Assembly (NCBI RefSeq): GCF_001953865.1
Contig: NZ_MQUQ01000025.1
Coordinates: 62,001-126,000 of the forward strand
Source of the DNA: Amycolatopsis coloradensis
GTDB taxonomy: Bacteria; Actinomycetota; Actinomycetes; Mycobacteriales; Pseudonocardiaceae
Length of the DNA: 64,000 nt
Direction: 5' to 3'
Shown: positions 1 to 64,000 of the stretch, one piece after another
How the letters are laid out: each line of letters starts with the position of its first letter
Numbering within the stretch: the first letter of the stretch is position 1
Position numbers and translations under genes: made by a program
The notes under the pieces: generated by a model
What the model was told of the DNA's origin: nothing
The model's input: the letters and a program-made list of their open reading frames with translations, nothing else
Database searches by the model: none

Positions 1-1861
1 TGACCACGGTTTCGAGCACGCCACGGCTGACCGCGTCACAGAGGATCGCGACGGGTTCGGCGTCGGCGACGATCGACCCGAGCCTGCCTGCCGGGTACTT
101 CGGGTCCAGCGGCACGTACGCGGCGCCCGCCTTGAGCACCCCGAGCAGCGCCGCGACGACGTCGACCGTGCGGTTGACGCTCACTCCGACGAGGCTTCCC
201 GGCCCGGCGCCCGCCCGCAGCAGCCGGTGGGCGATCTGGTGGGCGCGACGCCGCACGGCGCTGTAGTCGAGCACGGCGCCGCCCTGGTTGACCGCGGCCG
301 TGCCGGGTGTCCTCAGCACCTGCGCGTCGAACGCCGCGCCGATCGAGGTTTCGGCGGTGGTGGCCGGGGTCGCGGTGTCGTTCCATCCCGTCGTGAGCTG
401 GATGCGCTCGGGCTCGGTGAGCAGGTCGAGTTCGGGCAAGGGCGCGTCGGGACGCGAGACCCCGGATTCCAGCAGCCGCTCCAGATGGGCCAGCATCCGG
501 TCCATCCGGGCCCGGTCGAACAGGTCGGTGGCGAACTCGATGCCCATCTCGATACCGCCCGCCGACCGCTCGGCGACGCTGAGGGTGAAGTCGAACCGCG
601 CGGTCCCGCTGTGCAAGGGGACCGTCACGACGTCGACGTCGGCCATCCGTACCGGCTTGAGCAGCTCGTTGGTCTGCAGCAGCGCCACCTGGAACAGCGG
701 GTTGGTGTTGAGGTCGCGGACCGGATGCAGCTCGCTGACGAGCTGGTCGAACGGGACGTTCTGGTGCGTGTGCGCCGAGTAGACCGTGTCGCCCGCCCTG
801 GCCAGCAGTTCCCGGAACCCGGGCCCGCCCGCGGTGGACACCCGCAGCACCACGGTGTTGGCGAAGTAGCCGATCAGCGGTTCGAGCTCGGGCCGGGTGC
901 GCCCGGCGAAGGTGGTGCCCGCGACGATGTCGTTCTGGCCGGTGTAGCGGCTGATCAGCGCGGCGAGACCGGCGAGGGCCAACGGCAGCACCCGGGTCGA
1001 GGGGCCGCCGAGGCTGAGCAGCTCACGGTGCAGCTTCGCGGGCAGCAGCCGCTGGACCTGCTCCCCCGCCCAGCTCGGTTCGGCAGGCCGCGGCCGGTCG
1101 GCCGGGAAGCGCACGGTGTCCAGGCCGGCGAGGGTGCCGCGCCAGTAGTCGAGTGACGCGGCGCGCTCCGCCTGTGCGACCGGGCCGCGTTCCCAGTGCG
1201 CGAAGTCGGCGTACTGGATGGGCAGCACGGGCAGCACCGGGGGCCGTCCGGCCCGGCCCGCGGTGTAGAACTCGATGAGTTCCTTGGTCAGGACCTCGGT
1301 GGACCAGGCGTCCGTGGCGATGTGATGCGCGGCAAGCACGAGCAGGTGGTCGTCGGCGGCCATGCGGACCAAGGTGGCTCGGAGCGACGGGTCACGGGCG
1401 AGATCGAATACGCGCCGTCCGGCCTTGGTGACGACGTCCGCGGCCCAGCTTTCCCGCTGGGCGGGGTCGATCTCGCTCAGATCGACCATCGTGAACAGGT
1501 CGTCGTCGGCCACCGTGCCCGGCCGCTGCCGCGGACCGTCGGGCGTGTTGAAGTAGTGCGTGCGCAGTGCTTCGTGCCTGCCGACCAGCCCGATCACCGC
1601 GCGCCGCAGCAGCTCCGGGTCGAGCGGTCCGTGCAGGCGCAGGCCGAGCGAGGTGTTGTAGAGCGGCTTTCCTTCGGCCCACTGGTGCAGCAGCCACAGC
1701 CGCTGCTGGGCGAAGGACAACGGGAGTGGTTCGTCACGACCCACCACGGGCACCCGGTCGACCGGCCGCTGAGCGGCCCGGCGCGCCCGCAGCTCGGACA
1801 CCAGCGCCGCGCGCTGGGCCGGGCTCAGCCGCCCCAATCGCTCCTCAGTGCTCTCCTGCAT
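1..1861 (-). CDS. Non-ribosomal peptide synthetase, C-A..., 3' part missing at window edge
   Basis: Peptide-assembly enzyme. The gene reads leftward from ATG at 1861, preceded by a GAGGAG ribosome site, and is still open at position 1, so only about 620 residues are visible. After a short N-terminal linker there is a full condensation domain: SFAQQRLWLL near residue 50, HHIATDAWST near residue 175, and an N-terminal half like an LCL-type domain. The core motif is HHxxxDA rather than HHxxxDG. An adenylation domain then begins (LKAGAAYVPLDPKYP is visible) and is cut before its substrate pocket, so the substrate cannot be read. It is part of the NRPS cluster. The palindrome at 2001-2059 separates it from the acetyltransferase gene upstream, and any genes beyond the window edge, such as the missing LysW/LysX, would lie downstream of it. 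Confidence 0.93.
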   Translation of the reverse strand, partial: MQESTEERLGRLSPAQRAALVSELRARRAAQRPVDRVPVVGRDEPLPLSFAQQRLWLLHQWAEGKPLYNTSLGLRLHGPLDPELLRRAVIGLVGRHEALRTHYFNTPDGPRQRPGTVADDDLFTMVDLSEIDPAQRESWAADVVTKAGRRVFDLARDPSLRATLVRMAADDHLLVLAAHHIATDAWSTEVLTKELIEFYTAGRAGRPPVLPVLPIQYADFAHWERGPVAQAERAASLDYWRGTLAGLDTVRFPADRPRPAEPSWAGEQVQRLLPAKLHRELLSLGGPSTRVLPLALAGLAALISRYTGQNDIVAGTTFAGRTRPELEPLIGYFANTVVLRVSTAGGPGFRELLARAGDTVYSAHTHQNVPFDQLVSELHPVRDLNTNPLFQVALLQTNELLKPVRMADVDVVTVPLHSGTARFDFTLSVAERSAGGIEMGIEFATDLFDRARMDRMLAHLERLLESGVSRPDAPLPELDLLTEPERIQLTTGWNDTATPATTAETSIGAAFDAQVLRTPGTAAVNQGGAVLDYSAVRRRAHQIAHRLLRAGAGPGSLVGVSVNRTVDVVAALLGVLKAGAAYVPLDPKYPAGRLGSIVADAEPVAILCDAVSRGVLETVV

Positions 1862-2000
1862 CGCGCTCCTCGCCCGCCCAGCGGAAATGGTCGTCACGCA
1901 TCCCCTGGCAGCGTGTCCCGCGCTGGTTCCCCGAACCAGTCGGGGAATTCCCCTACCCATGGGCAGGCAGCCGCCCCGGCAAAGTGCTGTGCCTGCTCCC

Positions 2001-2059
2001 AAGTACATGAAGGTCCCCTTCCTTGCGCCTAGCGCAATGAAGGGGACCTTCATGTACTT
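2001..2059. repeat. Palindromic element, copy 1
   Basis: Perfect 20-base arms (2001-2020 and 2040-2059, beginning aagtacatgaaggtcccctt) enclose a second stem ttgcgc/gcgcaa with loop cta. It is one of three related palindromes in the cluster. The stop codon of the acetyltransferase gene (TGA, 2050-2052) lies inside the right arm. Likely a stem-loop terminator or small dispersed repeat. Confidence 0.9.
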
Positions 2060-2892
2060 CCGGCGCGGCAAGTAAGCGCTGGGGCAGGAAGCCGCCACCA
2101 GGCAAGGAACTCCGGATCACCCAGGCGGGGCTGAGCGTAGGCGGGGATCAGCCCGGCCTGTCCCGGAAAACGGTCCACCGTGTCCGGGCCGGGTGCGGCG
2201 CCCGGTGCCCAGTCGACTCCGCGCAGCACGGCCGCACCGGCGATGCCGCGGTGCCGGTCCAGTCCGGCGGAGACGCCGTCGGGAGCCGGGCCGGTCACGC
2301 GGACGACACCGGTCGGCCGGTCTTCCCACCACGACCGGACGAGCCCCGGTGGCGACGCGGCGAGGTCGGCGGGGTCGGGATAGGTCAGCGACGGCACCGG
2401 CTCGGCGAGCACGCGTTCCATGTGCACCTCGGACAGCGGCTTGTCCGAGGCCGCGAAGTGCCGGACGCTGCGATAGCCGGCGCTGGTGTAGAAAACCGGG
2501 TTTCCCCGCTCCACGACCGCGTCGAGCACCACGTGTGACGCGCCTGCCGCCAGAGCGTCGGCCTCGACGGCCCGCAGCAGCCGGCGGCCGACGCCGAGAC
2601 GGCGGGCCCGCGGGGACACCGCCAGCCTGCGCACCGACCACGCCCGCCCGTCCGGCAGGGCGCGGACCGTGCCCAGCAGGACCGGCCCCGCGGTCGCGGT
2701 CCACAGCCGGTGCCCGCCGTCGAGGTCGGCCAGCACCCCGGCCGCGTCCTCCCTCGCGCCGTCGGCGACCGGAAGCCCGGGGACGAGGTCGCCCGCCCGA
2801 TAGGCGGCACTGGTGAGCGCGGCCACCCGCCGGGCGAGCCCGGCGCTCACCGGCGTCGCGACGGTGATCGTCAAACTGTCCACTGTGGACAT
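2050..2892 (-). CDS. GNAT-family N-acetyltransferase
   Basis: Predicted acetyl-CoA-dependent acyltransferase of 280 residues. The GNAT core covers about residues 10-160. It includes the acetyl-CoA loop region VRRLAVSPRARRLGVGRRLL (an R-x-x-G-x-G/A type signature) and a following FYTSAGY motif typical of GNAT strand 5. The C-terminal 110 residues are less recognisable and carry several Trp residues. The ATG start at 2892 has a GGGGAG ribosome site. The gene is divergent from the C-A-T NRPS at 3057, and its last codons and stop come from the palindromic repeat. A role in modifying or detoxifying the cluster product is possible but is inference only. Confidence 0.8.
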   Translation of the reverse strand: MSTVDSLTITVATPVSAGLARRVAALTSAAYRAGDLVPGLPVADGAREDAAGVLADLDGGHRLWTATAGPVLLGTVRALPDGRAWSVRRLAVSPRARRLGVGRRLLRAVEADALAAGASHVVLDAVVERGNPVFYTSAGYRSVRHFAASDKPLSEVHMERVLAEPVPSLTYPDPADLAASPPGLVRSWWEDRPTGVVRVTGPAPDGVSAGLDRHRGIAGAAVLRGVDWAPGAAPGPDTVDRFPGQAGLIPAYAQPRLGDPEFLAWWRLPAPALTCRAGST

Positions 2893-3056
2893 CTGCTCCC
2901 CGCTTCACTCTTGGTGGTTGCGGACCGAATGTCGCAAAACTCGTCCTCGCGGACCTGTAGGGGTAATGCCGGACTCGTGTCCGCACACCCGAAAAGGACA
3001 TGGTGAAAGCCGCCTCGCGGGCGAGGAACCCTCCGGCACCGAGGAGCCCCATCACC

Positions 3057-6000
3057 ATGTCCATGCCGAATCCGCCAGCACGACCCGACGCCAGTCCGCA
3101 CGCAGGCCTCGCCGAAGCGCGCAAAGCGGTACTGGCGCTGCGGGAACGACAGCAGGCCCTCGGCCAGTCCGGGACCGGCCGAATCATGCCCGCCTCGCGG
3201 GACCGGAAGCTGCCGTTGTCGTTCGCCCAGCAGCGGCTGTGGTTTCTCGACCGGTGGGCGCAAGGCCGCCCGGTCTACAACTCCCCGCTGGTCCTGCGCC
3301 TGCGCGCGGACCTCGATGTCGACGCGCTGCGGCGCGCCCTGACCGACGTCGTCCTCCGGCACGAGGTGCTGCGCACCCGGTACCCCAGCGAGAACGGTGT
3401 GGCGTATCAGGAAGTCGACCCGGCGCCGGATCTACTGGCGTTGCCGGTGCACGACTTCTCCGGCGAACCGGATCCGGAAGCCGCGGCCGCCGGCACCGTC
3501 GAACGACTGGTTCGCGAACCGTTCGACCTCGGCACCGGACCGGTCTTCCGGCCCGCGCTGGCCAAGCTCGGACCGGCCGAGTACGTACTGGTGCTCGCCA
3601 TGCACCACATCGCCACGGACGGCTGGTCGACCGCCATCGTCCTGCGCGAGCTGGTCACCGCCTATCAGCGAGCCACCACCGGCGCCGCGGCCCCGCCGCC
3701 GCTCCCGGTCCAGTTCGCCGACTACGCCGTGTGGCAACGCGGCTGGCTGGCAGGCGAGGCGCCGAAGGCTCAACTCGAGTATTGGCGTGAGCAGCTCCGA
3801 GACCTGCCCACGCTCGACCTGCCCACCGACCGGCCCCGGCCGGCCGAGCGTTCCCAGGCGGGCGCGACCGAGGAGGTGCTGCTGCCGGAGTCGCTGGCCG
3901 GACGGCTCACCGAGGTGGCCAGAACCGAACGGGTCACCGAACTGACCGTCGCGCTGGCCACGTTCACCGCGATCATGTCGCGCTACAGCGGTCAGTCCGA
4001 CGTGGTCGTCGGCTCGATCTTCTCCGGCCGTACCCGGCCCGAGATCGACCCGCTGATCGGCTTCTTCGCGAACACCGTCGTGCTCCGGGTCTCGACCGCG
4101 GGCAACCCGACGTTCCGTGAGCTGCTGGCCCGCACCAGCGACACCGTCATCAAGGCGCACCTCAACCAGGACCTGCCCTTCGGCAAACTGGTCGACGAAC
4201 TCGGCCCCGACCGCGACCCCGGGCGCAACCCGCTGTTCCAGGTTTCGTTCACCCTGCAGCACGCGGGTGTGGAGTCGGCGACCGTCGGCGGGCTCGAGGC
4301 CGAGGTCTACCCCTTCCAGGTCGGCACCGCGCGGTTCGACCTCGCCGTCCAGCTCACCCAGGTCCCCGGGCGGGGCCTGCGGCTGTGGGCGGAGTACTCC
4401 ACGGAACTGTTCGACGTCGCGCGCATCCGGGGGTTGTTCGACCACTACCGGCGAGCGCTGGAGCTGTTCCTCGACGATCCGGGCCTGCGGCTGGGCGGGC
4501 TTCCGCTGCTCAGCGAAGCGGAGTACCAGACCATCGTCGTCGACGACAACCGGACCGAACGTGACTACGGCACTTCGGAGCTCTGCCTGCACCAGCTCTT
4601 CGAGTCCACAGTGGACCGGGTGCCGGACGCGGTGGCCAGCCGGTTCGAAGGCGCCTCGCTGAGCTATCGCGAACTCGACGAAGCGGCCAACAGGCTCGCC
4701 GCGCGGCTGATCGAGACCGGAGTAGGGCCGGAGACGGTCGTCGGGGTGCTGCTCGAACGCGGACCCGGCCTGCCCATCGCGTTCGCCGGCATCCACAAGG
4801 CGGGCGGGGCTTACCTGCCGCTCGACCCCGACCATCCGCCCGCGCGCCGGGAACTGCTGCTCACCGAAGCGCGCGCCGGAATCGTCGTGACGACCGAGGC
4901 GCTGGCCGGAACCGTCCCTCCCGGCGTCCGCACGGTCCGCGTCGACGATCCGTCGCTCGCCGGCCTGCCCGCCACCCGGCCGTCGGTCGAGGTCTCACCG
5001 GACAATCTGGCCTACGTGATCTTCACGTCCGGCTCGACCGGACGGCCCAAGGGCGTGCAGGTCTCGCACCGGTCCATCGCGAATTTCGCGCCCGCGGTGA
5101 TCGAACTGTTCGGACTCCGGGAAGGCGACCGCGTCCTGCAGTTCGCCAACCCGGCGTTCGACGTCAGCCTGTTCGACTTCTTCGGCGCGCTGTGCAGCGG
5201 GGCCACGCTCGTCCAGGCCCCGCGGTCGGATCTGCTGGATCCCGGGCGGCTGACCGGATTGATGCGGTCGGAGCGGGTCACCGTCACCGACCTGCCACCC
5301 GCCGTGCTGCGCCTGCTCTCCCCCGGCGACCTGCCGGACCTGCGTGCGTTGTTCGTCGGTTTGGAAGCCTTCCCCGGCGAGCTGGTCAACGCGTGGAACA
5401 CCGAGGGCAGGCAGTTCCACAACGGCTACGGGCCCACCGAGGCGACGGTCGCCTGCGTGGACTTCCGGTGCCCGCACGAGCATCACGACGCGATGCCGCC
5501 GATCGGCGTGCCGATGGCGAACTACCAGGCCTACGTCGTCGACCGGTTCGGCCAGCCGGTCCCGTCCGGCGTGCCCGGCGAGCTGCTCATCGGCGGCGTC
5601 GGAGTGGCCAGGGGCTACATGAACGCGCCGGGACCCACCGCGGAGAAGTTCGTGCCGGACCCGTTCGGCGGCACCGGAGCGCGGCTGTACCGGACCGGGG
5701 ACCTGGTCCGCCGCCGCGCGGACGGGAACCTGGAGTTCATCGGGCGCATCGACAACCAGGTCAAGATCCGCGGCCTGCGGATCGAGCCGACGGAGATCGA
5801 GCACGCCCTGCTGGCGCTCGACGGGGTCGACGACGCGGCCGTCGTGGTCTCCGGGTCGGGTGGCTCGGCCCAGCTGGTGGCCTATGTCGCGGGTGCCGAT
5901 GTGGATTCCGCGCGGCTGGGTACCGAACTGCGCGGCGCCCTGCCCGTGTACCTCGTGCCCACCCAGTTCGTGACCATGGCGGAACTGCCTCGCGCCGCCA

Positions 6001-6368
6001 GCGGCAAGCTCGACCGCTCGCGGTTGCCGGGTCTCACCCCCGGCGCCGTGGTCGTGGCCGCCGAGCCGCCGAGCACGGCCACGCAGCTCGCGGTGGCCGC
6101 GATCTGGCAGGAGATCCTCGGCGTCGAGAAAATCTCCCTGGGCGACGGGTTTTTCGCCATCGGCGGCAGTTCCCTCAAGATCACCCAGGTCGCCACCCGC
6201 GTTCACGAGACCTTCGGCGTCCGGCTGGAGCTTCGGGAGCTGTTCCAGTACGCCACCCTCGGCGAACTGGCCGAGCTCGTCGAGAAACGGGAGTTGGAAA
6301 ACGTGTCGGCGGACGAACTGGCCGCGCTGCTCGACGAGGTCGATCCGGACGGCGGGCCGACCCGATGA
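3057..6368 (+). CDS. Non-ribosomal peptide synthetase, complete C-A-T module
   Basis: Assembly-line module of 1103 residues. ATG 3057 is chosen because GAGGAG (3041-3046) lies 10 bases upstream; a longer frame opens at GTG 3000. The condensation domain (about 45-470) has the intact HHIATDGWST motif (residue 183 on). The adenylation domain (about 500-990) has FTSGSTGRPKG, GYGPTE, YRTGDL and the GKLDR lysine. The thiolation domain (about 1010-1085) has IGGSS, with the likely phosphopantetheine serine at 1039. Hand alignment to GrsA gives pocket residues D-V-F-D-F-G-G-V-A-K. This does not match a standard code I know; the acidic residue at the T278 position resembles arginine-type pockets and would suit a basic side chain. 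The gene overlaps the next gene by 4 bases, so the module is coupled to the acyl-CoA dehydrogenase pair. Confidence 0.96.
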   Translation: MSMPNPPARPDASPHAGLAEARKAVLALRERQQALGQSGTGRIMPASRDRKLPLSFAQQRLWFLDRWAQGRPVYNSPLVLRLRADLDVDALRRALTDVVLRHEVLRTRYPSENGVAYQEVDPAPDLLALPVHDFSGEPDPEAAAAGTVERLVREPFDLGTGPVFRPALAKLGPAEYVLVLAMHHIATDGWSTAIVLRELVTAYQRATTGAAAPPPLPVQFADYAVWQRGWLAGEAPKAQLEYWREQLRDLPTLDLPTDRPRPAERSQAGATEEVLLPESLAGRLTEVARTERVTELTVALATFTAIMSRYSGQSDVVVGSIFSGRTRPEIDPLIGFFANTVVLRVSTAGNPTFRELLARTSDTVIKAHLNQDLPFGKLVDELGPDRDPGRNPLFQVSFTLQHAGVESATVGGLEAEVYPFQVGTARFDLAVQLTQVPGRGLRLWAEYSTELFDVARIRGLFDHYRRALELFLDDPGLRLGGLPLLSEAEYQTIVVDDNRTERDYGTSELCLHQLFESTVDRVPDAVASRFEGASLSYRELDEAANRLAARLIETGVGPETVVGVLLERGPGLPIAFAGIHKAGGAYLPLDPDHPPARRELLLTEARAGIVVTTEALAGTVPPGVRTVRVDDPSLAGLPATRPSVEVSPDNLAYVIFTSGSTGRPKGVQVSHRSIANFAPAVIELFGLREGDRVLQFANPAFDVSLFDFFGALCSGATLVQAPRSDLLDPGRLTGLMRSERVTVTDLPPAVLRLLSPGDLPDLRALFVGLEAFPGELVNAWNTEGRQFHNGYGPTEATVACVDFRCPHEHHDAMPPIGVPMANYQAYVVDRFGQPVPSGVPGELLIGGVGVARGYMNAPGPTAEKFVPDPFGGTGARLYRTGDLVRRRADGNLEFIGRIDNQVKIRGLRIEPTEIEHALLALDGVDDAAVVVSGSGGSAQLVAYVAGADVDSARLGTELRGALPVYLVPTQFVTMAELPRAASGKLDRSRLPGLTPGAVVVAAEPPSTATQLAVAAIWQEILGVEKISLGDGFFAIGGSSLKITQVATRVHETFGVRLELRELFQYATLGELAELVEKRELENVSADELAALLDEVDPDGGPTR

Positions 6369-7516
6369 GCGGCGGCGTTCTGACCGACGCGGAGTTCCGC
6401 GGACGGCTCCGTGAGTTCTTCGCCGAAAAGCGGGTGCGGCGGGAGGTCGAGCGGATGCGACGGCTGCCGCCATCGGAGGAGACCGGGCGGATCGAGGTCT
6501 ACCGCTGGCTCGGCGAACGAGGCTGGCTCGCGCCGCACTGGCCGGTGGAGTTCGGCGGCCTCGGCCTCGGGCCCGCCGAGGCGGCCGCGCTGACCGAGGA
6601 GATGCTGCTGGCCGGTGTGCCCGACGACCTGCACACCCTCAGCATCGGCATCGTCGGCACGTTCCTGCTGCACAGCGGTTCGGCGGCGCAGAAGCAGACG
6701 CATCTGCCCTCGCTGGCCAGTGGCGAGCGGGCGGCCACGGTGCTGTTCACCGAGGCCGAGTGCGGGTCCGACCTCAGCGCGCTGCGCACCTCCGCGAGTC
6801 CGGAGGGCGGTGGCTGGCGGCTGCGCGGTTCGAAGATCTACAACCAGAAGTCGCAGTTCGCCGACATGGCGCTGTGTGCCGCGCGCACCCGGGACAGCGG
6901 TGTCGGCATGGACGGGATCACCCTGTTCCTCGTGCCGCTGACCTCCGCGGGCGTGCATGTCGAGACCGTGCCGTCGCTGGGCAACGACCGGTTCACCCAG
7001 GTGGTGATCGACGGCCTGCTGCTGACCGAGGACGCCGTCGTCGGCGCGCCACACGACGGCTGGACCCTGATGAACGACCTGCTGCTGCTCGAACGCACCG
7101 GCATCGACTTCCACGCCAAGGCCCGTAGCCTGTTCGACACGGTCATCCGGCGTGCCGCGCAGAGCGGGAAGCTCGATGATCCGGCCTACGCCCACCCTCT
7201 TGCCGAGCTCGACGCCCGGCTGTCGGCGGCGGAGGCACTGGCCTGGCGGCAGGTCCGCAACCTCACGCGGGGTGAGCCGGACCCGGTCGGTTCCGCGATG
7301 GCCAAGTGGTACGCCTCGGAGCAGGTCCGGCCGATCCTGCGCGCCGCCGCCGAAGTCGACGGGCTCGACGCGGCCCTGTCCGGATGGGACGAGGACGCCC
7401 CCGAAGACGGAGTGCTGGAGGCCGCCTACCGCACCGGCCCCAGCCACCGGCTCGCCTCCGGCACCTCCGAGGTGATGCTCTACCTGATCGCGGCGAGTGG
7501 ACTGGGACTTCTCTGA
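6365..7516 (+). CDS. Acyl-CoA dehydrogenase family protein, catalytic subunit of a likely pair
   Basis: FAD-dependent dehydrogenase-like protein of 383 residues. The start ATG overlaps the NRPS stop (ATGA, 6365-6368). Family features are the mid-domain FTEAECGSDLSAL flavin-binding segment, the beta-domain GSKIYNQKSQFADM, and a C-terminal helical domain ending in SGTSEVMLYL, where the Glu is in the position of the usual catalytic base. It is followed directly by a second, shorter family member lacking that Glu, an arrangement like the heteromeric dehydrogenases of steroid side-chain breakdown (FadE26/FadE27 type). In this cluster it probably desaturates an acyl or aminoacyl thioester, perhaps on the preceding carrier domain. 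The substrate is unknown. Confidence 0.9.
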   Translation: MSGGVLTDAEFRGRLREFFAEKRVRREVERMRRLPPSEETGRIEVYRWLGERGWLAPHWPVEFGGLGLGPAEAAALTEEMLLAGVPDDLHTLSIGIVGTFLLHSGSAAQKQTHLPSLASGERAATVLFTEAECGSDLSALRTSASPEGGGWRLRGSKIYNQKSQFADMALCAARTRDSGVGMDGITLFLVPLTSAGVHVETVPSLGNDRFTQVVIDGLLLTEDAVVGAPHDGWTLMNDLLLLERTGIDFHAKARSLFDTVIRRAAQSGKLDDPAYAHPLAELDARLSAAEALAWRQVRNLTRGEPDPVGSAMAKWYASEQVRPILRAAAEVDGLDAALSGWDEDAPEDGVLEAAYRTGPSHRLASGTSEVMLYLIAASGLGLL

Positions 7517-8580
7517 TGACCATGACGGCTGATCTCACCGCCCTGTTCGACGACGAGACCACGCCGTTGCTGCGACGGCTCGGGCAACGCGCGCGAGGCG
7601 CGGGGGCCGACGCCGCGCCCGACCCTGTCGACACCGAAACCCGGCAGCAGGTGTGGTCGGCGCTGACCGGGCTCGGCGCCCTGTCCGGGCTGCGGGCCCC
7701 GGCCGAGCCCGAAACCTTCGCCCGGCTGCTGGACGTGGCCGACCTGATGGGCGCGGCGCTGTACCAGAGCCCGTTCCCCGACACGGTCACCGCCGCCGAT
7801 CTGCTCGGCGTCAGCGGGAAAACCGTGCTGCGGGACGGGATCACCGAGCACGGCCGGACCGTCGCGCTCGCGCCGCGGGCCCACGGCACCGATCATCCGG
7901 CGAGCCCGGCGCCGTGGCAGGTCTCCCCCGACGGCACGACCGTCACCGCGGTCCGGAAGTTCGTCGGGTTCGCCGCCGAGGTCGACGATCTGCTGGTACT
8001 AGGTACGGCGAACGGCCGGGTGCTCGCCGGGCTGGTCGCGGTCGACCAGCCAGGGGTCCGGGCGCGCCGTCAGGACGACGTGGCGGCCGGCGACCTGTAC
8101 GCGGTGACGCTGGAGTCGGCCGTGGTCACCGACGGCGTCTTCGACGTCGACTACCCGGGTGTGCTCGCCAGAGCCAGGGTCAGGCACGGGGCCTACCTGA
8201 TCGGCGCGGCCAGGGCGGCGGTCCGGCTCACCGGCGCGTACCTGCGGTCGAGGAACGCCTTCGGCGCGCCGCTGGCCAAGTCGACGGTGCTCGCGCACCG
8301 GCTCGCCGGGCTGGCCGCCGAAGCCGAAGCGGTACGGGCGCTGGCCGACACGGCCGCCGAACAAGGCGCGGACGCCCGGGCCGGCGCGCGGATCGCGTTG
8401 CTGGCGGGCGAAGTCGTCCGGCGCAGTGCGGAGGAGGCTGTCCACCTGCACGGCGCGTTCGGCATGACCGACCGCTGCGACGCGCAGCTTTTCTACCGGC
8501 GCGCGCTCGTCGACGGCCAGTGGTACGGCACCGCCACCGCCCTCCGCGCCGAACTCGCGGCCGCGCTCGCCCGCCGATAG
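7516..8580 (+). CDS. Acyl-CoA dehydrogenase family protein, non-catalytic partner subunit
   Basis: 354-residue member of the acyl-CoA dehydrogenase fold. ATG 7516 shares one base with the preceding stop (TGATG). The C-terminal helical domain is recognisable: RHGAYLIGAARAAVRLTGAY, then RNAFGAPLAKSTVLAHRLA, and EAVHLHGAFGMTD near residue 312. The segment where the catalytic Glu would sit reads WYGTATALRAEL without it. The N-terminal domain is short and poorly conserved. This is typical of the beta-type subunit in alpha2beta2 dehydrogenases, so I infer a heteromer with the protein encoded just upstream. It is the last gene of the NRPS-dehydrogenase operon; the palindrome at 8736-8796 follows. 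Confidence 0.85.
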   Translation: MTMTADLTALFDDETTPLLRRLGQRARGAGADAAPDPVDTETRQQVWSALTGLGALSGLRAPAEPETFARLLDVADLMGAALYQSPFPDTVTAADLLGVSGKTVLRDGITEHGRTVALAPRAHGTDHPASPAPWQVSPDGTTVTAVRKFVGFAAEVDDLLVLGTANGRVLAGLVAVDQPGVRARRQDDVAAGDLYAVTLESAVVTDGVFDVDYPGVLARARVRHGAYLIGAARAAVRLTGAYLRSRNAFGAPLAKSTVLAHRLAGLAAEAEAVRALADTAAEQGADARAGARIALLAGEVVRRSAEEAVHLHGAFGMTDRCDAQLFYRRALVDGQWYGTATALRAELAAALARR

Positions 8581-8735
8581 CCCGCCCGCACACACGTGTT
8601 CTCCGCCCGCTCTCGCGAGATCGCCGTCCGAGGAACGAAACCCAGCCTTGGGGTGGCTTCTCAGCCTCGCTAACCGTCCACAGAGGACACTGACCGAGGA
8701 GAAATGTCCACTTGCGTCTAGTTTGACCGTATCCT

Positions 8736-8796
8736 CAAGTACATGATGGCCCCCTTCCTTGCGCCTAGCGCAAGGAAGGGGGCCATCATGTACTTG
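8736..8796. repeat. Palindromic element, copy 2 (perfect 29-bp stem)
   Basis: A perfect inverted repeat: 29-base arms at 8736-8764 and 8768-8796 with the 3-base loop cta. The left arm begins caagtacatgatggccccc. It lies between the convergent ends of the dehydrogenase gene (8580) and the sulfotransferase gene (8813), so a two-way transcription terminator is the simplest role. It shares the core ccttccttgcgcctagcgca with copy 1. Confidence 0.92.
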
Positions 8797-8812
8797 CCTG
8801 ACCGCAGCCGCG

Positions 8813-9541
8813 CTACGCCGCGGGGACGAGGCGGGTGTCTCGCAGCAGGTGATAGAACGGCTCGTGGTGGTCGCTGAACGCCTTGAGTTCGGCGTTGTTC
8901 TCCACGGTGTCGGCGTACACCGTGGTCTTGTCGACGAAGCCGGAGCTCTCGCTCACCGCGGTGTGCCAGCGGCCCGACAGCGCCCACTCCGGCCGCGATC
9001 CCGGCGCCCAGGTCGTGGCTTCGGCGCGGAACGGGAGACCGGCCCGCTCGCAGTAGCCGCGCAGCATCGCCTCGGGCGCGCTCACCAGGTCGGCGGAATC
9101 GAGCACCACCGGCGCGCGGCCACCGGCGGCCAGCACTGCCTGGTGGAGTTCGTAAAGCCGCTCCAAACCGAGATCGGAGCACACCATGTCCGGCTTGACG
9201 GCGTAGAAGGAGGCCGCGACCTCCGCCGGGGCGCGGATCAGGAAGGTGTGCTGGACGCCGGCCAGGAACTCCTCGTCCGCGAGGACCTCGTCGTACCGGA
9301 TGTCGGTGGTGTCCTTGAAGAACACCGTCCGGGTGGCCGAGATGTCCCGGATCCGGGCGATCAGGTCACGGTGCGAGGTGACCTCGTCGCCGAGCACGTC
9401 GGTCCGGCCGTAGTCGGCGATGTTGCAGAACGGCTCGTGCAGCGTGACGAGCCCGCCCAATTGGATCATCGAACGGAAGAAGGCCGTGGACCGGGACCGC
9501 GGCGCGGCCCACAGCGCGATCACCCGAGGTCGCTCGTTCAT
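8813..9541 (-). CDS. Sulfotransferase-family protein, candidate aziridine-forming step
   Basis: Predicted PAPS-dependent sulfotransferase of 242 residues. The N-terminus has the phosphosulfate-binding loop (APRSRSTAFFRS, residues 13-24) followed by LVTLHEPF. The 3'-phosphate-binding region is FLIRAPAEVAASFY near residue 110. ATG 9541 is taken as start; a TTG lies four codons further upstream. It faces the palindrome at its 3' end and is divergent from the C-A NRPS at 9663. In the azinomycin/ficellomycin family, a sulfotransferase activates a hydroxyl of the diaminodihydroxyheptanoate unit so that sulfate loss closes an azabicyclo[3.1.0]hexane. That precedent and the operon next door make the same job plausible here, but the sequence alone shows only the fold. 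Confidence 0.78.
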   Translation of the reverse strand: MNERPRVIALWAAPRSRSTAFFRSMIQLGGLVTLHEPFCNIADYGRTDVLGDEVTSHRDLIARIRDISATRTVFFKDTTDIRYDEVLADEEFLAGVQHTFLIRAPAEVAASFYAVKPDMVCSDLGLERLYELHQAVLAAGGRAPVVLDSADLVSAPEAMLRGYCERAGLPFRAEATTWAPGSRPEWALSGRWHTAVSESSGFVDKTTVYADTVENNAELKAFSDHHEPFYHLLRDTRLVPAA

Positions 9542-9662
9542 ACGCCCATCCAAGCCGCCATCGGCGGAGCCGCTAAGTCAGGACAGTGCCCGACTTGTCT
9601 CCGCCTCCCGGCGCCGTGACGCTCACAGCGGGCCTGCACGTCCACGGGGAGGAGTGACCGGC

Positions 9663-12600
9663 ATGCCGGGAAACGGGGTGATCGCCCGAGCCGACCGCAG
9701 CGAAGGCAGACTGGTCTGTTCACTGCCCCAGGAACGGCTGTGGTTCCTCGACCGGGCCGATCCCGCGACGACGCCACCGGGCATCCTCGCCGCGGTCCGG
9801 TTCACCGGCAAGCTCGACATCCCCACGCTGGGCCGCTGCCTCGACGAGATCGTGCGCAGGCACGAGGTGCTCCGGACGAACCTGGTCGAGTCCGGCGGCA
9901 CGCCATGGCAGGTGGTGCGCCCGCCGGCGCCGGTGCCGCTCCCGGTGCGCGACATCACCCGCGCCCCCGATCCCGAGCGCGCGATCGACGAGTCGTGGGC
10001 GCGCGAGGCGGGCACCCCCTTCGACCTCGCCACGGATCCGTTGCTGCGCGCCGGTTTGCTGCGCGCCGGCGACCGCGAACACGTGCTGCTGCTCAACATC
10101 CACCCGGTCGCCTGCGACAGCCGGTCGATCGGCGTGCTGCTGGCCGAACTGGCCGCCCTGTACGAGTCCGGCCGCCACGGCACGACCTCCCGGCTACCGC
10201 AGCCGCCGGTCCAGTACGGCGATGTCGCGGTGTGGCAACGGGAACGGCTCGGCCACGGCGAACTCGACCACCACCGGCGGTACTGGCGGACCCATCTGGC
10301 CGGCGCGACCGCGCTGGTGCTGCCCGCCGACCGGTCCCGTTCCGCGGTGCGGACCGCGCGCGCCGACACGGTCGGCTTCCGGCTGACCCCCGAGGTCACC
10401 GCGGCCGTCGAACAGCGGGCCGCCGAAGCGGGCACCACCCCGTTCGCGGTGCTGCTCGCCGCGTTCGGCGTGGTGCTGTGGCGGTGGAGCGGGCAGCCCG
10501 AGGTACTCGTCGGCTCGACCGCGACCGGCCGCTCCGCGCCGCAGACCACGTCCTTGGTCGGCTTGTTCGCCACCACCGTGGCACTGCGCCTGGACCTGCG
10601 CGCCGACCCCACGTTCGGCTCGCTGATCGACGCCGCCGGCATCGAGTGCGAAGCGGCGGCGGCACATCAGGCGGTGCCGTTCGAACCGACGCCGTCCGAA
10701 CCGATGGCGGGCGATACCGGGGTGGTCCCGCCGGTGTCGGTGACGCTGACGCTGCGCGACACCCCGCCCGCCCGGCTGCGACTCGACGACCTGGTGATCG
10801 AGGAGCTGCCCGCGCGCGCCGTGACGACGAACTTCGAAGTCGCCCTCGAGCTGGCCCCCGCCGACGGCGGCCTCGAAGGCCAGTGGAAGTTCAGCACCGA
10901 CCTGTTCGACCGGGACACCGCGAGCCGGATGGCCGGCGCGTTCGCCATGGTCCTCGAGCGCGGCACGGCACATCCCGACGAGGCGGTTTCGCTGCTGCCG
11001 CTGATCACCGAGGCCGAGAGCACCCGCCTGATCGCCGAGTTGAGCGGGCATGGCACCCCGGTCGCCGAGCTGGGCCCGCGCACCCTGCACGGCCTGTTCG
11101 AACGGTCCGTCGACCAGGCCCCCGGCGCCGTCGCCGTCGTCTGCGGGGAACGCACCCTCACCTACCGGGAACTCGACGAGCGCGCCAACCGGCTCGCGCA
11201 TTTCCTGCGCGCCAACGGCGTCGGCGCCGAACAGCTTGTCGGGATCTGCCTGCCGCGTTCCGAGCTGATGATCATCGCGACCCTCGGTGTGCTCAAGGCA
11301 GGCGCGGCCTACGTGCCACTCGATCCCGGCTATCCGCCCGCCAGGCTGAACTACATGGCACGAGACGCCGAAGCCACCGTGGTGCTGACCCATTCCTCGG
11401 TCACCGTGGCCGAACAGCTCGACGCGGATATCCGGTTCGTCCGGCTGGACACCGAGTGGGCGACCATCGCGGCATCGCCCGCCGAGCGGCTCGCGGCCGG
11501 CGCCGAGGGAACCGGGCTGGCGTACGTGATCCACACCTCCGGCACCAGCGGGCCGCCCAAGGGTTCGGCCAACGAGCACGCCAAAGTGGTCAACACCCTG
11601 CACGGGGTGAACGAGGTCTACGAACTCACGCCCGCCGACCGGATGCTGGCGATCTCCTCGCTGAGTTACGACATGTCGGTCTACGAGGTGTTCGGCACGC
11701 TCGCGGCGGGTGCGGCGGTGATCGTGCCCAGCGACGCCGAGACGATCGATCCGGGACGACTGCTGGATCTGCTGGTCGGCCAGCAGGTCACCGCGTGGAG
11801 CTCCGCGCCCGCCCTGCTCGACGCCCTCGTCACCCATACGCGCGGCGGTATGCCCGGTGTCCGGCTGCGCGTGGTCGGTCTCGGCGGTGACCGGATGCCG
11901 CCGGCGCTGCCCGGCAGGTTGTTCGAACTGATCCCCGGCGTGCGCCTGCTGAACCTGGCAGGGATGACCGAGTCGTCCTACTGCAGCCTCGCCTACCGCG
12001 TCACCCACCGCTCGTACCCCGGCGGTGTCCCGTGGGGCAGGCCCTATCCCAACCAGCGGGTGTACATCCTCGACCGGCACGGCAGGCCGACACCGATCGG
12101 CGTGCCCGGCGAGTTGTTCATCGGGGGCGCGGGACCGGGTCGCGGCTACTGGCGGCGGCCGCGGCTGACCGCGCAACGGTTCCTGCCCGACCCGTTCAGC
12201 ACCGAGCCCGGCAGCCGGGTCTACGCGACCGGGGACCACGCGCGGTTCCGGGCCAACGGTGACGTCGAATTCCTCGGCAGGCTCGACAAGCAGATCAAGA
12301 TCCGCGGTTTCCGGATCGAACCCGGTGAGATCGAGGCGGAGCTGTCGACGCACGCTTCGGTCAACGAGCCGGTCGTCATCGCCTTCGACGAAGATCTCGG
12401 CGAGCCCAAACTCGCCGCGTACGTGACCCCTCGCGGGGAGAAGCGCCCTACCGCCGCCGAGCTCCGCGCTTATCTCACCGCCCTGCTGCCCGCGCACATG
12501 GTGCCGTCGGTGTACCTCGTCCTCGACCGGCTTCCGTTGCTGCCCAGTGGAAAGCTCGACCGGGCGGCATTGCCGTCACCCACCACCGGCCGGACCGCCC

Positions 12601-12722
12601 TGTCGGGGATGTCCCCGACTGTCCTTCGGGCCGCTGAGCCACAAACTGGGAATGGATTCGCCCCAAGGGAACCAGCCCGGCCGGGGTGGCACCGGGGCGC
12701 CGGGACGACAGCCGGAGCATGA
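9663..12722 (+). CDS. Non-ribosomal peptide synthetase, C-A without carrier domain; altered C-domain motif
   Basis: 1019-residue protein. ATG 9663 has a strong GGGGAGGAG site at 9646-9654. The condensation-like domain spans about residues 15-450. Where HHxxxDG is expected it reads IHPVACDS (His at 147), so the second, catalytic His is Pro and DG is DS; it is probably inactive for ordinary amide formation. The adenylation domain (about 475-975) has IHTSGTSGPPKG, AGMTES in place of the usual YGPTE, YATGDH and GKLDR. After about residue 980 there is only a low-complexity tail, with no thiolation domain. The carrier must be supplied in trans. The gene heads the operon with the LysK/aminotransferase/transketolase/LysY/LysZ set and may activate its amino acid product. 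Confidence 0.93.
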   Translation: MPGNGVIARADRSEGRLVCSLPQERLWFLDRADPATTPPGILAAVRFTGKLDIPTLGRCLDEIVRRHEVLRTNLVESGGTPWQVVRPPAPVPLPVRDITRAPDPERAIDESWAREAGTPFDLATDPLLRAGLLRAGDREHVLLLNIHPVACDSRSIGVLLAELAALYESGRHGTTSRLPQPPVQYGDVAVWQRERLGHGELDHHRRYWRTHLAGATALVLPADRSRSAVRTARADTVGFRLTPEVTAAVEQRAAEAGTTPFAVLLAAFGVVLWRWSGQPEVLVGSTATGRSAPQTTSLVGLFATTVALRLDLRADPTFGSLIDAAGIECEAAAAHQAVPFEPTPSEPMAGDTGVVPPVSVTLTLRDTPPARLRLDDLVIEELPARAVTTNFEVALELAPADGGLEGQWKFSTDLFDRDTASRMAGAFAMVLERGTAHPDEAVSLLPLITEAESTRLIAELSGHGTPVAELGPRTLHGLFERSVDQAPGAVAVVCGERTLTYRELDERANRLAHFLRANGVGAEQLVGICLPRSELMIIATLGVLKAGAAYVPLDPGYPPARLNYMARDAEATVVLTHSSVTVAEQLDADIRFVRLDTEWATIAASPAERLAAGAEGTGLAYVIHTSGTSGPPKGSANEHAKVVNTLHGVNEVYELTPADRMLAISSLSYDMSVYEVFGTLAAGAAVIVPSDAETIDPGRLLDLLVGQQVTAWSSAPALLDALVTHTRGGMPGVRLRVVGLGGDRMPPALPGRLFELIPGVRLLNLAGMTESSYCSLAYRVTHRSYPGGVPWGRPYPNQRVYILDRHGRPTPIGVPGELFIGGAGPGRGYWRRPRLTAQRFLPDPFSTEPGSRVYATGDHARFRANGDVEFLGRLDKQIKIRGFRIEPGEIEAELSTHASVNEPVVIAFDEDLGEPKLAAYVTPRGEKRPTAAELRAYLTALLPAHMVPSVYLVLDRLPLLPSGKLDRAALPSPTTGRTALSGMSPTVLRAAEPQTGNGFAPREPARPGWHRGAGTTAGA

Positions 12723-12741
12723 CCGCCGAAGGGCAGAGCTG

Positions 12742-13866
12742 ATGCGAGAGAGGGCCCTTGCCGCGGCCGTCACCGACGCCGAGGCCGTCGAGCTGCTGCA
12801 CAGGATGGTGGGCATAGCGTCGGTCTCCGGCAGTGAGGACGACCTCGGCCTGTTCCTCGCCGCACAGCTGGCCGGTCTGGGCTTCGACACCCATCGCGAC
12901 GAGGTCGGCAACGTGATCGGCGCACTCGGTGACGCCGACGCCCCGACGATCATGCTGCTCGGGCACATGGACACCGTGCCCGGCGGGCCGCCGCTCCGGA
13001 TCGACGGCGACCGGCTCTACGGCAGAGGCGCGGTCGACGCGAAAGGCCCGCTGGCCGCGATGATCGTCGCCGCGTCGCGCGCCAACCGGCCCGACGGCGT
13101 GCGGATCATGGTCGTCGGCGTGGTCGACGAGGAACGCGACTCCGTCGGCGCGCACGAGATCGTCGCGACGCACCACGCGGACGCCGTGGTGATCGGGGAG
13201 CCCAGCGGGGCCGGGACGGTCGTCGTCGGATACAAGGGTGTGCTGCGCTTCGCCTGTTCGGTACGGCGGCCGCAGGCGCACACCAGCAGCCCGGAGCCCA
13301 CCGCGTCCGAGGTGGCCGCGCGGTTCTGGCAGTCGCTGCTGGACTTCACCGGTACCGGCGCGCAGGACGGCCCGGTCTTCGAGCAGCTCTCCCCCACGCT
13401 GGTGCGGATGTCCGGCACGCTGATCGACGCCGAACTGGTCGTCTCCTGCCGGACGCCGATGGGCTTCGATTCCACCGCGTTCCTCTCCGACGTCGCCGAA
13501 CTCGCCCGGACCATCGACGCGGGCACCGAGATCACCCTCCTGGAGGACACTCCGGCGGTACGGACCTCGCGCGCCGACCCGGTGGCCAAGGCGCTGGCCC
13601 GCTCCATCCGGGACCGCACCGGCGACGTCGAGTTCAAGGTCAAGCTCGGCACCTCCGACATGAACGTGATCGGCCCCGCCTGGCAGGTGCCCATCGCCAC
13701 CTACGGGCCGGGCGACCCGCATCAGGACCACACCCCCGACGAGCACATCGTCCTGTCCGAGTACCTGCTCGCCGCGGAGATCCTCACCGACGCGGTCGAC
13801 CGGCTCGCCACCGGGCTCGCGGCGCTGTCGACCAGCCACCTCGGCCGAATCCCCAGCCAGACCTGA
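12742..13866 (+). CDS. M20-family metallopeptidase, LysK-like deacylase
   Basis: Predicted zinc hydrolase of 374 residues. ATG 12742 begins 19 bases after the NRPS stop. Metal-site motifs are GHMDTVPGG (residues 74-82), GAVDAKGPLAAM near 95-105, VVDEERDSVG near 130, GEPSG near 153 and a C-terminal PDEHI. The GHMDT...G-x-VDAKGP pattern is much closer to LysK (which releases an amino acid from the LysW carrier protein) than to DapE or carboxypeptidase G2. With LysY- and LysZ-like genes in the same operon, I infer release of a finished unusual amino acid from a glutamate-tailed carrier protein. An ArgE-like role in ordinary arginine synthesis is less likely given the transketolase and NRPS neighbours. 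Confidence 0.85.
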   Translation: MRERALAAAVTDAEAVELLHRMVGIASVSGSEDDLGLFLAAQLAGLGFDTHRDEVGNVIGALGDADAPTIMLLGHMDTVPGGPPLRIDGDRLYGRGAVDAKGPLAAMIVAASRANRPDGVRIMVVGVVDEERDSVGAHEIVATHHADAVVIGEPSGAGTVVVGYKGVLRFACSVRRPQAHTSSPEPTASEVAARFWQSLLDFTGTGAQDGPVFEQLSPTLVRMSGTLIDAELVVSCRTPMGFDSTAFLSDVAELARTIDAGTEITLLEDTPAVRTSRADPVAKALARSIRDRTGDVEFKVKLGTSDMNVIGPAWQVPIATYGPGDPHQDHTPDEHIVLSEYLLAAEILTDAVDRLATGLAALSTSHLGRIPSQT

Positions 13867-13881
13867 CCGAAGGGACCACTG

Positions 13882-15228
13882 ATGGCCAAGCTGGCCATGT
13901 TCGGCGGCAGCCGGACAATCGACCGGGGCAGTGTGCCCGCCGAGCAGATCCGGTGGCCGATCGTCACCGAAGCCGAGCACGAGTCCGCCCGGCGGGTCTT
14001 CGACAGCGGTTCTTTCACCTCCAACAGCACCGGCGGCGGCGAGGTCGCCGCGCTGGAGCGTGAGTGGGCCGAGTTCGTCGGCGCGCCGTACTGCGCCGCG
14101 GTGTCCAACGGCACCGCGGCGATCGAACTGGCACTGGCCGCGGCCGGTATCGAACCGGGGGCGGAGATCCTGGTGCCGGCACTGAGTTTCGTGGCCAGCG
14201 CGGTCGGGGCCGTGCAGCGGATGCTGGTCCCGGTGTTCGTCGACATCGACCCGGTCACCTTCGCGATGTCTCCCGCCGCCGCCAAGGAACTCATCACCCC
14301 GCGCACCCGCGCGATCCTGGTGGTGCACCTGCACGGCCTGCCCGCGGACATGACCGCGTTCCGGGAACTGGCCGATCAGCACGGCCTGCTGCTGATCGAG
14401 GACGCCGCCCAGTCGCACGGGGCGAGCTATCGCGGGCAGCGCACCGGGACACTCGGCGACATCGCCACGTTCAGTCTCAACGTGGTGAAGAACCTGCCGA
14501 CCTGCGGCGAGGGCGGGCTGATCACCACCGCCGACCCGGAACTGCACCGCAAGGTCGTGCTGCACCGCCAGTTCGGCGAGGACCTGACCCGCCGTGAACG
14601 CGACTACGTCTCGCGGGTGCTGGCCGGCAACGCCAAACTCAGCGCCGTCCAGGCGGCCTTCGCCCGCTGCCAGCTCGACAGGCTCGCCGAATACGACGCG
14701 GCGCGCCAGGTCAACGTGCGGGCGATGTTCGACAGCCTGGCGGGCCTGCCCGGTCTGCTGCTGCCTGCCGTGCCCGAGGACCGCACCCACGCCTGGCACA
14801 TCCTGCGGATGCGGTTCGACCCGGTGGCGATGGGCTGTCCCGAGGTCGCGCCGGGGGCGCTGCGCACGATCCTGCACCGGGCACTGCGCGCGGAAGGAGT
14901 GCCCTTGCAGCAGTATCAGCTGGTGCCGCTGCCTTGGCAGGAGGCGTTCCGCGAGCGGGCCGGATTCGGCGGCTACCCGTGGAAGTTGAACGACGTGGCA
15001 CCGGTGGCACACCGGGCCGAGGACTACCCCGTCACCACCGCGGTCATCGAGGATTCCCTGACACTGCAACGCTGGCATCTCAACCCGAACAGCGGCCCGG
15101 TGCTGCTGCGCTGCGCCGAGGCCATGCACAAGGTGTGGGAGAACCTGGACACGCTGATCCCGATCGCGAGATCGGTCGAGCACCGCCCGCCGTGGTCGGA
15201 GTTCACCGAGGAGAGGGGCGAAGCATGA
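13882..15228 (+). CDS. DegT/DnrJ/EryC1-family PLP aminotransferase
   Basis: Sugar-aminotransferase-like enzyme of 448 residues. The fold is clear: SNGTAAIELAL (75-85), LIEDAAQSHGA (171-181), and the PLP lysine K203 in FSLNVVKNLPTCGEGG. The family usually aminates keto-sugars. Related enzymes in vazabitide- and azinomycin-type clusters instead aminate the keto group created by transketolase on a carrier-bound C7 chain, which is the most likely role here. The protein is somewhat longer than typical family members (about 370-400), with the extra length in the C-terminal third. It starts 15 bases after the LysK-like stop and overlaps the transketolase subunit by 4 bases. Confidence 0.9.
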   Translation: MAKLAMFGGSRTIDRGSVPAEQIRWPIVTEAEHESARRVFDSGSFTSNSTGGGEVAALEREWAEFVGAPYCAAVSNGTAAIELALAAAGIEPGAEILVPALSFVASAVGAVQRMLVPVFVDIDPVTFAMSPAAAKELITPRTRAILVVHLHGLPADMTAFRELADQHGLLLIEDAAQSHGASYRGQRTGTLGDIATFSLNVVKNLPTCGEGGLITTADPELHRKVVLHRQFGEDLTRRERDYVSRVLAGNAKLSAVQAAFARCQLDRLAEYDAARQVNVRAMFDSLAGLPGLLLPAVPEDRTHAWHILRMRFDPVAMGCPEVAPGALRTILHRALRAEGVPLQQYQLVPLPWQEAFRERAGFGGYPWKLNDVAPVAHRAEDYPVTTAVIEDSLTLQRWHLNPNSGPVLLRCAEAMHKVWENLDTLIPIARSVEHRPPWSEFTEERGEA

Positions 15229-16073
15229 GCGTGCCCACCGAAACCACCGACGTACCGGCGGAACTGATGGCACGGGCACTGCGGATCCGGGAGCGGATCC
15301 TGCACATGGGTTCCGGTCCGTCGGGCACCCATGTCGGCGGGAGCCTGTCGTGTGTCGAGATCCTCACCGTGCTTTACGGCGAGGTGCTCGACGTCCGGCC
15401 GGACGACCCGGAGTTCGCCGCGCGCGACCGGTTCATCCTGAGCAAGGGCCACGCGAGCGCGGCGCTGTACGCGGCGCTGACCGAAGCCGGGTTCCTGCCG
15501 GAGTCCGAATGCGACGGCTACGCGGTCAGCGGTGGCAGGCTCGCCGGGCACCCGTTGCGCAGGCTGCCGGGCGTCGAGTTCCCGACCGGTTCCCTCGGTC
15601 ACGGGCTTTCCCTCGGCGCGGGTGTCGCGCTGGCCGCCAAGCGGTCCGGGCTGCCCTCCCGCGCGTTCGTGCTGATGGGTGACGGGGAGTTGCAGGAGGG
15701 TTCGGTGTGGGAGGCGGCGCAGTTCGCGCCCACCGCCGGTCTCGGCAACCTCGTCGCGATCGTGGACCGCAACGGCTGGCAGATCACCGGCCGCACCGAG
15801 GACCTCGGGCTGGAGCCGCTGGCCGACCGGTGGCGCAGCTTCGGCTGGACGGTGCGGGAGGTCGACGGCCACGACATCCAGGAACTGCGCCGGACCTTCG
15901 CGGAGGTGCCGTCACACCAGGACCGGCCGACGGCCGTGCTGGCCACCACGGTCAAGGGCAAGGGCGTTCCGCTGTTCGAGGACAAGAAGAAGAGCCACCA
16001 CGTCACGCTGACCCCGGCGCTGCTCGCCCGCGCGCTGGGCGGGCTGCGGGCGCGGGCAAGGAGGCAGTCATGA
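15225..16073 (+). CDS. Transketolase N-terminal (thiamine-diphosphate binding) subunit
   Basis: 282 residues with ATGA overlap to the aminotransferase. It holds the TPP domain of a split transketolase: SGPSGTHVGGSLS, LSKGHASAALYAAL near 75, TGSLGHGLSLGAG near 120, and the GDGELQEGSVWEAA ... DRNGWQITG magnesium/TPP motif near 150-185. A split pair with this spacing is common in secondary metabolism. In the carrier-protein pathways, transketolase transfers a two-carbon ketol unit onto a glutamate-semialdehyde-like intermediate, making a C7 chain; the kinase and reductase downstream would supply that aldehyde. A GAGGAG ribosome site precedes the start. Confidence 0.93.
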   Translation: MSVPTETTDVPAELMARALRIRERILHMGSGPSGTHVGGSLSCVEILTVLYGEVLDVRPDDPEFAARDRFILSKGHASAALYAALTEAGFLPESECDGYAVSGGRLAGHPLRRLPGVEFPTGSLGHGLSLGAGVALAAKRSGLPSRAFVLMGDGELQEGSVWEAAQFAPTAGLGNLVAIVDRNGWQITGRTEDLGLEPLADRWRSFGWTVREVDGHDIQELRRTFAEVPSHQDRPTAVLATTVKGKGVPLFEDKKKSHHVTLTPALLARALGGLRARARRQS

Positions 16074-17080
16074 CCCTCGCGGCAGGCACCACGCAGACCG
16101 AAACCGGCGTCGACCGGCAGGAGCGCTACCGGGTGAGCACCCGGGAGATCTACCGCAGCACACTGGCCGAACTCGCCGAGAAGGATCCGCGCGTGTTCTG
16201 CGTCGACTCCGACATGGGCGGGCTGGAAACCGGCTTCGGCGTCCAGTTCCCCGAGCGGTACGTCAACGTCGGGATCGCCGAGGCGAATCTGATGGGCGTC
16301 AGCGCGGGCATGGCGTCGATGGGCCTGCGGCCCTACGCCAACACCATCAGCTCGTTCGCCGCCTGCCGGGCGTGCGAGCAGCTCAAGGTCGACATCGCGG
16401 GCAACAACCTGCCGGTGCGGGTGGTGGTGACCCACGCGGGGTTCTCCGCCGGTCACTACGGCCCCACCCACCACGCGCTGGAGGACATCGCGATCGCGCG
16501 GACCCTGCCGAACATGACGGTCGTGGTCCCCGCCGACGCCGTCGAGACCGAAGCCGCGGTGTGGGCCACCGCCGAGCTGCCCGGCCCGCTTTTCCTGCGC
16601 CTTGGCCGGGCCGCGACCCCGCTCGTGCACGACGAGCCAATCGAGTTCGTCCTCGGCAAGGCCGCCCGGCTGCGCGACGGCGACGATCTCACCATCGTCG
16701 CCACCGGGCCGTTCCCGGTGGTGATGGCCTTGCGGGCACACGAGGTGCTGGCCGCCGAGGGCATCGGCGCCAGGGTTCTGAACATGCACACCGTCAAGCC
16801 GATCGACCGCGAGGCGCTCATCGCCGCCGCCACCGAGACCGGTGCGGTCGTCACCGTCGAGGATCACGTGTCCTCGGGCGGGATGGGCGGCGCGGTCTGT
16901 GAGGTGCTCGCCGAGACCGTGCCGTGCCCGGTGCGCCGGATCGGTGTCCCGGACGGGTTCTTCGACATGGTCGGCGGCGAAGAGGAACTGCTGGTCGCGA
17001 CCGGCGTCAGCACCGACTCGATCGTCGCTGCCGCGCGAGCGCTGTGTCACGGGTCCGGCGAACGGAAAGGGGTCAGGTGA
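16070..17080 (+). CDS. Transketolase C-terminal subunit
   Basis: 336 residues, ATGA overlap with the N-terminal subunit and an AAGGAGG ribosome site just inside it. It carries the pyrimidine-binding domain (VNVGIAEANLMGVSAGMASM near 65, with the conserved Glu of TPP enzymes, and THAGFSAGHYGPTHHALEDI near 120) and the C-terminal domain (MHTVKPIDREAL; VEDHVSSGGMGGAV near 260). It works only with the preceding subunit. It ends in a GTGA overlap with the LysY-like gene, so the two transketolase chains and the reductase are translated as a coupled unit. Confidence 0.93.
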   Translation: MTLAAGTTQTETGVDRQERYRVSTREIYRSTLAELAEKDPRVFCVDSDMGGLETGFGVQFPERYVNVGIAEANLMGVSAGMASMGLRPYANTISSFAACRACEQLKVDIAGNNLPVRVVVTHAGFSAGHYGPTHHALEDIAIARTLPNMTVVVPADAVETEAAVWATAELPGPLFLRLGRAATPLVHDEPIEFVLGKAARLRDGDDLTIVATGPFPVVMALRAHEVLAAEGIGARVLNMHTVKPIDREALIAAATETGAVVTVEDHVSSGGMGGAVCEVLAETVPCPVRRIGVPDGFFDMVGGEEELLVATGVSTDSIVAAARALCHGSGERKGVR

Positions 17081-18102
17081 TCAACGTCGGCATCATCGGA
17101 GCGGCGGGCTATATCGGCGGCGAACTGCTCCGGCTGCTCCTGCCCCACCCACGCGCCGAGGTCACCAAGGTCTATTCGGCCAGCCAGCAGGGCAGGCGGG
17201 TGGACAGCGTGCACCCCAACCTGCGCGGGCACACCCCGCTCACCTTCACCGACCCTGCCGATCTCGACAGCCACGACGTCGTGTTCATCGCCGTGGCGCA
17301 CGGCAAAGCGGCCGAGTACGTCACCTCGCTGGGACCGGACGCGCCCTGCGTGATCGATCTGACCGCCGACTTCCGGCTGCGGGACCCGGTGGCCTACCAG
17401 CGCTATTACGGTGACGCGCAGCCCGCCGCAGACCTGACGGCGGACTTCACGCCGGGGCTGCCGGAGCGGTACCGGGACCAGTTGCGCACCGCCGACCGGA
17501 TCAGCGTGCCCGGCTGCATGGCCACCGCGGCCACCCTGGCGCTGGGGCCGCTCGCCGCCGCGGGCATCGTCCGGCCGGACGTGCTCATCGACGCGAAGAT
17601 CGGGTCCAGCGGCTCGGGTTCCTCGGCGACGACGACGAATCTGCACGCCGAGCGCAGCGGGGCGATGCGGGTGTTCGCCCCGCACAGCCACCGGCACGAA
17701 GCCGAGGTCGCGCAGGAAACCGGGTTGCGGGTCCGGATGGCGGCCACCGGCGTCGAAGCGGTGCGCGGCGCGCAGGTGCTGTGCCACTGCACGACCGAGC
17801 CCGGGGTCGGTGAGCAGGATCTGCGCCGCGCCTACCGGGCGGCCTACCAGGACGAGCCGTTCGTGCGGATCGTCGCGCAGCGCCGTGGCCTGTACCGCTT
17901 GCCGGAGCCCAAGATCCTGATCGGCAGCAACTACTGCGACGTCGGGTTCTCCCTCGATCCCGACTCCGATCGGCTGGTCGCGATTGGCGCGCTGGACAAC
18001 CTCGTCAAGGGCGGCGCGGGCAATGCCGTGCAGTGCCTCAACATCCGGATGGACTGGCCGGAGCGGACCGGGCTGGAATTCGTCGGGCTGCACCCGATCT
18101 AG
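17077..18102 (+). CDS. LysY/ArgC-like N-acyl-gamma-glutamyl-phosphate (or aminoadipyl-phosphate) reductase
   Basis: NADPH-dependent aldehyde-forming reductase of 341 residues, GTG start overlapping the transketolase stop. The NAD(P) fold opens with VGIIGAAGYIGGELLRLL (residues 4-21). The thioester cysteine is in VPGCMATA near residue 148, followed by KIGSSGSGSSAT and the active-site His region HSHRHEAEV. It reduces an acyl phosphate made by the next gene's kinase. In this context the substrate is likely glutamyl phosphate carried on a LysW-type protein rather than free N-acetylglutamyl phosphate. ArgC for arginine synthesis is the alternative, but arginine genes are otherwise absent nearby. 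Confidence 0.88.
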   Translation: MINVGIIGAAGYIGGELLRLLLPHPRAEVTKVYSASQQGRRVDSVHPNLRGHTPLTFTDPADLDSHDVVFIAVAHGKAAEYVTSLGPDAPCVIDLTADFRLRDPVAYQRYYGDAQPAADLTADFTPGLPERYRDQLRTADRISVPGCMATAATLALGPLAAAGIVRPDVLIDAKIGSSGSGSSATTTNLHAERSGAMRVFAPHSHRHEAEVAQETGLRVRMAATGVEAVRGAQVLCHCTTEPGVGEQDLRRAYRAAYQDEPFVRIVAQRRGLYRLPEPKILIGSNYCDVGFSLDPDSDRLVAIGALDNLVKGGAGNAVQCLNIRMDWPERTGLEFVGLHPI

Positions 18103-18130
18103 TGCCAGCCCCAACCGAGAAGGAGCCTCG

Positions 18131-18949
18131 ATGACGGACGAGCTGCTGGTGGTCAAGATCGGTGGTGCCGCCGGGGTCGACCCCGGCCGGGTATGCGCCG
18201 ATGTGGCGGCGCGGGTCCACCGGGGACGGCGGATCGTGCTGACCCACGGCGGCTCGGCGTCGGTGGACGAACTCGCGGGCGAACTCGGTGTGCCACAACG
18301 GGAACTGCTCTCCGCCAGCGGGGTGCGGACCCGCCATACCGACCCCGCGACCCTGCGGGTCCTGCAACTGGCGTTGCTGGGTGAAGTCCGGCCCGCGGTG
18401 CTCACCGAACTCGGCCGGGCCGGGATCCGCGCGGTCGGCCTGTCCGGCCTCGACGCGAACCTGCTGCGCGCCGAACGCCGCGTCGCGATCCGGGCGATCG
18501 TCGACGGCCACCGCGTGCTGGTCCGCGACGACCACAGTGGCCGGATCACCTCGGTCGACGGCGGCCTGCTGCGGCTGCTGCTCGACGACGGCGTGACGCC
18601 GGTCGTCTCCCCGCCCGCGGTCGCCGAAGACGGTCGTCCGGTCAACGCCAACGCCGACCGGATCGCCGCCGCCGTCGCCGTGGAACTGAAGGCGCGGACC
18701 CTGGTGTTCCTCACCGCGGCGCCGGGCCTGCTCGCCGATCCGGCCGACCCCGCCAGCCTGCTCGCCGAACACGCGCTCGGCGACGACACCCCGAAGATGG
18801 GCGGCGGGATGGGAGTGAAGCTGATCGCCGCACGAGAGGCCTTGCGCGGCGGCGTCGAGACGGTGATCATCGCGGACGGCCGGGCCGAAGACCCGGTCAC
18901 CCAGGCCCTCGACGGCGGCGGCACCCGCCTGCGCCTCGCCCCGGCCTGA
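18131..18949 (+). CDS. LysZ-like amino acid kinase (acetylglutamate/aminoadipate kinase family)
   Basis: 272-residue kinase, ATG 18131 with AGGAG seven bases upstream; a longer frame from 17984 lies inside the LysY gene and is rejected. Motifs follow LysZ closely: VVKIGGAAG at residues 7-15, THGGSA near 38, GLSGLDANLL near 115, NANADRIAAAVAV near 175, and a C-terminal IIADGRAEDPV. LysZ phosphorylates the side-chain carboxylate of an amino acid held on a carrier protein. The VKIGGAAG and GLSGLD forms favour LysZ over ArgB. It is the last gene of the operon; the third palindrome follows and probably terminates it. Confidence 0.87.
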   Translation: MTDELLVVKIGGAAGVDPGRVCADVAARVHRGRRIVLTHGGSASVDELAGELGVPQRELLSASGVRTRHTDPATLRVLQLALLGEVRPAVLTELGRAGIRAVGLSGLDANLLRAERRVAIRAIVDGHRVLVRDDHSGRITSVDGGLLRLLLDDGVTPVVSPPAVAEDGRPVNANADRIAAAVAVELKARTLVFLTAAPGLLADPADPASLLAEHALGDDTPKMGGGMGVKLIAAREALRGGVETVIIADGRAEDPVTQALDGGGTRLRLAPA

Positions 18950-18995
18950 CACGTCCAGGGCGTGTCTCTCGAGTCACCGGCGCCCTGTCGTCTGA

Positions 18996-19052
18996 AGTAC
19001 ATGAAGGCCCCCTTCCTTGCGCCTAAGTACAGGAAGGGGTCCTTCATGTACT
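18996..19052. repeat. Palindromic element, copy 3 (variant loop)
   Basis: Arms of 22 bases (18996-19017 and 19031-19052) match with one mismatch. The left arm begins agtacatgaaggccccctt. The loop tgcgcctaagtac differs from copies 1 and 2, where it folds into an inner stem. It lies between the convergent ends of the LysZ-like gene and the LuxR-type regulator, so it probably terminates both. Confidence 0.9.
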
Positions 19053-19121
19053 GGGGCCTTCACGGACCGCGATCCCGACCCACCTCACCGAAGGAGCCAC
19101 AAGGACTGACCCGAAAGTCCT

Positions 19122-21797
19122 CTAAGCCATTCGCGGCATGATGCCGGTGAACGCGGCGACCTCGGACCGCGACGAGACTTCGAGTTTGTCGAAGATGCGG
19201 CGCAGGTAGGTCTCGACGGTCTTGTGGCTGAGCACCAGCGCCCGCGCGATCTGCTGGTTGGTGCGACCGCGCGCGACGAGTTCGGCGACCTGGTTCTCCC
19301 TGGTGCTCAGCAGGCCCATCCGGGCGAGAACGACCTTGTCGAAGTCCGGTCCCGAGTCCTCGTCGCTTCGCCGGGCCTCCGCCGCACTGTCCTCTGTGGA
19401 CTCGCTGGCGACGTGGAACGCCCGCCCGGCCAGTGGCATCAGCACGTTGAACGGGCGCACCCCGAGCACGACCACGGCCGCGCGCAGCGTCCGCCACGCC
19501 CGGCCGGGATCGGCGCCCCATTGCAGGCAGGCCGCGGCCAGCAGGGTCAACCCGAACCGGTCGACCAACCCCGGCCGGGAACCCAGTCGTTCGTCGAGCG
19601 CGTGCCACAGCCGCGCGTCACCGTGTCTTCCGGCAGCGGCGCTCAACCCGGCCAGCATCGCGCACAACGATCCCGAATCGCCGGGTTCCGGCCCTTCACC
19701 GCCGCTGGCGATCACGTGCCCGATCTCCGCGCACAACCGCTTCGTCCGCGCCTGCAGGCCGGTGCTGCCGACGGGCTCCGCGAGCGCGCTGGCGTCTTCG
19801 GCGTGTTCGACGGCCGCGCCGAGCGCGCCGTCGGCCAGATACGCGGTGGCCAAGCCGAGGTGGAGCCTGCCGAGGACGTGGATTTGACGGTGCCGCTCCG
19901 CCAGCGCGAGTCCGCGGTTGTACTGCGCCAGCGCTTCCGCGGTACGCCCGGACCAGAGATTCGCCCAGCCCAGCCAGTCGAACACCTCGCAGACCACGGC
20001 CACGGTCGCGCCGGGGTCGGCGAGCCCGTTCAAGTGCCCGGCCGCCCGGTCCGCGGCCGCCGTCGCTTCGGCGCCGCGGCCCAGGGTGGCCAGCATGGCG
20101 CTGTACACGGCCAGCGCCCGCAAACCGGTGTCGTCGATGTCCCCGGGATCCTCGGCACCGGGTACGAGTCGTTCGACGCGCGCCAAGGAACCGGCGACAT
20201 CTCCGCCGCTGTCCAGCGAGGTCTCCGCGAGCCCCAGCACCACTCGCGCCGCGACTCCCCCGTCGGAGGTGTCGAGTCGCCGAGCCAGTTCGGCCACCTC
20301 CTCGAAGCGCCCGAGCAGCCGCAGTACCCGCAGATGCGATTCGGTGAGATCGGCCAGGGTCGAGGCGTCGAGATCGGCGCGGTGCTGCCACGCGGCGTGG
20401 TGTCCCGGAAGGCTTTCGGCCAGCAGTCCGGACAACGCCGTCGACCGCGCCAGCCGGGTGGCCAGCCGCCGCCGCTCGGCCGGGCCGTGGCCAGGCAGCC
20501 GCAGCAGGGTACGCAGCCAGCCCGACACCGTCGCCGGCATCCGGTCCCCGCTCTGCTCGACCGCCACCACCAGGGTCCGGACGTCGCTTTCGGTGGCCGG
20601 TTTCCCGGCCCGTTCGAGATGATGCGCCAGCTCGGCCAGCGGGGCACCGCGCTCCCGCAGCAGCCGGTAGGCCCTGGTGTGCGCGCCGAGTCGCCAGCCG
20701 CCACCCGCGTGGTGGTAGCAGATCGAGCGGACGACCGGATCGCGGAAGACCAGACCGTCGTTGCCGATTCCCACGCGCACCAGGTCTTGCGCGATCAGCT
20801 CGTCGAGGCCTTCGAGAGTGCGATCGTGGCCGAGTTCGGCCACCTCGGCCACCAGCGCCGAGTCGAAGCGGTCGCCGACGACGGCCGCGGCCTGCGCCAC
20901 CTGCCGGGCGAGCACGGGCAGTGCCTGAAGGTCGAGCCGGACCGAGGCGAACACCGGATGCGACAAGGGGCCGGGTGGGAGCACACCCGGATCGGCGCAC
21001 GCCACGTCTTCCGGCGATCCGGCCGCCAGCGCGCCGAGCAGGCCCGGTTTTCCGCCGTACTCGCGGAGCAGCTGCCTGCGGCGACCTGGCCGGATCTCCA
21101 TCGGGAGCAGGCGCAGCGCGCTCACCGCGTCCAGCGGGCCGAGTTCGAGCGAACGCGCGACACCGGACTCGACCGCGACGCTCAGCGCGCTGAGCAGTTC
21201 CGCCGGCGACTGACGGGGGCGGTGCGCGAGCACCAGCAGCAACGGTGCGTTCAGCGGCCGCCTGAGCAGGTGAAGGATCATTTCGATCGAGCCGGGCTGC
21301 GCGTTGTGCACGTCGTCGAGGATCAGCACGAGCGGCCGTCCGGCGGCCAGCTTTCCCAAGAGCGAGCGAATTCCTTGGTACGCCCAGTAACGCTGCTGCG
21401 GCGATTCGACGGAAGCACATTGGGCCGGATGGAGCACCGGGAAAATCCTTGGCAGGCAAGAGGCCGCGCGCGGGTCCAGCTCGGCCAGCAGCTGATTCCC
21501 GTCCGCGGCGAGCAAATCCTCCAGTGCGTCGACGAACAACGCGAAGTCGTTGGTCAGCGGCGAGGCCGTCGCTTGGCCGTGTGCGACACGAGCCCCGGTT
21601 CTCCTCGCCCGCTCTTCCAGCGCCGCCAGCAGCCGGGTCTTGCCCATTCCGGGCTCACCCGCGATCTCCAGTACCTTGCAGGTGTTCCCGGTGACCGTGG
21701 CGAGTGCGTGGTCGAAGGCCCCGAGTTCGGCCGTCCTCCCCCACATGCGAATTGGTTTGGATAACGCGGCGCGCACGACGGAATAACCCCCAGGCAT
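19122..21797 (-). CDS. LuxR-family LAL-type regulator with AAA ATPase domain
   Basis: Large cluster-situated transcription regulator of 891 residues. ATG 21797 is chosen because GGAAGGA lies about 9 bases upstream; the open frame continues to 22064 without family similarity. The N-terminal ATPase domain has Walker A GEPGMGKT (47-54) and a Walker B-like LVLILDDVH near 165. A long helical middle resembles MalT/TPR sensor regions. The C-terminus holds the LuxR helix-turn-helix: LSTRENQVAELVARG, then NQQIARALVLSHKTVETYLRR. LAL regulators commonly activate actinomycete antibiotic clusters. This one lies between the two halves of the cluster and is divergent from the halogenase operon, so it is the best candidate pathway activator. 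Confidence 0.92.
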   Translation of the reverse strand: MPGGYSVVRAALSKPIRMWGRTAELGAFDHALATVTGNTCKVLEIAGEPGMGKTRLLAALEERARRTGARVAHGQATASPLTNDFALFVDALEDLLAADGNQLLAELDPRAASCLPRIFPVLHPAQCASVESPQQRYWAYQGIRSLLGKLAAGRPLVLILDDVHNAQPGSIEMILHLLRRPLNAPLLLVLAHRPRQSPAELLSALSVAVESGVARSLELGPLDAVSALRLLPMEIRPGRRRQLLREYGGKPGLLGALAAGSPEDVACADPGVLPPGPLSHPVFASVRLDLQALPVLARQVAQAAAVVGDRFDSALVAEVAELGHDRTLEGLDELIAQDLVRVGIGNDGLVFRDPVVRSICYHHAGGGWRLGAHTRAYRLLRERGAPLAELAHHLERAGKPATESDVRTLVVAVEQSGDRMPATVSGWLRTLLRLPGHGPAERRRLATRLARSTALSGLLAESLPGHHAAWQHRADLDASTLADLTESHLRVLRLLGRFEEVAELARRLDTSDGGVAARVVLGLAETSLDSGGDVAGSLARVERLVPGAEDPGDIDDTGLRALAVYSAMLATLGRGAEATAAADRAAGHLNGLADPGATVAVVCEVFDWLGWANLWSGRTAEALAQYNRGLALAERHRQIHVLGRLHLGLATAYLADGALGAAVEHAEDASALAEPVGSTGLQARTKRLCAEIGHVIASGGEGPEPGDSGSLCAMLAGLSAAAGRHGDARLWHALDERLGSRPGLVDRFGLTLLAAACLQWGADPGRAWRTLRAAVVVLGVRPFNVLMPLAGRAFHVASESTEDSAAEARRSDEDSGPDFDKVVLARMGLLSTRENQVAELVARGRTNQQIARALVLSHKTVETYLRRIFDKLEVSSRSEVAAFTGIMPRMA

Positions 21798-21959
21798 CCT
21801 CGATCGTCCTTCCCCAGTTGCGAAACTCGATCTCCCAGCGTGGTTTAGGCGGCGACCTGAGCCACGGATTGCACCATACGAGTCTCCGCAGCCAGTGTTA
21901 CACGGATCAAGACGGCCGAACAAGGACCATTGGGGTCTTCGCGCAAGCCGGGGAGAACC

Positions 21960-21988
21960 TTGACAGGGTGAGATGACGAAGTTACGTT
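21960..21988 (+). promoter_or_regulatory. Candidate promoter for the halogenase operon
   Basis: TTGACA at 21960-21965, a 17-base gap, and TACGTT at 21983-21988 fit a housekeeping-sigma promoter. It would give a leader of about 330 bases before the halogenase start at 22329. The whole stretch 21798-22328 between the divergent regulator and halogenase genes has no convincing coding sequence, so it probably also holds the regulator's own promoter and LuxR binding sites. Confidence 0.4.
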
Positions 21989-22328
21989 GGCAACAGGTTT
22001 TCCAGGACTGGGGCAGTCGTTGAAAGAACCCTGAATAGGGTGAAAATGACCGTGGAATGACCACTGGGGAGCATCAATGAGATCGTGTCACACCAGCATC
22101 AGCAACCACAGCACCGGCCGCTAGGCACGGATGCCCCGCAGGTGCGACACCCTCGCAGCCGGATGGAGCAGGGTATCCGGAACCCGGTAGCGGATACGTG
22201 GCGCATGTCGTCGGGATTCTGATTCGACATGGCGTTCGACTGAATACGTGCACAAAAATCGAATGTTATCGCCATCGGCGGCGGCGGCGCCGCATATTCT
22301 CGCATTATCGCGACGGCAGAAGGTGCAT

Positions 22329-23546
22329 ATGATCCAGGACAACAAGACCTCGCATTTGAGCAAGGAAGAGCTCGCTCAGTTCCATCGCGACGGCTACATA
22401 GGACCGTTCGATCTTTACGAGCCCGAAGAGATGGCCGCACATCTGGAAGCACTGAGGCCGAAGCTGCTCAATACCAAGAAAGCGATCTATGGTGACGGAC
22501 GGACCGTCTCCGGCAGCACGAACCTGGCGAACTACGACCGGCATCTCGACATCGACTTCCTGGCCGAGCACATCACCCGGCCGGAGATCGTCGACCGGGT
22601 CTCGAGCATCCTCGGCCCGGACACGCTGTGCTGGCGTTCGGAGTTCTTCCCCAAGTATCCCGGCGACGAGGGCACGGACTGGCACCAGGCGGACAACTTC
22701 TCCAACGTCGCGGGCTCGAAGCACCCCCAGATCGTCTGGCCGGAGGACGCGGAGTTCGGCGGCACGATCACGGTCTGGACGGCGTTCACCGAGGCGTCGG
22801 TGGACATGGGCTGCCTGCAGTTCATCCCCGGTTCCCACAAGTCCATGAACTACGACGAGTCCAAGAGCATGGACTACAACCCCGACCTGATCAACAAGGT
22901 CGACAAGGACGGCGTCCGGCGCGGCTTCTTCGGTTACGACTACCGCCAGCTGCAAAAGGACCCGAACTGGGCACCTGACGAGGCCAATGCGGTGTCCCAG
23001 GTGATGCGCCAGGGGCAGTTCATTATTTTCTGGTCGACGCTGATGCACGCCTCTCACCCACATCTCGGGCTCACCGACAATATGCGACTGGGTTTCGCCG
23101 GGCGCTATCTGCCCACCTCCGTACACGTCTACCCCCACTCCGATTCCTTGGCGGAGTTCGGCGGCAGCGCCAGCCTGGAGAAGTTCGGCAACGTGCTCGT
23201 CTCCGGCCAGGACACCTACGGGCACAACCGCTTTGTCGACTCCACCGTGAACGGCTACCGATTCCCGACCAGGGAAGGCAGCCCCGGTGGCTTCGGCCTG
23301 AGCGACGTCCAAGCCTGGCTCCTCGGCACGTGCCGGGAACTGGGCCTGCCCGCCCAGGACGTGAGTGCGAACTTCTTCGAGATGGGCGGCACGTCCCTCA
23401 CCGCGGTGAAGCTGATCGCCAAGGCGGAGCAAAGCTTCGGCGAAGACGCCCTGCTACCGGAGGACCTGTACAGCAGGAGCACGCTGCGCGAGATCGCGGC
23501 GAGCATCGAACGCAACAGCGGCGACCCCGTCTCGCCGGACGCCTGA
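22329..23546 (+). CDS. SyrB2-like Fe(II)/2-oxoglutarate halogenase fused to a peptidyl carrier domain
   Basis: 405 residues; ATG 22329 with GAAGGTG just upstream. Residues 1-315 match the SyrB2 halogenase family over their whole length, including [17 protein letters not shown] and [12 protein letters not shown]. The iron site reads H119-Q-A121: the Asp/Glu of hydroxylases is Ala, leaving room for chloride, which marks a halogenase. H240 ([10 protein letters not shown]) is the second iron ligand and the Arg in NMRLGF likely binds 2-oxoglutarate. Residues about 325-395 are a carrier domain with FEMGGTSL; Ser356 is the phosphopantetheine site. Such enzymes chlorinate an unactivated carbon of an aminoacyl thioester. 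Having enzyme and carrier in one chain is unusual; SyrB1/SyrB2 and KtzC/KtzD keep them apart. The adenylation domain is the next gene. Confidence 0.95.
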
Positions 23547-23652
23547 CCGGACGAACGAAGTCAGCCTGCCCGGCGTCCTCGACGCCGGGCAGGCACCCGT
23601 CCCCACCCCACGGTGAGACCGTGACGACCGCGACCAGAGGATCGACAAAGGC

Positions 23653-25251
23653 ATGAAGCGTCTCGTGCCCAGTGCCGACGCACGATCTGTCCACGCACTG
23701 GCCAATGTGGACACCGGGCAGCCCTATCCCGAAGAACTCAGCGCGAAGGACTTGTTCGAACAGCGCGCCGAGGCCGATCCCGACGCGGTCGCGCTCGTGC
23801 ACCGCGACCGCGAGATGACCTACCGGGAGTTGAACGCCTGCGCCAATCGGCTGGCGGTTTTCCTGATGGGACAAGGACTTCGTGCGGGAGAAGTCGTCGG
23901 GGTCTCCGTCGCCCGCTCACCCGAGCTGATCGCGACACTGCTCGCGGTGCTCAAGTGCGGCGCGGCGTACCTGCCGTTCGACGGCTCCTGGCCCGACGAT
24001 CGGCTGCGGGTCATGTTCGGCATCGCCGAATGCGAATGGCTGGTGACCGACCAGCCCGAACGGTGTGCCGGACGATTCCCGCTGCACCACGTCGTACCGG
24101 TGTCCGCGATGACCCCTTCGTCCATAGTGGACTATCACCCGGCGAATCCCGACACCCGTACGGGCGCGGACGATCTCGCCTACATCAACTTCACCTCGGG
24201 CTCGACAGGGCTGCCCAAGGGCGTCCCGATCCGACATCGCGGCATCACCCGGCTGGTCAGCGGCGCGCACTACACGCGGCTCGACGAGCACGCCGTCACG
24301 CTGCAACTGGCACCGATCAGCTTCGACGCGGCCACCTTCGAGATCTGGGGCGCGCTGCTCAACGGCGGCACCTGCGTGCTCTACCCGAGCGGTTTCGTCC
24401 GGCTGTCGGAACTGCGACATGTGGTGCGGGACAACGGGGTGACCACGGTCTTCCTGACCACGGCCCTGTTCAACACCCTGGTCGACAACGACCTCGACGC
24501 GCTCAGCAGCGTGGAGACGATCCTCACCGGTGGCGAGGCGCACTCCCTGCGCCATATCGGCCGGGCGCTGGCGCACTACGGCCCCGACAAGCTCGTCAGC
24601 GTCTACGGCCCGACCGAGTGCACCACCTTCGCCACCTACTACCCGGTCACCGAACTGCGGCCTGACGAGCTGGCGCTGCCGATCGGCAAGCCGATCCAGA
24701 ACACCCGCGCGTACCTCGTGCGCGACGGCAGGCTTTGCGCCGCCGGGGAGATCGGCGAGGTGTGCCTGGCGGGCCCCGGCCTGTCGCCCGGCTATCTCGG
24801 CATGCCGGACGCGACCAGCGAACGTTTCGTCGACTACGAGATCGACGGTGTCCAGGAACGGCTGTACCACACCGGCGACCTCGCCTACTTCCGCACGGAC
24901 GGCATGCTGGTGTTCCAAGGCCGCGACGACGACCAGGTGAAGATCAACGGCCACCGCGTCGAACTGGGTGAAGTCCGGCATGTGCTCGGCACCCACCCCG
25001 AGGTCAGGCAGGTGTTCGTCACGGTGAACCGGCCGGAAGTCGGTGAAGCGGCCATGCTGGCTTTCGTGGTCGCCGACGCGCCCGGCTGCACCCCGCTCGC
25101 CCTGCGTGCCTATCTGCGGCAGCGGCTGCCGTCCTACCTGATCCCCTCGGTCATCGAGATTCGCGAGTCGCTTCCGTTGTCCCTGCACGGAAAGGTCGAC
25201 CGCCAGGTCCTGCTGTCCTCGCTACTGCCCACCGGAGGCCCCTCGTCGTGA
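23653..25251 (+). CDS. Stand-alone adenylation domain, Ile/Val-like pocket
   Basis: 532-residue amino-acid-activating enzyme without condensation or carrier domains. Core motifs are LKCGAAYLPFDGSWP, NFTSGSTGLPKG near 185, VYGPTECTTFA near 320, YHTGDLAYF near 410 and HGKVDRQ near the end with the catalytic lysine. Hand alignment to GrsA gives the pocket D-A-F-L-L-G-V-T-F-K, close to known isoleucine/valine-type codes. It probably loads that residue onto the carrier domain of the halogenase fusion encoded 106 bases upstream, the role of KtzB in kutzneride and SyrB1's A domain in syringomycin biosynthesis. It overlaps the following flavoprotein gene by 4 bases (GTGA). The pocket reading is manual and could be off at one or two positions. 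Confidence 0.93.
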   Translation: MKRLVPSADARSVHALANVDTGQPYPEELSAKDLFEQRAEADPDAVALVHRDREMTYRELNACANRLAVFLMGQGLRAGEVVGVSVARSPELIATLLAVLKCGAAYLPFDGSWPDDRLRVMFGIAECEWLVTDQPERCAGRFPLHHVVPVSAMTPSSIVDYHPANPDTRTGADDLAYINFTSGSTGLPKGVPIRHRGITRLVSGAHYTRLDEHAVTLQLAPISFDAATFEIWGALLNGGTCVLYPSGFVRLSELRHVVRDNGVTTVFLTTALFNTLVDNDLDALSSVETILTGGEAHSLRHIGRALAHYGPDKLVSVYGPTECTTFATYYPVTELRPDELALPIGKPIQNTRAYLVRDGRLCAAGEIGEVCLAGPGLSPGYLGMPDATSERFVDYEIDGVQERLYHTGDLAYFRTDGMLVFQGRDDDQVKINGHRVELGEVRHVLGTHPEVRQVFVTVNRPEVGEAAMLAFVVADAPGCTPLALRAYLRQRLPSYLIPSVIEIRESLPLSLHGKVDRQVLLSSLLPTGGPSS

Positions 25252-26372
25252 CCACGAACCATGGCGGCCACGAGGACTTCCGCACCACTGTGCGGTCCAC
25301 TTTGGATACTATCGTGACGCCGAACGCACCGAAGTGGGAAGCCCAAGGCCACATCTCCGCGTCGGGATGGCGAGAACTCGGCGACGCCGGCTTGCTCGCG
25401 CTACCGCACACCGGCGCGGATTTCCTGCGCAGCGCGGTGTTCCTCGACGAACTGGGCAACACCGGCTACGCCGGGATCCGGGCGTCGATCGGGGTGCACG
25501 CGTACATGGCGAGCTCGTATCTGCGGTTGTTCGGCAACGCCGGGCAGAAGGCGCGCTGGCTGCCGCCGGGCGAGCGCGGGGACAGGATCACGGCGCTGGC
25601 CATCACCGAACCCGAAGCGGGCACCGATCTACGGCACCTGACGACCATCGCCGACGCCGACGGCACGGGAGGGTACCGGCTGCGCGGGCGGAAGTCCTTT
25701 GTCGCCAACGGTTCCCAGGCCGGATACTTCATCGTGCTTGCCAGGACGAAGGCCACCGGCACCGACCGCGGGCTGCCCGGCGCGAGTCTGCTGCTCGTCG
25801 ACGCCGACGCCCCCGGGATAGCGCGTCGGCCACAGCCGATGCTGGGCTGGCGCGCCGCGGACATCACCGAGATCGAGTTCGACGACGTGCCGGTCGCGGC
25901 CGGGCAGCTGATCGGCAAGCCAGAGCGGGCGTTGTTGTACCTCGTGCGCGCGCTGGACTTCGAACGGCTCGTCGCCGGCCTGCTCGCGGTCGGCGGGGTC
26001 CGGTACTGCCTGCGGCTGCTGAAGGAGTTCGCGCGGTCGCACCATGTCGGAGACACTCGGCTGGGGTCGTACCAGGCTGTCCGGCACCGGATCGCCGATC
26101 TGGACGCTCAGCTGGAACTGGTCCACGGCTACGCCTACCAGGCGGCCACCCGGCAGAGTCTCGGGCAGCTGGACACGAAGTCGGCGTCCGTGCTGAAGCT
26201 GACCGCCACCGAACTCGCCGTGACGGCCGCGCAGGTCTGCGTCCAGTACCACGGCGCCCGCGGCTACCTCGACGAGGCGACCGCCGCACGGCTGTACCGC
26301 GACGCGATGGCGGGCACGATCGCCGCCGGGGCGAACGAACTGCTGCGGGACCACATCTTCGAATCGGCCTGA
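25248..26372 (+). CDS. Acyl-CoA-dehydrogenase-like flavoprotein, KtzA-like candidate cyclopropane former
   Basis: 374 residues, GTG start overlapping the adenylation gene, GGAGG ribosome site at 25234. The fold is complete: AITEPEAGTDLRHL near 120 (flavin), SFVANGSQAGYF near 150, a helical C-terminal domain, and GTIAAGANELLRD with a Glu at the usual base position. A single dehydrogenase-like flavoprotein next to a halogenase, carrier and Ile-type adenylation domain is the arrangement of ktzA-D. There KtzA closes a cyclopropane on the gamma-chloro-isoleucyl thioester by carbanion displacement of chloride, without net oxidation. The same reaction is the leading hypothesis here; ordinary alpha,beta-dehydrogenation is the alternative. 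It ends the recognisable cluster on the right. Confidence 0.9.
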   Translation: MTTNHGGHEDFRTTVRSTLDTIVTPNAPKWEAQGHISASGWRELGDAGLLALPHTGADFLRSAVFLDELGNTGYAGIRASIGVHAYMASSYLRLFGNAGQKARWLPPGERGDRITALAITEPEAGTDLRHLTTIADADGTGGYRLRGRKSFVANGSQAGYFIVLARTKATGTDRGLPGASLLLVDADAPGIARRPQPMLGWRAADITEIEFDDVPVAAGQLIGKPERALLYLVRALDFERLVAGLLAVGGVRYCLRLLKEFARSHHVGDTRLGSYQAVRHRIADLDAQLELVHGYAYQAATRQSLGQLDTKSASVLKLTATELAVTAAQVCVQYHGARGYLDEATAARLYRDAMAGTIAAGANELLRDHIFESA

Positions 26373-26836
26373 CGACGTCTGCACCGCGATAGTGCGCGGC
26401 CGCCCTCGCACCTGGGTCGGGCACAGACCGCAGGCAGGCATTCTCCTGGTCGGAAACAGTCGCCGGGCCCATTCTCAGTCCGGAACACGAGGACCTCCAT
26501 CGCCGTTCTCGCGATCGACCGGCGGCTTGAGCTTCACGGGCACTCGTCCCAACCCTCACTCGGCTTCCCATCGGCGGCACCACCATCGCGGTCTTGCCTG
26601 GAGATATCGAGGGGTAAGGCGAACGTGGCCGCCGCACCCGCGTCACCGTCCCCGACCGAGCTGGGCCCGGGCGCCAGCACCTTTGCCTTACCTGTCAGCG
26701 ACAACCCCTACGCCGGATGGCGGGCCGGGGCCGTGGCGCTGCGCAGCGCCACGGTCACGATATGGCCGCGACCGGTAACGCATGATCAGGTTCGCGAGAC
26801 ATACCGGCATTGCCCATCATCACGCTGGAGGGGTTC
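26373..26836. other. Intergenic stretch at the right cluster boundary
   Basis: No convincing gene. A 71-codon frame (26625-26840) has a possible AAGG site but no recognisable family and a composition like non-coding sequence. The stretch holds the 24-base palindrome at 26731-26754 and the upstream region of the lipoprotein gene. Confidence 0.5.
26731..26754. repeat. 24-bp perfect palindrome
   Basis: The sequence at 26731-26754 starts ccgtggcgctgc and equals its own reverse complement over 24 bases. It has no loop, so a dimer-binding site or half of a dispersed repeat is as likely as a terminator. It lies about 80 bases upstream of the lipoprotein start. Confidence 0.7.
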
Positions 26837-27334
26837 GTGACCATCCGCCGTACCATGACCGCTGTTTCCCTCGCGCTGGCCGCGCTCTCGTTGGCCGCGT
26901 GCGGCGGTGGTTCGCCGTCGGCGATCGGTTCCGCCGGGAGCAACGCGACGAAAACCGCCGATGACGTCACGAAGACGCTTGGCGAGAAGATCGCCTCGGT
27001 GAAGCTGATCAAGACGTACACGCCGGAGGACGACCCGAACCACCTGCTCGGCCGCCCGAACGGCTACACCTCGAAGACCGCGTTCAGCGACTCGCGGGTC
27101 AAGCAGTCCGACGTGGAGTACCTGGGTTCGGACGCGGTGGAGCGCGGTGGGTCGGTGGAGGTGTTCGGTGACGAGGCCGGCGCGAAGGCACGGATGAAGT
27201 TCATCCAGACGGTGTCGAAGAGCCTGCCCTCGGTCGGCGAGTACGACTACGTGAACGGCGCGGTGCTGGTGCGGGTATCGCGGCTGCTGACACCGGACCA
27301 AGCGAAAGAGTACGAGACCGCACTGAACGGCTGA
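26837..27334 (+). CDS. Putative lipoprotein of unknown function
   Basis: 165 residues; GTG 26837 is preceded by GGAGGGG (26827-26833). The N-terminus is a lipoprotein signal: TIRRTM, a hydrophobic stretch, and lipobox SLAACG near residue 20. The mature part is hydrophilic, with a central segment HLLGRPNGYTSKTAF followed by EVFGDEAGAKARMKFIQ, a form common in small actinobacterial secreted proteins with a PsbP/sensor-like fold. No catalytic motif is visible. It stands alone between the cluster and a convergent membrane-protein gene. Confidence 0.8.
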   Translation: MTIRRTMTAVSLALAALSLAACGGGSPSAIGSAGSNATKTADDVTKTLGEKIASVKLIKTYTPEDDPNHLLGRPNGYTSKTAFSDSRVKQSDVEYLGSDAVERGGSVEVFGDEAGAKARMKFIQTVSKSLPSVGEYDYVNGAVLVRVSRLLTPDQAKEYETALNG

Positions 27335-27378
27335 TCTCGGCTCCGACGCTCGAGGATCACTGGGTGCCCGTGCGGGCC

Positions 27379-27864
27379 TCAACCGGCGACCAGGTCCCTG
27401 ATGAACGCCGCGATCGCCACGAACATACTCAGCCCGGCGATGGACATCATCACCCAGTCGTATCCCGGACTGTCCGCCGTCGAAGACATGGCCGCCGCGC
27501 CACGGGCGGTGGAACTCGGCTGCTGCTCTGGCAGGGCTCCGCGATCGAAGGTGTCGCGCGGCCACATGAAGGTCGGAAGCCCGAGAAAACCCCTGCCGCG
27601 GACAAGCACGGGAATACCGCGCTTGTAGCCGACGTGGAATTCGCACGTACCGACGACGCCCCGGACAAGCCACCGGCATGGCCGATGCTTGTTCGTCTCG
27701 ACTCTGCACCGGGTCAACCGAATCAAGGCCAAGTAGATCAGCAGGGCCCCGACCGCGAAAAGCAGAGGTTGCCACAGCTGTTCCGCAGAGAAATAGCAAG
27801 CCAGGACCGCGAGAACCACTCCCCACGCCCTGAACGGAGTTTTACGACGTCGTCCCTTCGCCAC
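27379..27864 (-). CDS. Small membrane protein of unknown function
   Basis: 161 residues. The GTG at 27864 (or the adjacent one at 27867) follows a GGGGAGG site; the frame runs upstream into debris of an oxidase gene and that part is rejected. There is a basic N-terminus (AKGRRRK), two close hydrophobic segments near residues 12-45, a Cys/Arg-rich central part (RCRVETNKHRPCRWLVRG) and a C-terminal membrane segment ending in FIRDLVAG. No family recognised. It converges on the lipoprotein gene with a 44-base gap. Confidence 0.65.
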   Translation of the reverse strand: MAKGRRRKTPFRAWGVVLAVLACYFSAEQLWQPLLFAVGALLIYLALIRLTRCRVETNKHRPCRWLVRGVVGTCEFHVGYKRGIPVLVRGRGFLGLPTFMWPRDTFDRGALPEQQPSSTARGAAAMSSTADSPGYDWVMMSIAGLSMFVAIAAFIRDLVAG

Positions 27865-27938
27865 CACTACCTCCCCGCCTCGATCTTCGCCGTCGCTCCC
27901 GTTCGGAAACGACCGCTGCACGAGTGAGGCAGGTGACA

Positions 27939-28160
27939 TCATTCGCCCGCCGAAATGACACGGGGCGTGGCCATGCGAAAACCCTGAGACTGATGTTGCC
28001 GCATGTGGGTCACAATCCGCGGGTCGCCCGCCAATTCGTTCGGCAAATAGCCCGCGTCGCGCGAAGCACCGCCCCAGTCGCGGTATCTCGGCTTCGAGCA
28101 GGGCGACGTCGGCTCCGCGCTCGGCCATCCGGAGTGCCGACGCTCCACGGAAAACAGGTC
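27939..28160 (-). pseudogene. Remnant of FAD-dependent amino acid/glycerol oxidase (DAO-type)
   Basis: Two frames hold pieces of one flavoprotein N-terminus. One reads GASALRMAERGADVALLEAE (the Rossmann beta-alpha-beta with terminal acidic residue); the other continues NELAGDPRIVTHMRQHQ and runs to a stop at 27939. A frameshift between them and the loss of the rest of the gene make this a decayed fragment. Confidence 0.65.
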
Positions 28161-28284
28161 GACACCTCGAATGATGTTCCGCTCCCGGATGACCTTCATG
28201 GACCGGGCAATGGATGGGATGCGGGCCGGAAGAGACCGCCGCGACCCAATTCCTCGTTTCGATGGGCACCGATCCGGCGAAGGT

Positions 28285-28486
28285 CCCAACTTCTCTTCGC
28301 CGGAAGGGGAAACCAGACGCACACCGACATCCCGGCCGCCTCGGCGACAGGCTGCGGCTGAACTCCCCGGTGACGTCGGTGGAATGGACCGAGGACGGCG
28401 TCGTCGTGGACTACGAGGACGAGAACGGACCGGCGCGAATACGCGTCCGCCGGGCGGTGTCGCCGTCCCCGGCGACGTGGCCGTGA
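28285..28486 (+). pseudogene. Remnant of a flavin monoamine oxidase-like gene
   Basis: A short stretch reads RLRLNSPVTSVEWTEDGVVV followed by DYEDENG, the typical amine-oxidase sequence before the second FAD strand. Just upstream, in another frame, GNQTHTDIPAA fits the preceding family segment. Frameshift and truncation on both sides indicate debris. It lies head to tail with the oxidase remnant on the other strand. Confidence 0.55.
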
Positions 28487-28534
28487 AGACCATGCCCGGC
28501 CTCCACCCGGGTTTCGGACGCGTGGGTCCCGGGC

Positions 28535-28751
28535 CTGGTGTCGCGTGATCCTGCAAGGCTTACGCGTGACTGGATGGCGATCTCGCGTGATCAGGCGGCG
28601 ATCGCGTGTGCTTGGAGGGACGACACACCCCGCAGCCGGATTCCGCCGCGTGTCATCCCGTCCCCATCACGCGTGATGTCCGTCTGATCACGCCTGATCG
28701 CCGTTTGATGGAAGAAACCACCATCGAGCAGGCAGGATCACGCGACGCCAG
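28535..28751. mobile_element. MITE-like element with 20-bp terminal inverted repeats
   Basis: The ends (28535-28554 and 28732-28751) are inverted copies matching at 19 of 20 bases, the left one beginning ctggtgtcgcgtgatcctgc. Inside, gcgtgatcaggcggcgatc-like words recur on both arms in opposite orientation, so the whole 217 bases can fold. There is no transposase or coding frame. This resembles a miniature inverted-repeat element; target-site duplications were not clear. Confidence 0.55.
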
Positions 28752-28942
28752 TGTCGCGCCGTAAAGCCTCCCGCGACCACGTACTACTGGCGGGCTCGGG
28801 GGACTGAGCGCGGATCGGGCGGTCGGCCGGACCCACCGCGGTGCTTCCACGCCACTGCTCGCGGAGTAGTGCAGGATGTGGGGAAATAGCGATCTCCGGA
28901 TCCGGCGGTCACCGGCCCCAGCGTAGGCCCCCCGGTTCAAGC

Positions 28943-29560
28943 TCAGGTAGTGCGCTCGCGGCGGTGGTCGACGGCGTCCCGCCGGACCTGATCGGTGTGC
29001 GCGCCGATCTCCCCGAGCCGTTCGGCGAAACCGGTGTGTTCGCTGGGAAGGTGGGCGCGCAGGTCGGCGAGTGGCGCCAGGAGGCCGGTCACGTCGTCCT
29101 CGCCCAGCGCCGTATTGAGCCTGTCGGCGCTTTTCCTCGCCCGCGCGCCCAGGCCGTCCAGCGCCCCGGCCTGCCCGGCCAGTTGCCGCAGGATCGCCGA
29201 GTTGCGCCGGGCCCAGTCCGCCACGGCGCGATCGCCCGCCCGCCGCTCGCGTTCCGCGTCGACCCGCGCCTCCCCCGTGTTCTCCCCGGTGACGGACGGC
29301 CGCAACCGCAGGAAGCGCCGCTCCGCTGCCTGACGGCTCGCGACCCCCAGTGCCGGAGCGAGCGAGGTCCAGCTGGTACCGCCTTCCCGGGCCGCCGCGA
29401 TCAGCTCCGGCTCCCACGCGGCCAGTTCTTCGCGCACGGCCCTCAGCGCGGCCAAGGCCGTCAAGAGCCGGTCCGGTTCCGCGGTGCCGGACCGGGCCTC
29501 GGCCACGACGTCATGCACGGTCCGGACCATCCGCGCGGGGTCTGCGTCCCTCATTGTCAT
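28943..29560 (-). CDS. Hsp18 transcriptional regulator family protein
   Basis: 205 residues from ATG 29560 (a second ATG is at 29554). It has an N-terminal helical region and a helix-turn-helix-like segment TSWTSLAPALGVASRQAAERR near residue 55, followed by a long charged helical domain (ADWARRNSAILRQLAGQAG). Proteins of this build are found divergent from small heat-shock protein genes in actinomycetes, which is the arrangement here: the hsp18 gene begins 98 bases away. It presumably represses hsp18 and itself through the inverted repeat at 29581-29599. Confidence 0.75.
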   Translation of the reverse strand: MTMRDADPARMVRTVHDVVAEARSGTAEPDRLLTALAALRAVREELAAWEPELIAAAREGGTSWTSLAPALGVASRQAAERRFLRLRPSVTGENTGEARVDAERERRAGDRAVADWARRNSAILRQLAGQAGALDGLGARARKSADRLNTALGEDDVTGLLAPLADLRAHLPSEHTGFAERLGEIGAHTDQVRRDAVDHRRERTT

Positions 29561-29580
29561 CCCATCGACGACTCGGTGGT

Positions 29581-29599
29581 TGTCATCCTTCCGATGACA
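29581..29599. promoter_or_regulatory. Operator-like inverted repeat between hsp18 and its regulator
   Basis: tgtcatc-cttcc-gatgaca: perfect 7-base arms around a 5-base spacer in the divergent promoter region, 21 bases from the regulator start and 59 from hsp18. It is the best candidate binding site for the regulator. Confidence 0.65.
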
Positions 29600-29657
29600 T
29601 GTTAGAACAGTAGGGCGTGTTGACACCAGAGACGACAACCCCAGGAGGTGGAACCCG

Positions 29658-30098
29658 ATGTTGATGCGCACAGACCCGTTCCGCGAGCTGGACCGCGTCA
29701 CCCAGCGAGTGTTCGGCGCCGCGAACCCGGGAACCTGGTCGCAGCCGGCCACGATGCCGATGGACGCCTACCGCGACGGCGACGAGTTCGTCGTCTGCTT
29801 CGACCTTCCCGGCGTCGCCGCCGACGCGATCGAACTGGACATCGAACGCAATGTCCTGACGGTCAAGGCGGAGCGGCGGCCGATCCCCGGCAAAGACGTT
29901 CAGATGCAGGTCTCCGAACGCCCGCTGGGTGCCTTCTCCCGTCAGTTGTTCCTCGGCGACGCCCTCGACACCGACCGCATCGCGGCCGGCTACGAAGCCG
30001 GGGTGCTGACGCTGCGCATCCCGGTCGCCGAAAAAGCGAAACCACGGCGCATCGAGATCACCGGCACCGAGTCCGACCGCAAGGAGATCCAGGCCTGA
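29658..30098 (+). CDS. hsp18: Hsp20/alpha-crystallin family small heat-shock protein
   Basis: 146-residue ATP-independent chaperone that holds unfolding proteins. AGGAGGT (29643-29649) sits 8 bases before ATG. The alpha-crystallin domain covers about residues 35-135: PMDAYRDGDEFVVCFDLPGV, then NVLTVKAERRP and AAGYEAGVLTLRIPVAEKAKP, the last holding the conserved A-x-x-x-G-V-L-T-L end motif. Length and pattern match Streptomyces Hsp18. The divergent regulator and operator suggest heat- or stress-controlled expression. Confidence 0.93.
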   Translation: MLMRTDPFRELDRVTQRVFGAANPGTWSQPATMPMDAYRDGDEFVVCFDLPGVAADAIELDIERNVLTVKAERRPIPGKDVQMQVSERPLGAFSRQLFLGDALDTDRIAAGYEAGVLTLRIPVAEKAKPRRIEITGTESDRKEIQA

Positions 30099-30164
30099 GT
30101 GTCTCGTCCGGTGCGGGGCCCGCTCGCCCCGCACCGGACGAGACCGGAAGAAGGGGAACCCTCG

Positions 30165-30554
30165 TTGATCGCGACCCTCGTCATGCCCGCCCGCCGCCCC
30201 CAGACCCTCGACGCCGTGTGGGACTATCTCGCCGAAGTCACCGCCGCCCTCGGGGTCGGCCTCGAATCCTGCACCGTCGACCACGACAGCCCGGTCTCGG
30301 CCTACGTCGCCCTCGACGAGCGGCTCCCCCGCCACCCCGAGCGTGACGTCGCCCTGTTGTGGGACGAAATCCACGGCTGGGCCGTGGCGATCGAGACCCA
30401 CTCCGGCGAGGACCTCATCGTCCTCCGTTATCTCGGCGGGAACACCGCCACCCCGCCGCCGGGTCGGGTCGCACGTTTCGTCAAGGCCTTACGTGAAAAC
30501 GATGACAGCGTCGGGCAGCTCACCCCGCCGGCGCTGCCCGCCGCGCAATCCTGA
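30165..30554 (+). CDS. DUF6292-like protein
   Basis: 129 residues if TTG 30165 is used (GAAGGGG lies 7 bases upstream); ATG 30183 is the alternative. The conserved block is ALLWDEIHGWAVAIETHSGE followed by DLIVLRYLGG, which I recognise as the core of a small protein family (DUF6292) frequent in Pseudonocardiales. No enzyme motif; function unknown. It lies 66 bases after hsp18 and could share its transcript. Confidence 0.65.
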   Translation: MIATLVMPARRPQTLDAVWDYLAEVTAALGVGLESCTVDHDSPVSAYVALDERLPRHPERDVALLWDEIHGWAVAIETHSGEDLIVLRYLGGNTATPPPGRVARFVKALRENDDSVGQLTPPALPAAQS

Positions 30555-30968
30555 ACGGGTACCTCAGCCGTGTCGCAGCCCTGCGATTGCGACGAACGTT
30601 CCGCACCGAGAGGGTCGAACGCGACGACAACGGACTGCTGGCCCTGATCTCCTCCGCCGGACGACGACTTGACCGGGTCGACGAAGTCGTGACGCTGTCA
30701 GGGTTCCGCCCCGACCTGGCCTGGCTCTCGGAGATCCGGTTGGAGCTGCACCCGACGCTACAGGCACCGGTCGCGCTCGCCCCGCTGATCGACCCGAACG
30801 TGCACTCGTGCGGTCCGCAGCATCGCCGCCGAACTCGCCGGAGACCACGAAGCGGCCGCACGCGTCGAACTCCGGATGGCCGAAGCCGGGGTCTGCGTAC
30901 CGCCGGTCTCCGTCCCGCTCACTCCACAGGCGCTTGAGCGGTCCAGCGTTTCCTCAGCCAGAGACTGA
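30555..30968 (+). pseudogene. Decayed ArsO-like FAD/NAD(P) flavoprotein
   Basis: The C-terminal part of an arsenic-locus flavin-containing monooxygenase is readable in two frames. The first has VVTLSGFRPDLAWLSEIRLE and APLIDPNVHSCG. The second starts at 30813 with VRSIAAELAGDHEAAARVEL and ends in a stop at 30966-30968. About 35-40 residues that normally lie between are missing and the frame changes at the join; the N-terminal FAD domain is gone. It converges on and overlaps the acr3 gene. Confidence 0.7.
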
Positions 30969-31998
30969 CGTAGACCAGGCCGACCAGCACCGGGACCTCG
31001 ATCAGCGGGCCGACGACCCCGGCGAGCGCCTGCCCCGAGGTCACCCCGAAGACACCGATGGCGACGGCGATCGCGAGTTCGAAGTTGTTGCCCGCGGCGG
31101 TGAACGCCAGCGTCGTCGTGCGCTCGTACGAAAGACCCGAGGCCTTGCCCAGCACATAGCCGCCGACCCACATCACGGCGAAGTACACCAGGAGCGGCAA
31201 GGCGATCCGTGCGACGTCGAGCGGACGGGAGGTGATGTTGTCGCCCTGCAAAGCGAACAGGATCACGATGGTGAACAGCAGCCCGCAGAGGGCGACCGGA
31301 CCGATCTTCGGCAGGAACTTCCCCTCGTACCAATCACGACCCTTGCTCCGCTCACCGATACGCCGCGAAAGGTAACCGGCGGCGAGCGGGATGCCGAGGA
31401 AGATGAGCACGCTCAGCGCGATTTCCCACGGCGAGAAGTCCAGCGTGGTCGTGTCCAGGCCCAGCCGGCCGGGAAGCAGGTCGAGATAGAACCAGCCGAG
31501 CACGCCGAACATGATCACCTGGAACACCGAGTTCACCGCGACCAGCACTGCGGCGGCCTCACGGTCGCCACAGGCGAGGTCGTTCCAGATGATCACCATC
31601 GCGATACACCGGGCGAGGCCGACGATGATCAGCCCGGTCCGGTACTCGGGCAGATCCGGCAGCATCAGCCAGGCGAGCGCGAACATCAGCGCCGGGCCGA
31701 GAACCCAGTTCAGCACCAGGGAAAGCGCCATGGTGCGCTTGTCCTTGGTCACGGTGTCGAGCTTGTCGTAGCGGACCTTCGCCAGCACCGGATACATCAT
31801 CAGCAACAGGCCGAGCGCGATCGGCAGCGACACCTGGCCGATCTTCACCGCGTCCAAGACACCTTGCAGGCCGGGGATCACGCTGCCCAGCAGCAGACCC
31901 GCACCCATCGCGACGATGATCCAGACCGGGAGGAAACGGTCCAGAAAGGACAGTTTGGGCAGGACGGCGGTGTCGGCCTGGTCGGCGAGGTGAGTCAC
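30919..31998 (-). CDS. acr3: ACR3-family arsenite efflux permease
   Basis: 359-residue inner-membrane carrier that expels arsenite using proton motive force. Ten hydrophobic segments are visible. Family motifs are GLARCIAMVIIWNDLACGD with the conserved cysteine essential in ACR3 proteins, and FTAAGNNFELAIAVAIGVFG near residue 290. GTG 31998 is preceded by GGAGA. It follows arsC by 40 bases on the same strand and is divergent from arsR. Its 3' end overlaps the arsO-like remnant on the opposite strand. Confidence 0.95.
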   Translation of the reverse strand: MTHLADQADTAVLPKLSFLDRFLPVWIIVAMGAGLLLGSVIPGLQGVLDAVKIGQVSLPIALGLLLMMYPVLAKVRYDKLDTVTKDKRTMALSLVLNWVLGPALMFALAWLMLPDLPEYRTGLIIVGLARCIAMVIIWNDLACGDREAAAVLVAVNSVFQVIMFGVLGWFYLDLLPGRLGLDTTTLDFSPWEIALSVLIFLGIPLAAGYLSRRIGERSKGRDWYEGKFLPKIGPVALCGLLFTIVILFALQGDNITSRPLDVARIALPLLVYFAVMWVGGYVLGKASGLSYERTTTLAFTAAGNNFELAIAVAIGVFGVTSGQALAGVVGPLIEVPVLVGLVYVSLWLRKRWTAQAPVE

Positions 31999-32038
31999 GG
32001 GCTGGTCTCCAGAACTGCGAGCAGGAAGGGGGCGAGGG

Positions 32039-32443
32039 TCAGGCGTCGAGGAGTTCGGCGACCAACCCGCGCACGCGGCGGTCGATCTCGTCGCGGATCG
32101 GACGGACGGCGTCGAGCCCTCGCCCCGCGGGGTCGTCCAGCTCCCAGTCGAGGTAGCGCTTGCCGGGGAACACCGGGCAGGTGTCCCCGCATCCCATGGT
32201 GATCACGACATCGGCGGCTTCGACGTCCTTTGTGGACAGTTTGCTCGGCACTTCGGCGGTGATGTCCAAGCCCCACTCGGCGAGAGCCGCGGCCGCGGCC
32301 GGGTTGACCTTCTCCGCGGGCTCCGAACCCGCCGACCGCACGGCGACACGGCCGAGCGAGTAGTGCGCCAGCAGCGCGGCTGCCATCTGCGACCGGCCCG
32401 CGTTGTGCACGCAGACGAACAGCACCTCGGGCGCGCGGCTCAT
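32039..32443 (-). CDS. arsC: Arsenate reductase, low-molecular-weight phosphatase (ArsC) type
   Basis: 134-residue cytosolic enzyme converting arsenate to arsenite for export. The phosphatase-like P-loop C-V-H-N-A-G-R-S (Cys11, Arg17) opens the protein. The redox cysteine region ITMGCGDTCPVFPG near residue 85 and LDDPAG are typical of the thioredoxin- or mycothiol-dependent actinobacterial ArsC. It is the first gene after the divergent promoter shared with arsR. Confidence 0.94.
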   Translation of the reverse strand: MSRAPEVLFVCVHNAGRSQMAAALLAHYSLGRVAVRSAGSEPAEKVNPAAAAALAEWGLDITAEVPSKLSTKDVEAADVVITMGCGDTCPVFPGKRYLDWELDDPAGRGLDAVRPIRDEIDRRVRGLVAELLDA

Positions 32444-32506
32444 CGTCGTTCCTTCCTGGACATGCGTTCGGTCGGTGATCCGGTCCAGCAGCTCATGACC
32501 GGGACT

Positions 32507-32562
32507 GGATCGAAGTCTGTCAATGCAATTGAAGAGCTTGGATCGAGCTTTGTCAATTCAAC
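32507..32562. promoter_or_regulatory. ArsR operator region: inverted repeat and imperfect direct repeat
   Basis: tcaat-gca-attga (32520-32532) is a perfect inverted repeat. A longer word, ggatcga-g-ct-tgtcaat-caa, occurs twice (about 32507-32531 and 32540-32562). The site lies between arsC and arsR and fits AT-rich ArsR/SmtB-type operators, so arsenite probably induces both directions. Confidence 0.6.
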
Positions 32563-32604
32563 GGGTAGGGTGAGCCGACCATCGTTCGGAGCCAGGGAGG
32601 GAAC

Positions 32605-33039
32605 GTGGCGAGCGAGAACGGCCGAACCCGGAAGCCGGTACCGGTCACCCTTCTGATGGCCGAACCCGCCGCGGTGGTCGACACCACCGACGCCGAGACG
32701 GCCGCCAAGCTGTTCAAGGCCCTGTCGGACCCCGTGCGGATTCGCCTGCTGTCGCTCGTGCGGCACTCCCCCGGCGGTGAGGCGTGCTTCTGCGATCTCG
32801 CCGATAATTTCGACATGCCCCAGCCGTCGCTGAGCCACCACCTGCGCGTGCTGGTCTCCGCCGGCATCCTCGAACGGGAACGGCGCGGCACCTGGAGCTG
32901 GTACACCGTCGTCCCCGAACCCTTGGAAACCCTCGGAACCTTGCTGCGCCCGGGCGGACCGCTCGCGGATCGGCCCGCCCGCCTGCCGGGTGCGGCGCGC
33001 GCGACCGCCGTCCGGCTGCGCCTGCCACCGACGCGGTGA
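32605..33039 (+). CDS. arsR: ArsR-family arsenical-responsive repressor
   Basis: 144 residues, GTG start with GGGAGGG 3-4 bases upstream. The winged helix is clear: FKALSDPVRIRLLSLV near residue 38, the sensor EACFCDL with a C-x-C arsenite site near 60, and the recognition helix QPSLSHHLRVLVSAGILERE. Repressors of this type leave DNA when As(III) binds the cysteines. The C-terminal 30 residues are Pro/Arg-rich and the gene runs up to the phoU remnant; the tail may be replaced sequence. Confidence 0.93.
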   Translation: MASENGRTRKPVPVTLLMAEPAAVVDTTDAETAAKLFKALSDPVRIRLLSLVRHSPGGEACFCDLADNFDMPQPSLSHHLRVLVSAGILERERRGTWSWYTVVPEPLETLGTLLRPGGPLADRPARLPGAARATAVRLRLPPTR

Positions 33040-33047
33040 GCAGCACG

Positions 33048-33388
33048 GCCATTCCGCGAGTCCCCTCCCGCCACGCGATCCGCCGCTTTCGCGGTGCCGT
33101 AGGCCCAGTCCTGGTAGTCGATCACCGTGAAGAGCGTGCGGTGCAGGTCGTCCATGTCGTCGTCGACACTGATCAGCGTGCGTGCCAGTACGGCGTCCCG
33201 GCTCTCCGTCGCCTGCCCTGCCATCACCGCCAGCCAGACGGCGACTCTGCTCATCTCGACGAACCGCGGCATCAGCACCTGCGGCACCACCCGGTCCGGA
33301 TACCTGCGCCGGACGGCTTCGGCGATCGCCGACAGCGCGACCGGGGACTGCAACGCCAGGATCGCGTGCGCATGCAGCAGATCTTTAC
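33048..33388 (-). pseudogene. Fragment of phoU (phosphate signalling regulator)
   Basis: A leftward frame carries the PhoU middle: AHAILALQSPVALSAI, RRRYPDRVVPQVLMPRFVEM, and TLFTVIDYQDWAYGTAKAAD. Both the first helical repeat and the C-terminal RYYERFADHAV segment are missing, and no start codon is available. The upstream break falls at a 24-base palindrome (33389-33412). Confidence 0.7.
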
Positions 33389-33412
33389 GCGCAGGGAATC
33401 GATTCCCTGCGC
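33389..33412. repeat. 24-bp perfect palindrome at the phoU break
   Basis: The stretch starting gcgcagggaatc is its own reverse complement across 24 bases. It marks the point where phoU similarity stops, between that fragment and the transporter gene, and may be a recombination scar or protein-binding site. Confidence 0.7.
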
Positions 33413-33439
33413 ATGACGACTTCTCGTTGACGCCGGACG

Positions 33440-35419
33440 TCAGCCGACGTGGATCCCGGGCCGGAGCGCCGGGTCACGTTCGCTGGTGCGGATGATCTCG
33501 CGGACGACGGGGGCGGTGTCACCGCGGCCGAGGATCAGGTAGCGGAACAGATGCCCGAGCGGATTTCCCTCACTCCACTCGAAATGGCATTGCGGCCGCA
33601 CCCCGGTGGCGTCACGCAACGCGAGCAGGATGGCCGCGATCGCGTTCGGCGCGGCCGGGCTTTTCACTCGCAGGACACGGAAATCCTCGATCTCGACCCC
33701 GCGGACCTTCAGCACGTCACTGAATCCGGACGGGTCGATGACGTCGATTTCGAGGAACAGGACGTCGGCGGCGCCCGGCACCGGGTTCAGGCCGCGCTGC
33801 TCGGCTTCCTTCGCCCGGTACTCGTCGGCGTCCCCGGCTTGACGGCGGTTCGCGATGATGGTGAGCGCGCCGTCGTGGGCGATCGAATCGGTGATGAACC
33901 GGCGCGCGGGCTCGTCGAACTCGATGTGCTCCACTCGCAGTTCCGTGGTGCGGCTGACTCGCGAGATCAGCGACACGACGATGATGCCGAGAATGAAGAA
34001 CGCGGAGATGGTGAGGCCGTCCGGTTTCTCGATGACGTTCTCCACCAGCGCGTAGATCAGGATCAGCGTCAGCACGGCGAACGCGATCGCGGCCTTGCGC
34101 TGGCGACGGCGGGCGGCGGAGATGGCCACCGCGACGAACGCGGAGACCATCATCGCGAGGATCCCGGTGGCGTACGCGCCGGCCTGGGCGTTGACGTCGG
34201 CGTTGAAGATGATCGTGACGAGGACGCAGATCGCGGTGTAGACCAGCACCACCGGGCGCACGGCACGGGCCCAGTCCGGGGCCATCCCGTAAGCGGGCAG
34301 GTACCGCGGCACGATGTTGATCAGCCCTGCCATCGCCGAGGCGCCCGCGAACCACAGGATCAGGATGCTGCTGATGTCGTAGGCGGTGCCGACCCAGTCA
34401 CCCATCAGTTCATGCGCCAGGTACGCCAGTGCGCGGCCGTTCGCCTCGCCGCCCGGTTTGAACTGTTCGGCCGGGATCAGGACGGTGGTGACGAAACTGG
34501 TCGCGACCAGGTACACCGACATGATGAGCGCGGCGGCGGTGAGCAGTTTGCGGGTGTTCCGGATCCGGTCGGCAAGTCGTCGCTCGTCGGTCTCGCCCTT
34601 GGCCGCGACGAGCGGCATCATGCTCACGCCGGTCTCGAACCCGGACAAACCGAGCACCAGCAACGGGAACGCCAGGATCGCCGGGCCGATGACCCCGCCG
34701 AACCCGCCACCTCCGGAGGTCAGCGCGTCCAGCCAGCGGTCGAGCGCGGCGGGCTCGGTGAAGACCTCCCCGATCCCGGCGACCACGACCACCGCGTTCA
34801 GGATCAGGAAGATCGCCACCAGCGGGATCGCGACGCCGACCGCCTCGCTGAACCCGAGCAGGAACACCCCGCCAAGGATCAGCAGCAGGATCACCGTGAT
34901 CAGCACCTCGTGCCCGTGCAGGAACGAGGGGACGTTCGGGTTCTCCAGCGCGTGCACGGTGGCGTCGGCCGAAGACAGGGTGATGGTGATGATCCACGAC
35001 GTCGCGACGAAGCCGAGCAGCACCAGTACGAAGATCTTGCCGCGCCAGAACGGCAGGAGGTTCTCCAGCATCGCGACCGAACCCTGGCCGTGCGGGCTTT
35101 CCTTCGCCACCCGCCGGTACATGGGCAGCATGCCGAGCAGGGTCAGCGCGACGATCAGCAACGTCGCCAGCGGGGACAGCGCACCCGCGGCCAGCGCGGC
35201 GATACCGGGCAAATAGGACAGGGTGGAGAAGTAGTCCACACCGGTGAGGCACATGACCTTCCACCACGACTGCGGGGTGGTGTGCTCCTCATGGCTTTCC
35301 GGCCCGACCGGCTGGACGCGGTGCTCCATCAGCCAGCGGCCGAACCTGCCTGACGGTCCCGGTTGCCGGTCCGGGCTGTCGACCCGTTCCGGAACAGCGG
35401 ACTCCGGTACTTCGGTCAT
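33440..35419 (-). CDS. APC-superfamily amino acid/cation permease
   Basis: 659-residue membrane transporter. ATG 35419 is chosen for its GGGAGAGG site; the frame is open to 35665 but without similarity. About twelve hydrophobic segments span residues 45-480, beginning with the family motif [21 protein letters not shown] cytoplasmic C-terminal domain of about 170 residues follows ([20 protein letters not shown] at the end). This layout is seen in large actinobacterial APC permeases related to KUP/amino-acid carriers. Substrate unknown. It reads in the same direction as the helD-like gene, 230 bases apart. Confidence 0.85.
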
Positions 35420-35649
35420 GCCGTGCCTCTCCCCCGACGATGCTCTGCGCGCACAGCATGCCCGACCCGTCCGGCGAGACGAATCCGGCACACCGACACC
35501 GTGGTGAATCCGCGGTCGGTTCGCGGTGCACGTCCCGCACAGCCGGTCCCGGGTCGCTGCCCACTCACACCTTGGCTGACTTCCTCGTAGCCGTAGACCG
35601 GCAGCGCGAATCGAGGAGTCGCCGAACTGATCCTGACGCCCGACCTGCC

Positions 35650-37794
35650 CTACGATGCCCGGCAACGCTTCGCTTCGAGTTCCCGCAACGCGGACAGTTC
35701 GGCCGGTGGCGGACCGGGGTGCACCACGCCCAGCCGCTGGGTGGCTCTGGTCATGGCGACGTACAGATCGTTGTGGCCGCGTGGTGAGGCGCCGAGGATC
35801 GCTGCCGGGTCGGCGATCAGGACCGAGTCGAACTCCAGGCCTTTGGCCTGCTCAGGGGTGAGCAGTACGACCTTGCCGGTCAGGTCCGGTGCCGTCTCGA
35901 GGGACAACGCGGCGGCCAGGGGCTCGATAAGGGCACTCGGGGCGATGATCCCGAGTTGCCCCTCGGTGTGTGCCGCGGCGAGGTCGGCGATGGTGGAGAT
36001 CAGGTCGGCGCGGGCGGTGCCGAGACGCCAGGGCGGCACACCGGTCGAGCGGACCGACCGGACCGGAGGCGTTCCGGGATGGTGGGCGGCGAGCAGGTCC
36101 GCGGTGGCGGCCATGATTTCCGCGGGTGTGCGGTAGTTGACCGTGAGCCGGGCGAGTCGCCACCGGTCCCGCACCTGTGGCCGCAGTACGCGGTCCCAGG
36201 AGGAGGTTCCCGCCGGGCTCCCGGTCTGGGCGAGGTCCCCGACGATGGTCATCGATCTGGTGGGGCACCGCCGCATCAGCATTCGCCAGTCCATTTCGGA
36301 CAGTTCCTGCGCCTCGTCGACGACCACGTGCCCGAAGGTGGCATGGCCACCGGCCTGGTCGATCAGGATAGTGGCCTCGTCCAGCAACGGGACATCCGCG
36401 GTACTCCAGCCGTCGGCCCGCTCGCCGGGAAGATCGGCTACCGCGCGTTCCGGGGTCAGCGGCGGCCACAGCACGTCGAGTGCGGCCTGGACACCGGTGT
36501 CCGCGAGTATCGAGTTCCGCAGAGCGATCCGGTCGAGCTCGTCCAGCATGGTCTTCGGCCCGGTGTCGTGGTCGATCACGACCCCCGCGGCGGCGAGCGC
36601 GCGCAGGTCGGCTTCGCTGAGCCGTCCGTCCGGACTGCCGCCGTCGAGCGCCTCGCCGGTGTCGGTGAGCACGATCGCCTCCATGTCCTCGATCAGGCGC
36701 CGCGCGAGCACCTCCGCGATCTCCCGCTGGAAGACCAGCCTGGCCTGGTTGTGCGGAAGTCCCGTGTGCTCGGCCTGGTGCATGGCGCGGCCGCACTCGC
36801 GCGGGTCGAGCCGCAGCACCTGCTGTTCGAACTCGACCTCGACCGCGTGTTCCGGTGCCCGGATCCGGGACCGTATCGCCGTGGCCAGCCGTCGGGCCAT
36901 GACCGCCTCGCCCTTGCGTTCGACGGTCCCGGGTGGGTCCACCCGGCTGATTTCGACGTCCGGTCTCAGGCCGGCGATGGTCGTGGTCACCACGCTGTTC
37001 TCGCCGAGACCCGGCAGTACCTGGCCGATGTAGTCGAGAAAGACGCGGCTGGGACCCACCACCAGGACGCCGCGGGTGCGCAGCCGCGGACGGGTGTAAA
37101 GGAGATACGCGACCCGGTGCAACGCGACGGCCGTCTTTCCGGTGCCGGGACCGCCCTGCACCACCAGCACCCCGTCGGTCTCGTGCCGGATGATCCGGTC
37201 CTGTTCGGCCTGAAGGGTGGTCACGATGTCGCGCATGCGCCCGGTCCGCTCCGCGGTCACCGCCGCCAGCAACGACGCCTCGCCGACCAGACCCTCGTCA
37301 ACGGCACCGTCCGGGGTCAGCAGCTCGTCGTTCAGCGCGACGACGGTCCGGCCCCGCGTGGTGATGCGCCGCCGTCGCCGCACGCCGTCCGGAGCGATCG
37401 CCGTCGCGGTATAGAACGCCCGGGCCACCGGGACACGCCAATCCACCAACCACGGTTCACCACCCTCGTCCCGGAACAGGCCGAGCCTGCCGATATAAAC
37501 GCGTTTGCCGTCGTGCATGTCCAGCCGGCCGAAGCACAATCCCTGCTCCACCGCGTCCAGTCGCGCGACCTCCGCCCGCCAGACAGCCGCCGCCTCCCGG
37601 CTTCCGGCCGCCGTCAACCGCTCGGCCGCCTCCTCGCGCAAAGCGTCCAGACGGGCGTACAGGGCCGCCACGTACTCCTGCTCCAGATCGATCTCGCCAC
37701 CGGTCAAAGCCGCCCGCCCCTCCAGGTCGACGATCAGCGCCCTCGAGCGTGCACGGCGACGCCCGGGAAGAACAGTCTTGTTCTTTCCCGCCAC
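35650..37794 (-). CDS. HelD/HelR-type RNA polymerase recycling ATPase
   Basis: 714-residue UvrD-like superfamily 1 ATPase. The N-terminal coiled coil ([22 protein letters not shown]) fits the RNA-polymerase secondary-channel arm of HelD. Walker A is [14 protein letters not shown] near residue 215, [11 protein letters not shown] the Walker B region, and VNYRTPAEI and [11 protein letters not shown] are later helicase motifs. Family members remove stalled RNA polymerase; actinobacterial HelR also gives tolerance to rifamycins. The gene follows an MFS exporter by 9 bases, and a GntR regulator heads the operon, so control by that regulator is likely. I saw no rifamycin-associated promoter element. 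Confidence 0.82.
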
Positions 37795-37803
37795 CTCAGC
37801 CGC

Positions 37804-39027
37804 TCAGCGAGTCCGGACCTGACGGTCGCGCCCGGCGCCGTAACCGGCGGCGGCCATGACCAGACTCAGCCCGACGAGGAGCAGCAGCGCGGCCGTCCAG
37901 CTGCCGGTCGTGTCGTGGAGGACACCCAGGAGAAGGGGCCCGGCCGCGGCGACGAGGTAGCCGACCGACTGAGCCATCCCGGCCAGTGCGGTGGTCTCGC
38001 TGGGGCCGGTGGCACGTTGGCTTTGAAAACTCAGGGCCAGCACGAGGCAGACTCCGTTGCCCAACCCGAGAAGCGTGCACGCCACGACGGTGAGAGACGG
38101 CAGGAGAAGCAGGGTCGTGAAGCCCGCGGCGACGATCACGGCGGCCGCCGCGGCGATGAAACGCTGGTCGTGGCGGCCTCGGGTGAGCAGAGGCAGCACC
38201 ATCCCCGCGACCAGCGCGATGACCTGATAGTGGAACAGCATCCAGCCCGCACTCGCCGTGCTCATCCCCTGCTTGCCGAGAATGCTGGGCAGCCAAGCGA
38301 TAGCGGTGTAGAAAGCCAGGGATTGCAGGCCCATGAAGAAAGCCACCTGCCACGCCAGCCAGGACCTCCACGGGGTCCGGGCGTGGCTCCCCTCGGACTC
38401 CCCACCGCCGTCCTGGCGAGCTTCGCGGAACCGGGGCAGCCACACGGCGAGGGCGACGACGGCAACGACCACTCCCCATGCCAGTGCCGAACGCCAGGTT
38501 CCGGGCAGGATCTCGGCGAGCGGGACGGAGATGCCGGACGACACGGCGGCGACCACTCCCATGACGGTGACGTAGAGCGCGCTGACGGTGTGTGCCCTCG
38601 GGCCGGGGACGTGGGTGCGGATCACCGTGGGCAGCAGGACGTTGCCCACCGCGATCGCGGCCGCGAGGATCACCGTCCCGGCGAACAGGCAGGCGATCGA
38701 AGGGAGAGACCGGACCACCGTTCCCGCCGCCAGCGCGACGAGGGCCACCACGAGGAGACGGGTGGTGCCGACCCGGTGTGAAACCCTGCCGACAAAGGGC
38801 GAAGTCACCGCGAACATGAGCAGCGGCACGGTGTTCAGCACACCACCCGCGGACGCCGTCAACCCGGTGTCGCGCTCGATGGCGGGCAACAGTGTTCCCA
38901 CGCCCGTCAAGGTCACGCGGAGGTTGGCCGCCACCAGAAGGATCGCGATCAACAGGCCTGCCGACAGGACCGGCGTGGTGACCGGCCCTCTGGTGGTCGC
39001 GACGCCGGGGGGACTCGAGGGGGTCAC
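37804..39027 (-). CDS. MFS transporter, CynX/NimT-like
   Basis: 407 residues with twelve hydrophobic segments. It has the early segment ANLRVTLTGVGTLLPAIERD, the loop VGRVSHRVGTTRLL and a hydrophilic central loop near residue 200, all typical of the CynX/NimT (cyanate/2-nitroimidazole) branch of the major facilitator superfamily. The start ATG overlaps the stop of the GntR gene by 4 bases and the end lies 9 bases from the helD-like gene: a three-gene operon. Substrate unknown. Confidence 0.87.
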   Translation of the reverse strand: MTPSSPPGVATTRGPVTTPVLSAGLLIAILLVAANLRVTLTGVGTLLPAIERDTGLTASAGGVLNTVPLLMFAVTSPFVGRVSHRVGTTRLLVVALVALAAGTVVRSLPSIACLFAGTVILAAAIAVGNVLLPTVIRTHVPGPRAHTVSALYVTVMGVVAAVSSGISVPLAEILPGTWRSALAWGVVVAVVALAVWLPRFREARQDGGGESEGSHARTPWRSWLAWQVAFFMGLQSLAFYTAIAWLPSILGKQGMSTASAGWMLFHYQVIALVAGMVLPLLTRGRHDQRFIAAAAAVIVAAGFTTLLLLPSLTVVACTLLGLGNGVCLVLALSFQSQRATGPSETTALAGMAQSVGYLVAAAGPLLLGVLHDTTGSWTAALLLLVGLSLVMAAAGYGAGRDRQVRTR

Positions 39028-39716
39028 TTCCGTGGTTCCGTTCCGGTCTCGGTGAGCTTCACGATCTCGGTGGCGCAGTAGCGGGCGCCGACTTCGTCTT
39101 GGGCGGCGATCGCGTCGACGAGACGCCGGTGAAGGACGGCGTGCTCCGCGGCGGTCACGGTGGACCAGGGCATGGCGCCGATCTGTTCGGTGACCGCGAC
39201 ACTGAGGACGTCGTACACCTCGGTGAGCAGGCTGTTCCCGCCTGCCGTCACCACCGCCTGGTGGAAACGGGCGTCGATCTCCGCAATGGTGGTCACTTCC
39301 TGGGCCTCCGCGGCCGTCTCCGCCTCGTCGAGCAGCTCTTGAAGGCGAGTCAGGTCGTCTTCGGAGCGGCGAGACGCGGCCAAGCCCGAGGCGTATTCCT
39401 CCAGCACCGCGCGGAGTTCCAGCACATCGCTCCGCCTTGAGGTGGTGGCCCTTCGCATCAACGCCAGGTGCATTTCGCTCGATGACCGGACGTAGGTCCC
39501 GTCGCCCTTCCGAGCCTCCAGCAGCCCCATGTGCACCAGCGCGCCGAGCGCTTCGCGCACCGTCGTGCGCCCGACGCCGAGCTGCTTGACCAGGTCATGC
39601 TCGGGCGGGATCCGCATCCCCACGGGCCACTCGCCAGAGGAGATCTGCTCACGAAGGGTGTCCACCAACTGTGCCGACAGACTCGCGACGCGGCGCGGCG
39701 CCCGAAGATCGTTCAT
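39024..39716 (-). CDS. FadR-type GntR-family regulator
   Basis: 230 residues from ATG 39716 (a TTG lies one codon upstream). The winged helix is clear: LRAPRRVASLSAQLVDTLRE, PPEHDLVKQLGVGRTTVREA (recognition helix) and MGLLEARKGDGTYV. The C-terminal all-helical FCD ligand domain (LELRAVLEEYASGLAASR, DARFHQAVVTAGGN) binds a metal-coordinated small acid in relatives. It controls the MFS/HelD operon it starts, probably through the palindrome at 39736-39746. Confidence 0.9.
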   Translation of the reverse strand: MNDLRAPRRVASLSAQLVDTLREQISSGEWPVGMRIPPEHDLVKQLGVGRTTVREALGALVHMGLLEARKGDGTYVRSSSEMHLALMRRATTSRRSDVLELRAVLEEYASGLAASRRSEDDLTRLQELLDEAETAAEAQEVTTIAEIDARFHQAVVTAGGNSLLTEVYDVLSVAVTEQIGAMPWSTVTAAEHAVLHRRLVDAIAAQDEVGARYCATEIVKLTETGTEPRK

Positions 39717-39735
39717 CAAGCGAACCTAACACCGA

Positions 39736-39746
39736 ATGTCTGACAT
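39736..39746. promoter_or_regulatory. GntR-type operator palindrome
   Basis: atgtc-t-gacat is a perfect palindrome about 20 bases upstream of the GntR start, with the gt...ac core typical of FadR-subfamily sites. The position fits autorepression. Confidence 0.5.
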
Positions 39747-39751
39747 CTGTA

Positions 39752-40034
39752 CGTGACGGCGGCCATATCGACCTCCGGCGAAACCACGACGACGAACACG
39801 AAACGGCCACCGCCACGACGGCCACGGAGCTGCGGGAGCTGGCCGAACGCCTGGCCGAACTGCGCGACGGAAGCGCTCGCCCAGCTGGCGACGGCCGAGC
39901 AGCAGGCCCGCATCGGGGACGAGAACGGCGTCACGGCCCACCTCAAGAAGGCGGGCCCGTGGGCCTTGACGATGGCGGAGATACTCGCGATGTCCGCCGC
40001 CGAGACGGCGATCAGGACGAGCTTGGGCGGCTGA
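39752..40034 (+). pseudogene. Possible frameshifted gene for a small hypothetical protein
   Basis: Two overlapping frames look protein-like in turn: HDDEHETATATTATELRELA to about 39866, then EALAQLATAEQQARIGDENG and HLKKAGPWALTMAEILAMSA to a stop at 40034. Joined by one frameshift near 39868 they would form a helical protein of about 90 residues. Without the shift neither is complete. Function unknown. Confidence 0.4.
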
Positions 40035-40097
40035 AGGGAGAGCCGAGGGGAGGGCGGACCTGGAACGGTCTCGCCCTCCACTCGGTACTACAGCCGG

Positions 40098-41534
40098 TCA
40101 TCGCACGCCCGCCGTTTCACCTCCGGCGACTTCGTTCGGCTGGGCCTTCGGGGCGCGCAAGGTGGCCATGGCAAGGAAGCCACCGGCGATCGCGATTCCC
40201 GCGGCGCCGAGGAACGCGGCCGAGTACCCGCCGGTCAGCGCGACCGGGTCACCGATCCGCCCCGCGCCGAAGGACACACCGAGCGCGGTCATCGCGGCGA
40301 GGCCGAGTGCCGACCCGATCTGGTACGAGGTGTTCACGATTCCCGACGCGAGTCCGCCTTCCTCCGGTTTCGCGCTGGAGATGGCGGTGCCGAGCGACGG
40401 GATGAACGCGAGCGCCTGACCGAGTGCCGCGACCAGTGAGGCGGGCAGGACGTCGACGACGAAGGTGCCCGTCGGGCTGGCGAACGACAGCCATCCCAGC
40501 CCCGCGGCAAGCGCCCACAGCCCGCCGATGATCATCTTCTTCGGACCGAACCGGCCGATGAGCCGGGGTGCGACGGCGACCATCAGCACGACGATCAGCA
40601 CCGTCATCGGCAGCAGCGCGGCGCCACTGGCGAAGGCCCCGTATCCCAGGACCTGCTGCAAGTACAGGTTGAGGAAGTACCACATCGGGATCCACGCCGC
40701 GCCGAGCAGGAACTGCGCGAGGTTCGCGCCGCCGAGGTTCGGCGTCCGGAAGATCCCCAGCCGCACCAACGGCACCTCGCGCCTCCGCTGGATCACCACG
40801 AACACCGCGAGCAACGCGAGGCCACCCGCGAGCGCGCCCAGGGTACCCGCCGAGTCCCAGCCCGCTTCCGGCGCTCGGACGACGCCGAAAACGGTCAGGC
40901 CGAGGCCCGCGGTCGCCGCGACGGCGCCGGCGAGGTCGACCGAACCACGCCGGGCGGGTGCGGAAGGCATCAGCTTGCCGGTCGCCAGCACCGCGACGAG
41001 CGAAATCGGGACGTAGAGCCAGAAGATCCACGGCCACGACAGCCATTCGGTGATCACGCCGCCGAGGAAGACCCCGGCGGTGCCACCGGCGGGAGCGGCC
41101 GCGCCATAGAGCGCGAGCGCCTTGGTCAGCTCACGCGGCCGCGCGCCGAACAGCATCATCAGCAAGGTCAGCGCGGACGGCGCGATCAGCGCCGCTCCCG
41201 CACCTTGCAGGACCCGGCCGAGCAGTTCCACCCACGCGGTGCCCGCCATCGCGGCGACCACGGAACCGCCGAGGGTGACGACCCATCCGGCGGTGAACAT
41301 CTTCCGCGCGCCGAACAGGTCCGAGAGGCGTCCGCCGAGCAGCAGCAGACCGGCGAGCGCGATGACGTAGGCGTTGAACACCCACGACAGGTCCCCCGGG
41401 GAGAACCCGAGGTCGTGCTGCATCGCGGGGAGAGCGACGCCGATGATCGAGGTGTCCATGATGACCATGAACTGGGCCAACGCGATGAGTCCCAGCGCCC
41501 ACCACCGGCGTGGGTCCGGGATTGTCTCCGTCAT
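40098..41534 (-). CDS. DHA2-family (EmrB/QacA) MFS drug exporter
   Basis: 478 residues with fourteen hydrophobic segments. ATG 41534 has GAAAGGACGG upstream. Motif FMVIMDTSIIGVALPAMQHD in the first segment and GGRLSDLFGARKMF after the second are classic for the 14-segment multidrug exporters, as is RVLQGAGAALIAPSALTLL. It lies behind two CsoR-type inverted repeats, so a metal- or sulfur-sensing repressor encoded elsewhere may control it. The substrate cannot be read from sequence. Confidence 0.93.
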   Translation of the reverse strand: MTETIPDPRRWWALGLIALAQFMVIMDTSIIGVALPAMQHDLGFSPGDLSWVFNAYVIALAGLLLLGGRLSDLFGARKMFTAGWVVTLGGSVVAAMAGTAWVELLGRVLQGAGAALIAPSALTLLMMLFGARPRELTKALALYGAAAPAGGTAGVFLGGVITEWLSWPWIFWLYVPISLVAVLATGKLMPSAPARRGSVDLAGAVAATAGLGLTVFGVVRAPEAGWDSAGTLGALAGGLALLAVFVVIQRRREVPLVRLGIFRTPNLGGANLAQFLLGAAWIPMWYFLNLYLQQVLGYGAFASGAALLPMTVLIVVLMVAVAPRLIGRFGPKKMIIGGLWALAAGLGWLSFASPTGTFVVDVLPASLVAALGQALAFIPSLGTAISSAKPEEGGLASGIVNTSYQIGSALGLAAMTALGVSFGAGRIGDPVALTGGYSAAFLGAAGIAIAGGFLAMATLRAPKAQPNEVAGGETAGVR

Positions 41535-41558
41535 GACGACCGTCCTTTCGAGATCTGT

Positions 41559-41575
41559 ATACCCCCGTGGGGTAT
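41559..41575. promoter_or_regulatory. CsoR-type operator, site 1
   Basis: atacccc-cgt-ggggtat, a perfect inverted repeat 25 bases upstream of the exporter start. C-tract/G-tract sites of this kind bind CsoR/RcnR/CstR-family repressors, which sense Cu(I), Ni or persulfide. No such repressor gene is in the window. Confidence 0.6.
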
Positions 41576-41616
41576 CTGACGGAGATGAACGTAGGCTCCC
41601 CGGCACGCGCTCACAA

Positions 41617-41633
41617 GTACCCCCATGGGGTAT
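41617..41633. promoter_or_regulatory. CsoR-type operator, site 2
   Basis: A second copy, gtacccc-cat-ggggtat, flanked by acaa/ttgt, centred 58 bases from site 1 (between five and six helical turns). It also lies about 160 bases upstream of the divergent permease, so it could affect both genes. Confidence 0.6.
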
Positions 41634-41790
41634 TTGTGTCGCACTCGTCACAAGACTCGCGGCCGCCAATCCGCAGCTCCCCGCCGGGCCGCGACTCCAC
41701 GATTCAGTCTTGCTAGTTCTGCTATGTGGAAGCTAACCTCCGCAGAATGAAATTTCCCGGAAACGCTCGCTTCCACGGAGAGGCGGATCC

Positions 41791-43308
41791 ATGGCGAAGA
41801 GGACACAGGCCGACGAGGCAGGCAGGCCCGAGGACGAACGCCTCGGGATCGGCAAGAGTTTCACCTACGGCATCCAGCACGTTCTGACGATGTACGGCGG
41901 GATCATCGCGCCGCCGCTGATCATCGGTGGCGCCGCGGGCGTCCCGCCGGCCGAAATCGGGCTGCTCGTCGCGTCGTGCCTGTTCATCGGCGGGCTGGCG
42001 ACCATCCTGCAGTCGTACGGCGTGCCCTTCTTCGGCTCCCGGCTGCCGCTGGTCCAGGGCACTTCCTTCGCCGGCGTGGCGACGATGACGGCGATCGTGG
42101 CCGATGGCGGGCTACCCGCGGTGTTCGGGGCGGTGATCGTTTCCACGCTGCTCGGCCTGCTCATCACTCCGGTGTTCTCGCGGCTGGTGAAGTACTTCCC
42201 GCCGGTCGTGACCGGAACGGTGATCACGGTGATCGGGCTCAGCCTGATGCCGGTCGCGGCACAGTGGGCGATGGGCAACGACACCAAGGCCGCGGACTTC
42301 GGCTCGGTGTCCGACATCGGGCTGGCCGCGCTGACGCTGACGATCGTGCTGATGCTCAGCAAGGTCGCCGTCCCGGCGATCTCCCGGCTCTCGATCCTCC
42401 TGTCGATCGTGGTGGGCACCGTTCTGGCCGCCTTGCTCGGCAAGGCCGATTTCTCCGCCGTCGGGGACGGAGCGATCTTCGCGATACCGACACCGTTCGC
42501 TTTCGGGGCACCGACCTTCGACGTCGCCGCGATCGTGTCGATGTTCATCGTCGTGCTGGTGACCCTCACCGAGACCACGGCCGACATCCTCGCGGTCGGG
42601 GAGATCGTCGGAACGCGGGTCGGCAAACGCCGGATCGGCGACGGCCTGCGCGCCGACATGGCGTCCTCGGCGATCGCACCGGTCTTCAACGGGTTCACCC
42701 AGAGCGCGTTCGCCCAGAACGTCGGCCTGGTGGCGATCACCGGGGTCCGGAGCAGGTTCGTGGTGACCGCGGGCGGGGTGATCCTGCTGGTCCTCGGAAT
42801 GCTCCCGGTACTCGGCAGGGTGGTCGCCACTATCCCGTACCCGGTACTGGGCGGCGCCGGTCTCGTGCTGTTCGGCACGGTCGCGGCGTCCGGCATCAAG
42901 ACATTGTCCAAAGTGGACTACGACGGGAACATGAACCTGGTGGTCGTCGCGGCTTCCCTCGGATTGGGCATGGTCCCGATCGCGGCGCCGGACTTCTACC
43001 ACCACTTCCCGGCGTGGGTCGGCACGATCTTCCACTCCGGGATCAGCGCCGCCGCGCTCATGGCCGTCGTGCTGAACCTGGTGTTCAACCATCTGAAGCC
43101 CGGCAAGGCGGGCACCGACCCGTCGGTGTTCGCGACGGCGACCCGGGTGATCGACTACTCCGATCTCAAAGCCTTCTCCCAACTGGAGAACGGCGACAAG
43201 ATCGTCGACGGCCAGATCGTGGACGCCGACGGCAAACCGGTCCCGGTGCGGGACGCGGACGGCCGCCCGGTGCACTACCGCATCGGCAGCGAACCGGACG
43301 GGCACTGA
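41791..43308 (+). CDS. NCS2-family nucleobase (uracil/xanthine) permease
   Basis: 505-residue symporter for a purine or pyrimidine base. ATG 41791 has GAGAGGCGGA upstream. Family motifs are YGIQHVLTMYGGIIAPPLII at the first segment, LPLVQGTSFAGVATM (substrate-binding QGTSF) near residue 95, and the NCS2 signature VTLTETTADILAVGEIVG with the conserved Glu near residue 265, followed by NGFTQSAFAQNVGLVAITGV. About twelve to fourteen membrane segments. A hydrophilic C-terminal tail of about 60 residues is longer than usual. Confidence 0.92.
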   Translation: MAKRTQADEAGRPEDERLGIGKSFTYGIQHVLTMYGGIIAPPLIIGGAAGVPPAEIGLLVASCLFIGGLATILQSYGVPFFGSRLPLVQGTSFAGVATMTAIVADGGLPAVFGAVIVSTLLGLLITPVFSRLVKYFPPVVTGTVITVIGLSLMPVAAQWAMGNDTKAADFGSVSDIGLAALTLTIVLMLSKVAVPAISRLSILLSIVVGTVLAALLGKADFSAVGDGAIFAIPTPFAFGAPTFDVAAIVSMFIVVLVTLTETTADILAVGEIVGTRVGKRRIGDGLRADMASSAIAPVFNGFTQSAFAQNVGLVAITGVRSRFVVTAGGVILLVLGMLPVLGRVVATIPYPVLGGAGLVLFGTVAASGIKTLSKVDYDGNMNLVVVAASLGLGMVPIAAPDFYHHFPAWVGTIFHSGISAAALMAVVLNLVFNHLKPGKAGTDPSVFATATRVIDYSDLKAFSQLENGDKIVDGQIVDADGKPVPVRDADGRPVHYRIGSEPDGH

Positions 43309-43670
43309 TCCTCGACCGACAGACCGTATGCGCGCACGAAGGCGCCGACGGCCGACTCCGCTATGCCTTCGAGTTCACGGTGAGGACACTCCGGGTGGTC
43401 GTCGCGCCCGCCGCTGTCGCCGCAAGTCCTCCGAATGGCCGCAGGAAAAATACGTAGGGTATTTTCCCCTCGGCTTTGCGAAAACGCGTTTCCGCCTCGA
43501 TCGAGTGAACTCGACCCACCAGAGCGACCTGGGAAAATGCGGCAAAGCCGCAGGCAGAATCGATCCGATCACCTACCGTGCGCATTGATTAACGCACTGC
43601 TTTCCTGTTAAAGATGATCGTTCCCGATTCGTATCCCGTTGCGGATGACTCTGCGCAAGGACAGGCCCCG
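43309..43670. other. Intergenic stretch without gene
   Basis: No supported coding sequence. It contains the end of the permease region, a small hairpin gcggcaaagccgc near 43539, and the upstream region of the L,D-transpeptidase. The frame that extends that gene to ATG 43614 lacks signal-peptide character. Confidence 0.5.
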
Positions 43671-44495
43671 ATGACCAAACTGCAGACCTCTTGCGGTGGC
43701 GCACGCCCTCATCCGGTTCGCGCGCTTCTCGTACTGGTGCTGGCGATGCTTCCGCTGTCCGGCTGCGGTACCACCGGGGACGAGGGTGGCGGGGCCGCTG
43801 CCCCCGTGGCGCCGCCACCCTCGTCGCCCGAGATGCTCGCCTCGCTGCCCGAGGCGAACACCTTCGGCCAGCTGGACTCCGCGCCCGCGGACCCGTCCCC
43901 CACACTTCCCGCCGGCGGGGAAGTCCTGCATCCCAAGGCGGATGCGATGGTCTACCGCGCACCCGGCGCGCAGCCGCTCGCCCGGCTGCCCGAAACCCAG
44001 ATCGGCTCACCGACCTGGGTCCCGGTGATCGCCCGGCAGGGCGACTGGGCCCAGGTGCTGCTGCCCGCCCGGCCCAACGGCGCGACCGGCTGGCTGCACG
44101 CCACCCCGGAAACCGTGGAATCGGCGCACAACGACTTCCGGGTGAACGTGGACCTCGCCGGATTCCGCCTGGAAATCCTGGAAATGGGCAAACCGACCGG
44201 CTCGTGGACCATCGGCACCGGCAAGCCCGAGCACCCCACCCCCACCGGACGCGCGTTCATTCTCGCCTCGATCAAGGAGAGCGTGAACACCTACAGCCCG
44301 ATCGTGCTGCCACTGAGCAGCCATTCCGATTCGCACGAGACCTTCGGCGGCGGGCCCGGCACGGTCGGCCTGCACACCTGGCCGGACGACAGCTTCGTCG
44401 GCAAAGCCACCAGCGACGGCTGCATCCGGGTCACCCGCGAGGCATTGGACCGCCTCGTGGAGCTACCGCTCGGCACCGTCGTGAACATCACCTGA
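43671..44495 (+). CDS. L,D-transpeptidase (YkuD) lipoprotein
   Basis: Cell-wall enzyme of 274 residues that makes or edits 3-3 peptidoglycan cross-links outside the membrane. ATG 43671 is preferred because it places a basic start and hydrophobic stretch before the lipobox LPLSGC. A Pro/Ala-rich linker and an SH3-like segment (WVPVIARQGDWAQVLLPARP) follow. The YkuD domain spans about residues 160-274, with TVGLHTWPDD and the catalytic SDGCIRVTREALDRL (Cys near 251). The next gene starts 25 bases on and is probably cotranscribed. Confidence 0.93.
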   Translation: MTKLQTSCGGARPHPVRALLVLVLAMLPLSGCGTTGDEGGGAAAPVAPPPSSPEMLASLPEANTFGQLDSAPADPSPTLPAGGEVLHPKADAMVYRAPGAQPLARLPETQIGSPTWVPVIARQGDWAQVLLPARPNGATGWLHATPETVESAHNDFRVNVDLAGFRLEILEMGKPTGSWTIGTGKPEHPTPTGRAFILASIKESVNTYSPIVLPLSSHSDSHETFGGGPGTVGLHTWPDDSFVGKATSDGCIRVTREALDRLVELPLGTVVNIT

Positions 44496-44519
44496 ACCCC
44501 GATCATGGAGGTAATTTCC

Positions 44520-45209
44520 TTGTCCCCACGCACAACGACCGTGCTCGCCTGCACGACCGCGGCCTGCCTGGCCTTCACCGCCACCCCCGCCGTGGCCGCC
44601 CCGGCCGAGTCCGCCTACGCCGTCGCCGCGGCCGGTCTGGTCGCGATTCCCCGTACGCCTTCGGTTTCCGGGGCGCGCAAGGAGTCGCTCGCCTCGGTGA
44701 CGCTGCCGACGTCCGGTCCGTCCCTGGTCAGCGCGAAGGCACTGAACGCCGACGTGAAATCGGGGCACGCCCAATCCAGCGTCACCGGTCTCACGCTGAA
44801 CCTCGCCACCCTGCCCGTCGCGGCCACGCTGCCCGGGCTGAGCGCCGATGCGATCAGAGCCGAGTGCCAAAACGGCAAGGGGACGGTGTCGATCGCGAAC
44901 CTGAAGGTCGGCGGCAAAGCGGTCAAGCTCGACCAGGTCCCGCCCAACACCACCGTCCCGCTGGCGCCGTTGCTCGAACTGGTGGTGAACAAGCAGACCA
45001 AGAACACCGGCGGCACGCTCACCGTGACCGCGGTGTCGGCCAAGCTGCTCGGCCAGACCCAGACGCTGGACATCGCGTCGGCGACCTGCGCCAAATCCCC
45101 CGGCGCCACCCCGGAACCGCCGACCAAGCCCAGCGGTGACAAGCCTCAGCCCGGCGGTAAGGCCCCCAAGCCCACCCCGGTCCCCGGACACCTGGACGTC
45201 ACCGGCTGA
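44520..45209 (+). CDS. Secreted choice-of-anchor P-like protein
   Basis: 229 residues. TTG 44520 is favoured: the upstream ATG 44505 overlaps the ribosome site ggaggt. A signal peptide ends near AVAAPAES (residue 30). The mature protein is a beta-rich repeat-like domain (GLTLNLATLPVAATLPGLSA; IRAECQNGKGTVSIANLKVG) with two conserved cysteines, then a Pro/Lys-rich tail that may span the wall. The pattern resembles actinobacterial choice-of-anchor P proteins. Function unknown. Confidence 0.75.
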   Translation: MSPRTTTVLACTTAACLAFTATPAVAAPAESAYAVAAAGLVAIPRTPSVSGARKESLASVTLPTSGPSLVSAKALNADVKSGHAQSSVTGLTLNLATLPVAATLPGLSADAIRAECQNGKGTVSIANLKVGGKAVKLDQVPPNTTVPLAPLLELVVNKQTKNTGGTLTVTAVSAKLLGQTQTLDIASATCAKSPGATPEPPTKPSGDKPQPGGKAPKPTPVPGHLDVTG

Positions 45210-45342
45210 CCACTGACACTCGACGTCCGCGTCGAGGTACCCGGGGCGCGGGAAGGCGGGTCGTGCGGGTTCAGGAGCCGCCCGCGATCGTGGGTGGCGA
45301 TCCGGGTCCATCGAGAAGCAGGGCAAAGGGTGCCTCGGCTGA

Positions 45343-45391
45343 GGGGTGTGTGGACACAGGGACGTTGAGTGCCCCTCTGTCCACACACCCC
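45343..45391. terminator. Long stem-loop between convergent genes
   Basis: ggggtgtgtggacacaggg (45343-45361) pairs with the stretch at 45372-45391, with one mismatch over about 18 bases. It lies in the 466-base gap between the converging secreted-protein and arabinosyltransferase genes, which otherwise holds no gene I can support. It could end transcription in both directions. Confidence 0.55.
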
Positions 45392-45675
45392 CTTCCGGCT
45401 CTGACGGTCACCGGCACTGTGTGGATTTCTGGTCGTCCAACGCCCCAAAATCCGCCCGTGATGATGTTCGCGGTCGCTGGACGCCGGCACCCAGGTGTCT
45501 CCGTCCGGCCTGTCCGAAGCCAGGGCCCCCTTCAGGCTTGACCATTCCGGACGGGAGCTGCCGAGCCGAGAGGTGGTCTTAAGGCCACCGTGAACCGCGT
45601 GTCGGCCTCGGTCACGGCGACCCGCTGCCGCGGCGCCTCGGCGAGTGCCGTCCCGGTCGGTTTCCTGATCCCCGG

Positions 45676-47445
45676 TCAGCGAGCAGGGGTCTGACCGGGG
45701 CGGAGGATGTCCCCGCAGGACCGCAGATGCGCCACCGAGTTGGCCGCGACGACCTTCTGGGTCTCGGTGGTCACGTACTTCTGCGCCGCGGCGAGCACCG
45801 CGGGGTCGCGGACGAGATCCTTGCGCACCCACACCCCGACGTCACCGAACGCGGCCGGGTCGCGGGGGCTGCGGTAGAGCACCTCGTACTCCCGCGCGAA
45901 CCGTTCGTCCTGGGCGAAGCCGAGTGTGGTGTCCCACGAACCGATGAGCGAGATCAGCTCCGGACGGACCTGGTCGAAGACGTACTGACGCTCACCCGCG
46001 AAGTCCGCGGTGCTCAGGTAGTCGGCGATGACGCGGTCGGCGAGACCGGCGAGGTCGATCACCTGGAGCCTGCTGACCAGCGACATCCCGCCGAGGTCGA
46101 TCACGCCGATCTTCGCGGAGTCGGGCAGCTTCAGGAGGTCCGCGACACCGTTGGTGACCCTGGCGTCGCGCTCGACGACACTGCAGAACGGCGTTTTCGG
46201 GACGTCGCGGTACTTCTTGCCCTGAGTGTAGAAGCCGTCGACCGACGACACCGTCGCGACGACGAGGGTGGCCACCAGCAGGACCCGGCCGCGGATCCGT
46301 GCCTTGCGCACGGTCTCGACGATCACGATCGTGCCGCCGAGGGTGCCGAGCGCCCAGATCGGCGTGGCGAACCGGAACTGTCCCATCCAGTCGGCCTGGA
46401 GGACACAGAAGGCGATCACCGACAGGCCGAACGGGACCACGAGCGCGACCATGCCCGCGCGGAGCTTGGACGGCTTCTGCATCACCAGTGCCAGACAGAC
46501 GATCGCGACCGCGACCAGCAGCCAGCCCGCGTACTGGAGGACCGTCCCGGCCTTGGCGATGTCGGCGATGGCCGGGAGCGGCTGCGCCTTGGCGACCGCG
46601 GTGTTGGGCAGCAGGCGCCCGTACTCGATCCAGCGGAACAGCAGGTAACCGCCGAAGGGGACGAGGAACCCGGCGGCGGACAGCAGTACCGCCCGGACAG
46701 CCGGGGCGAGGCCGCCGCGGCGGGTGAACAGCGCGACCACGATCGGGAACGCGGCCGCGTAGATGACACCGTCGGGGCGGCTCAGCCCGGCGAGGGCGGC
46801 GAGCGCACCGGTCGAAACAGCGACCTTCGCGGTCAGGAGTGTGCCGGAGTTCACACCACACAGGGTGACCACGGCCACGGCGGTGACCGCGAGGGCGTAG
46901 ACCGAGTTTTCCAGACCGGAGAAGCACCAGATGACGAACGAGGAGTTGGCCGCGAGCGCCGCACCGGCGATCACGGTGACCAGGGCGGGCCGAGGCGTCA
47001 CGCGCTTCGCGGCGACGTACACCAGCGCCAGGATGGCCGCGCAGCAAAGCAGCGCCAATCCCTTGGGGAACAAGATGTAATCGGGGATGCCGAAAAGCGT
47101 GCCGGTGTCGAACAGGCCGACCAGCTTCCCGAGTGCCAGCAGCACCATCCACAGCGGGTTCGAGAAGCCCTCGACGGGTTCCACGCCGGGCTGGAGAACC
47201 GGTCCGAAACCGTCGGCGAGGTTACGGGAATAGGCGAACGTGATGGCCGCGTCGTCGATCATCCAGTTGCCGTAGAAGCTCGCGTGGACGGCGATCAGCA
47301 CCGTGCCGGCGAGGACCGAGGCGAGGGCGCCGAGCAGCGGCGGGAAACCCCGGCGCGAGGAGGCCAGGCTGTGGCCCGACGGTCCGCCTCGGCCGCGGTC
47401 CAGCTCCGCCACCTGCGGCGGGCCGGTCAGTTCCACACTGCTCAC
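45676..47445 (-). CDS. GT-C family membrane glycosyltransferase, AftB-like
   Basis: 589-residue polytopic enzyme using lipid-linked sugar. GTG 47445 follows GGGGGA; the frame is open upstream without similarity. The first external loop has MIDDAAITFAYSRNLADGFG with the DD acid pair expected in GT-C transferases, followed by FSNPLWMVLLALGKL. About ten hydrophobic segments follow and then a periplasmic C-terminal domain of about 170 residues. This layout matches the mycobacterial arabinofuranosyltransferase AftB, consistent with an arabinogalactan wall. A related mannosyl- or arabinosyl-transferase is possible. Confidence 0.75.
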   Translation of the reverse strand: MSSVELTGPPQVAELDRGRGGPSGHSLASSRRGFPPLLGALASVLAGTVLIAVHASFYGNWMIDDAAITFAYSRNLADGFGPVLQPGVEPVEGFSNPLWMVLLALGKLVGLFDTGTLFGIPDYILFPKGLALLCCAAILALVYVAAKRVTPRPALVTVIAGAALAANSSFVIWCFSGLENSVYALAVTAVAVVTLCGVNSGTLLTAKVAVSTGALAALAGLSRPDGVIYAAAFPIVVALFTRRGGLAPAVRAVLLSAAGFLVPFGGYLLFRWIEYGRLLPNTAVAKAQPLPAIADIAKAGTVLQYAGWLLVAVAIVCLALVMQKPSKLRAGMVALVVPFGLSVIAFCVLQADWMGQFRFATPIWALGTLGGTIVIVETVRKARIRGRVLLVATLVVATVSSVDGFYTQGKKYRDVPKTPFCSVVERDARVTNGVADLLKLPDSAKIGVIDLGGMSLVSRLQVIDLAGLADRVIADYLSTADFAGERQYVFDQVRPELISLIGSWDTTLGFAQDERFAREYEVLYRSPRDPAAFGDVGVWVRKDLVRDPAVLAAAQKYVTTETQKVVAANSVAHLRSCGDILRPGQTPAR

Positions 47446-47736
47446 GAGGTGAATCCCCCATATTCCAAGTTCGAGAATCCGGTGACTGTGCCGCGCGGAC
47501 GGGCCCTCTGCCGCGGCCGCAGCGCCCTGCTCATCCACTGCACGAATGATCCAACACACAGGTTGAGCTGATAAGCATCACCCAGGCGTGTAATTTTACC
47601 GCACAACATGCGGCTCTTTCGCACAGGGTTCACTACCCTGCGGAGTTGCCGGTCCCGCGGGACTCGTTTCCGAGAAATAGCGCTATCGCGGCACGAATTC
47701 ACTCGTCGGCGCGCTCGACCCCGCCGACCAGGAGAC

Positions 47737-47895
47737 CTAGGAGAGGATCCCGGCGATCGTGATCACGATCACGTAGGCGAAGCCGGGCGCGAAGCTCTCG
47801 TCGGTGACGATCACGATCGGAGCGGCGATCGAGGACAGGTCCCCGATGAAGGTGAACAAGCCGATCAGCAGCGAGCGGCGGGGAAGTGCGGTCAC
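47737..47895 (-). pseudogene. Membrane-segment remnant, possibly permease C-terminus
   Basis: A 52-codon frame from GTG 47895 to TAG reads LPRRSLLIGLFTFIGDLSSI, then two hydrophobic stretches (GFAYVIVITIAGIL). There is no ribosome site and no complete family; it looks like the last segments of a transporter left beside the kinase gene. A real small membrane protein cannot be excluded. Confidence 0.35.
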
Positions 47896-47989
47896 CCATC
47901 TCGGAGAAGCCCTGCTCCGAGGCGATCTTCACCGGTGGTGACACCAGTGACCGTTGCCGTGTATCCGGCTGTCGACCGGCACCCCGCTC

Positions 47990-48874
47990 CTACTGGGCGA
48001 GATCAAGGAAGGCGTCCAGTTCGGCCCGGGTGGGCGCGGTGGCGGGTCCCCGCCTGGTGACGGCGATCGCGGCGGCGGCGTTCGCCCGGCGAGCTGCCTC
48101 GATCAGGTCCGTCCCGGCGATCAGTTCGGCTGCGAGGACGCCACAGTGCGCGTCCCCCGCACCGTTGGTGTCGACGGCCTCCACCGCGAATCCGGGCACG
48201 GTCACGACGCGCTCGCCGACGACCACCCGGCATCCGGCGGGGCCGTCCCGGACGACGAGCGTCTCCACCCGACCGCTTTCCCCGTCGAGGGTTTTCACTT
48301 CCGTGGCGTTGCAGCTGAGAATGTCCACATGCGACAGAACGGCCGTGAGCACCTGGCCGGGAACGTCACCGGCGAGCGGACCCGGGTCGAACAGGACGGT
48401 CGCGTCGCCGATCCGGGGCAACCAGTCCAGCAGGACTTCCGCGTTCGGCGTGTGCAGCAGGCTGTATCCGGTGAGGTAGACGACGTCCTGGCCGGTGGGG
48501 ACGATGTCGTCGAGCAGGCCTCGTGGCAGCCGCCCTTCGGCGCCGGTGCCGGTGATGAAGCTGCGCTCACCGTCGTCCTCCACGAGTGCGACGACGATCC
48601 CGGTGTCGCCTTCGCCCATCGGTTCGTGCGCGAGGGCGATGCCCTCGGCGGCCATCGCCGACCGGGCGAGGCCGGCGAAGTTCGCGGTGCCGTGCGTCCC
48701 GGCGTAAAGCACCGGGGCGCCCGCCCTGGCGGCAGCGGCCATCACGTTGAAGCCACCACCAGGCATGAAGTCCACTGTGGAGGCCAGCACGTCCCCGCCC
48801 GGCGTCGGCAGGTTCGGCACCCGCATCACGAGGTCCACCACGACCTGCCCGGTATGGATCAGACGTCCGTTCAT
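47990..48874 (-). CDS. PfkB-family carbohydrate kinase
   Basis: 294-residue sugar or nucleoside kinase. The N-terminal substrate-binding lid has MPGGGFNVMAAAARAGAPVL near residue 37 (PfkB signature 1 region). Signature 2, AVDTNGAGDAHCGVLAAEL near residue 230, contains the catalytic Asp and the anion hole. Ribokinase-type enzymes have this length. The physiological substrate is not evident: the genes on both sides are remnants. Confidence 0.88.
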   Translation of the reverse strand: MNGRLIHTGQVVVDLVMRVPNLPTPGGDVLASTVDFMPGGGFNVMAAAARAGAPVLYAGTHGTANFAGLARSAMAAEGIALAHEPMGEGDTGIVVALVEDDGERSFITGTGAEGRLPRGLLDDIVPTGQDVVYLTGYSLLHTPNAEVLLDWLPRIGDATVLFDPGPLAGDVPGQVLTAVLSHVDILSCNATEVKTLDGESGRVETLVVRDGPAGCRVVVGERVVTVPGFAVEAVDTNGAGDAHCGVLAAELIAGTDLIEAARRANAAAAIAVTRRGPATAPTRAELDAFLDLAQ

Positions 48875-48892
48875 CGCAGTGGGCCTTTCTGT

Positions 48893-49020
48893 TCAGTGGG
48901 CCGGGGCCGGAAGGTGGAGGTGTCCATCGTGGACTTCGGCGATCTGGTCGGCGGCGGTGAGGTGGGTGCGGTCATGGGTGACCAGGATGGTGGCGGTGGC
49001 CCGCCGAGGGGTGAGCCGGG
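48893..49020 (-). pseudogene. C-terminal fragment of an ABC transporter ATPase
   Basis: The end of a leftward frame reads ATILVTHDRTHLTAADQIAE followed by VHDGHLHLPAPAH and a stop: the H-loop histidine region of an ABC ATPase. Walker A, signature and Walker B are all missing upstream, so only the last 40 residues of a lost gene remain. Confidence 0.6.
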
Positions 49021-49139
49021 GTGATGAAGTCATGGAGGCGCACACGACCAGCGTCGGCCGGAGTTGTTCCCGTGCCCGGACCGCTCGGCAGGATCGGCCA
49101 CCGCCCGAGCGGAAGTCCGCCGTCGGCGCGGAACCGCCT

Positions 49140-49307
49140 AACGGATCAGGCCCGCGGCGCGCAGATCGGCCCAGACCTGCGGGCACCTGCGCCGCGAAGG
49201 ACTCCACGTTGCGCCGTGCCTCCTCGGCGGACCGCATGCCCACTGGCGAACGGGTAGTCGCCCGTGATGCCTCGCTGGAGGTCACCGATGATCAGCGCGG
49301 TGGTCAT
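49140..49307 (-). pseudogene. Remnant of a cysteine hydrolase (isochorismatase-like) gene
   Basis: From ATG 49307 the frame reads MTTALIIGDLQRGITGDYPF, a typical isochorismatase-family opening with the catalytic Asp, and then breaks into unrelated sequence in all frames. The segment 49308-49758 beyond it holds no gene I can support. Confidence 0.5.
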
Positions 49308-49758
49308 GCCGGGAAGTTATACAGCCCGCCGCGCGACTGGCCAGCCTCCCGCGAGTGAGGATCAAGAGTGTGCTGCTCGCCACGTTGGGGACCATCGGCA
49401 TCGTGGTTCCCCTTCCCCCGCTCGCGCGCCGATTTCCAGGCCTCCCGCACGGTCCGGTCGATGGCGGACTGGAATCCGGGCGCGCGCAGACCCTGATTGG
49501 GCGTCCGGCTACACCAAGGTGCACTGCCGCCCGATCACGTCGCGGTCGGCCACAGCGTCACCGGCTCGGCGTTCTCCGCTCTCCTGTGCGGCCGGTCCGC
49601 CGGCTCGCGGGGACGCACCGGCCGGACGGTCCGGTCCGACCGCGGCGACAACCGGCCATCCGGAACGCCCGGTGGCGACTTCGCCTCGGGCCATCACCAG
49701 GGCCAATGCGCGCCGGACGAATCACATTCCGACGCGCTGCTTCGCCGCGGCTGAGGAA
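49308..49758. other. Non-coding stretch with degraded sequence
   Basis: About 450 bases with several overlapping frames of arginine/proline-rich composition on both strands and no recognisable family, ribosome site or repeat. It lies between the cysteine hydrolase remnant and a VOC-family gene, in a zone with several decayed genes. Confidence 0.5.
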
Positions 49759-50193
49759 TCACTGAGCGACGAAGACGCAGAACGGATGCCCTGCCGGATC
49801 CGCGTAAACGCGCAGCGGTTCGTCCGGGTGGTCGCTGCGGTCGAGCAGGAGCCGCCCGCCGAATTCGAGGACGCGGTCGTGCTGCGCGTCGAGGTCCTCG
49901 ACCGTCTCCACGGTGAGGTCCAGGTGCAGTTGCTGAGGTACCGGGGTGGGATCCGGCCAGCTCGCTTCGGGTAGCCGATCGACCTGCTGGAAGGCGAGTT
50001 GCACCCCGCCGTCCGGGTTTCTCAGTACCAGCCAGTCTTTGTCGTGCCCGGTTTCGACACCGGGCCGAGGTGGTTCGTCACCCGGACGGTAGTCCCACAC
50101 CAGCAGACGCCGGTAGAACTCCGCCAGGGCGCGGGCATCGGTGCAGTCCAGCACCACCTGGCGAAACGCCGGGCCCATTTTCCGCTCAACCAA
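49759..50193 (-). CDS. VOC-superfamily (glyoxalase/bleomycin-resistance fold) protein
   Basis: 144 residues if TTG 50193 is used: CGGAGGAGA ends 7 bases before it, while ATG 50178 has no such site. The paired beta-alpha-beta-beta-beta modules are visible: FRQVVLDCTDARALAEFYRR, then HLDLTVETVEDLDAQHDRVL and ADPAGHPFCVF with the C-terminal metal-ligand area. Members range from dioxygenases to antibiotic-binding proteins; no specific function can be assigned. It directly follows the PadR-type remnant and was probably cotranscribed with it. Confidence 0.82.
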   Translation of the reverse strand: MVERKMGPAFRQVVLDCTDARALAEFYRRLLVWDYRPGDEPPRPGVETGHDKDWLVLRNPDGGVQLAFQQVDRLPEASWPDPTPVPQQLHLDLTVETVEDLDAQHDRVLEFGGRLLLDRSDHPDEPLRVYADPAGHPFCVFVAQ

Positions 50194-50499
50194 GCCGATC
50201 TCCTCCGAAGTCCGCGGCCATACGCTGATCGACAACGCCGAGAACCTGTTCGCACCGGCGGATGTTCTCCGTCTCGAACGCGATTCCCCTGGCAAGTATC
50301 AGGTACGGGCCGACACGGGGCGCGACGGCGAGGAACTCCGCCTCGGCCGACTCTCCGAGGAGGCGCTCCGGAGGCATTCGAACCGTTTCGATCTGGTTTC
50401 GGCGGTGGCCATCCTCTCGGCGACAACGCTCCGGATCGCGGTCGGTGCTGGGGCGTCGCTGTCCAGAAGCATCGCGAGGATCGCGTTCCGCAGCGCCAT
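50186..50499 (-). pseudogene. Internally deleted PadR-family regulator
   Basis: The N-terminus MALRNAILAMLLDSDAP (from 50499) is the start of a PadR winged helix. The downstream frame ends with GIAFETENIRRCEQVLGVVD, the C-terminal dimer helix. The DNA-binding helices and about 90 residues between them are missing, with a frame change. The stop overlaps the start region of the VOC gene. Confidence 0.6.
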
Positions 50500-50655
50500 G
50501 ACGCGATCATAGGCACCAGTGGATAGTCGCAAAGTTGATCAGACGACGGCTCGACCATCACTTACGCTCGCCGCAGCTACTCATCTTCACCAGCCCGGTG
50601 GCGTTCAAGCCCGATCAGGGTGTGGCGATCACCGCGGCGGTCCTGTGGCGCCTCG

Positions 50656-51327
50656 TCACCGCGATTCCTGCCGTCGCACCATCTCGGCGATCCACACGGG
50701 CGCGAACGGCGAAGTGCAGTTCGGCGGAGTCGGGTAGTCCTTGAGCACCTCCAGGCGCTCGCCGATGCCGATCGCCCGGGCGCGGTGCTCGGCGTGCTCG
50801 ATCCCGATCAGCGCCAGGCAATGGTTCATCGCCCATTGCAGGCGATCCGGGGCGTCTTTCATCTCTTTTTCCACGTCGTCGAGCAGCCGGGCGAGATCGA
50901 GGCCTTCGGGTTTCTTCGCCACGCGTTCGGTGGTCAACGCCCAGCCCGCACTCGCGACCACCGGGTCCGGATCGGCCAGCCACGCCACACGTAGCTCCTC
51001 GGCGTGCGGGCTCTTCTTCACCACGTAGTTGACGAGCCAGTCGTGGACCTTCGGAGTGCGCGCCTCGCGCACCATGCGGTCCAGGTCGTCCCGTTCGAAG
51101 GCCTTCGGACGGCAGATCACCAGTGCGACCAGTTTCGCCGCGGTGTCATCCGTCTCCCAGAGCTCGACCGCGAGGTCCTGCTGCGTCTTCAGCCGTTTCG
51201 CGATGGCGCGGAGCTTGCCGAGATTCACGCCGTGATCGTCACCGTGCTTCTCGTTCACCTCGCGTGCCCTCGGATCTTCGAGGGCCGCCAGCTCGGCCAT
51301 CACCTCGGCCACCGTCGTCCCGGTCAC
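50656..51327 (-). CDS. DNA alkylation repair (AlkD-like) HEAT-repeat protein
   Basis: 223-residue all-helical protein; GTG 51327 has GGGAGGG upstream. HEAT-like helices include VNLGKLRAIAKRLKTQQDLA, LVALVICRPKAFERDDLDRM and VHDWLVNYVVKKSPHAEELR. The last corresponds to the DNA-cradling region of AlkD glycosylases. AlkD removes alkylated bases without flipping them; a member near a cluster predicted to make an alkylating aziridine is suggestive, but it lies 25 kb away and the family is common, so that link is weak. Confidence 0.75.
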   Translation of the reverse strand: MTGTTVAEVMAELAALEDPRAREVNEKHGDDHGVNLGKLRAIAKRLKTQQDLAVELWETDDTAAKLVALVICRPKAFERDDLDRMVREARTPKVHDWLVNYVVKKSPHAEELRVAWLADPDPVVASAGWALTTERVAKKPEGLDLARLLDDVEKEMKDAPDRLQWAMNHCLALIGIEHAEHRARAIGIGERLEVLKDYPTPPNCTSPFAPVWIAEMVRRQESR

Positions 51328-51534
51328 GTCGCCCTCCCGTCCGTGCGCGTGGGATCCACTCTAAGGCCGGTCCCGACGAGTGGGCCGGACCTCGCTCATC
51401 CGGCAGGTCGGGCCGTGGGGCTGCTACGGTTGTCCCGTCGCGGTTCAGACACCAGCCGCCGGGTCCCTTCTTTGGGGTCCGGCATGCCCATCGAGGGCAG
51501 CAGCCGGCCCCTCCCGTACCGGCAAGGAGTCATT

Positions 51535-51936
51535 TTGACCGACTATCGCGCGCCCGCCTCCGATCCACCCCGTTCTCCCCGGAGATTCGTGTCCCCTCTC
51601 GACGTCTCGGTCACCGCGTCCGGCACCGACACGGTGGTCACCGTTTGCGGCGAAATCGATCTCGCGGTCTCCGACGGCCTGCGGCAGACGCTGGAGGACG
51701 AACTCCGGTTCACTCCCGCGGCGTTGATCGCGGACCTCTCCGCGGTCACGTTCTGTGACTCCACCGGCTTCACGGCCCTCGTCCAGATCAGGGCGAAAGC
51801 CGAAGAATCGAGGGTCCCGTTCATCCTGGTCACCCAGGAACGGGCCTTGCTGCGCCCGATGTCGCTCCTCGGCCTCGACGCCGTCTTCAACGTGCATCCG
51901 ACGCTCGACTCGGCACGGGACGCGCTCAGCCGCTGA
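51535..51936 (+). CDS. STAS-domain anti-sigma factor antagonist
   Basis: 133 residues. TTG 51535 is preceded by AAGGAG (51524-51529) at 5 bases; the longer frame upstream is not family-like. The STAS fold is complete: VVTVCGEIDLAVSDGLRQTL, then LIADLSAVTFCDSTGFTALV, where the Ser after CD is the phosphorylation site of SpoIIAA-like antagonists. In actinomycetes these free sigma factors of the SigB/SigF group from anti-sigma kinases. No kinase gene is adjacent. Confidence 0.9.
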   Translation: MTDYRAPASDPPRSPRRFVSPLDVSVTASGTDTVVTVCGEIDLAVSDGLRQTLEDELRFTPAALIADLSAVTFCDSTGFTALVQIRAKAEESRVPFILVTQERALLRPMSLLGLDAVFNVHPTLDSARDALSR

Positions 51937-51957
51937 CCCGGTCGGCTGCCATGATGG

Positions 51958-53208
51958 GTGGTCGTGACGGGTGACAAGGATCCAGGGTTCCGCATCGGCG
52001 GCCGCCCGCTGGCGGGACGGCTGACCGAAGTCCTGCCATCGCTCGCGAAGGCGGTGCTCGCCGAGATCGTGTCCAGGATCCCCGAGTACGGTCACCTGCC
52101 CGCCGAAGAACTCAGCGGCGACATCACGCACGTGATCGAACAGAACCTGCGTTCGTTCATCGACACGCTGCGCACCGGGGCGACACCCACCCAGGAGGAA
52201 CTCGATTTCCTCCGTGAGTCGGCCGCCCGCCGCGCCGAAGAGGGCATCCCGATCGACATCGTGCTCACCGCCTATCACATCGGCATCCAGGTGGTCTGGG
52301 CGTCGCTGACTCCGGACGCGCGGCCGGAGGAGGTCTCGGACGTCCTCGCCGTCAACGCGCTGACCTTGCGTTACCTCGAAGTCGTCACTCCCGCCGTCGG
52401 CGCGGGGTACCTGGACGAGCGCCGGACGATGTTCGACGACGAGCGGTCGGCGCGCCACGCGGTGCTGTCCGCCCTGCTCGACGGCGAACCCGCCGACGTG
52501 GCGGCGGGACAGGCGGGCCTGCGGCTGCCGCCGTGCTACATCGTCCTCGCGGCGACGGTCGGGGCGCATCCGGACGAGGAGGCCAGTGGAGTCGACCCGT
52601 TGGTCGCCGGACGCCGGAAACTCCGGCGGCTGCGGGTCGAACTGGAGCGCCAGATCCGCGGCACGGTCCTGACCTCGCTCACGCCCGAGGGCGGCGTCGC
52701 CTTGCTGCCGCATGAAACCCCGGTGGGCGAACTGTCCACACGCGACTGGGCACGGCTGGAACGGGTCCTCGCCGACGTCGCCCGCACGGCGGGCGCGGAG
52801 GTCATCGCCGGGGTCGCGGCGGCCGGGCCCGCCGGGGTTCCCGCCGCGGCGAAGCTGGCGCAGGACGTGCTCGCGGTCGCCACCGGATCCGGGCGGCCGC
52901 CGGGGCTGTACCGGCTCGACGACGTCCTGCTCGAGTACCAGCTGTCCCGGCCCGGTCCGGCTCTCGACCGGCTGGCCACCCGGCTGGAACCGTTGGACGG
53001 CAACGAAGAACTCCTCCAGACACTGGAGACCTTCCTTCGCCTTGGCGGGCGGCGGCAGACCGCCGCCGCCCTCCACGTCCATCCCAACACCGTCGACTAC
53101 CGGCTTCGCCGGATCGCCGACCTCACCGGGCTGGACCCTACCCGGCTCGAACACATCGCCTTGCTGAACGCGGCGCTCGCGGCACGGTCGGTGACCGGCC
53201 GGGGATGA
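51958..53208 (+). CDS. PucR/CdaR-family transcription regulator
   Basis: 416 residues from GTG 51958 (GTG 51964 is also possible). The N-terminal helical sensor region (EYGHLPAEELSGDITHVIEQ; AARRAEEGIPIDIVLTAYHI) and GGDEF-like middle are followed by the C-terminal helix-turn-helix that defines the family: LETFLRLGGRRQTAAALHVH and PNTVDYRLRRIADLTGLDP. It starts 21 bases after the STAS gene. Target genes are unknown. Confidence 0.9.
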   Translation: MVVTGDKDPGFRIGGRPLAGRLTEVLPSLAKAVLAEIVSRIPEYGHLPAEELSGDITHVIEQNLRSFIDTLRTGATPTQEELDFLRESAARRAEEGIPIDIVLTAYHIGIQVVWASLTPDARPEEVSDVLAVNALTLRYLEVVTPAVGAGYLDERRTMFDDERSARHAVLSALLDGEPADVAAGQAGLRLPPCYIVLAATVGAHPDEEASGVDPLVAGRRKLRRLRVELERQIRGTVLTSLTPEGGVALLPHETPVGELSTRDWARLERVLADVARTAGAEVIAGVAAAGPAGVPAAAKLAQDVLAVATGSGRPPGLYRLDDVLLEYQLSRPGPALDRLATRLEPLDGNEELLQTLETFLRLGGRRQTAAALHVHPNTVDYRLRRIADLTGLDPTRLEHIALLNAALAARSVTGRG

Positions 53209-53213
53209 ACGGG

Positions 53214-54059
53214 TCAGCGTGCCGCTTTCGCGATCGCGGCACCGAACACCGCCATCCCTGACGCGTTCGGATGCAACGGGGCCGCGGCGTGCGCGGGGAT
53301 CAGGCCTTCGAGGTAGCGATCACGCGGGGCGGCGCAGATGTCATGCCCGACGGTCAGCGAAGCGAAGTCGACGAACGTCGCGCCGCGGGCCTCGGCCTGC
53401 TTCCGGGCGGTGGAGCTCATCAGGTTCATCACGCTCTGCAGGTGGTTCGCGTCCCGCGCCCAGACCGGCTGCACGGGATAGCAGCCGTTGTGCCGGATGT
53501 AGGTGCCGTATCCGGTCACGAGGATCTTCGCGTGCGGTGACCTGGCTCGGATCTCGTCGAGGGCGGCACCGAATTTCGGGGCCCACGCCCGGATCGAGTC
53601 GCCGAGGGGATCCTTGCCACCCGCGGTGAGCCGGTCCGCGCACGAGAAGCCCGCCGGTTCCGGCAGCGGGTTGATGCAGCCGATCGCCTGCTGGAACAGG
53701 CCGGAGTCGTTGGCGCCCATGGTGATCGACACCAGACCCGTCGACGGCTTGAGCGCGTCGAGTTGCGGCGCGAGGACGCCGAACCGCCGGTTCGTGAGAT
53801 CGGCCGTCACCGCACCCGAACACGAAACGTCGGTCAGCCTCGCGCCGAGCGCCGCCGCGGCGATCGCCGGGTAGTCGCGATCCGAACGCAGGCACAGCAG
53901 GCCGGGATCCTGATTCGGGATCAACGGCCCCGCGGCGGCGGAATCGCCGAGCGCGACGTACTCCAGCTGCCCCGCCCGCGCCGGCGTCGCCGCCGACGTC
54001 ACCGCCACCGTGGCGGCCAGCGCCACCAGTCCTGCCTTGACCCGCCTGCCCAGCGCCAT
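53214..54059 (-). CDS. Secreted SGNH/GDSL-family lipase/esterase
   Basis: 281 residues. ATG 54059 is preceded by GGAGGCTGGG and starts a clear signal peptide (basic ALGRRVKAG, hydrophobic stretch, AxA near ATPARAG). Catalytic blocks are YVALGDSAAAGP (nucleophile Ser, residue about 40), MGANDSG (Gly-x-Asn), and PLHPNASG with the catalytic His. Four or more cysteines suggest disulfides as in Streptomyces lipases. It converges on the PucR gene with only 5 bases between stops. Confidence 0.92.
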   Translation of the reverse strand: MALGRRVKAGLVALAATVAVTSAATPARAGQLEYVALGDSAAAGPLIPNQDPGLLCLRSDRDYPAIAAAALGARLTDVSCSGAVTADLTNRRFGVLAPQLDALKPSTGLVSITMGANDSGLFQQAIGCINPLPEPAGFSCADRLTAGGKDPLGDSIRAWAPKFGAALDEIRARSPHAKILVTGYGTYIRHNGCYPVQPVWARDANHLQSVMNLMSSTARKQAEARGATFVDFASLTVGHDICAAPRDRYLEGLIPAHAAAPLHPNASGMAVFGAAIAKAAR

Positions 54060-54246
54060 CCCAGCCTCCAACGTCGTTGTTGTTACCGCCCGGTAATGCG
54101 TCTTCACATCTTGCGGTCGGGCGACCGGCACGGACGTGGGGAATTTCCCAGAGTTGATCCAGGCGCCGTTGTGACATGTCACCAGAAGAGGAAGGCTTGA
54201 CGATCAGGGGAAACGGGTATCTCCAGCATGTCGGAGGTGATGAGCG

Positions 54247-55173
54247 GTGTCCCCTGAACAGACCGGAAGCGGTCCCGTGGTGACCGGATTCGACGGCTCC
54301 CCGGAGGCTCGCCGCGCCGTCCGGTGGGCGGCGGCAGAGGCGACGAAGCTCGGGCGTGGTCTGGTGCTTGCGTATTGCACCAGGGATCGGTTGCCGCCAC
54401 CGGGCGCCGACCCCGTCGCCGCACCGCTGGCCGGAATGGTCCCGGAGGCCGCCGAAGACGCGGACGCGGTGGAACCGGCGCGACGGCAACTGGACACCAT
54501 GGCCGAAGCGTTGCGGCGCACCGACCCGGATCTCGATGTCCGGACCGTCGTGCAAGGCGGTACGCCGGACGAGGTCCTGACGTCGGTCGCCGACGAGACG
54601 GACGCGGTGATGATCGTGCTGGGCGAATCCCACACCGGAGTGTTCACCCGCGCCGTCACCGGATCGACCGAAGCGGAGGTCACCCAGCACGCAGGCCGCC
54701 CGGTGGTCGTCGTCCGCGGGGAAGAACCCCCTCAGGGCGGGCCGGTGATCCTCGGGACCGACGGCACGGACCAGAGTGCCAAGGCGGCCGGGTTCGCGTT
54801 CGCTTTCGCGGCGAGGCACGGCCTGACCGTCCACGCGGTCCACGCCGCGCGAATACCCGTCTGGGGGCCGGTGAGTGAACCGCTGCTCGGCGGGCCGGTG
54901 CTGGATCCGGCGCCGCCGCTCCCGCAGGACGTCGTCGACGAACTCGTCGACCGGCAGCTACAGCCGTGGCGGGAGCGCTATCCGGAGGTGCCTGTCGAGA
55001 TCGTGCACGGCGTCGGCCCGACTTCGCAGGCCCTGACCGTGCAGTCCAGCGAAGCGGCATTGCTGGTACTCGGCCGGAGTGACCACGGCAGCCTCCGGCG
55101 CCTGCTTCTGGGTTCGGTCAGTGACGACGCGCTCCACCACGCGCATTGCCCGGTCGCGGTGGTCAGGTCGTAG
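54247..55173 (+). CDS. Universal stress protein with two Usp domains
   Basis: 308 residues; GTG 54247 lies 6 bases after GGAGGTGA. Two tandem Usp folds: the first begins VVTGFDGSPEARRAVRWAAA, the second PVILGTDGTDQSAKAAGFAF. The second ends with the ATP-binding G-x2-G-x9-G(S/T) type motif LLVLGRSDHGSLRRLLLGSV. Such tandem proteins are induced by stationary phase, hypoxia or stress. The first domain's ATP motif is degenerate (VTGSTEAEVTQHA). Confidence 0.92.
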   Translation: MSPEQTGSGPVVTGFDGSPEARRAVRWAAAEATKLGRGLVLAYCTRDRLPPPGADPVAAPLAGMVPEAAEDADAVEPARRQLDTMAEALRRTDPDLDVRTVVQGGTPDEVLTSVADETDAVMIVLGESHTGVFTRAVTGSTEAEVTQHAGRPVVVVRGEEPPQGGPVILGTDGTDQSAKAAGFAFAFAARHGLTVHAVHAARIPVWGPVSEPLLGGPVLDPAPPLPQDVVDELVDRQLQPWRERYPEVPVEIVHGVGPTSQALTVQSSEAALLVLGRSDHGSLRRLLLGSVSDDALHHAHCPVAVVRS

Positions 55174-55177
55174 CGGC

Positions 55178-55549
55178 TCAGCCGTCCAGCGGGGCGGCCA
55201 TCCCGCCGAGCAGGCGCTGCGAAGCCTGGAGTTCTTGTGCCATCAGCAATCCGGCCGCTCGTGCGCCGGCGAGCGCCAGGCCGACCCCCGCCACGGTGTC
55301 CCAGGCTTCGGCCGTCGGACCCGTGCGGGGGATCCCGCCGTCCAGCAGGCTTTCCTCGAGCTGCTCCTGGAGGCCCGGCAGAAGGTGGGCGAGATCGTCG
55401 GACAAGCGGCGCAAGGCCCCGAGTGTCCGATTGAGATCGGCCATCGAGTCGGGTTCGCCTTCCCGCACCCGGCGGTACAGGAAGCGCACGATGGAGGAGG
55501 CCTGCGCGGCCAGCAGGTACGACGGCGGTTCCGCCGAGACAGGGTCCAT
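55178..55549 (-). CDS. Hypothetical helical protein
   Basis: 123 residues from ATG 55549. The frame continues far upstream only as antisense of the ligase gene. Mostly alpha-helical, with SYLLAAQASSIVRFLYRRVR near the start and LGALRRLSDDLAHLLPGLQE in the middle. No family recognised. It is divergent from the YbdK-type ligase by 69 bases and ends 4 bases from the stress-protein stop. No strong ribosome site, so the start is uncertain. Confidence 0.5.
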   Translation of the reverse strand: MDPVSAEPPSYLLAAQASSIVRFLYRRVREGEPDSMADLNRTLGALRRLSDDLAHLLPGLQEQLEESLLDGGIPRTGPTAEAWDTVAGVGLALAGARAAGLLMAQELQASQRLLGGMAAPLDG

Positions 55550-55618
55550 GCCCGGAAATACCCGGAACCGGTATCGGAAAACAGGTTTGCCGATCCCGCC
55601 GCGGGGTACCCCGGCCAC

Positions 55619-56689
55619 GTGAACGATGACGACCGCACTTTCGGCATCGAAGAAGAGTTTTTCGTCGTAGACCGCGAAGGGCATCTCTCCCAGAGCGGCA
55701 ACACGGTCGTCGACTCCGCCGAAGAGGCCCAAGGTGAACTGCAACACGAACTCACCCGGACACAGGTGGAATCGGCGACCGGGATCTGCCGGACGAGCGA
55801 CGAAGCGTTGGGGCAGTTGAAGGCCCTCCGCGCCGAACTGTCCGAAGCCGCGGCTCGGCGCGGCTGCCATCTTCTTCCGTGCGGAAGCCCTCTGCTGGTC
55901 GAAACCAGTTTCCCGCGCATCACCCCGGACCCCCGCTATCAGCGGATCGCCGAACACTTCGGTGCCACCGCGCGCACCACGAGCACCTGCGGCTGCCACA
56001 TCCACATCGCGATCCCGGACCGGGAGACGGGGGTCCGGCTGATCACACGGGTCCGGCGCTGGCTGCCCGCTTTGCTGACGCTCACCGCGAATTCCGCGAT
56101 CTCCGACGGCGCCGACACCGGCTACAGCAGCTGGCGGTACCAGCAATGGACCAGATGGCCGTCGGCGGGACCGCCGCCGGAATTCACATCGCTGGACCAC
56201 TACGAGAGCATCGTGGACGCCTGGCTGCGCGCGGGTGCGATCCTCGACCGCCAGATGGTCTATTGGGACGTAAGGCTTTCCGAGGGCCAGCCGACGGTCG
56301 AGTTCCGGTTTTCCGACGTGGCGGCGACACCGGAGGAGGCGGTGCTGCTCGGTATCCTGATCCGGGGTCTCGTCACCACGATCCTCGACGACGGACCGGC
56401 TGCCCCCTTGTCCAACGAAGTGCTGCGCGCCCATCTCTGGCGCGCCTCCCGGGAAGGGCTCTCCGGCCGGTGCCCGCATCCGCGCACCGGCGATCTCACA
56501 CCCGCGCGCGCGGTGATCGGCGATGTCGTGGATTTCGCCGCGGCCGCGCTGGAGTCGACCGGCGATCTGGACTTCGTCCGCGACGGCTGCGCCCGGCTGT
56601 TCGAGAGCGGGAACGGGGCCGACCGGCAACGGGCCAAGTTCTCGGAGCGGAAAAGTCCCGAGGACGTGGTGGAGATGCTCATCCACTGA
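55619..56689 (+). CDS. YbdK-type carboxylate-amine ligase (GCS2 family)
   Basis: 356 residues; GTG 55619. The N-terminus has the family hallmark TFGIEEEFFVVDREG, followed by HELTRTQVESATGICRT, the ATP-grasp-like metal and substrate site, and CGCHIHIAIPDRETGV near residue 130. GCS2 enzymes join glutamate to cysteine or another amine. In actinobacteria many copies have unknown substrates, although one group (EgtA) serves ergothioneine synthesis; no other ergothioneine gene is nearby. Confidence 0.85.
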   Translation: MNDDDRTFGIEEEFFVVDREGHLSQSGNTVVDSAEEAQGELQHELTRTQVESATGICRTSDEALGQLKALRAELSEAAARRGCHLLPCGSPLLVETSFPRITPDPRYQRIAEHFGATARTTSTCGCHIHIAIPDRETGVRLITRVRRWLPALLTLTANSAISDGADTGYSSWRYQQWTRWPSAGPPPEFTSLDHYESIVDAWLRAGAILDRQMVYWDVRLSEGQPTVEFRFSDVAATPEEAVLLGILIRGLVTTILDDGPAAPLSNEVLRAHLWRASREGLSGRCPHPRTGDLTPARAVIGDVVDFAAAALESTGDLDFVRDGCARLFESGNGADRQRAKFSERKSPEDVVEMLIH

Positions 56690-57032
56690 GCCGAGTGGAT
56701 TCGGTGACCGACGCGCCGACGTCCTTGCCCCGCCGAGGCTGCCCACGCCGGTCCACCTCGCGACCGGCGGACGCACAGCCCCGCTGCACCGGTCGCTGAT
56801 CTCCGGTTACCCGCTCACCCGGCGTCAAACCTGATCGCGCGGAACTTTCCGATGGCGATTACGGGAACACCCGTCACTAACCTTTCGCAGCCGTCGAGCC
56901 GGGAATGCCCATCGGCGTGCGCGACACCCACCGGCGACGTGGGCATGCTCTGTCCAGTGTGGACTGTCGCCCTAGCCGGTTCCGGCGGCGGCTTGACGAG
57001 GAACGGCGGGGACGAACACCGCCGAACCAGCG
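56690..57032. other. Intergenic stretch without gene
   Basis: Gap of 343 bases between the converging YbdK-type ligase and pyruvyl-transferase-family genes. Frames seen on both strands are arginine-rich shadows. No repeat or clear stem-loop was found. Confidence 0.45.
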
Positions 57033-57893
57033 CTAGCGGACGGGACCGGCCTCGAAGACCTTCACCATGTCCCGCAGCAAGCCGTTGTCCGACGGCAGCG
57101 CCCGAAGCGCGGCGACCGCCCGCCCCTGCACCGAAGAACACCAGCGCCACCACGAATCGAGGTTCTCGGCTTGGCCCGACTCCTCGGCCGGGACGAGCGC
57201 CGGCCAGCCGAGCGCGTCGGCCTGGGCCGTCAGCGCGCCGCCGCCGTCGACGGGATCCACCGCCAAGACGGGAACACCTGCCCGCAACCCCAGCACCAAC
57301 CCGTCCAGCCGGGTCGTGACCACCACGTCCAGATGCGACAGGATCGACGTGAACTGGTCCGGCGTCGCACAACGCGCCCAGTCCGTGGACGCCAGGCCCG
57401 GGTCGAGTGGCACTCGCCCGCAGTCGATCCCGGTGAGCCACCTCGTCACGCGGGATCGGACGGCGGTGGGTTCCGGCCCGAGGATCAGGCCCGCGACCAG
57501 CACCTCGTCCGTCGAGGCGTCTACCGAGAGGTCCGGGGTGGCGATCCCCTGGTGGTCGCGGGCCAGCACCTGGTCGAACCCGGTGACCGCGTCGTCGCCG
57601 GGATCGGTCACCGAAACCCCGACGGCGATCCTGTGACAGTGCGCGAAGCGCCGGTGCACCTCGCGCACCTGTCTGCCCCGCGCGGCCCCCGAGACGAACA
57701 CGACGTGGCTGTACCTCGCCGGATCCACTTCCTCGTAGTTCAATCCCTCCGCCCGGAAGGACGGACCCCACGCGAGATCATGCGGCACCTCCGCCAGCGA
57801 CAGCGCGGCGTCGACCCGCCGCATCCCGAGCACGTCCACTGAAGTCGCTCCGCCATGGCGGAAGCTCGCCCACCCAATCACCAAAGCACGCAT
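57033..57893 (-). CDS. Polysaccharide pyruvyl transferase family protein
   Basis: 286 residues. The early segment MRALVIGWASFRHGGATSVD has the GD-type glycine/phosphate loop of the family in altered form. HVVFVSGAARG and the C-terminal half TSILSHLDVVVTTRLDGLVL with GVPVLAVDPVDGGG resemble the sugar-nucleotide/PEP-binding domain of CsaB-like proteins. It is shorter than CsaB (about 350). Transfer of pyruvate to a wall polymer is the family role, but the acceptor is unknown. It is divergent from the flavodoxin gene. Confidence 0.7.
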   Translation of the reverse strand: MRALVIGWASFRHGGATSVDVLGMRRVDAALSLAEVPHDLAWGPSFRAEGLNYEEVDPARYSHVVFVSGAARGRQVREVHRRFAHCHRIAVGVSVTDPGDDAVTGFDQVLARDHQGIATPDLSVDASTDEVLVAGLILGPEPTAVRSRVTRWLTGIDCGRVPLDPGLASTDWARCATPDQFTSILSHLDVVVTTRLDGLVLGLRAGVPVLAVDPVDGGGALTAQADALGWPALVPAEESGQAENLDSWWRWCSSVQGRAVAALRALPSDNGLLRDMVKVFEAGPVR

Positions 57894-57964
57894 ACCCGAC
57901 GCGTACCCGGCTTCGCCCGATTCACACGGGTTTCCTCAAATGCCGGGCCGGGTAGCCCGTGGGC

Positions 57965-58564
57965 ATGAAGGCTCTCGCTCTCGTGTGTTCTCTCAAACCA
58001 TCGCCCGCGGCGTCGAGCAGCGCTCTGATCGCCCAGCAGGTGCTCGACAAAATGGCGGAACGCGGTGTCACCGGTGAAGTGGTGCGTGTCGTCGACCACG
58101 ACGTCAAACCCGGGGTCGAAGCCGACATGGGCGACGGCGACGCCTGGCCGGAGATCCGGCGCAAGATAGCGGACGCGGACATCCTGCTGATTTCGACGCC
58201 AACCTGGGTCGGCCATATGTCCAGCGTGGCGCAGCGGGTGCTGGAACGGCTCGACGCGGAACTGTCCGAAACGGACGACGAGGGCAGGCCCGCCATGTTC
58301 GGCAAGGTCGGGATCACCGCCGTGGTCGGCAACGAGGACGGCGCGCACAAGATCACCGCCGACCTGTTCCAGGCGCTCAACGACACCGGTTTCACCGTGC
58401 CCGCGCAAGGGGGGACCTATTGGAACGGCGAGGCGATGAAGGGCGGCGACTACAACGATCTCGACGAAACACCGGAAGCGGTCGAATCGACCAATTCGAC
58501 CGTGGCCCGCAATGCCGTCCACCTCGCGAAACTGCTGAAGGAAAAGCAATATCCAGCGTCGTGA
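57965..58564 (+). CDS. Flavodoxin-like NAD(P)H-dependent FMN reductase
   Basis: 199 residues, ATG 57965. The flavodoxin fold is visible: KALALVCSLKPSPAASSSAL holds the phosphate loop for FMN. DILLISTPTWVGHMSSVAQR binds the isoalloxazine, and FGKVGITAVVGNEDGAHKIT is the third FMN loop. Members reduce quinones, azo dyes or FMN. No partner gene is next to it. Confidence 0.87.
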   Translation: MKALALVCSLKPSPAASSSALIAQQVLDKMAERGVTGEVVRVVDHDVKPGVEADMGDGDAWPEIRRKIADADILLISTPTWVGHMSSVAQRVLERLDAELSETDDEGRPAMFGKVGITAVVGNEDGAHKITADLFQALNDTGFTVPAQGGTYWNGEAMKGGDYNDLDETPEAVESTNSTVARNAVHLAKLLKEKQYPAS

Positions 58565-58604
58565 TCGACGTGTGAACCGGCACCCGCGGGGGTAAACCAC
58601 CTCC

Positions 58605-58985
58605 GTGATCATCAAAGCACTGGCGTTCGGCCTGAGTTTGCTCCTCGCCGGTTGTGCGGGTGCGAGCGGGCAAGAGCCGGTGAAGGTGACCGCGGGGCGG
58701 TTCCTGAGCGCCCTCGCGTCGGGTGATCATGGCTCGGCGTGCGCGCTGCTCGCGCCCCGGGCACGGGAATCGTGGGCCCCGGCGGACTGCGAGGGTGGGA
58801 TCGCGGGGGCGAACGTCCCGGACGGCGTGCCCGAGACGGTTTCCGTGTGGAGCGAGGAAGCCCAGGTGAAGACCGCCCGCGACACCCTTTTCCTGCACGA
58901 ATCCCCCACCGGTTGGCTGATCACCGGAGCCGGCTGTCGGCACCGCAACGAACAGGTCTACGACTGCGTGGTGGGCGGGCCATGA
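58605..58985 (+). CDS. Small lipoprotein
   Basis: 126 residues, GTG 58605. The signal peptide ends in lipobox LLLAGCAG (Cys near residue 17). The mature domain has the pattern TAGRFLSALASGDHGSACAL, with paired cysteines and a WLITGAGCRH C-terminus, like small NTF2-like or Mce-associated secreted proteins. It overlaps the next tiny gene by 4 bases, so the three genes 58605-59756 form one operon. Confidence 0.75.
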   Translation: MIIKALAFGLSLLLAGCAGASGQEPVKVTAGRFLSALASGDHGSACALLAPRARESWAPADCEGGIAGANVPDGVPETVSVWSEEAQVKTARDTLFLHESPTGWLITGAGCRHRNEQVYDCVVGGP

Positions 58986-59071
58986 GGTCGCGCGCGGTTT
59001 TCGTCGGCTACCTGGTCTTCGTCGTGGCGGGCCTCGGTTACTGCATTCTGCTCGGGCTGCTGCACCGGTGA
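58982..59071 (+). CDS. 29-residue membrane peptide
   Basis: The ATG overlaps the lipoprotein stop (ATGA). The product is basic RSR followed by one hydrophobic helix (AVFVGYLVFVVAGLGYCILL) and ends LLHR. The stop is 7 bases before the DUF6766-like start. Tight coupling on both sides and a clean single-pass design support a real small membrane protein, perhaps an accessory subunit to its neighbours. Confidence 0.6.
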   Translation: MRSRAVFVGYLVFVVAGLGYCILLGLLHR

Positions 59072-59078
59072 GGGGCCG

Positions 59079-59756
59079 ATGATGCGACGCTTTCTCCGCG
59101 ACAACGCGCTCTCGCTGGGCTTCGGACTCCTGTTCCTGCTGAGCCTCGCCGGACAGGCGTTGTCGGGCCTCGCCGCCTACAACGACGGACGGCTCAGCCA
59201 CGCGGCCGAACCTGTCGGCATGCTCGACTATCTGATCTCCGCCGACTTCGCCGTCGACGTCGCCGAAAACTGGCAATCGGAATACCTCCAGTTCTTCCTT
59301 TACGTCTTCGCCACCGTGTGGCTGTTGCAGCGGGGCTCTCCCGAATCGAAACCCGCCGACCGGGCCGGTCTGGAAACAGACGAGGAGCAGCAGATCGGGC
59401 GGCACGCGACCGGCGATTCGCCGCGATGGGCCCGGCTCGGCGGATGGCGGACGGGACTCTTCTCGATGTCACTCGGCCTGGTGATGCTGGGGCTCTTTCT
59501 GCTGTCTTGGCTGGCCCAGTCCGTGGCCGGGATGAGCGCCTACAACGCCGAGCAGCTCACCGAGTTCGGCGATCCGGTGTCCTGGTTCGGCTATCTGACC
59601 TCATCGGACTTCTGGAACCGCACCCTGCAGAACTGGCAGTCGGAATTCCTCGCCATCGGGTCGATGGCGGTGTTCAGCGTGTACCTGCGCCAGCGCGGCT
59701 CCCCGGAATCGAAACCGGTCGGCGCCCCGCATCACGCCTCTGACGAATCCGGGTGA
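59079..59756 (+). CDS. DUF6766-like membrane protein with internal duplication
   Basis: 225 residues (ATG 59079; a second ATG follows). The two halves repeat the same plan. Half 1 has GLLFLLSLAGQALSGLAAYN, NWQSEYLQFFLYVFATVWLL and QRGSPESKP. Half 2 has LGLFLLSWLAQSVAGMSAYN, NWQSEFLAIGSMAVF and QRGSPESKP again. Each half has two membrane helices around an external NWQSE(Y/F)L loop. Function unknown. The 3' end overlaps the convergent FUSC-type gene by 25 bases. Confidence 0.75.
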   Translation: MMRRFLRDNALSLGFGLLFLLSLAGQALSGLAAYNDGRLSHAAEPVGMLDYLISADFAVDVAENWQSEYLQFFLYVFATVWLLQRGSPESKPADRAGLETDEEQQIGRHATGDSPRWARLGGWRTGLFSMSLGLVMLGLFLLSWLAQSVAGMSAYNAEQLTEFGDPVSWFGYLTSSDFWNRTLQNWQSEFLAIGSMAVFSVYLRQRGSPESKPVGAPHHASDESG

Positions 59757-60802
59757 TCGAGTCGCTGGACGAGACGGCGGGCGGGCAGCGCCATCGCCCC
59801 GAGCCCGATCGACGTCGTGACCTCGTCCGTGGGCGTGACGAGCAGGTGGTCGATCTCTTCGACCAGTCCGCGCGAGTGGTCGAGCTTGTCCGGGTCACCC
59901 GACCGCGCCACCTCGGCGAGCGCTTCGAGCAGTTCGCCGACCACCCCGCGCGCGTACTCGCCGGGATGCCGGAACGGCTGGTCGCTTTGGGCGGCTTCGC
60001 TGACCGCGTCGATCAACTGGGCGAGCGGCGGCCACAGCGAGATGAGATTCACCAGCTGCCCTTCCCCGGTCTCACGCCTGCGGCGGAGATTCAGGTAGCG
60101 ACCCTCCCTCGTCCACCCGATCGCCTCCTCCGCCTCCGCGACCAGACTGCGGACGTCGCGCAGGCGTTCGTGCAGCAGGTCCGCCGCCTCGGGCGGCTCA
60201 CTGCCGCGGACCAGCGCGGCGGTCTCCTCGAGGACGTCCCCGATCGCGGAGGCGAGCCGGGATGTCGCCTCCTTCAGCCGCTCCCCGTGCAGAGGCGGGA
60301 GGACGACCGCGTTCAGCACCACGCCGATCGCCGCGCCCAGCGCGGTCTCCAGCAGCCGATCGGCGAGCAGGACGGGCTCGGTCGCGTTGCCGTAGGAGAT
60401 CAGCAGCATTCCGGTGATCCCGACCCAGACCCCCGAATCGCCGAACCCTCGCCACGAGCCGATCAGCAACCCGACGAAGACGACCAGACCGAGCGCCACC
60501 GTCACCGACGGGATCAGCTGGCCCGCGCCCGCGGCGAGCAGCACTCCCCCGGTGACCGCGCCGACCTGTTGCGCCCAGCCGCGCACCGACCGGTAGACGG
60601 TGGCCTGCACCAGGAACACGGCCGCGTACGGCGCGAGAAAAGGCTGCGGGAGCTGGAGGACCGAGGTCGCGACGATCCACGCGATCACCGCCGCCGCTGC
60701 CGCTTTAGCGGTCTGGAGGACGCTTCGCCGTTCCTCCCCCGGAACCCGGAACACCCTGCCTAGCCAGGCGAAAGGCGACGTCCACCGGTTTCGTGCGTTC
60801 AT
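59732..60802 (-). CDS. FUSC/aromatic-acid-exporter-type membrane protein
   Basis: 356 residues; ATG 60802 follows GGGAGTG. Residues 25-165 have five or six hydrophobic segments (TAKAAAAAVIAWIVATSVLQ; FLAPYAAVFLVQATVYRSVR; VFVGLLIGSWRGFGDSGVWV), which is the FUSC half-domain. The cytoplasmic helical domain follows (ERLKEATSRLASAIGDVLEE). Relatives export aromatic acids or fusaric acid. It starts 17 bases after the SDR stop in the same direction, so the two may share a transcript. Confidence 0.82.
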   Translation of the reverse strand: MNARNRWTSPFAWLGRVFRVPGEERRSVLQTAKAAAAAVIAWIVATSVLQLPQPFLAPYAAVFLVQATVYRSVRGWAQQVGAVTGGVLLAAGAGQLIPSVTVALGLVVFVGLLIGSWRGFGDSGVWVGITGMLLISYGNATEPVLLADRLLETALGAAIGVVLNAVVLPPLHGERLKEATSRLASAIGDVLEETAALVRGSEPPEAADLLHERLRDVRSLVAEAEEAIGWTREGRYLNLRRRRETGEGQLVNLISLWPPLAQLIDAVSEAAQSDQPFRHPGEYARGVVGELLEALAEVARSGDPDKLDHSRGLVEEIDHLLVTPTDEVTTSIGLGAMALPARRLVQRLDHPDSSEA

Positions 60803-60818
60803 CACTCCCCTGCCGCCG

Positions 60819-61673
60819 CTACCCGGGCGTCGTCTCGCCGCCGAGCGCGGCGATGACCTCACCGCTGTAGTACGACGAGAGCCTGTTGGACGCCAGGAAG
60901 ACGTACGAAGGCGCGAGGTCATCGGGGTGGGCAGCCCGCTCGAACGGGACCTGGAGGCCGAACTTCTCGACCTTCTCCGGCGGGAACGTCGACGGGATCA
61001 ACGGTGTCCACACCGGACCCGGCGCGACACAGTTGATCCGGACGCCCCGATCGGCCAGTGCCTGCGCCATCGCGTAGGTCCAGGCGTGCACGGCGCCCTT
61101 GGTGGCGGAGTAGTCAATCAGCGACTTGTTGCCCCGCAAGCCGTTCACCGAGCCGGTGTTGATGATCACCGAGCCCTTCTCCAGATGCGGCAGCGCGGCG
61201 CCGGTCACCCGGAAGTAGCTGTGGATGTTCACGTCGAAGGTGTGGGTCCACTGCTCGTCGGTGAGATCTTCCGGTGAGTCGACCGGCCATTGCGTGGCGA
61301 CGTTGTTGACCAGGATGTCCAGACCACCGAGTTCACCCACGGTGCGGTCCACGATCTCGCGGCACTGTGCCGCCTCGGCCAGATCACCCGGTAGGAGGAG
61401 GCACTCGCGCCCCTCCGCCCGGACACGCTCCTCGGTGTACTTCGCGTCCTCGTGCTCGTTGAGGTAGGCGATCGCGACATCGGCGCCTTCCTTCGCGAAG
61501 GCGATGGCGACCGCGCGGCCGATCCCGGAGTCACCGCCGGTGATCAGAGCGCGTTTGCCCGCCAGCAGGTCACGGCCTTCGTAGTCCTCCATGGAGTCAC
61601 GAGGAGGCGGGTCCATTTTGGACGTCACGCCCGGCGGGTCCTGCTGCTGCGGCGGCCGTAACCTGTCTGCCAT
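60819..61673 (-). CDS. SDR-family oxidoreductase
   Basis: 284-residue NAD(P)-dependent dehydrogenase. A Pro-rich N-terminal extension (about 40 residues) precedes the Rossmann motif ALITGGDSGIGRAVAIAFAK. It has LDILVNNVATQW, the catalytic serine region IINTGSVNGLRG, and the active-site Tyr and Lys in IDYSATKGAVHAWTYAMAQA. The extension and the DSGIG form match the YghA/general-stress SDR group (glucose dehydrogenase-like, Gsp39). Substrate unknown. Confidence 0.9.
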   Translation of the reverse strand: MADRLRPPQQQDPPGVTSKMDPPPRDSMEDYEGRDLLAGKRALITGGDSGIGRAVAIAFAKEGADVAIAYLNEHEDAKYTEERVRAEGRECLLLPGDLAEAAQCREIVDRTVGELGGLDILVNNVATQWPVDSPEDLTDEQWTHTFDVNIHSYFRVTGAALPHLEKGSVIINTGSVNGLRGNKSLIDYSATKGAVHAWTYAMAQALADRGVRINCVAPGPVWTPLIPSTFPPEKVEKFGLQVPFERAAHPDDLAPSYVFLASNRLSSYYSGEVIAALGGETTPG

Positions 61674-61748
61674 CGGTACTCCTCGGATCGGGTGCTTTCC
61701 GCGTCCTTGGTACCCGGATGAACTCGCTCCTGAACATTTCGCTCGCCT

Positions 61749-63173
61749 TCATTCGTCGACTTGTCCGGTCCACGCGGCCCGCGCCCGGCGCCCCGCCATC
61801 GGGACCGCGGCGGCGAGCGGGCCCGGTTCCCGCTGCCGTTCGGCGGCGAACGCGCTCACCAGACGGGAGACCGCGTAGCGCCCGGCGACGTTGGCACGTT
61901 GGAGAAGTCCCGCGTCCACGACGGCTTCGAGGAGCTCGTCGGCGGTCTCGATCAGGATGCCCATCGCCGCGGCGACCCCGACCGACGTCGTCCAGCCCGC
62001 CCCGCTCTGTCCGAAGTGGTGGATGGCCTCACGCCCGGCGGCCGAAAGACGTTCGTACGCGGAGGTGAACCGGTCCCGGACGTTGACGTCACCTACAGAG
62101 AGGCTGTCCATGAGCCGTTCGCGGTCGGCGAGCTGACCCGCCGTGTACGCGATCGCCCATTCCGGACGCGCGGCGATCTTGCGGCCGACGATGTTGATCG
62201 CCAGCGGAAGGTCACCGCACAGTTCGGCGATCGTGTCGGCGGCGTCGTGCTCCCCCCGGATCCGGCTCGGACCGGCGATCCGGCCGATCAACGCCAGCGA
62301 TTCCTTGCGCGTGAACGTATCCAGCTCGACCCGGTTCGTGTCCTCCAGCCCGAGCAGCCGGGCGCGGCTGGTCACCACGACCTGACTGTGCGGGGCCTGG
62401 CCGAGCAGCGGCCGCACCTGCCCCTCGTCACCGACCCCCGCGAGGAGAACGAACAACCGGCGTTCCGCCAGCAGGGACCGGTACAGGCCGATGCGCTGCA
62501 TCGGGTCGTCGGGCACGAGATGCGCCGGCACGCCGAGCGCGCGCAGGAAGCCGCGCACGATCCCGTTGGCCGAGCGACCACCGGTTCCGCTGTCGCTCAA
62601 GTCGGCGTAAAGCTGACCGTCCGGGAAGTCGGCGGCGACCTCTTCGGCGAGCCGCAACGCGAAGGCGGTTTTACCTACCCCGATCGGACCACTGACGAGC
62701 AGCGGCACTTTGACCGGGCCGGTCGCCCCGATCATCTCGGCGGCGTCGGCGAGATCCCCTTCCCTGCCGACGAAAGTCCTCGATCCCATGGGCAGCTGGG
62801 CAGGACGGGCGAGGTGGACGGCCCCGGATGCCGACACGGGGGCACCGTCCATCGGGATCTCGGGCTGCGGTGCTGGTGCGGGTTCTTCCCGCACCTCGAC
62901 GCCACCGCCCGTCCGCCCGGCGAGACTCCGCCAACGTCGTTCCCACGCCGCGCGATCCCCACCGCACGCGGAAACGAACGCCAGCGTCACGGCGAGCGTG
63001 GGCAGCCGGTGGCCACTGGCCGCGCTGGACAGCACGGATGGCGCGAACAGCGCCGTTCTGGCGAGTTCCCGGTAGCTCGGGTTTCCCGCCCGGTTCCGTA
63101 ACACCCGCAGATCATGAGCGAATGTGGCGATCGGACCAGTGGAGCCGTCCAACGGTCGCTCTGGTCTGCCCAT
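61749..63173 (-). CDS. XRE-type NB-ARC ATPase regulator (truncated AfsR-like)
   Basis: 474 residues; ATG 63173 with GGAAGAAGG upstream. The N-terminal segment FAHDLRVLRNRAGNPSYREL followed by SVLSSAASGHRLPTLAVTLA is the actinobacterial XRE-like helix-turn-helix. The NB-ARC ATPase follows: RTFVGREGDLADAAEMIG, Walker A SGPIGVGKTAFALRLAEEVA, and a GLPLA-like motif LCGDLPLAINIVG. TPR repeats that normally follow are absent, so the protein ends soon after the ATPase. Probable signalling regulator; target unknown. Confidence 0.85.
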   Translation of the reverse strand: MGRPERPLDGSTGPIATFAHDLRVLRNRAGNPSYRELARTALFAPSVLSSAASGHRLPTLAVTLAFVSACGGDRAAWERRWRSLAGRTGGGVEVREEPAPAPQPEIPMDGAPVSASGAVHLARPAQLPMGSRTFVGREGDLADAAEMIGATGPVKVPLLVSGPIGVGKTAFALRLAEEVAADFPDGQLYADLSDSGTGGRSANGIVRGFLRALGVPAHLVPDDPMQRIGLYRSLLAERRLFVLLAGVGDEGQVRPLLGQAPHSQVVVTSRARLLGLEDTNRVELDTFTRKESLALIGRIAGPSRIRGEHDAADTIAELCGDLPLAINIVGRKIAARPEWAIAYTAGQLADRERLMDSLSVGDVNVRDRFTSAYERLSAAGREAIHHFGQSGAGWTTSVGVAAAMGILIETADELLEAVVDAGLLQRANVAGRYAVSRLVSAFAAERQREPGPLAAAVPMAGRRARAAWTGQVDE

Positions 63174-63360
63174 GCCTTCTTCCTCCCTGGATGAGGCAAC
63201 GCGATCGCGCTGCGTGACCGACATCCTCGCGGTCCTCCTGACCACAACACTAAAGGACCAAAGAAGCTTGCAGCAGATACAAATAGGTGACTCACTGTAC
63301 AAAGTCCAATAGTTGGACGCGGAAATTCACCCCCTTGGTGGCACCGGATAGGGTTCCCAC

Positions 63361-64000
63361 ATGTCTGGCTCTCTCCCCCCTCTCGCCGAACTCCGGCGTG
63401 CGGCCGAAGTGTTCAACGGCTTCGCGAATGCCGACACCTCATGGCTTCGACTCAACGAAGAAACGCGTTCCGCGATCGACCTGTCACAGGCCGCACATCG
63501 CGCAATTCTTCTTCGGTGGCTGAACTCGTGGGGATGCCGGATTCGGTATCCGCGGGAAGGGGAGCCCGCCCCCTTCGACGACGGGGTCCGGCACTGGTGG
63601 GAGACCTGGGGCGCCACTCTGCCGTCCGTGGACCTCGTCCATCTGACGGATGCGGGCATCGACACGGCCGCGAAGGCGTACGCGGACCTCTCGGGCGTCG
63701 TCGTCTCAACCGGACGGACAAGACGCACATTGGGCCCGACCGCCGCGGCCAAGGCACTGTATGCGTTGCGGCCCAACACGATCATTCCGTGGGACGCCGC
63801 CATCGCGGCCGCCATCCACGGCGAGCGCGACGGCGCCGCGTTCAGCAGGCACCTGCGCCTCGGCCGCACCTGGGCCGCGGCGGTGATCGCGGAGGCGGGG
63901 GACGAGATCCCCGCCCTTGTGGGCAGACCCGTGTCACTGGCCAAGGTCCTCGATGAATATCTTTACGTCGTCTTCACCATGGGCGACGCGGGTGACTGGG
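63361..64000 (+). CDS. Hypothetical protein, C-terminal end beyond window
   Basis: From ATG 63361 the frame is open to the window end (213 residues visible). The opening is SLPPLAELRRAAEVFNGFAN; later come RHWWETWGATLPSVDLVHLT and NTIIPWDAAIAAAIHGERDG. Charged, Trp-rich, with no signal peptide or membrane segment. No family recognised. Codon positions follow the high-GC third-base bias expected of a true gene. It is divergent from the NB-ARC gene. Confidence 0.65.
   Translation, partial: MSGSLPPLAELRRAAEVFNGFANADTSWLRLNEETRSAIDLSQAAHRAILLRWLNSWGCRIRYPREGEPAPFDDGVRHWWETWGATLPSVDLVHLTDAGIDTAAKAYADLSGVVVSTGRTRRTLGPTAAAKALYALRPNTIIPWDAAIAAAIHGERDGAAFSRHLRLGRTWAAAVIAEAGDEIPALVGRPVSLAKVLDEYLYVVFTMGDAGDW

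Follow-up and report, generated by a model that had tools for sequence, protein, structure and literature searches.

A gene cluster of Amycolatopsis coloradensis that probably combines azabicyclic aziridine and halogenase/cyclopropane pathways in one nonribosomal peptide

The window, a 64,000-nucleotide stretch of the Amycolatopsis coloradensis genome, cuts through a larger nonribosomal peptide synthetase (NRPS) cluster. The whole cluster is composed of 38 called genes (g19–g57 minus g41, a 12-residue call that was dropped) and spans 25.2–88.4 kb of contig C18, equivalent to window −36.8 kb to 26,372. Gene starts are estimates from an in-house gene-calling script. Domains were assigned by Pfam and NCBIfam profile scans, with bit scores compared with the model cut-offs. 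The genes within the window are listed below with their Pfam assignments, supplemented by NCBIfam for g40, g48, g53, and g55.

1–1861 (continuing to −3364), minus strand: g40, third NRPS, C-A-T-TE with a luciferase-type monooxygenase inside the A domain
2050–2883, minus strand: g42, GNAT acetyltransferase
3186–6368, plus strand: g43, NRPS, C-A-T, code DVFDFGGVA
6365–7516, plus strand: g44, acyl-CoA-dehydrogenase-like subunit, best solved relative 8hk0 (E 1.2e-80)
7516–8580, plus strand: g45, second acyl-CoA-dehydrogenase-like subunit, likely the partner of g44
8813–9523, minus strand: g46, sulfotransferase (Sulfotransfer_5)
9663–12722, plus strand: g47, NRPS, C-A, code DMYSGGLYC
12742–13866, plus strand: g48, LysK-like M20 hydrolase, predicted to release the product from LysW
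13882–15228, plus strand: g49, DegT-type aminotransferase, best solved relative 8gyh (E 4.7e-130)
15225–16073, plus strand: g50, transketolase N-terminal half
16070–17080, plus strand: g51, transketolase C-terminal half
17077–18102, plus strand: g52, LysY-like phosphate reductase
18131–18949, plus strand: g53, LysZ-like amino-acid kinase
19122–21797, minus strand: g54, large LuxR-type regulator that separates the azabicycle operon from the cassette, retained in genomes G086, G064, and G244
22329–23546, plus strand: g55, SyrB2/CytC3-type non-haem iron halogenase fused to a carrier (PhyH-carrier; carrier motif GGTSL)
23653–25251, plus strand: g56, stand-alone A domain with the Ile code DAFFLGVTF (nine positions read)
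25248–26372, plus strand: g57, acyl-CoA-dehydrogenase-like flavoprotein, candidate cyclopropane former of KtzA type

An earlier note on the window had proposed a single NRPS cluster in which a LysW-type DADH/azabicycle pathway and a halogenase/cyclopropane cassette are united. All the genes it named are found in Pfam scans of the called genes, and its right edge at 26,372 coincides with the end of conservation. Beyond it, a tblastn comparison of g58–g74 (window 26.8–44.5 kb) with the locus stretches of seven relatives gave nothing at E 1e-10 apart from a partial match (43%) of the helicase-like g68 in G064. The left edge was drawn too short because the window ends there. The sequence left of position 1, which the note wished to see included, contains the missing enzymes: LysW, LysX, PAPS-making enzymes, and homologues of AziU3 and AziU2, all of which support the proposed single cluster. 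It also encodes an A-less module, the remainder of the terminal module, an acyl-AMP-ligase-like loading domain, and a penicillin-amidase-type acylase.

The azabicycle half contains a LysW-type gene set. The LysW carrier g23 is a protein of 56 residues that scores 62 bits on PF21344 (cut-off 27) and carries the acidic tail EEDWGE, in which the EDWGE motif is present. LysX, LysZ, LysY, and a LysK-like enzyme are encoded by g27, g53, g52, and g48, respectively. The kinase g53 scores 242 bits on the [LysW]-aminoadipate kinase model (cut-off 223), and g48 scores 337 bits on the NCBIfam [LysW]-lysine hydrolase model, below its cut-off of 363. The split transketolase g50/g51 adjoins the aminotransferase g49, an arrangement that points to a DADH pathway. 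PMC9570651 describes DADH formation in azinomycin by the same set of enzymes, namely a kinase, a reductase, a split transketolase, and an aminotransferase, and names a carrier-protein route to DADH for vazabitide A.

Both subunits of an AziU3/AziU2-type aziridine enzyme are encoded together. Compared with the solved pairs 7wuw (AziU3/AziU2) and 8gs1 (Azi29/Azi28), g24 matches AziU3 with E 1.5e-59 and g25 matches AziU2 with E 2e-41. PAPS could be supplied by the CysNC-like g37 and the CysD-like g38 (Pfam), accompanying g46, a candidate for the sulfotransferase that would act on the amino alcohol ahead of aziridine closure. A solved-structure search with g46 returned 67 weak matches, the best 60 of which are antibody or nanobody chains and meaningless. 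The A-domain code of g43 is identical in eight of the nine azabicycle clusters read, the present one counted, and is DTFDFGGVA in the ninth (G042); g43 likely loads the azabicycle precursor. Of 11 other loci examined, 9 have a relative of g42 together with the azabicycle genes; it is missing from G214 and from L022, for which only 4.9 kb is available. An AlphaFold model of g44, based on a two-row alignment, has a mean pLDDT of 42. AlkZ-type DNA glycosylases were considered as self-resistance genes; the genome contains eight PF06224 matches, none of them on C18.

The window holds the first 1,861 of the 5,226 bases of g40, covering only the C domain and the start of the A domain. The complete protein possesses a monooxygenase domain scoring 490 bits on TIGR04020 (cut-off 244) and a TE with the motif GWSLG. 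The A domain shows a Gly-like code, DILQLGMVW, which is DILQFGMVW in the G086 counterpart. With a luciferase-type domain embedded in its Gly-coded A domain and T-TE behind it, g40 resembles the terminal Gly-monooxygenase modules of the MtaG/MelG type. It differs from them in belonging to an azabicycle cluster. Four Gly domains with an inserted monooxygenase and the code DILQLGMIWK are reported in the available text of PMC12283262. The G064 orthologue of g40 has no monooxygenase and appears degenerate, so a terminal amide would not be common to all relatives.

Other parts of the assembly line deviate in sequence or domain content. No carrier domain was found in g47, and the HHxxxD motif is altered in two of eight C domains, those of g47 (HPVACD; HHVACD in G086 and G244) and g21 (HQIAFD). 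Only a remnant of the A domain is left in the A-less module g30. The A-domain codes of g21, g29, g33, g43, and g47 gave no clear match in the comparison. The first domain of g22 falls under the acyl-AMP-ligase cut-offs (514 of 775 bits). The states of g47, g21, and g30 could point to a silent or decaying cluster in this strain. We consider this very unlikely, given that G086 retains every one of the 38 genes (85–100% identity) and that G244 shares both the carrier-less g47 and the A-less g30. The A-less g30 was also considered as a signature of the cassette. This idea is weakened by C-T proteins in G201 and G353 with no halogenase nearby, and by the G064 cassette, which occurs without a g30 orthologue.

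In the cassette, g55 scores 444 bits on the chlorinating enzyme model TIGR01762 (cut-off 226) and matches SyrB2 with E 3.1e-134 and CytC3 with E 8.1e-123. It shares with them an HxA iron site, but its carrier is fused at the C terminus and the Ile-coded A domain is separate. The substrate of SyrB2 is Thr. The iron site reads DWHQA in g55 and in its orthologues of G086, G064, and G244, with Ala in place of the Asp or Glu of HxD/E. HxA is present in seven of eight halogenase sequences compared and HxS in the remaining one; the cluster's second PhyH protein, g20, has WHQD. Aminoacyl shuttles such as SyrC and CmaE are of the Cys type. None was found for the cassette, and the nucleophile motif contains Ser in both g31 and g32.

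Together, g55–g57 supply a halogenase, a carrier, an Ile-coded A domain, and a flavoprotein, which suggests a kutzneride-type cassette. Their order is that of the kutzneride KtzABCD cassette. The fusion of halogenase and carrier, seen here and in G086, sets the cassette apart from kutzneride; in G064 and G244 the two are separate. The g56 code is found in all four cassettes linked to an azabicycle half and in a free-standing cassette in G009, and a variant, DAFFLGMTF, in G223. Codes of the DAFFLGVTF type are given as Ile codes in the available text of PMC2533009 and PMC13122637. For g57, no NCBIfam model scored above its cut-off (best 156 of 650 bits), and a Glu residue aligned with QERL of human LCAD is retained.

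The gene order of the cassette recurs alone in G009 and G223. The three genes are 74, 57, and 58% identical to those of G223, which has kutzneride-like markers within ~65 kb: two strong matches to Trp halogenase, one to FMN_bind_2, and another iron halogenase. In the available text of PMC12615548, chlorination by KtzD is described as cryptic, preparing the cyclopropyl ring in kutzneride. The shared order of halogenase, A domain, and flavoprotein beside such markers and the cryptic nature of the KtzD reaction both argue against a single cluster that retains the chlorine, or in which g57 eliminates it or dehydrogenates the residue. The peptide would then be chlorinated or unsaturated instead of cyclopropyl. 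That outcome draws on the halogenase being the best-supported enzyme of the cassette and on the solved relatives of g57, which are acyl-CoA dehydrogenases. We regard it as unlikely.

The distribution of the two halves was examined in a family sample of 390 genomes, the window's own counted. The halves are linked in four of these, own included, which belong to three genera. Reciprocal best hits were obtained for 38, 32, and 37 of the 38 cluster genes in G086, G064, and G244, respectively. By this measure g20 is missing from G244, yet a 79% match is present there, fused to the g21 orthologue. DegT matches at E 1e-90 occur in at least 22 and halogenase matches at E 1e-60 in at least 30 of the 390 genomes. 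AziU3 at E 1e-20 is found in at least 15 of them and in at least 2 of 396 genomes of an even phylum sample, own genome counted. These counts may be low because four or five first-look candidates were scored per genome. DegT and halogenase matches are found together in five genomes, of which four count as linked because in G062 the two lie 1.3 Mb apart. In G183 (74% complete, 1,020 contigs), AziU3 and the halogenase are on different contigs and DegT is absent at the threshold. A DegT search of a wider set of genome contigs returned six loci, four from Streptomyces and two from MAGs. Three of the four Streptomyces loci (L023–L025) have AziU3/AziU2 relatives, and a halogenase is absent from all four within the retrieved flanks, which for L022 amount to just 4.9 kb.

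Each half can therefore exist by itself: the cassette stands alone in G009 and G223, and LysW/AziU3 clusters without it occur in G201, G353, and G042. In the present locus, an oppositely oriented regulator gene separates the two. These observations would suit independent neighbours, an azabicycle peptide pathway and a cassette that either makes a small molecule of its own or supplies a residue to another assembly line. Such independence is improbable in view of the linkage, which is retained in four genomes of three genera despite a rearranged gene order in the rest of the cluster. Moreover, the two halves have identical branching order and similar divergence among the linked genomes, and conservation ends after g57. 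The halogenase tree comprises 14 rows chosen from 34 matches listed. Chance adjacency of two clusters was likewise put low after the four-genome comparison. From the linkage, the reciprocal best hits, and the matching branching and divergence, one inherited cluster is most likely. The earlier note had listed independent action of the halves among the findings that would refute it; the joint occurrence and congruent divergence counter it as far as genomes can.

The left NRPS block g1–g18 is probably a piperazate block because it contains an ornithine N-oxygenase/FMN_bind_2 fusion. An even larger cluster including this block would make a piperazate-containing, kutzneride-like peptide. The block adjoins the cluster in G086 too, and an FMN_bind_2 match lies near the G223 cassette. 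However, most of g1–g18 has no close counterpart in the G064 and G244 stretches compared, and neither whole genome contains an FMN_bind_2 match. We consider the larger cluster improbable as well.

Among known systems, the conserved cluster shares the AziU3/AziU2 and Azi29/Azi28 homologues with azinomycin. It lacks the iterative PKS for naphthoate: Pfam scans of all 38 genes revealed no polyketide synthase domain, ketosynthases included. The LysW route, the halogenase cassette, the acylase, and the Gly-monooxygenase module are additional. Vazabitide A and ficellomycin resemble it in the LysW, LysX, LysY, LysZ, and LysK-like set; in a comparison by description, the literature searched, as far as its text was available, mentions no halogenase cassette for either. 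Two further features differ from kutzneride. First, Trp halogenases are off the cluster, all six Trp_halogenase matches of the genome being on other contigs. Second, the conserved cluster contains no piperazate enzyme, and the FMN_bind_2 match on C18 belongs to the separate block g1–g18.

Taken together, it is probable that one cluster directs the assembly of a nonribosomal peptide into which two specialised building blocks enter, an azabicyclic aziridine and a cyclopropyl residue derived from Ile. As predicted from the genes, the product is most likely a peptide that is acylated and then deacylated and that carries the azabicyclic aziridine together with the cyclopropyl (or chlorinated) Ile-derived residue. 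From the genes, domains, motifs, and conservation read in the sequence, we infer the reactions, their order, and the product as follows. LysX would attach glutamate to LysW, and LysZ and LysY would phosphorylate and then reduce the LysW-bound glutamate. The split transketolase would add two carbons, the DegT enzyme would aminate, and LysK would release DADH. The sulfotransferase, with PAPS from the CysD/CysNC homologues, and the AziU3/AziU2 pair would bring about aziridine closure. The aziridine residue is then probably loaded by g43 and oxidised toward the azabicycle with the dehydrogenase pair g44/g45.

In the other branch, g56 would load the g55 carrier domain with isoleucine, which the halogenase part of g55 would chlorinate. 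Removal of the alpha proton by g57 would give a carbanion that displaces chloride to form the cyclopropane, as with KtzD and KtzA in kutzneride. An A-less module, perhaps g30, would then accept the cyclopropyl residue in trans. The chain would start at the acyl-AMP-ligase-like domain of g22 and end at the Gly module g40, where the inserted monooxygenase may cleave glycine to leave a terminal amide. The product is probably kept masked by a fatty acyl group, which the acylase g34 would strip off when g35 exports the product or afterwards.

Each part of the cluster has a known relative, but the pairing did not appear in the literature searched. As far as their text was available, the papers searched describe no cluster with both an aziridine/azabicycle and a halogenase/cyclopropane half. 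The predicted peptide would unite, in one natural product, two three-membered rings that arise by different routes. It would also place a kutzneride-type cassette at work outside the kutznerides and the AziU3/AziU2 aziridine enzyme in a new setting, with an acyl mask as possible self-protection against an alkylating agent. More tentatively, and with somewhat less than even confidence, the cluster may represent a distinct family of fatty-acyl-masked peptide prodrugs inherited as a unit in several genera. Its members would combine a DNA-alkylating azabicycle aziridine with an Ile-derived cyclopropane formed via cryptic chlorination, and would be unmasked by the acylase at or outside the membrane. 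Several of the steps are directly testable because the cluster differs gene by gene in four species, G064 having neither the A-less module nor the terminal monooxygenase.

The cluster is real and conserved. It has 38 genes, parts that are all known and a predicted product, and it joins an azabicycle half (LysW-type DADH and AziU3/AziU2 aziridine genes) to a cassette of g55 (halogenase-carrier), g56 (A domain) and g57 (flavoprotein), a pairing not met in the open-licence literature searched. Genes were called over the whole contig (C18, 132,725 bp, within a genome of 9.05 Mb), of which the window covers bases 62,001-126,000, by a codon-usage script, with start codons as estimates. Pfam scans covered the 38 cluster genes and NCBIfam scans ten proteins. 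The gene calls and Pfam recover every gene named in the earlier note, and its right edge, at 26,372, is correct. The calls also place a further 36.8 kb of the cluster leftward of window position 1. This part contains, in contig order:

g19, glyoxalase-like
g20, PhyH protein, WHQD motif
g21, NRPS, C-A-T
g22, NRPS: acyl-AMP-ligase-like domain, T, C, A, T
g23, LysW
g24, BtrH_N only in Pfam
g25, none in Pfam
g26, short relative of part of g25
g27, LysX
g28, 2OG-oxygenase
g29, NRPS, C-A-T
g30, C-T with A-domain remnant
g31 and g32, thioesterases
g33, NRPS, C-A-T
g34, penicillin-amidase-type
g35, MFS exporter
g36, M20 hydrolase
g37 and g38, PAPS-making
g39, MbtH
g40, NRPS, C-A(monooxygenase)-T-TE, spanning window position 1 and followed by the window genes

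The WHQD motif predicts that g20 is a hydroxylase-type protein.

The two halves are linked in four genomes. In a sample of 390 family genomes, own included, relatives are found in 22 for DegT (E 1e-90 or better), 30 for the halogenase (E 1e-60 or better) and 15 for AziU3 (E 1e-20 or better). DegT and the halogenase co-occur in five genomes. Their starts lie 8-14 kb apart in the window's own genome (G000), in G086 of the same genus, and in G064 and G244 of two further genera; they are separated by 1.3 Mb in G062. G183, a broken assembly, was left out of the linkage judgement. Reciprocal best hits cover 38, 32 and 37 of the 38 cluster genes in G086, G064 and G244, respectively. In G064 and G244, LysX and LysW lie within the operon that is window-side here, and AziU3/U2 occupy the opposite arm. 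Gene order thus differs among the linked genomes, and the linkage has outlasted this rearrangement.

The divergence of the two halves is alike, though the rank of the two lower values is swapped. Identities for G000-G064, G000-G244 and G064-G244 are 77.9%, 75.7% and 75.3% over twelve azabicycle proteins, and 75.2%, 71.4% and 72.7% over the three cassette proteins. A tree built from 14 halogenases and one built from four concatenated azabicycle proteins of six genomes agree on the nesting (((G000,G086),G064),G244). The G064 fork has support of 90/90 in the halogenase tree and 81/85 in the azabicycle tree, and the linked halogenases form one group in the former (94/96). In the parts of the open-licence literature covered by the search, no paper among the matches listed holds both halves, and kutzneride is named in none of those listed for co-mention of azinomycin, ficellomycin, vazabitide and kutzneride. 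The pairing is new relative to that literature; the search does not establish compound novelty.

In the azabicycle half, LysW (g23) ends in EDWGE. Among solved structures, g24 and g25 hit two protein pairs, AziU3/AziU2 (7wuw; E 2e-59 and 2.4e-41) and Azi29/Azi28 (8gs1; E 1.5e-59 and 2e-41). The same solved-structure search returned nothing else for g24 up to E 1, and only five further matches for g25, at E 0.4-0.7. Kurosawa et al. (2022) reportedly identified AziU3/U2 and Vzb10/11 as the catalysts of aziridine closure. The small g26 is 38% identical to part of g25 over 45 residues (E 2e-05). According to PMC9570651, which cites Kurosawa et al. 2022, DADH is sulfated and the sulfate is displaced by the neighbouring amino group to give the aziridine. 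The sulfotransferase g46 and the PAPS enzymes g37/g38 would fit such a sulfation step.

The A-domain code of g43, DVFDFGGVA, occurs in eight of the nine azabicycle clusters read (G000, G086, G064, G244, G201, G353, L023 and L025); the ninth, G042, has DTFDFGGVA. A dehydrogenase pair follows g43 in the first six. Given the shared code and this pair, the azabicycle residue is most likely the one handled by g43. Among solved structures, g44 comes closest to 8hk0 (E 1.2e-80). A sister cluster type with LysW/AziU3/U2 and relatives of g43-g45 is present in G201 (L069-L071) and G353 (L072-L074). The G201 cluster also contains an acyl-AMP-ligase NRPS and a serine-hydroxymethyltransferase-like gene. 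No halogenase, acylase or PAPS match was found in the fetched stretches of either.

The halogenase g55 aligns with SyrB2 at E 3.1e-134 and with CytC3 at E 8.1e-123, and scores 444 bits on the NCBIfam chlorinating-enzyme model (cut-off 226). It reads HQA at the site of HxD/E in hydroxylases. In this genome a carrier domain with a GGTSL motif is fused to g55; in G064 and G244 the carrier is encoded by a short gene of its own. The flavoprotein g57 retains the Glu in LDFERLV, aligning with QERLL of human LCAD, in which this Glu is the catalytic base. This third cassette enzyme could catalyse something other than ring closure. The g56 code, DAFFLGVTF, is present in all four linked cassettes and in G009; this code is assigned to Ile in a table of PMC2533009 and in PMC13122637.

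In G009 and G223 the halogenase, A domain and flavoprotein recur in the same order, apart from any azabicycle genes. The A domain that accompanies the halogenase of G134 has a different code, DIWLTGLCI, and the 20 kb fetched there shows no g57 match. In G223 the cassette belongs to a marker set spread over about 65 kb (L098-L099, G223:C1 about 10.04-10.11 Mb): two Trp-halogenase matches, both strong, one match to FMN_bind_2 and another iron halogenase, which has an HQS motif. We infer that this marker set fits a kutzneride-type cluster; strong Trp-halogenase matches are, however, also present at other places in the remaining five genomes that were searched. After the cassette, G064 (L061:9282-11287) and G244 (L068:4040-6039) carry a sodium/hydrogen-exchanger-like gene and a thioesterase; in the window, neither was found at this place.

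Several results count against the joint reading. The A-less module occurs independently of the cassette, and G064 has the cassette but lacks g30. A Cys-type transfer enzyme was looked for in the cluster and not found. Searched at E 1e-10 with queries from this cluster, the fetched stretches of G201 and G353 matched neither the sulfotransferase nor the PAPS enzymes; CysD-like matches are present in L023-L025. The HHxxxD motif is changed in two of the eight C domains (g21 and g47), and the residue following it differs in g22 and g40. The g47 protein (window 9663-12722) consists of C and A domains and has no carrier; HPVACD stands here at the C motif, where G086 and G244 have HHVACD, possibly a recent loss.

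The chain logic is inferred throughout. The first domain of g22 best fits acyl-AMP ligases (NF004509, 514 bits, below the cut-off of 775), so the chain is probably started by a fatty acid. The acylase-type g34 has a hydrophobic stretch close to its N-terminal start (read by eye) and a GSNGW motif. It scores 808 bits for penicillin amidase in Pfam and only weakly on the PvdQ model (41 of 950 bits). Gene order does not set the order of the middle modules. Their A-domain codes are DVPHMSTVD and DVPHTSAVD in g22 and g29, which agree with the Ser code at five positions, DMYSGGLYC in g33 and g47, and DVQFIGEV in g21; none of these codes gave a clear substrate match. At the end, g40 combines the code DILQLGMVW with a TIGR04020 monooxygenase domain (490 bits). 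PMC12283262 describes such a domain as Gly backbone-cleaving, and lists four Gly-activating domains bearing one, every one DILQLGMIWK. By analogy with these domains, this strain's product may carry a terminal amide. A terminal amide would not be expected in G064, because the orthologue of g40 there has no monooxygenase and seems degenerate.

Two features lie outside the cluster:

C18 93-23,234 (window -61,907 to -38,766): g1-g18, a second NRPS block
window 35650-37707, minus strand: UvrD-type helicase-like protein, with a 43% partial match in G064 that lies just beyond the cluster there

Among the relatives compared, g1-g18 is matched in full in G086 only, and is treated as a neighbour of the cluster. 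Its 14-aa call g11 has no match in any relative compared, and its NRPS, MbtH and thioesterase genes match other genes in other relatives. The block includes a piperazate-type fusion of an ornithine N-oxygenase with an FMN_bind_2 domain, as well as DUF6002, an Asn-synthase-like gene and a run of A-T, P450 and two thioesterase genes.
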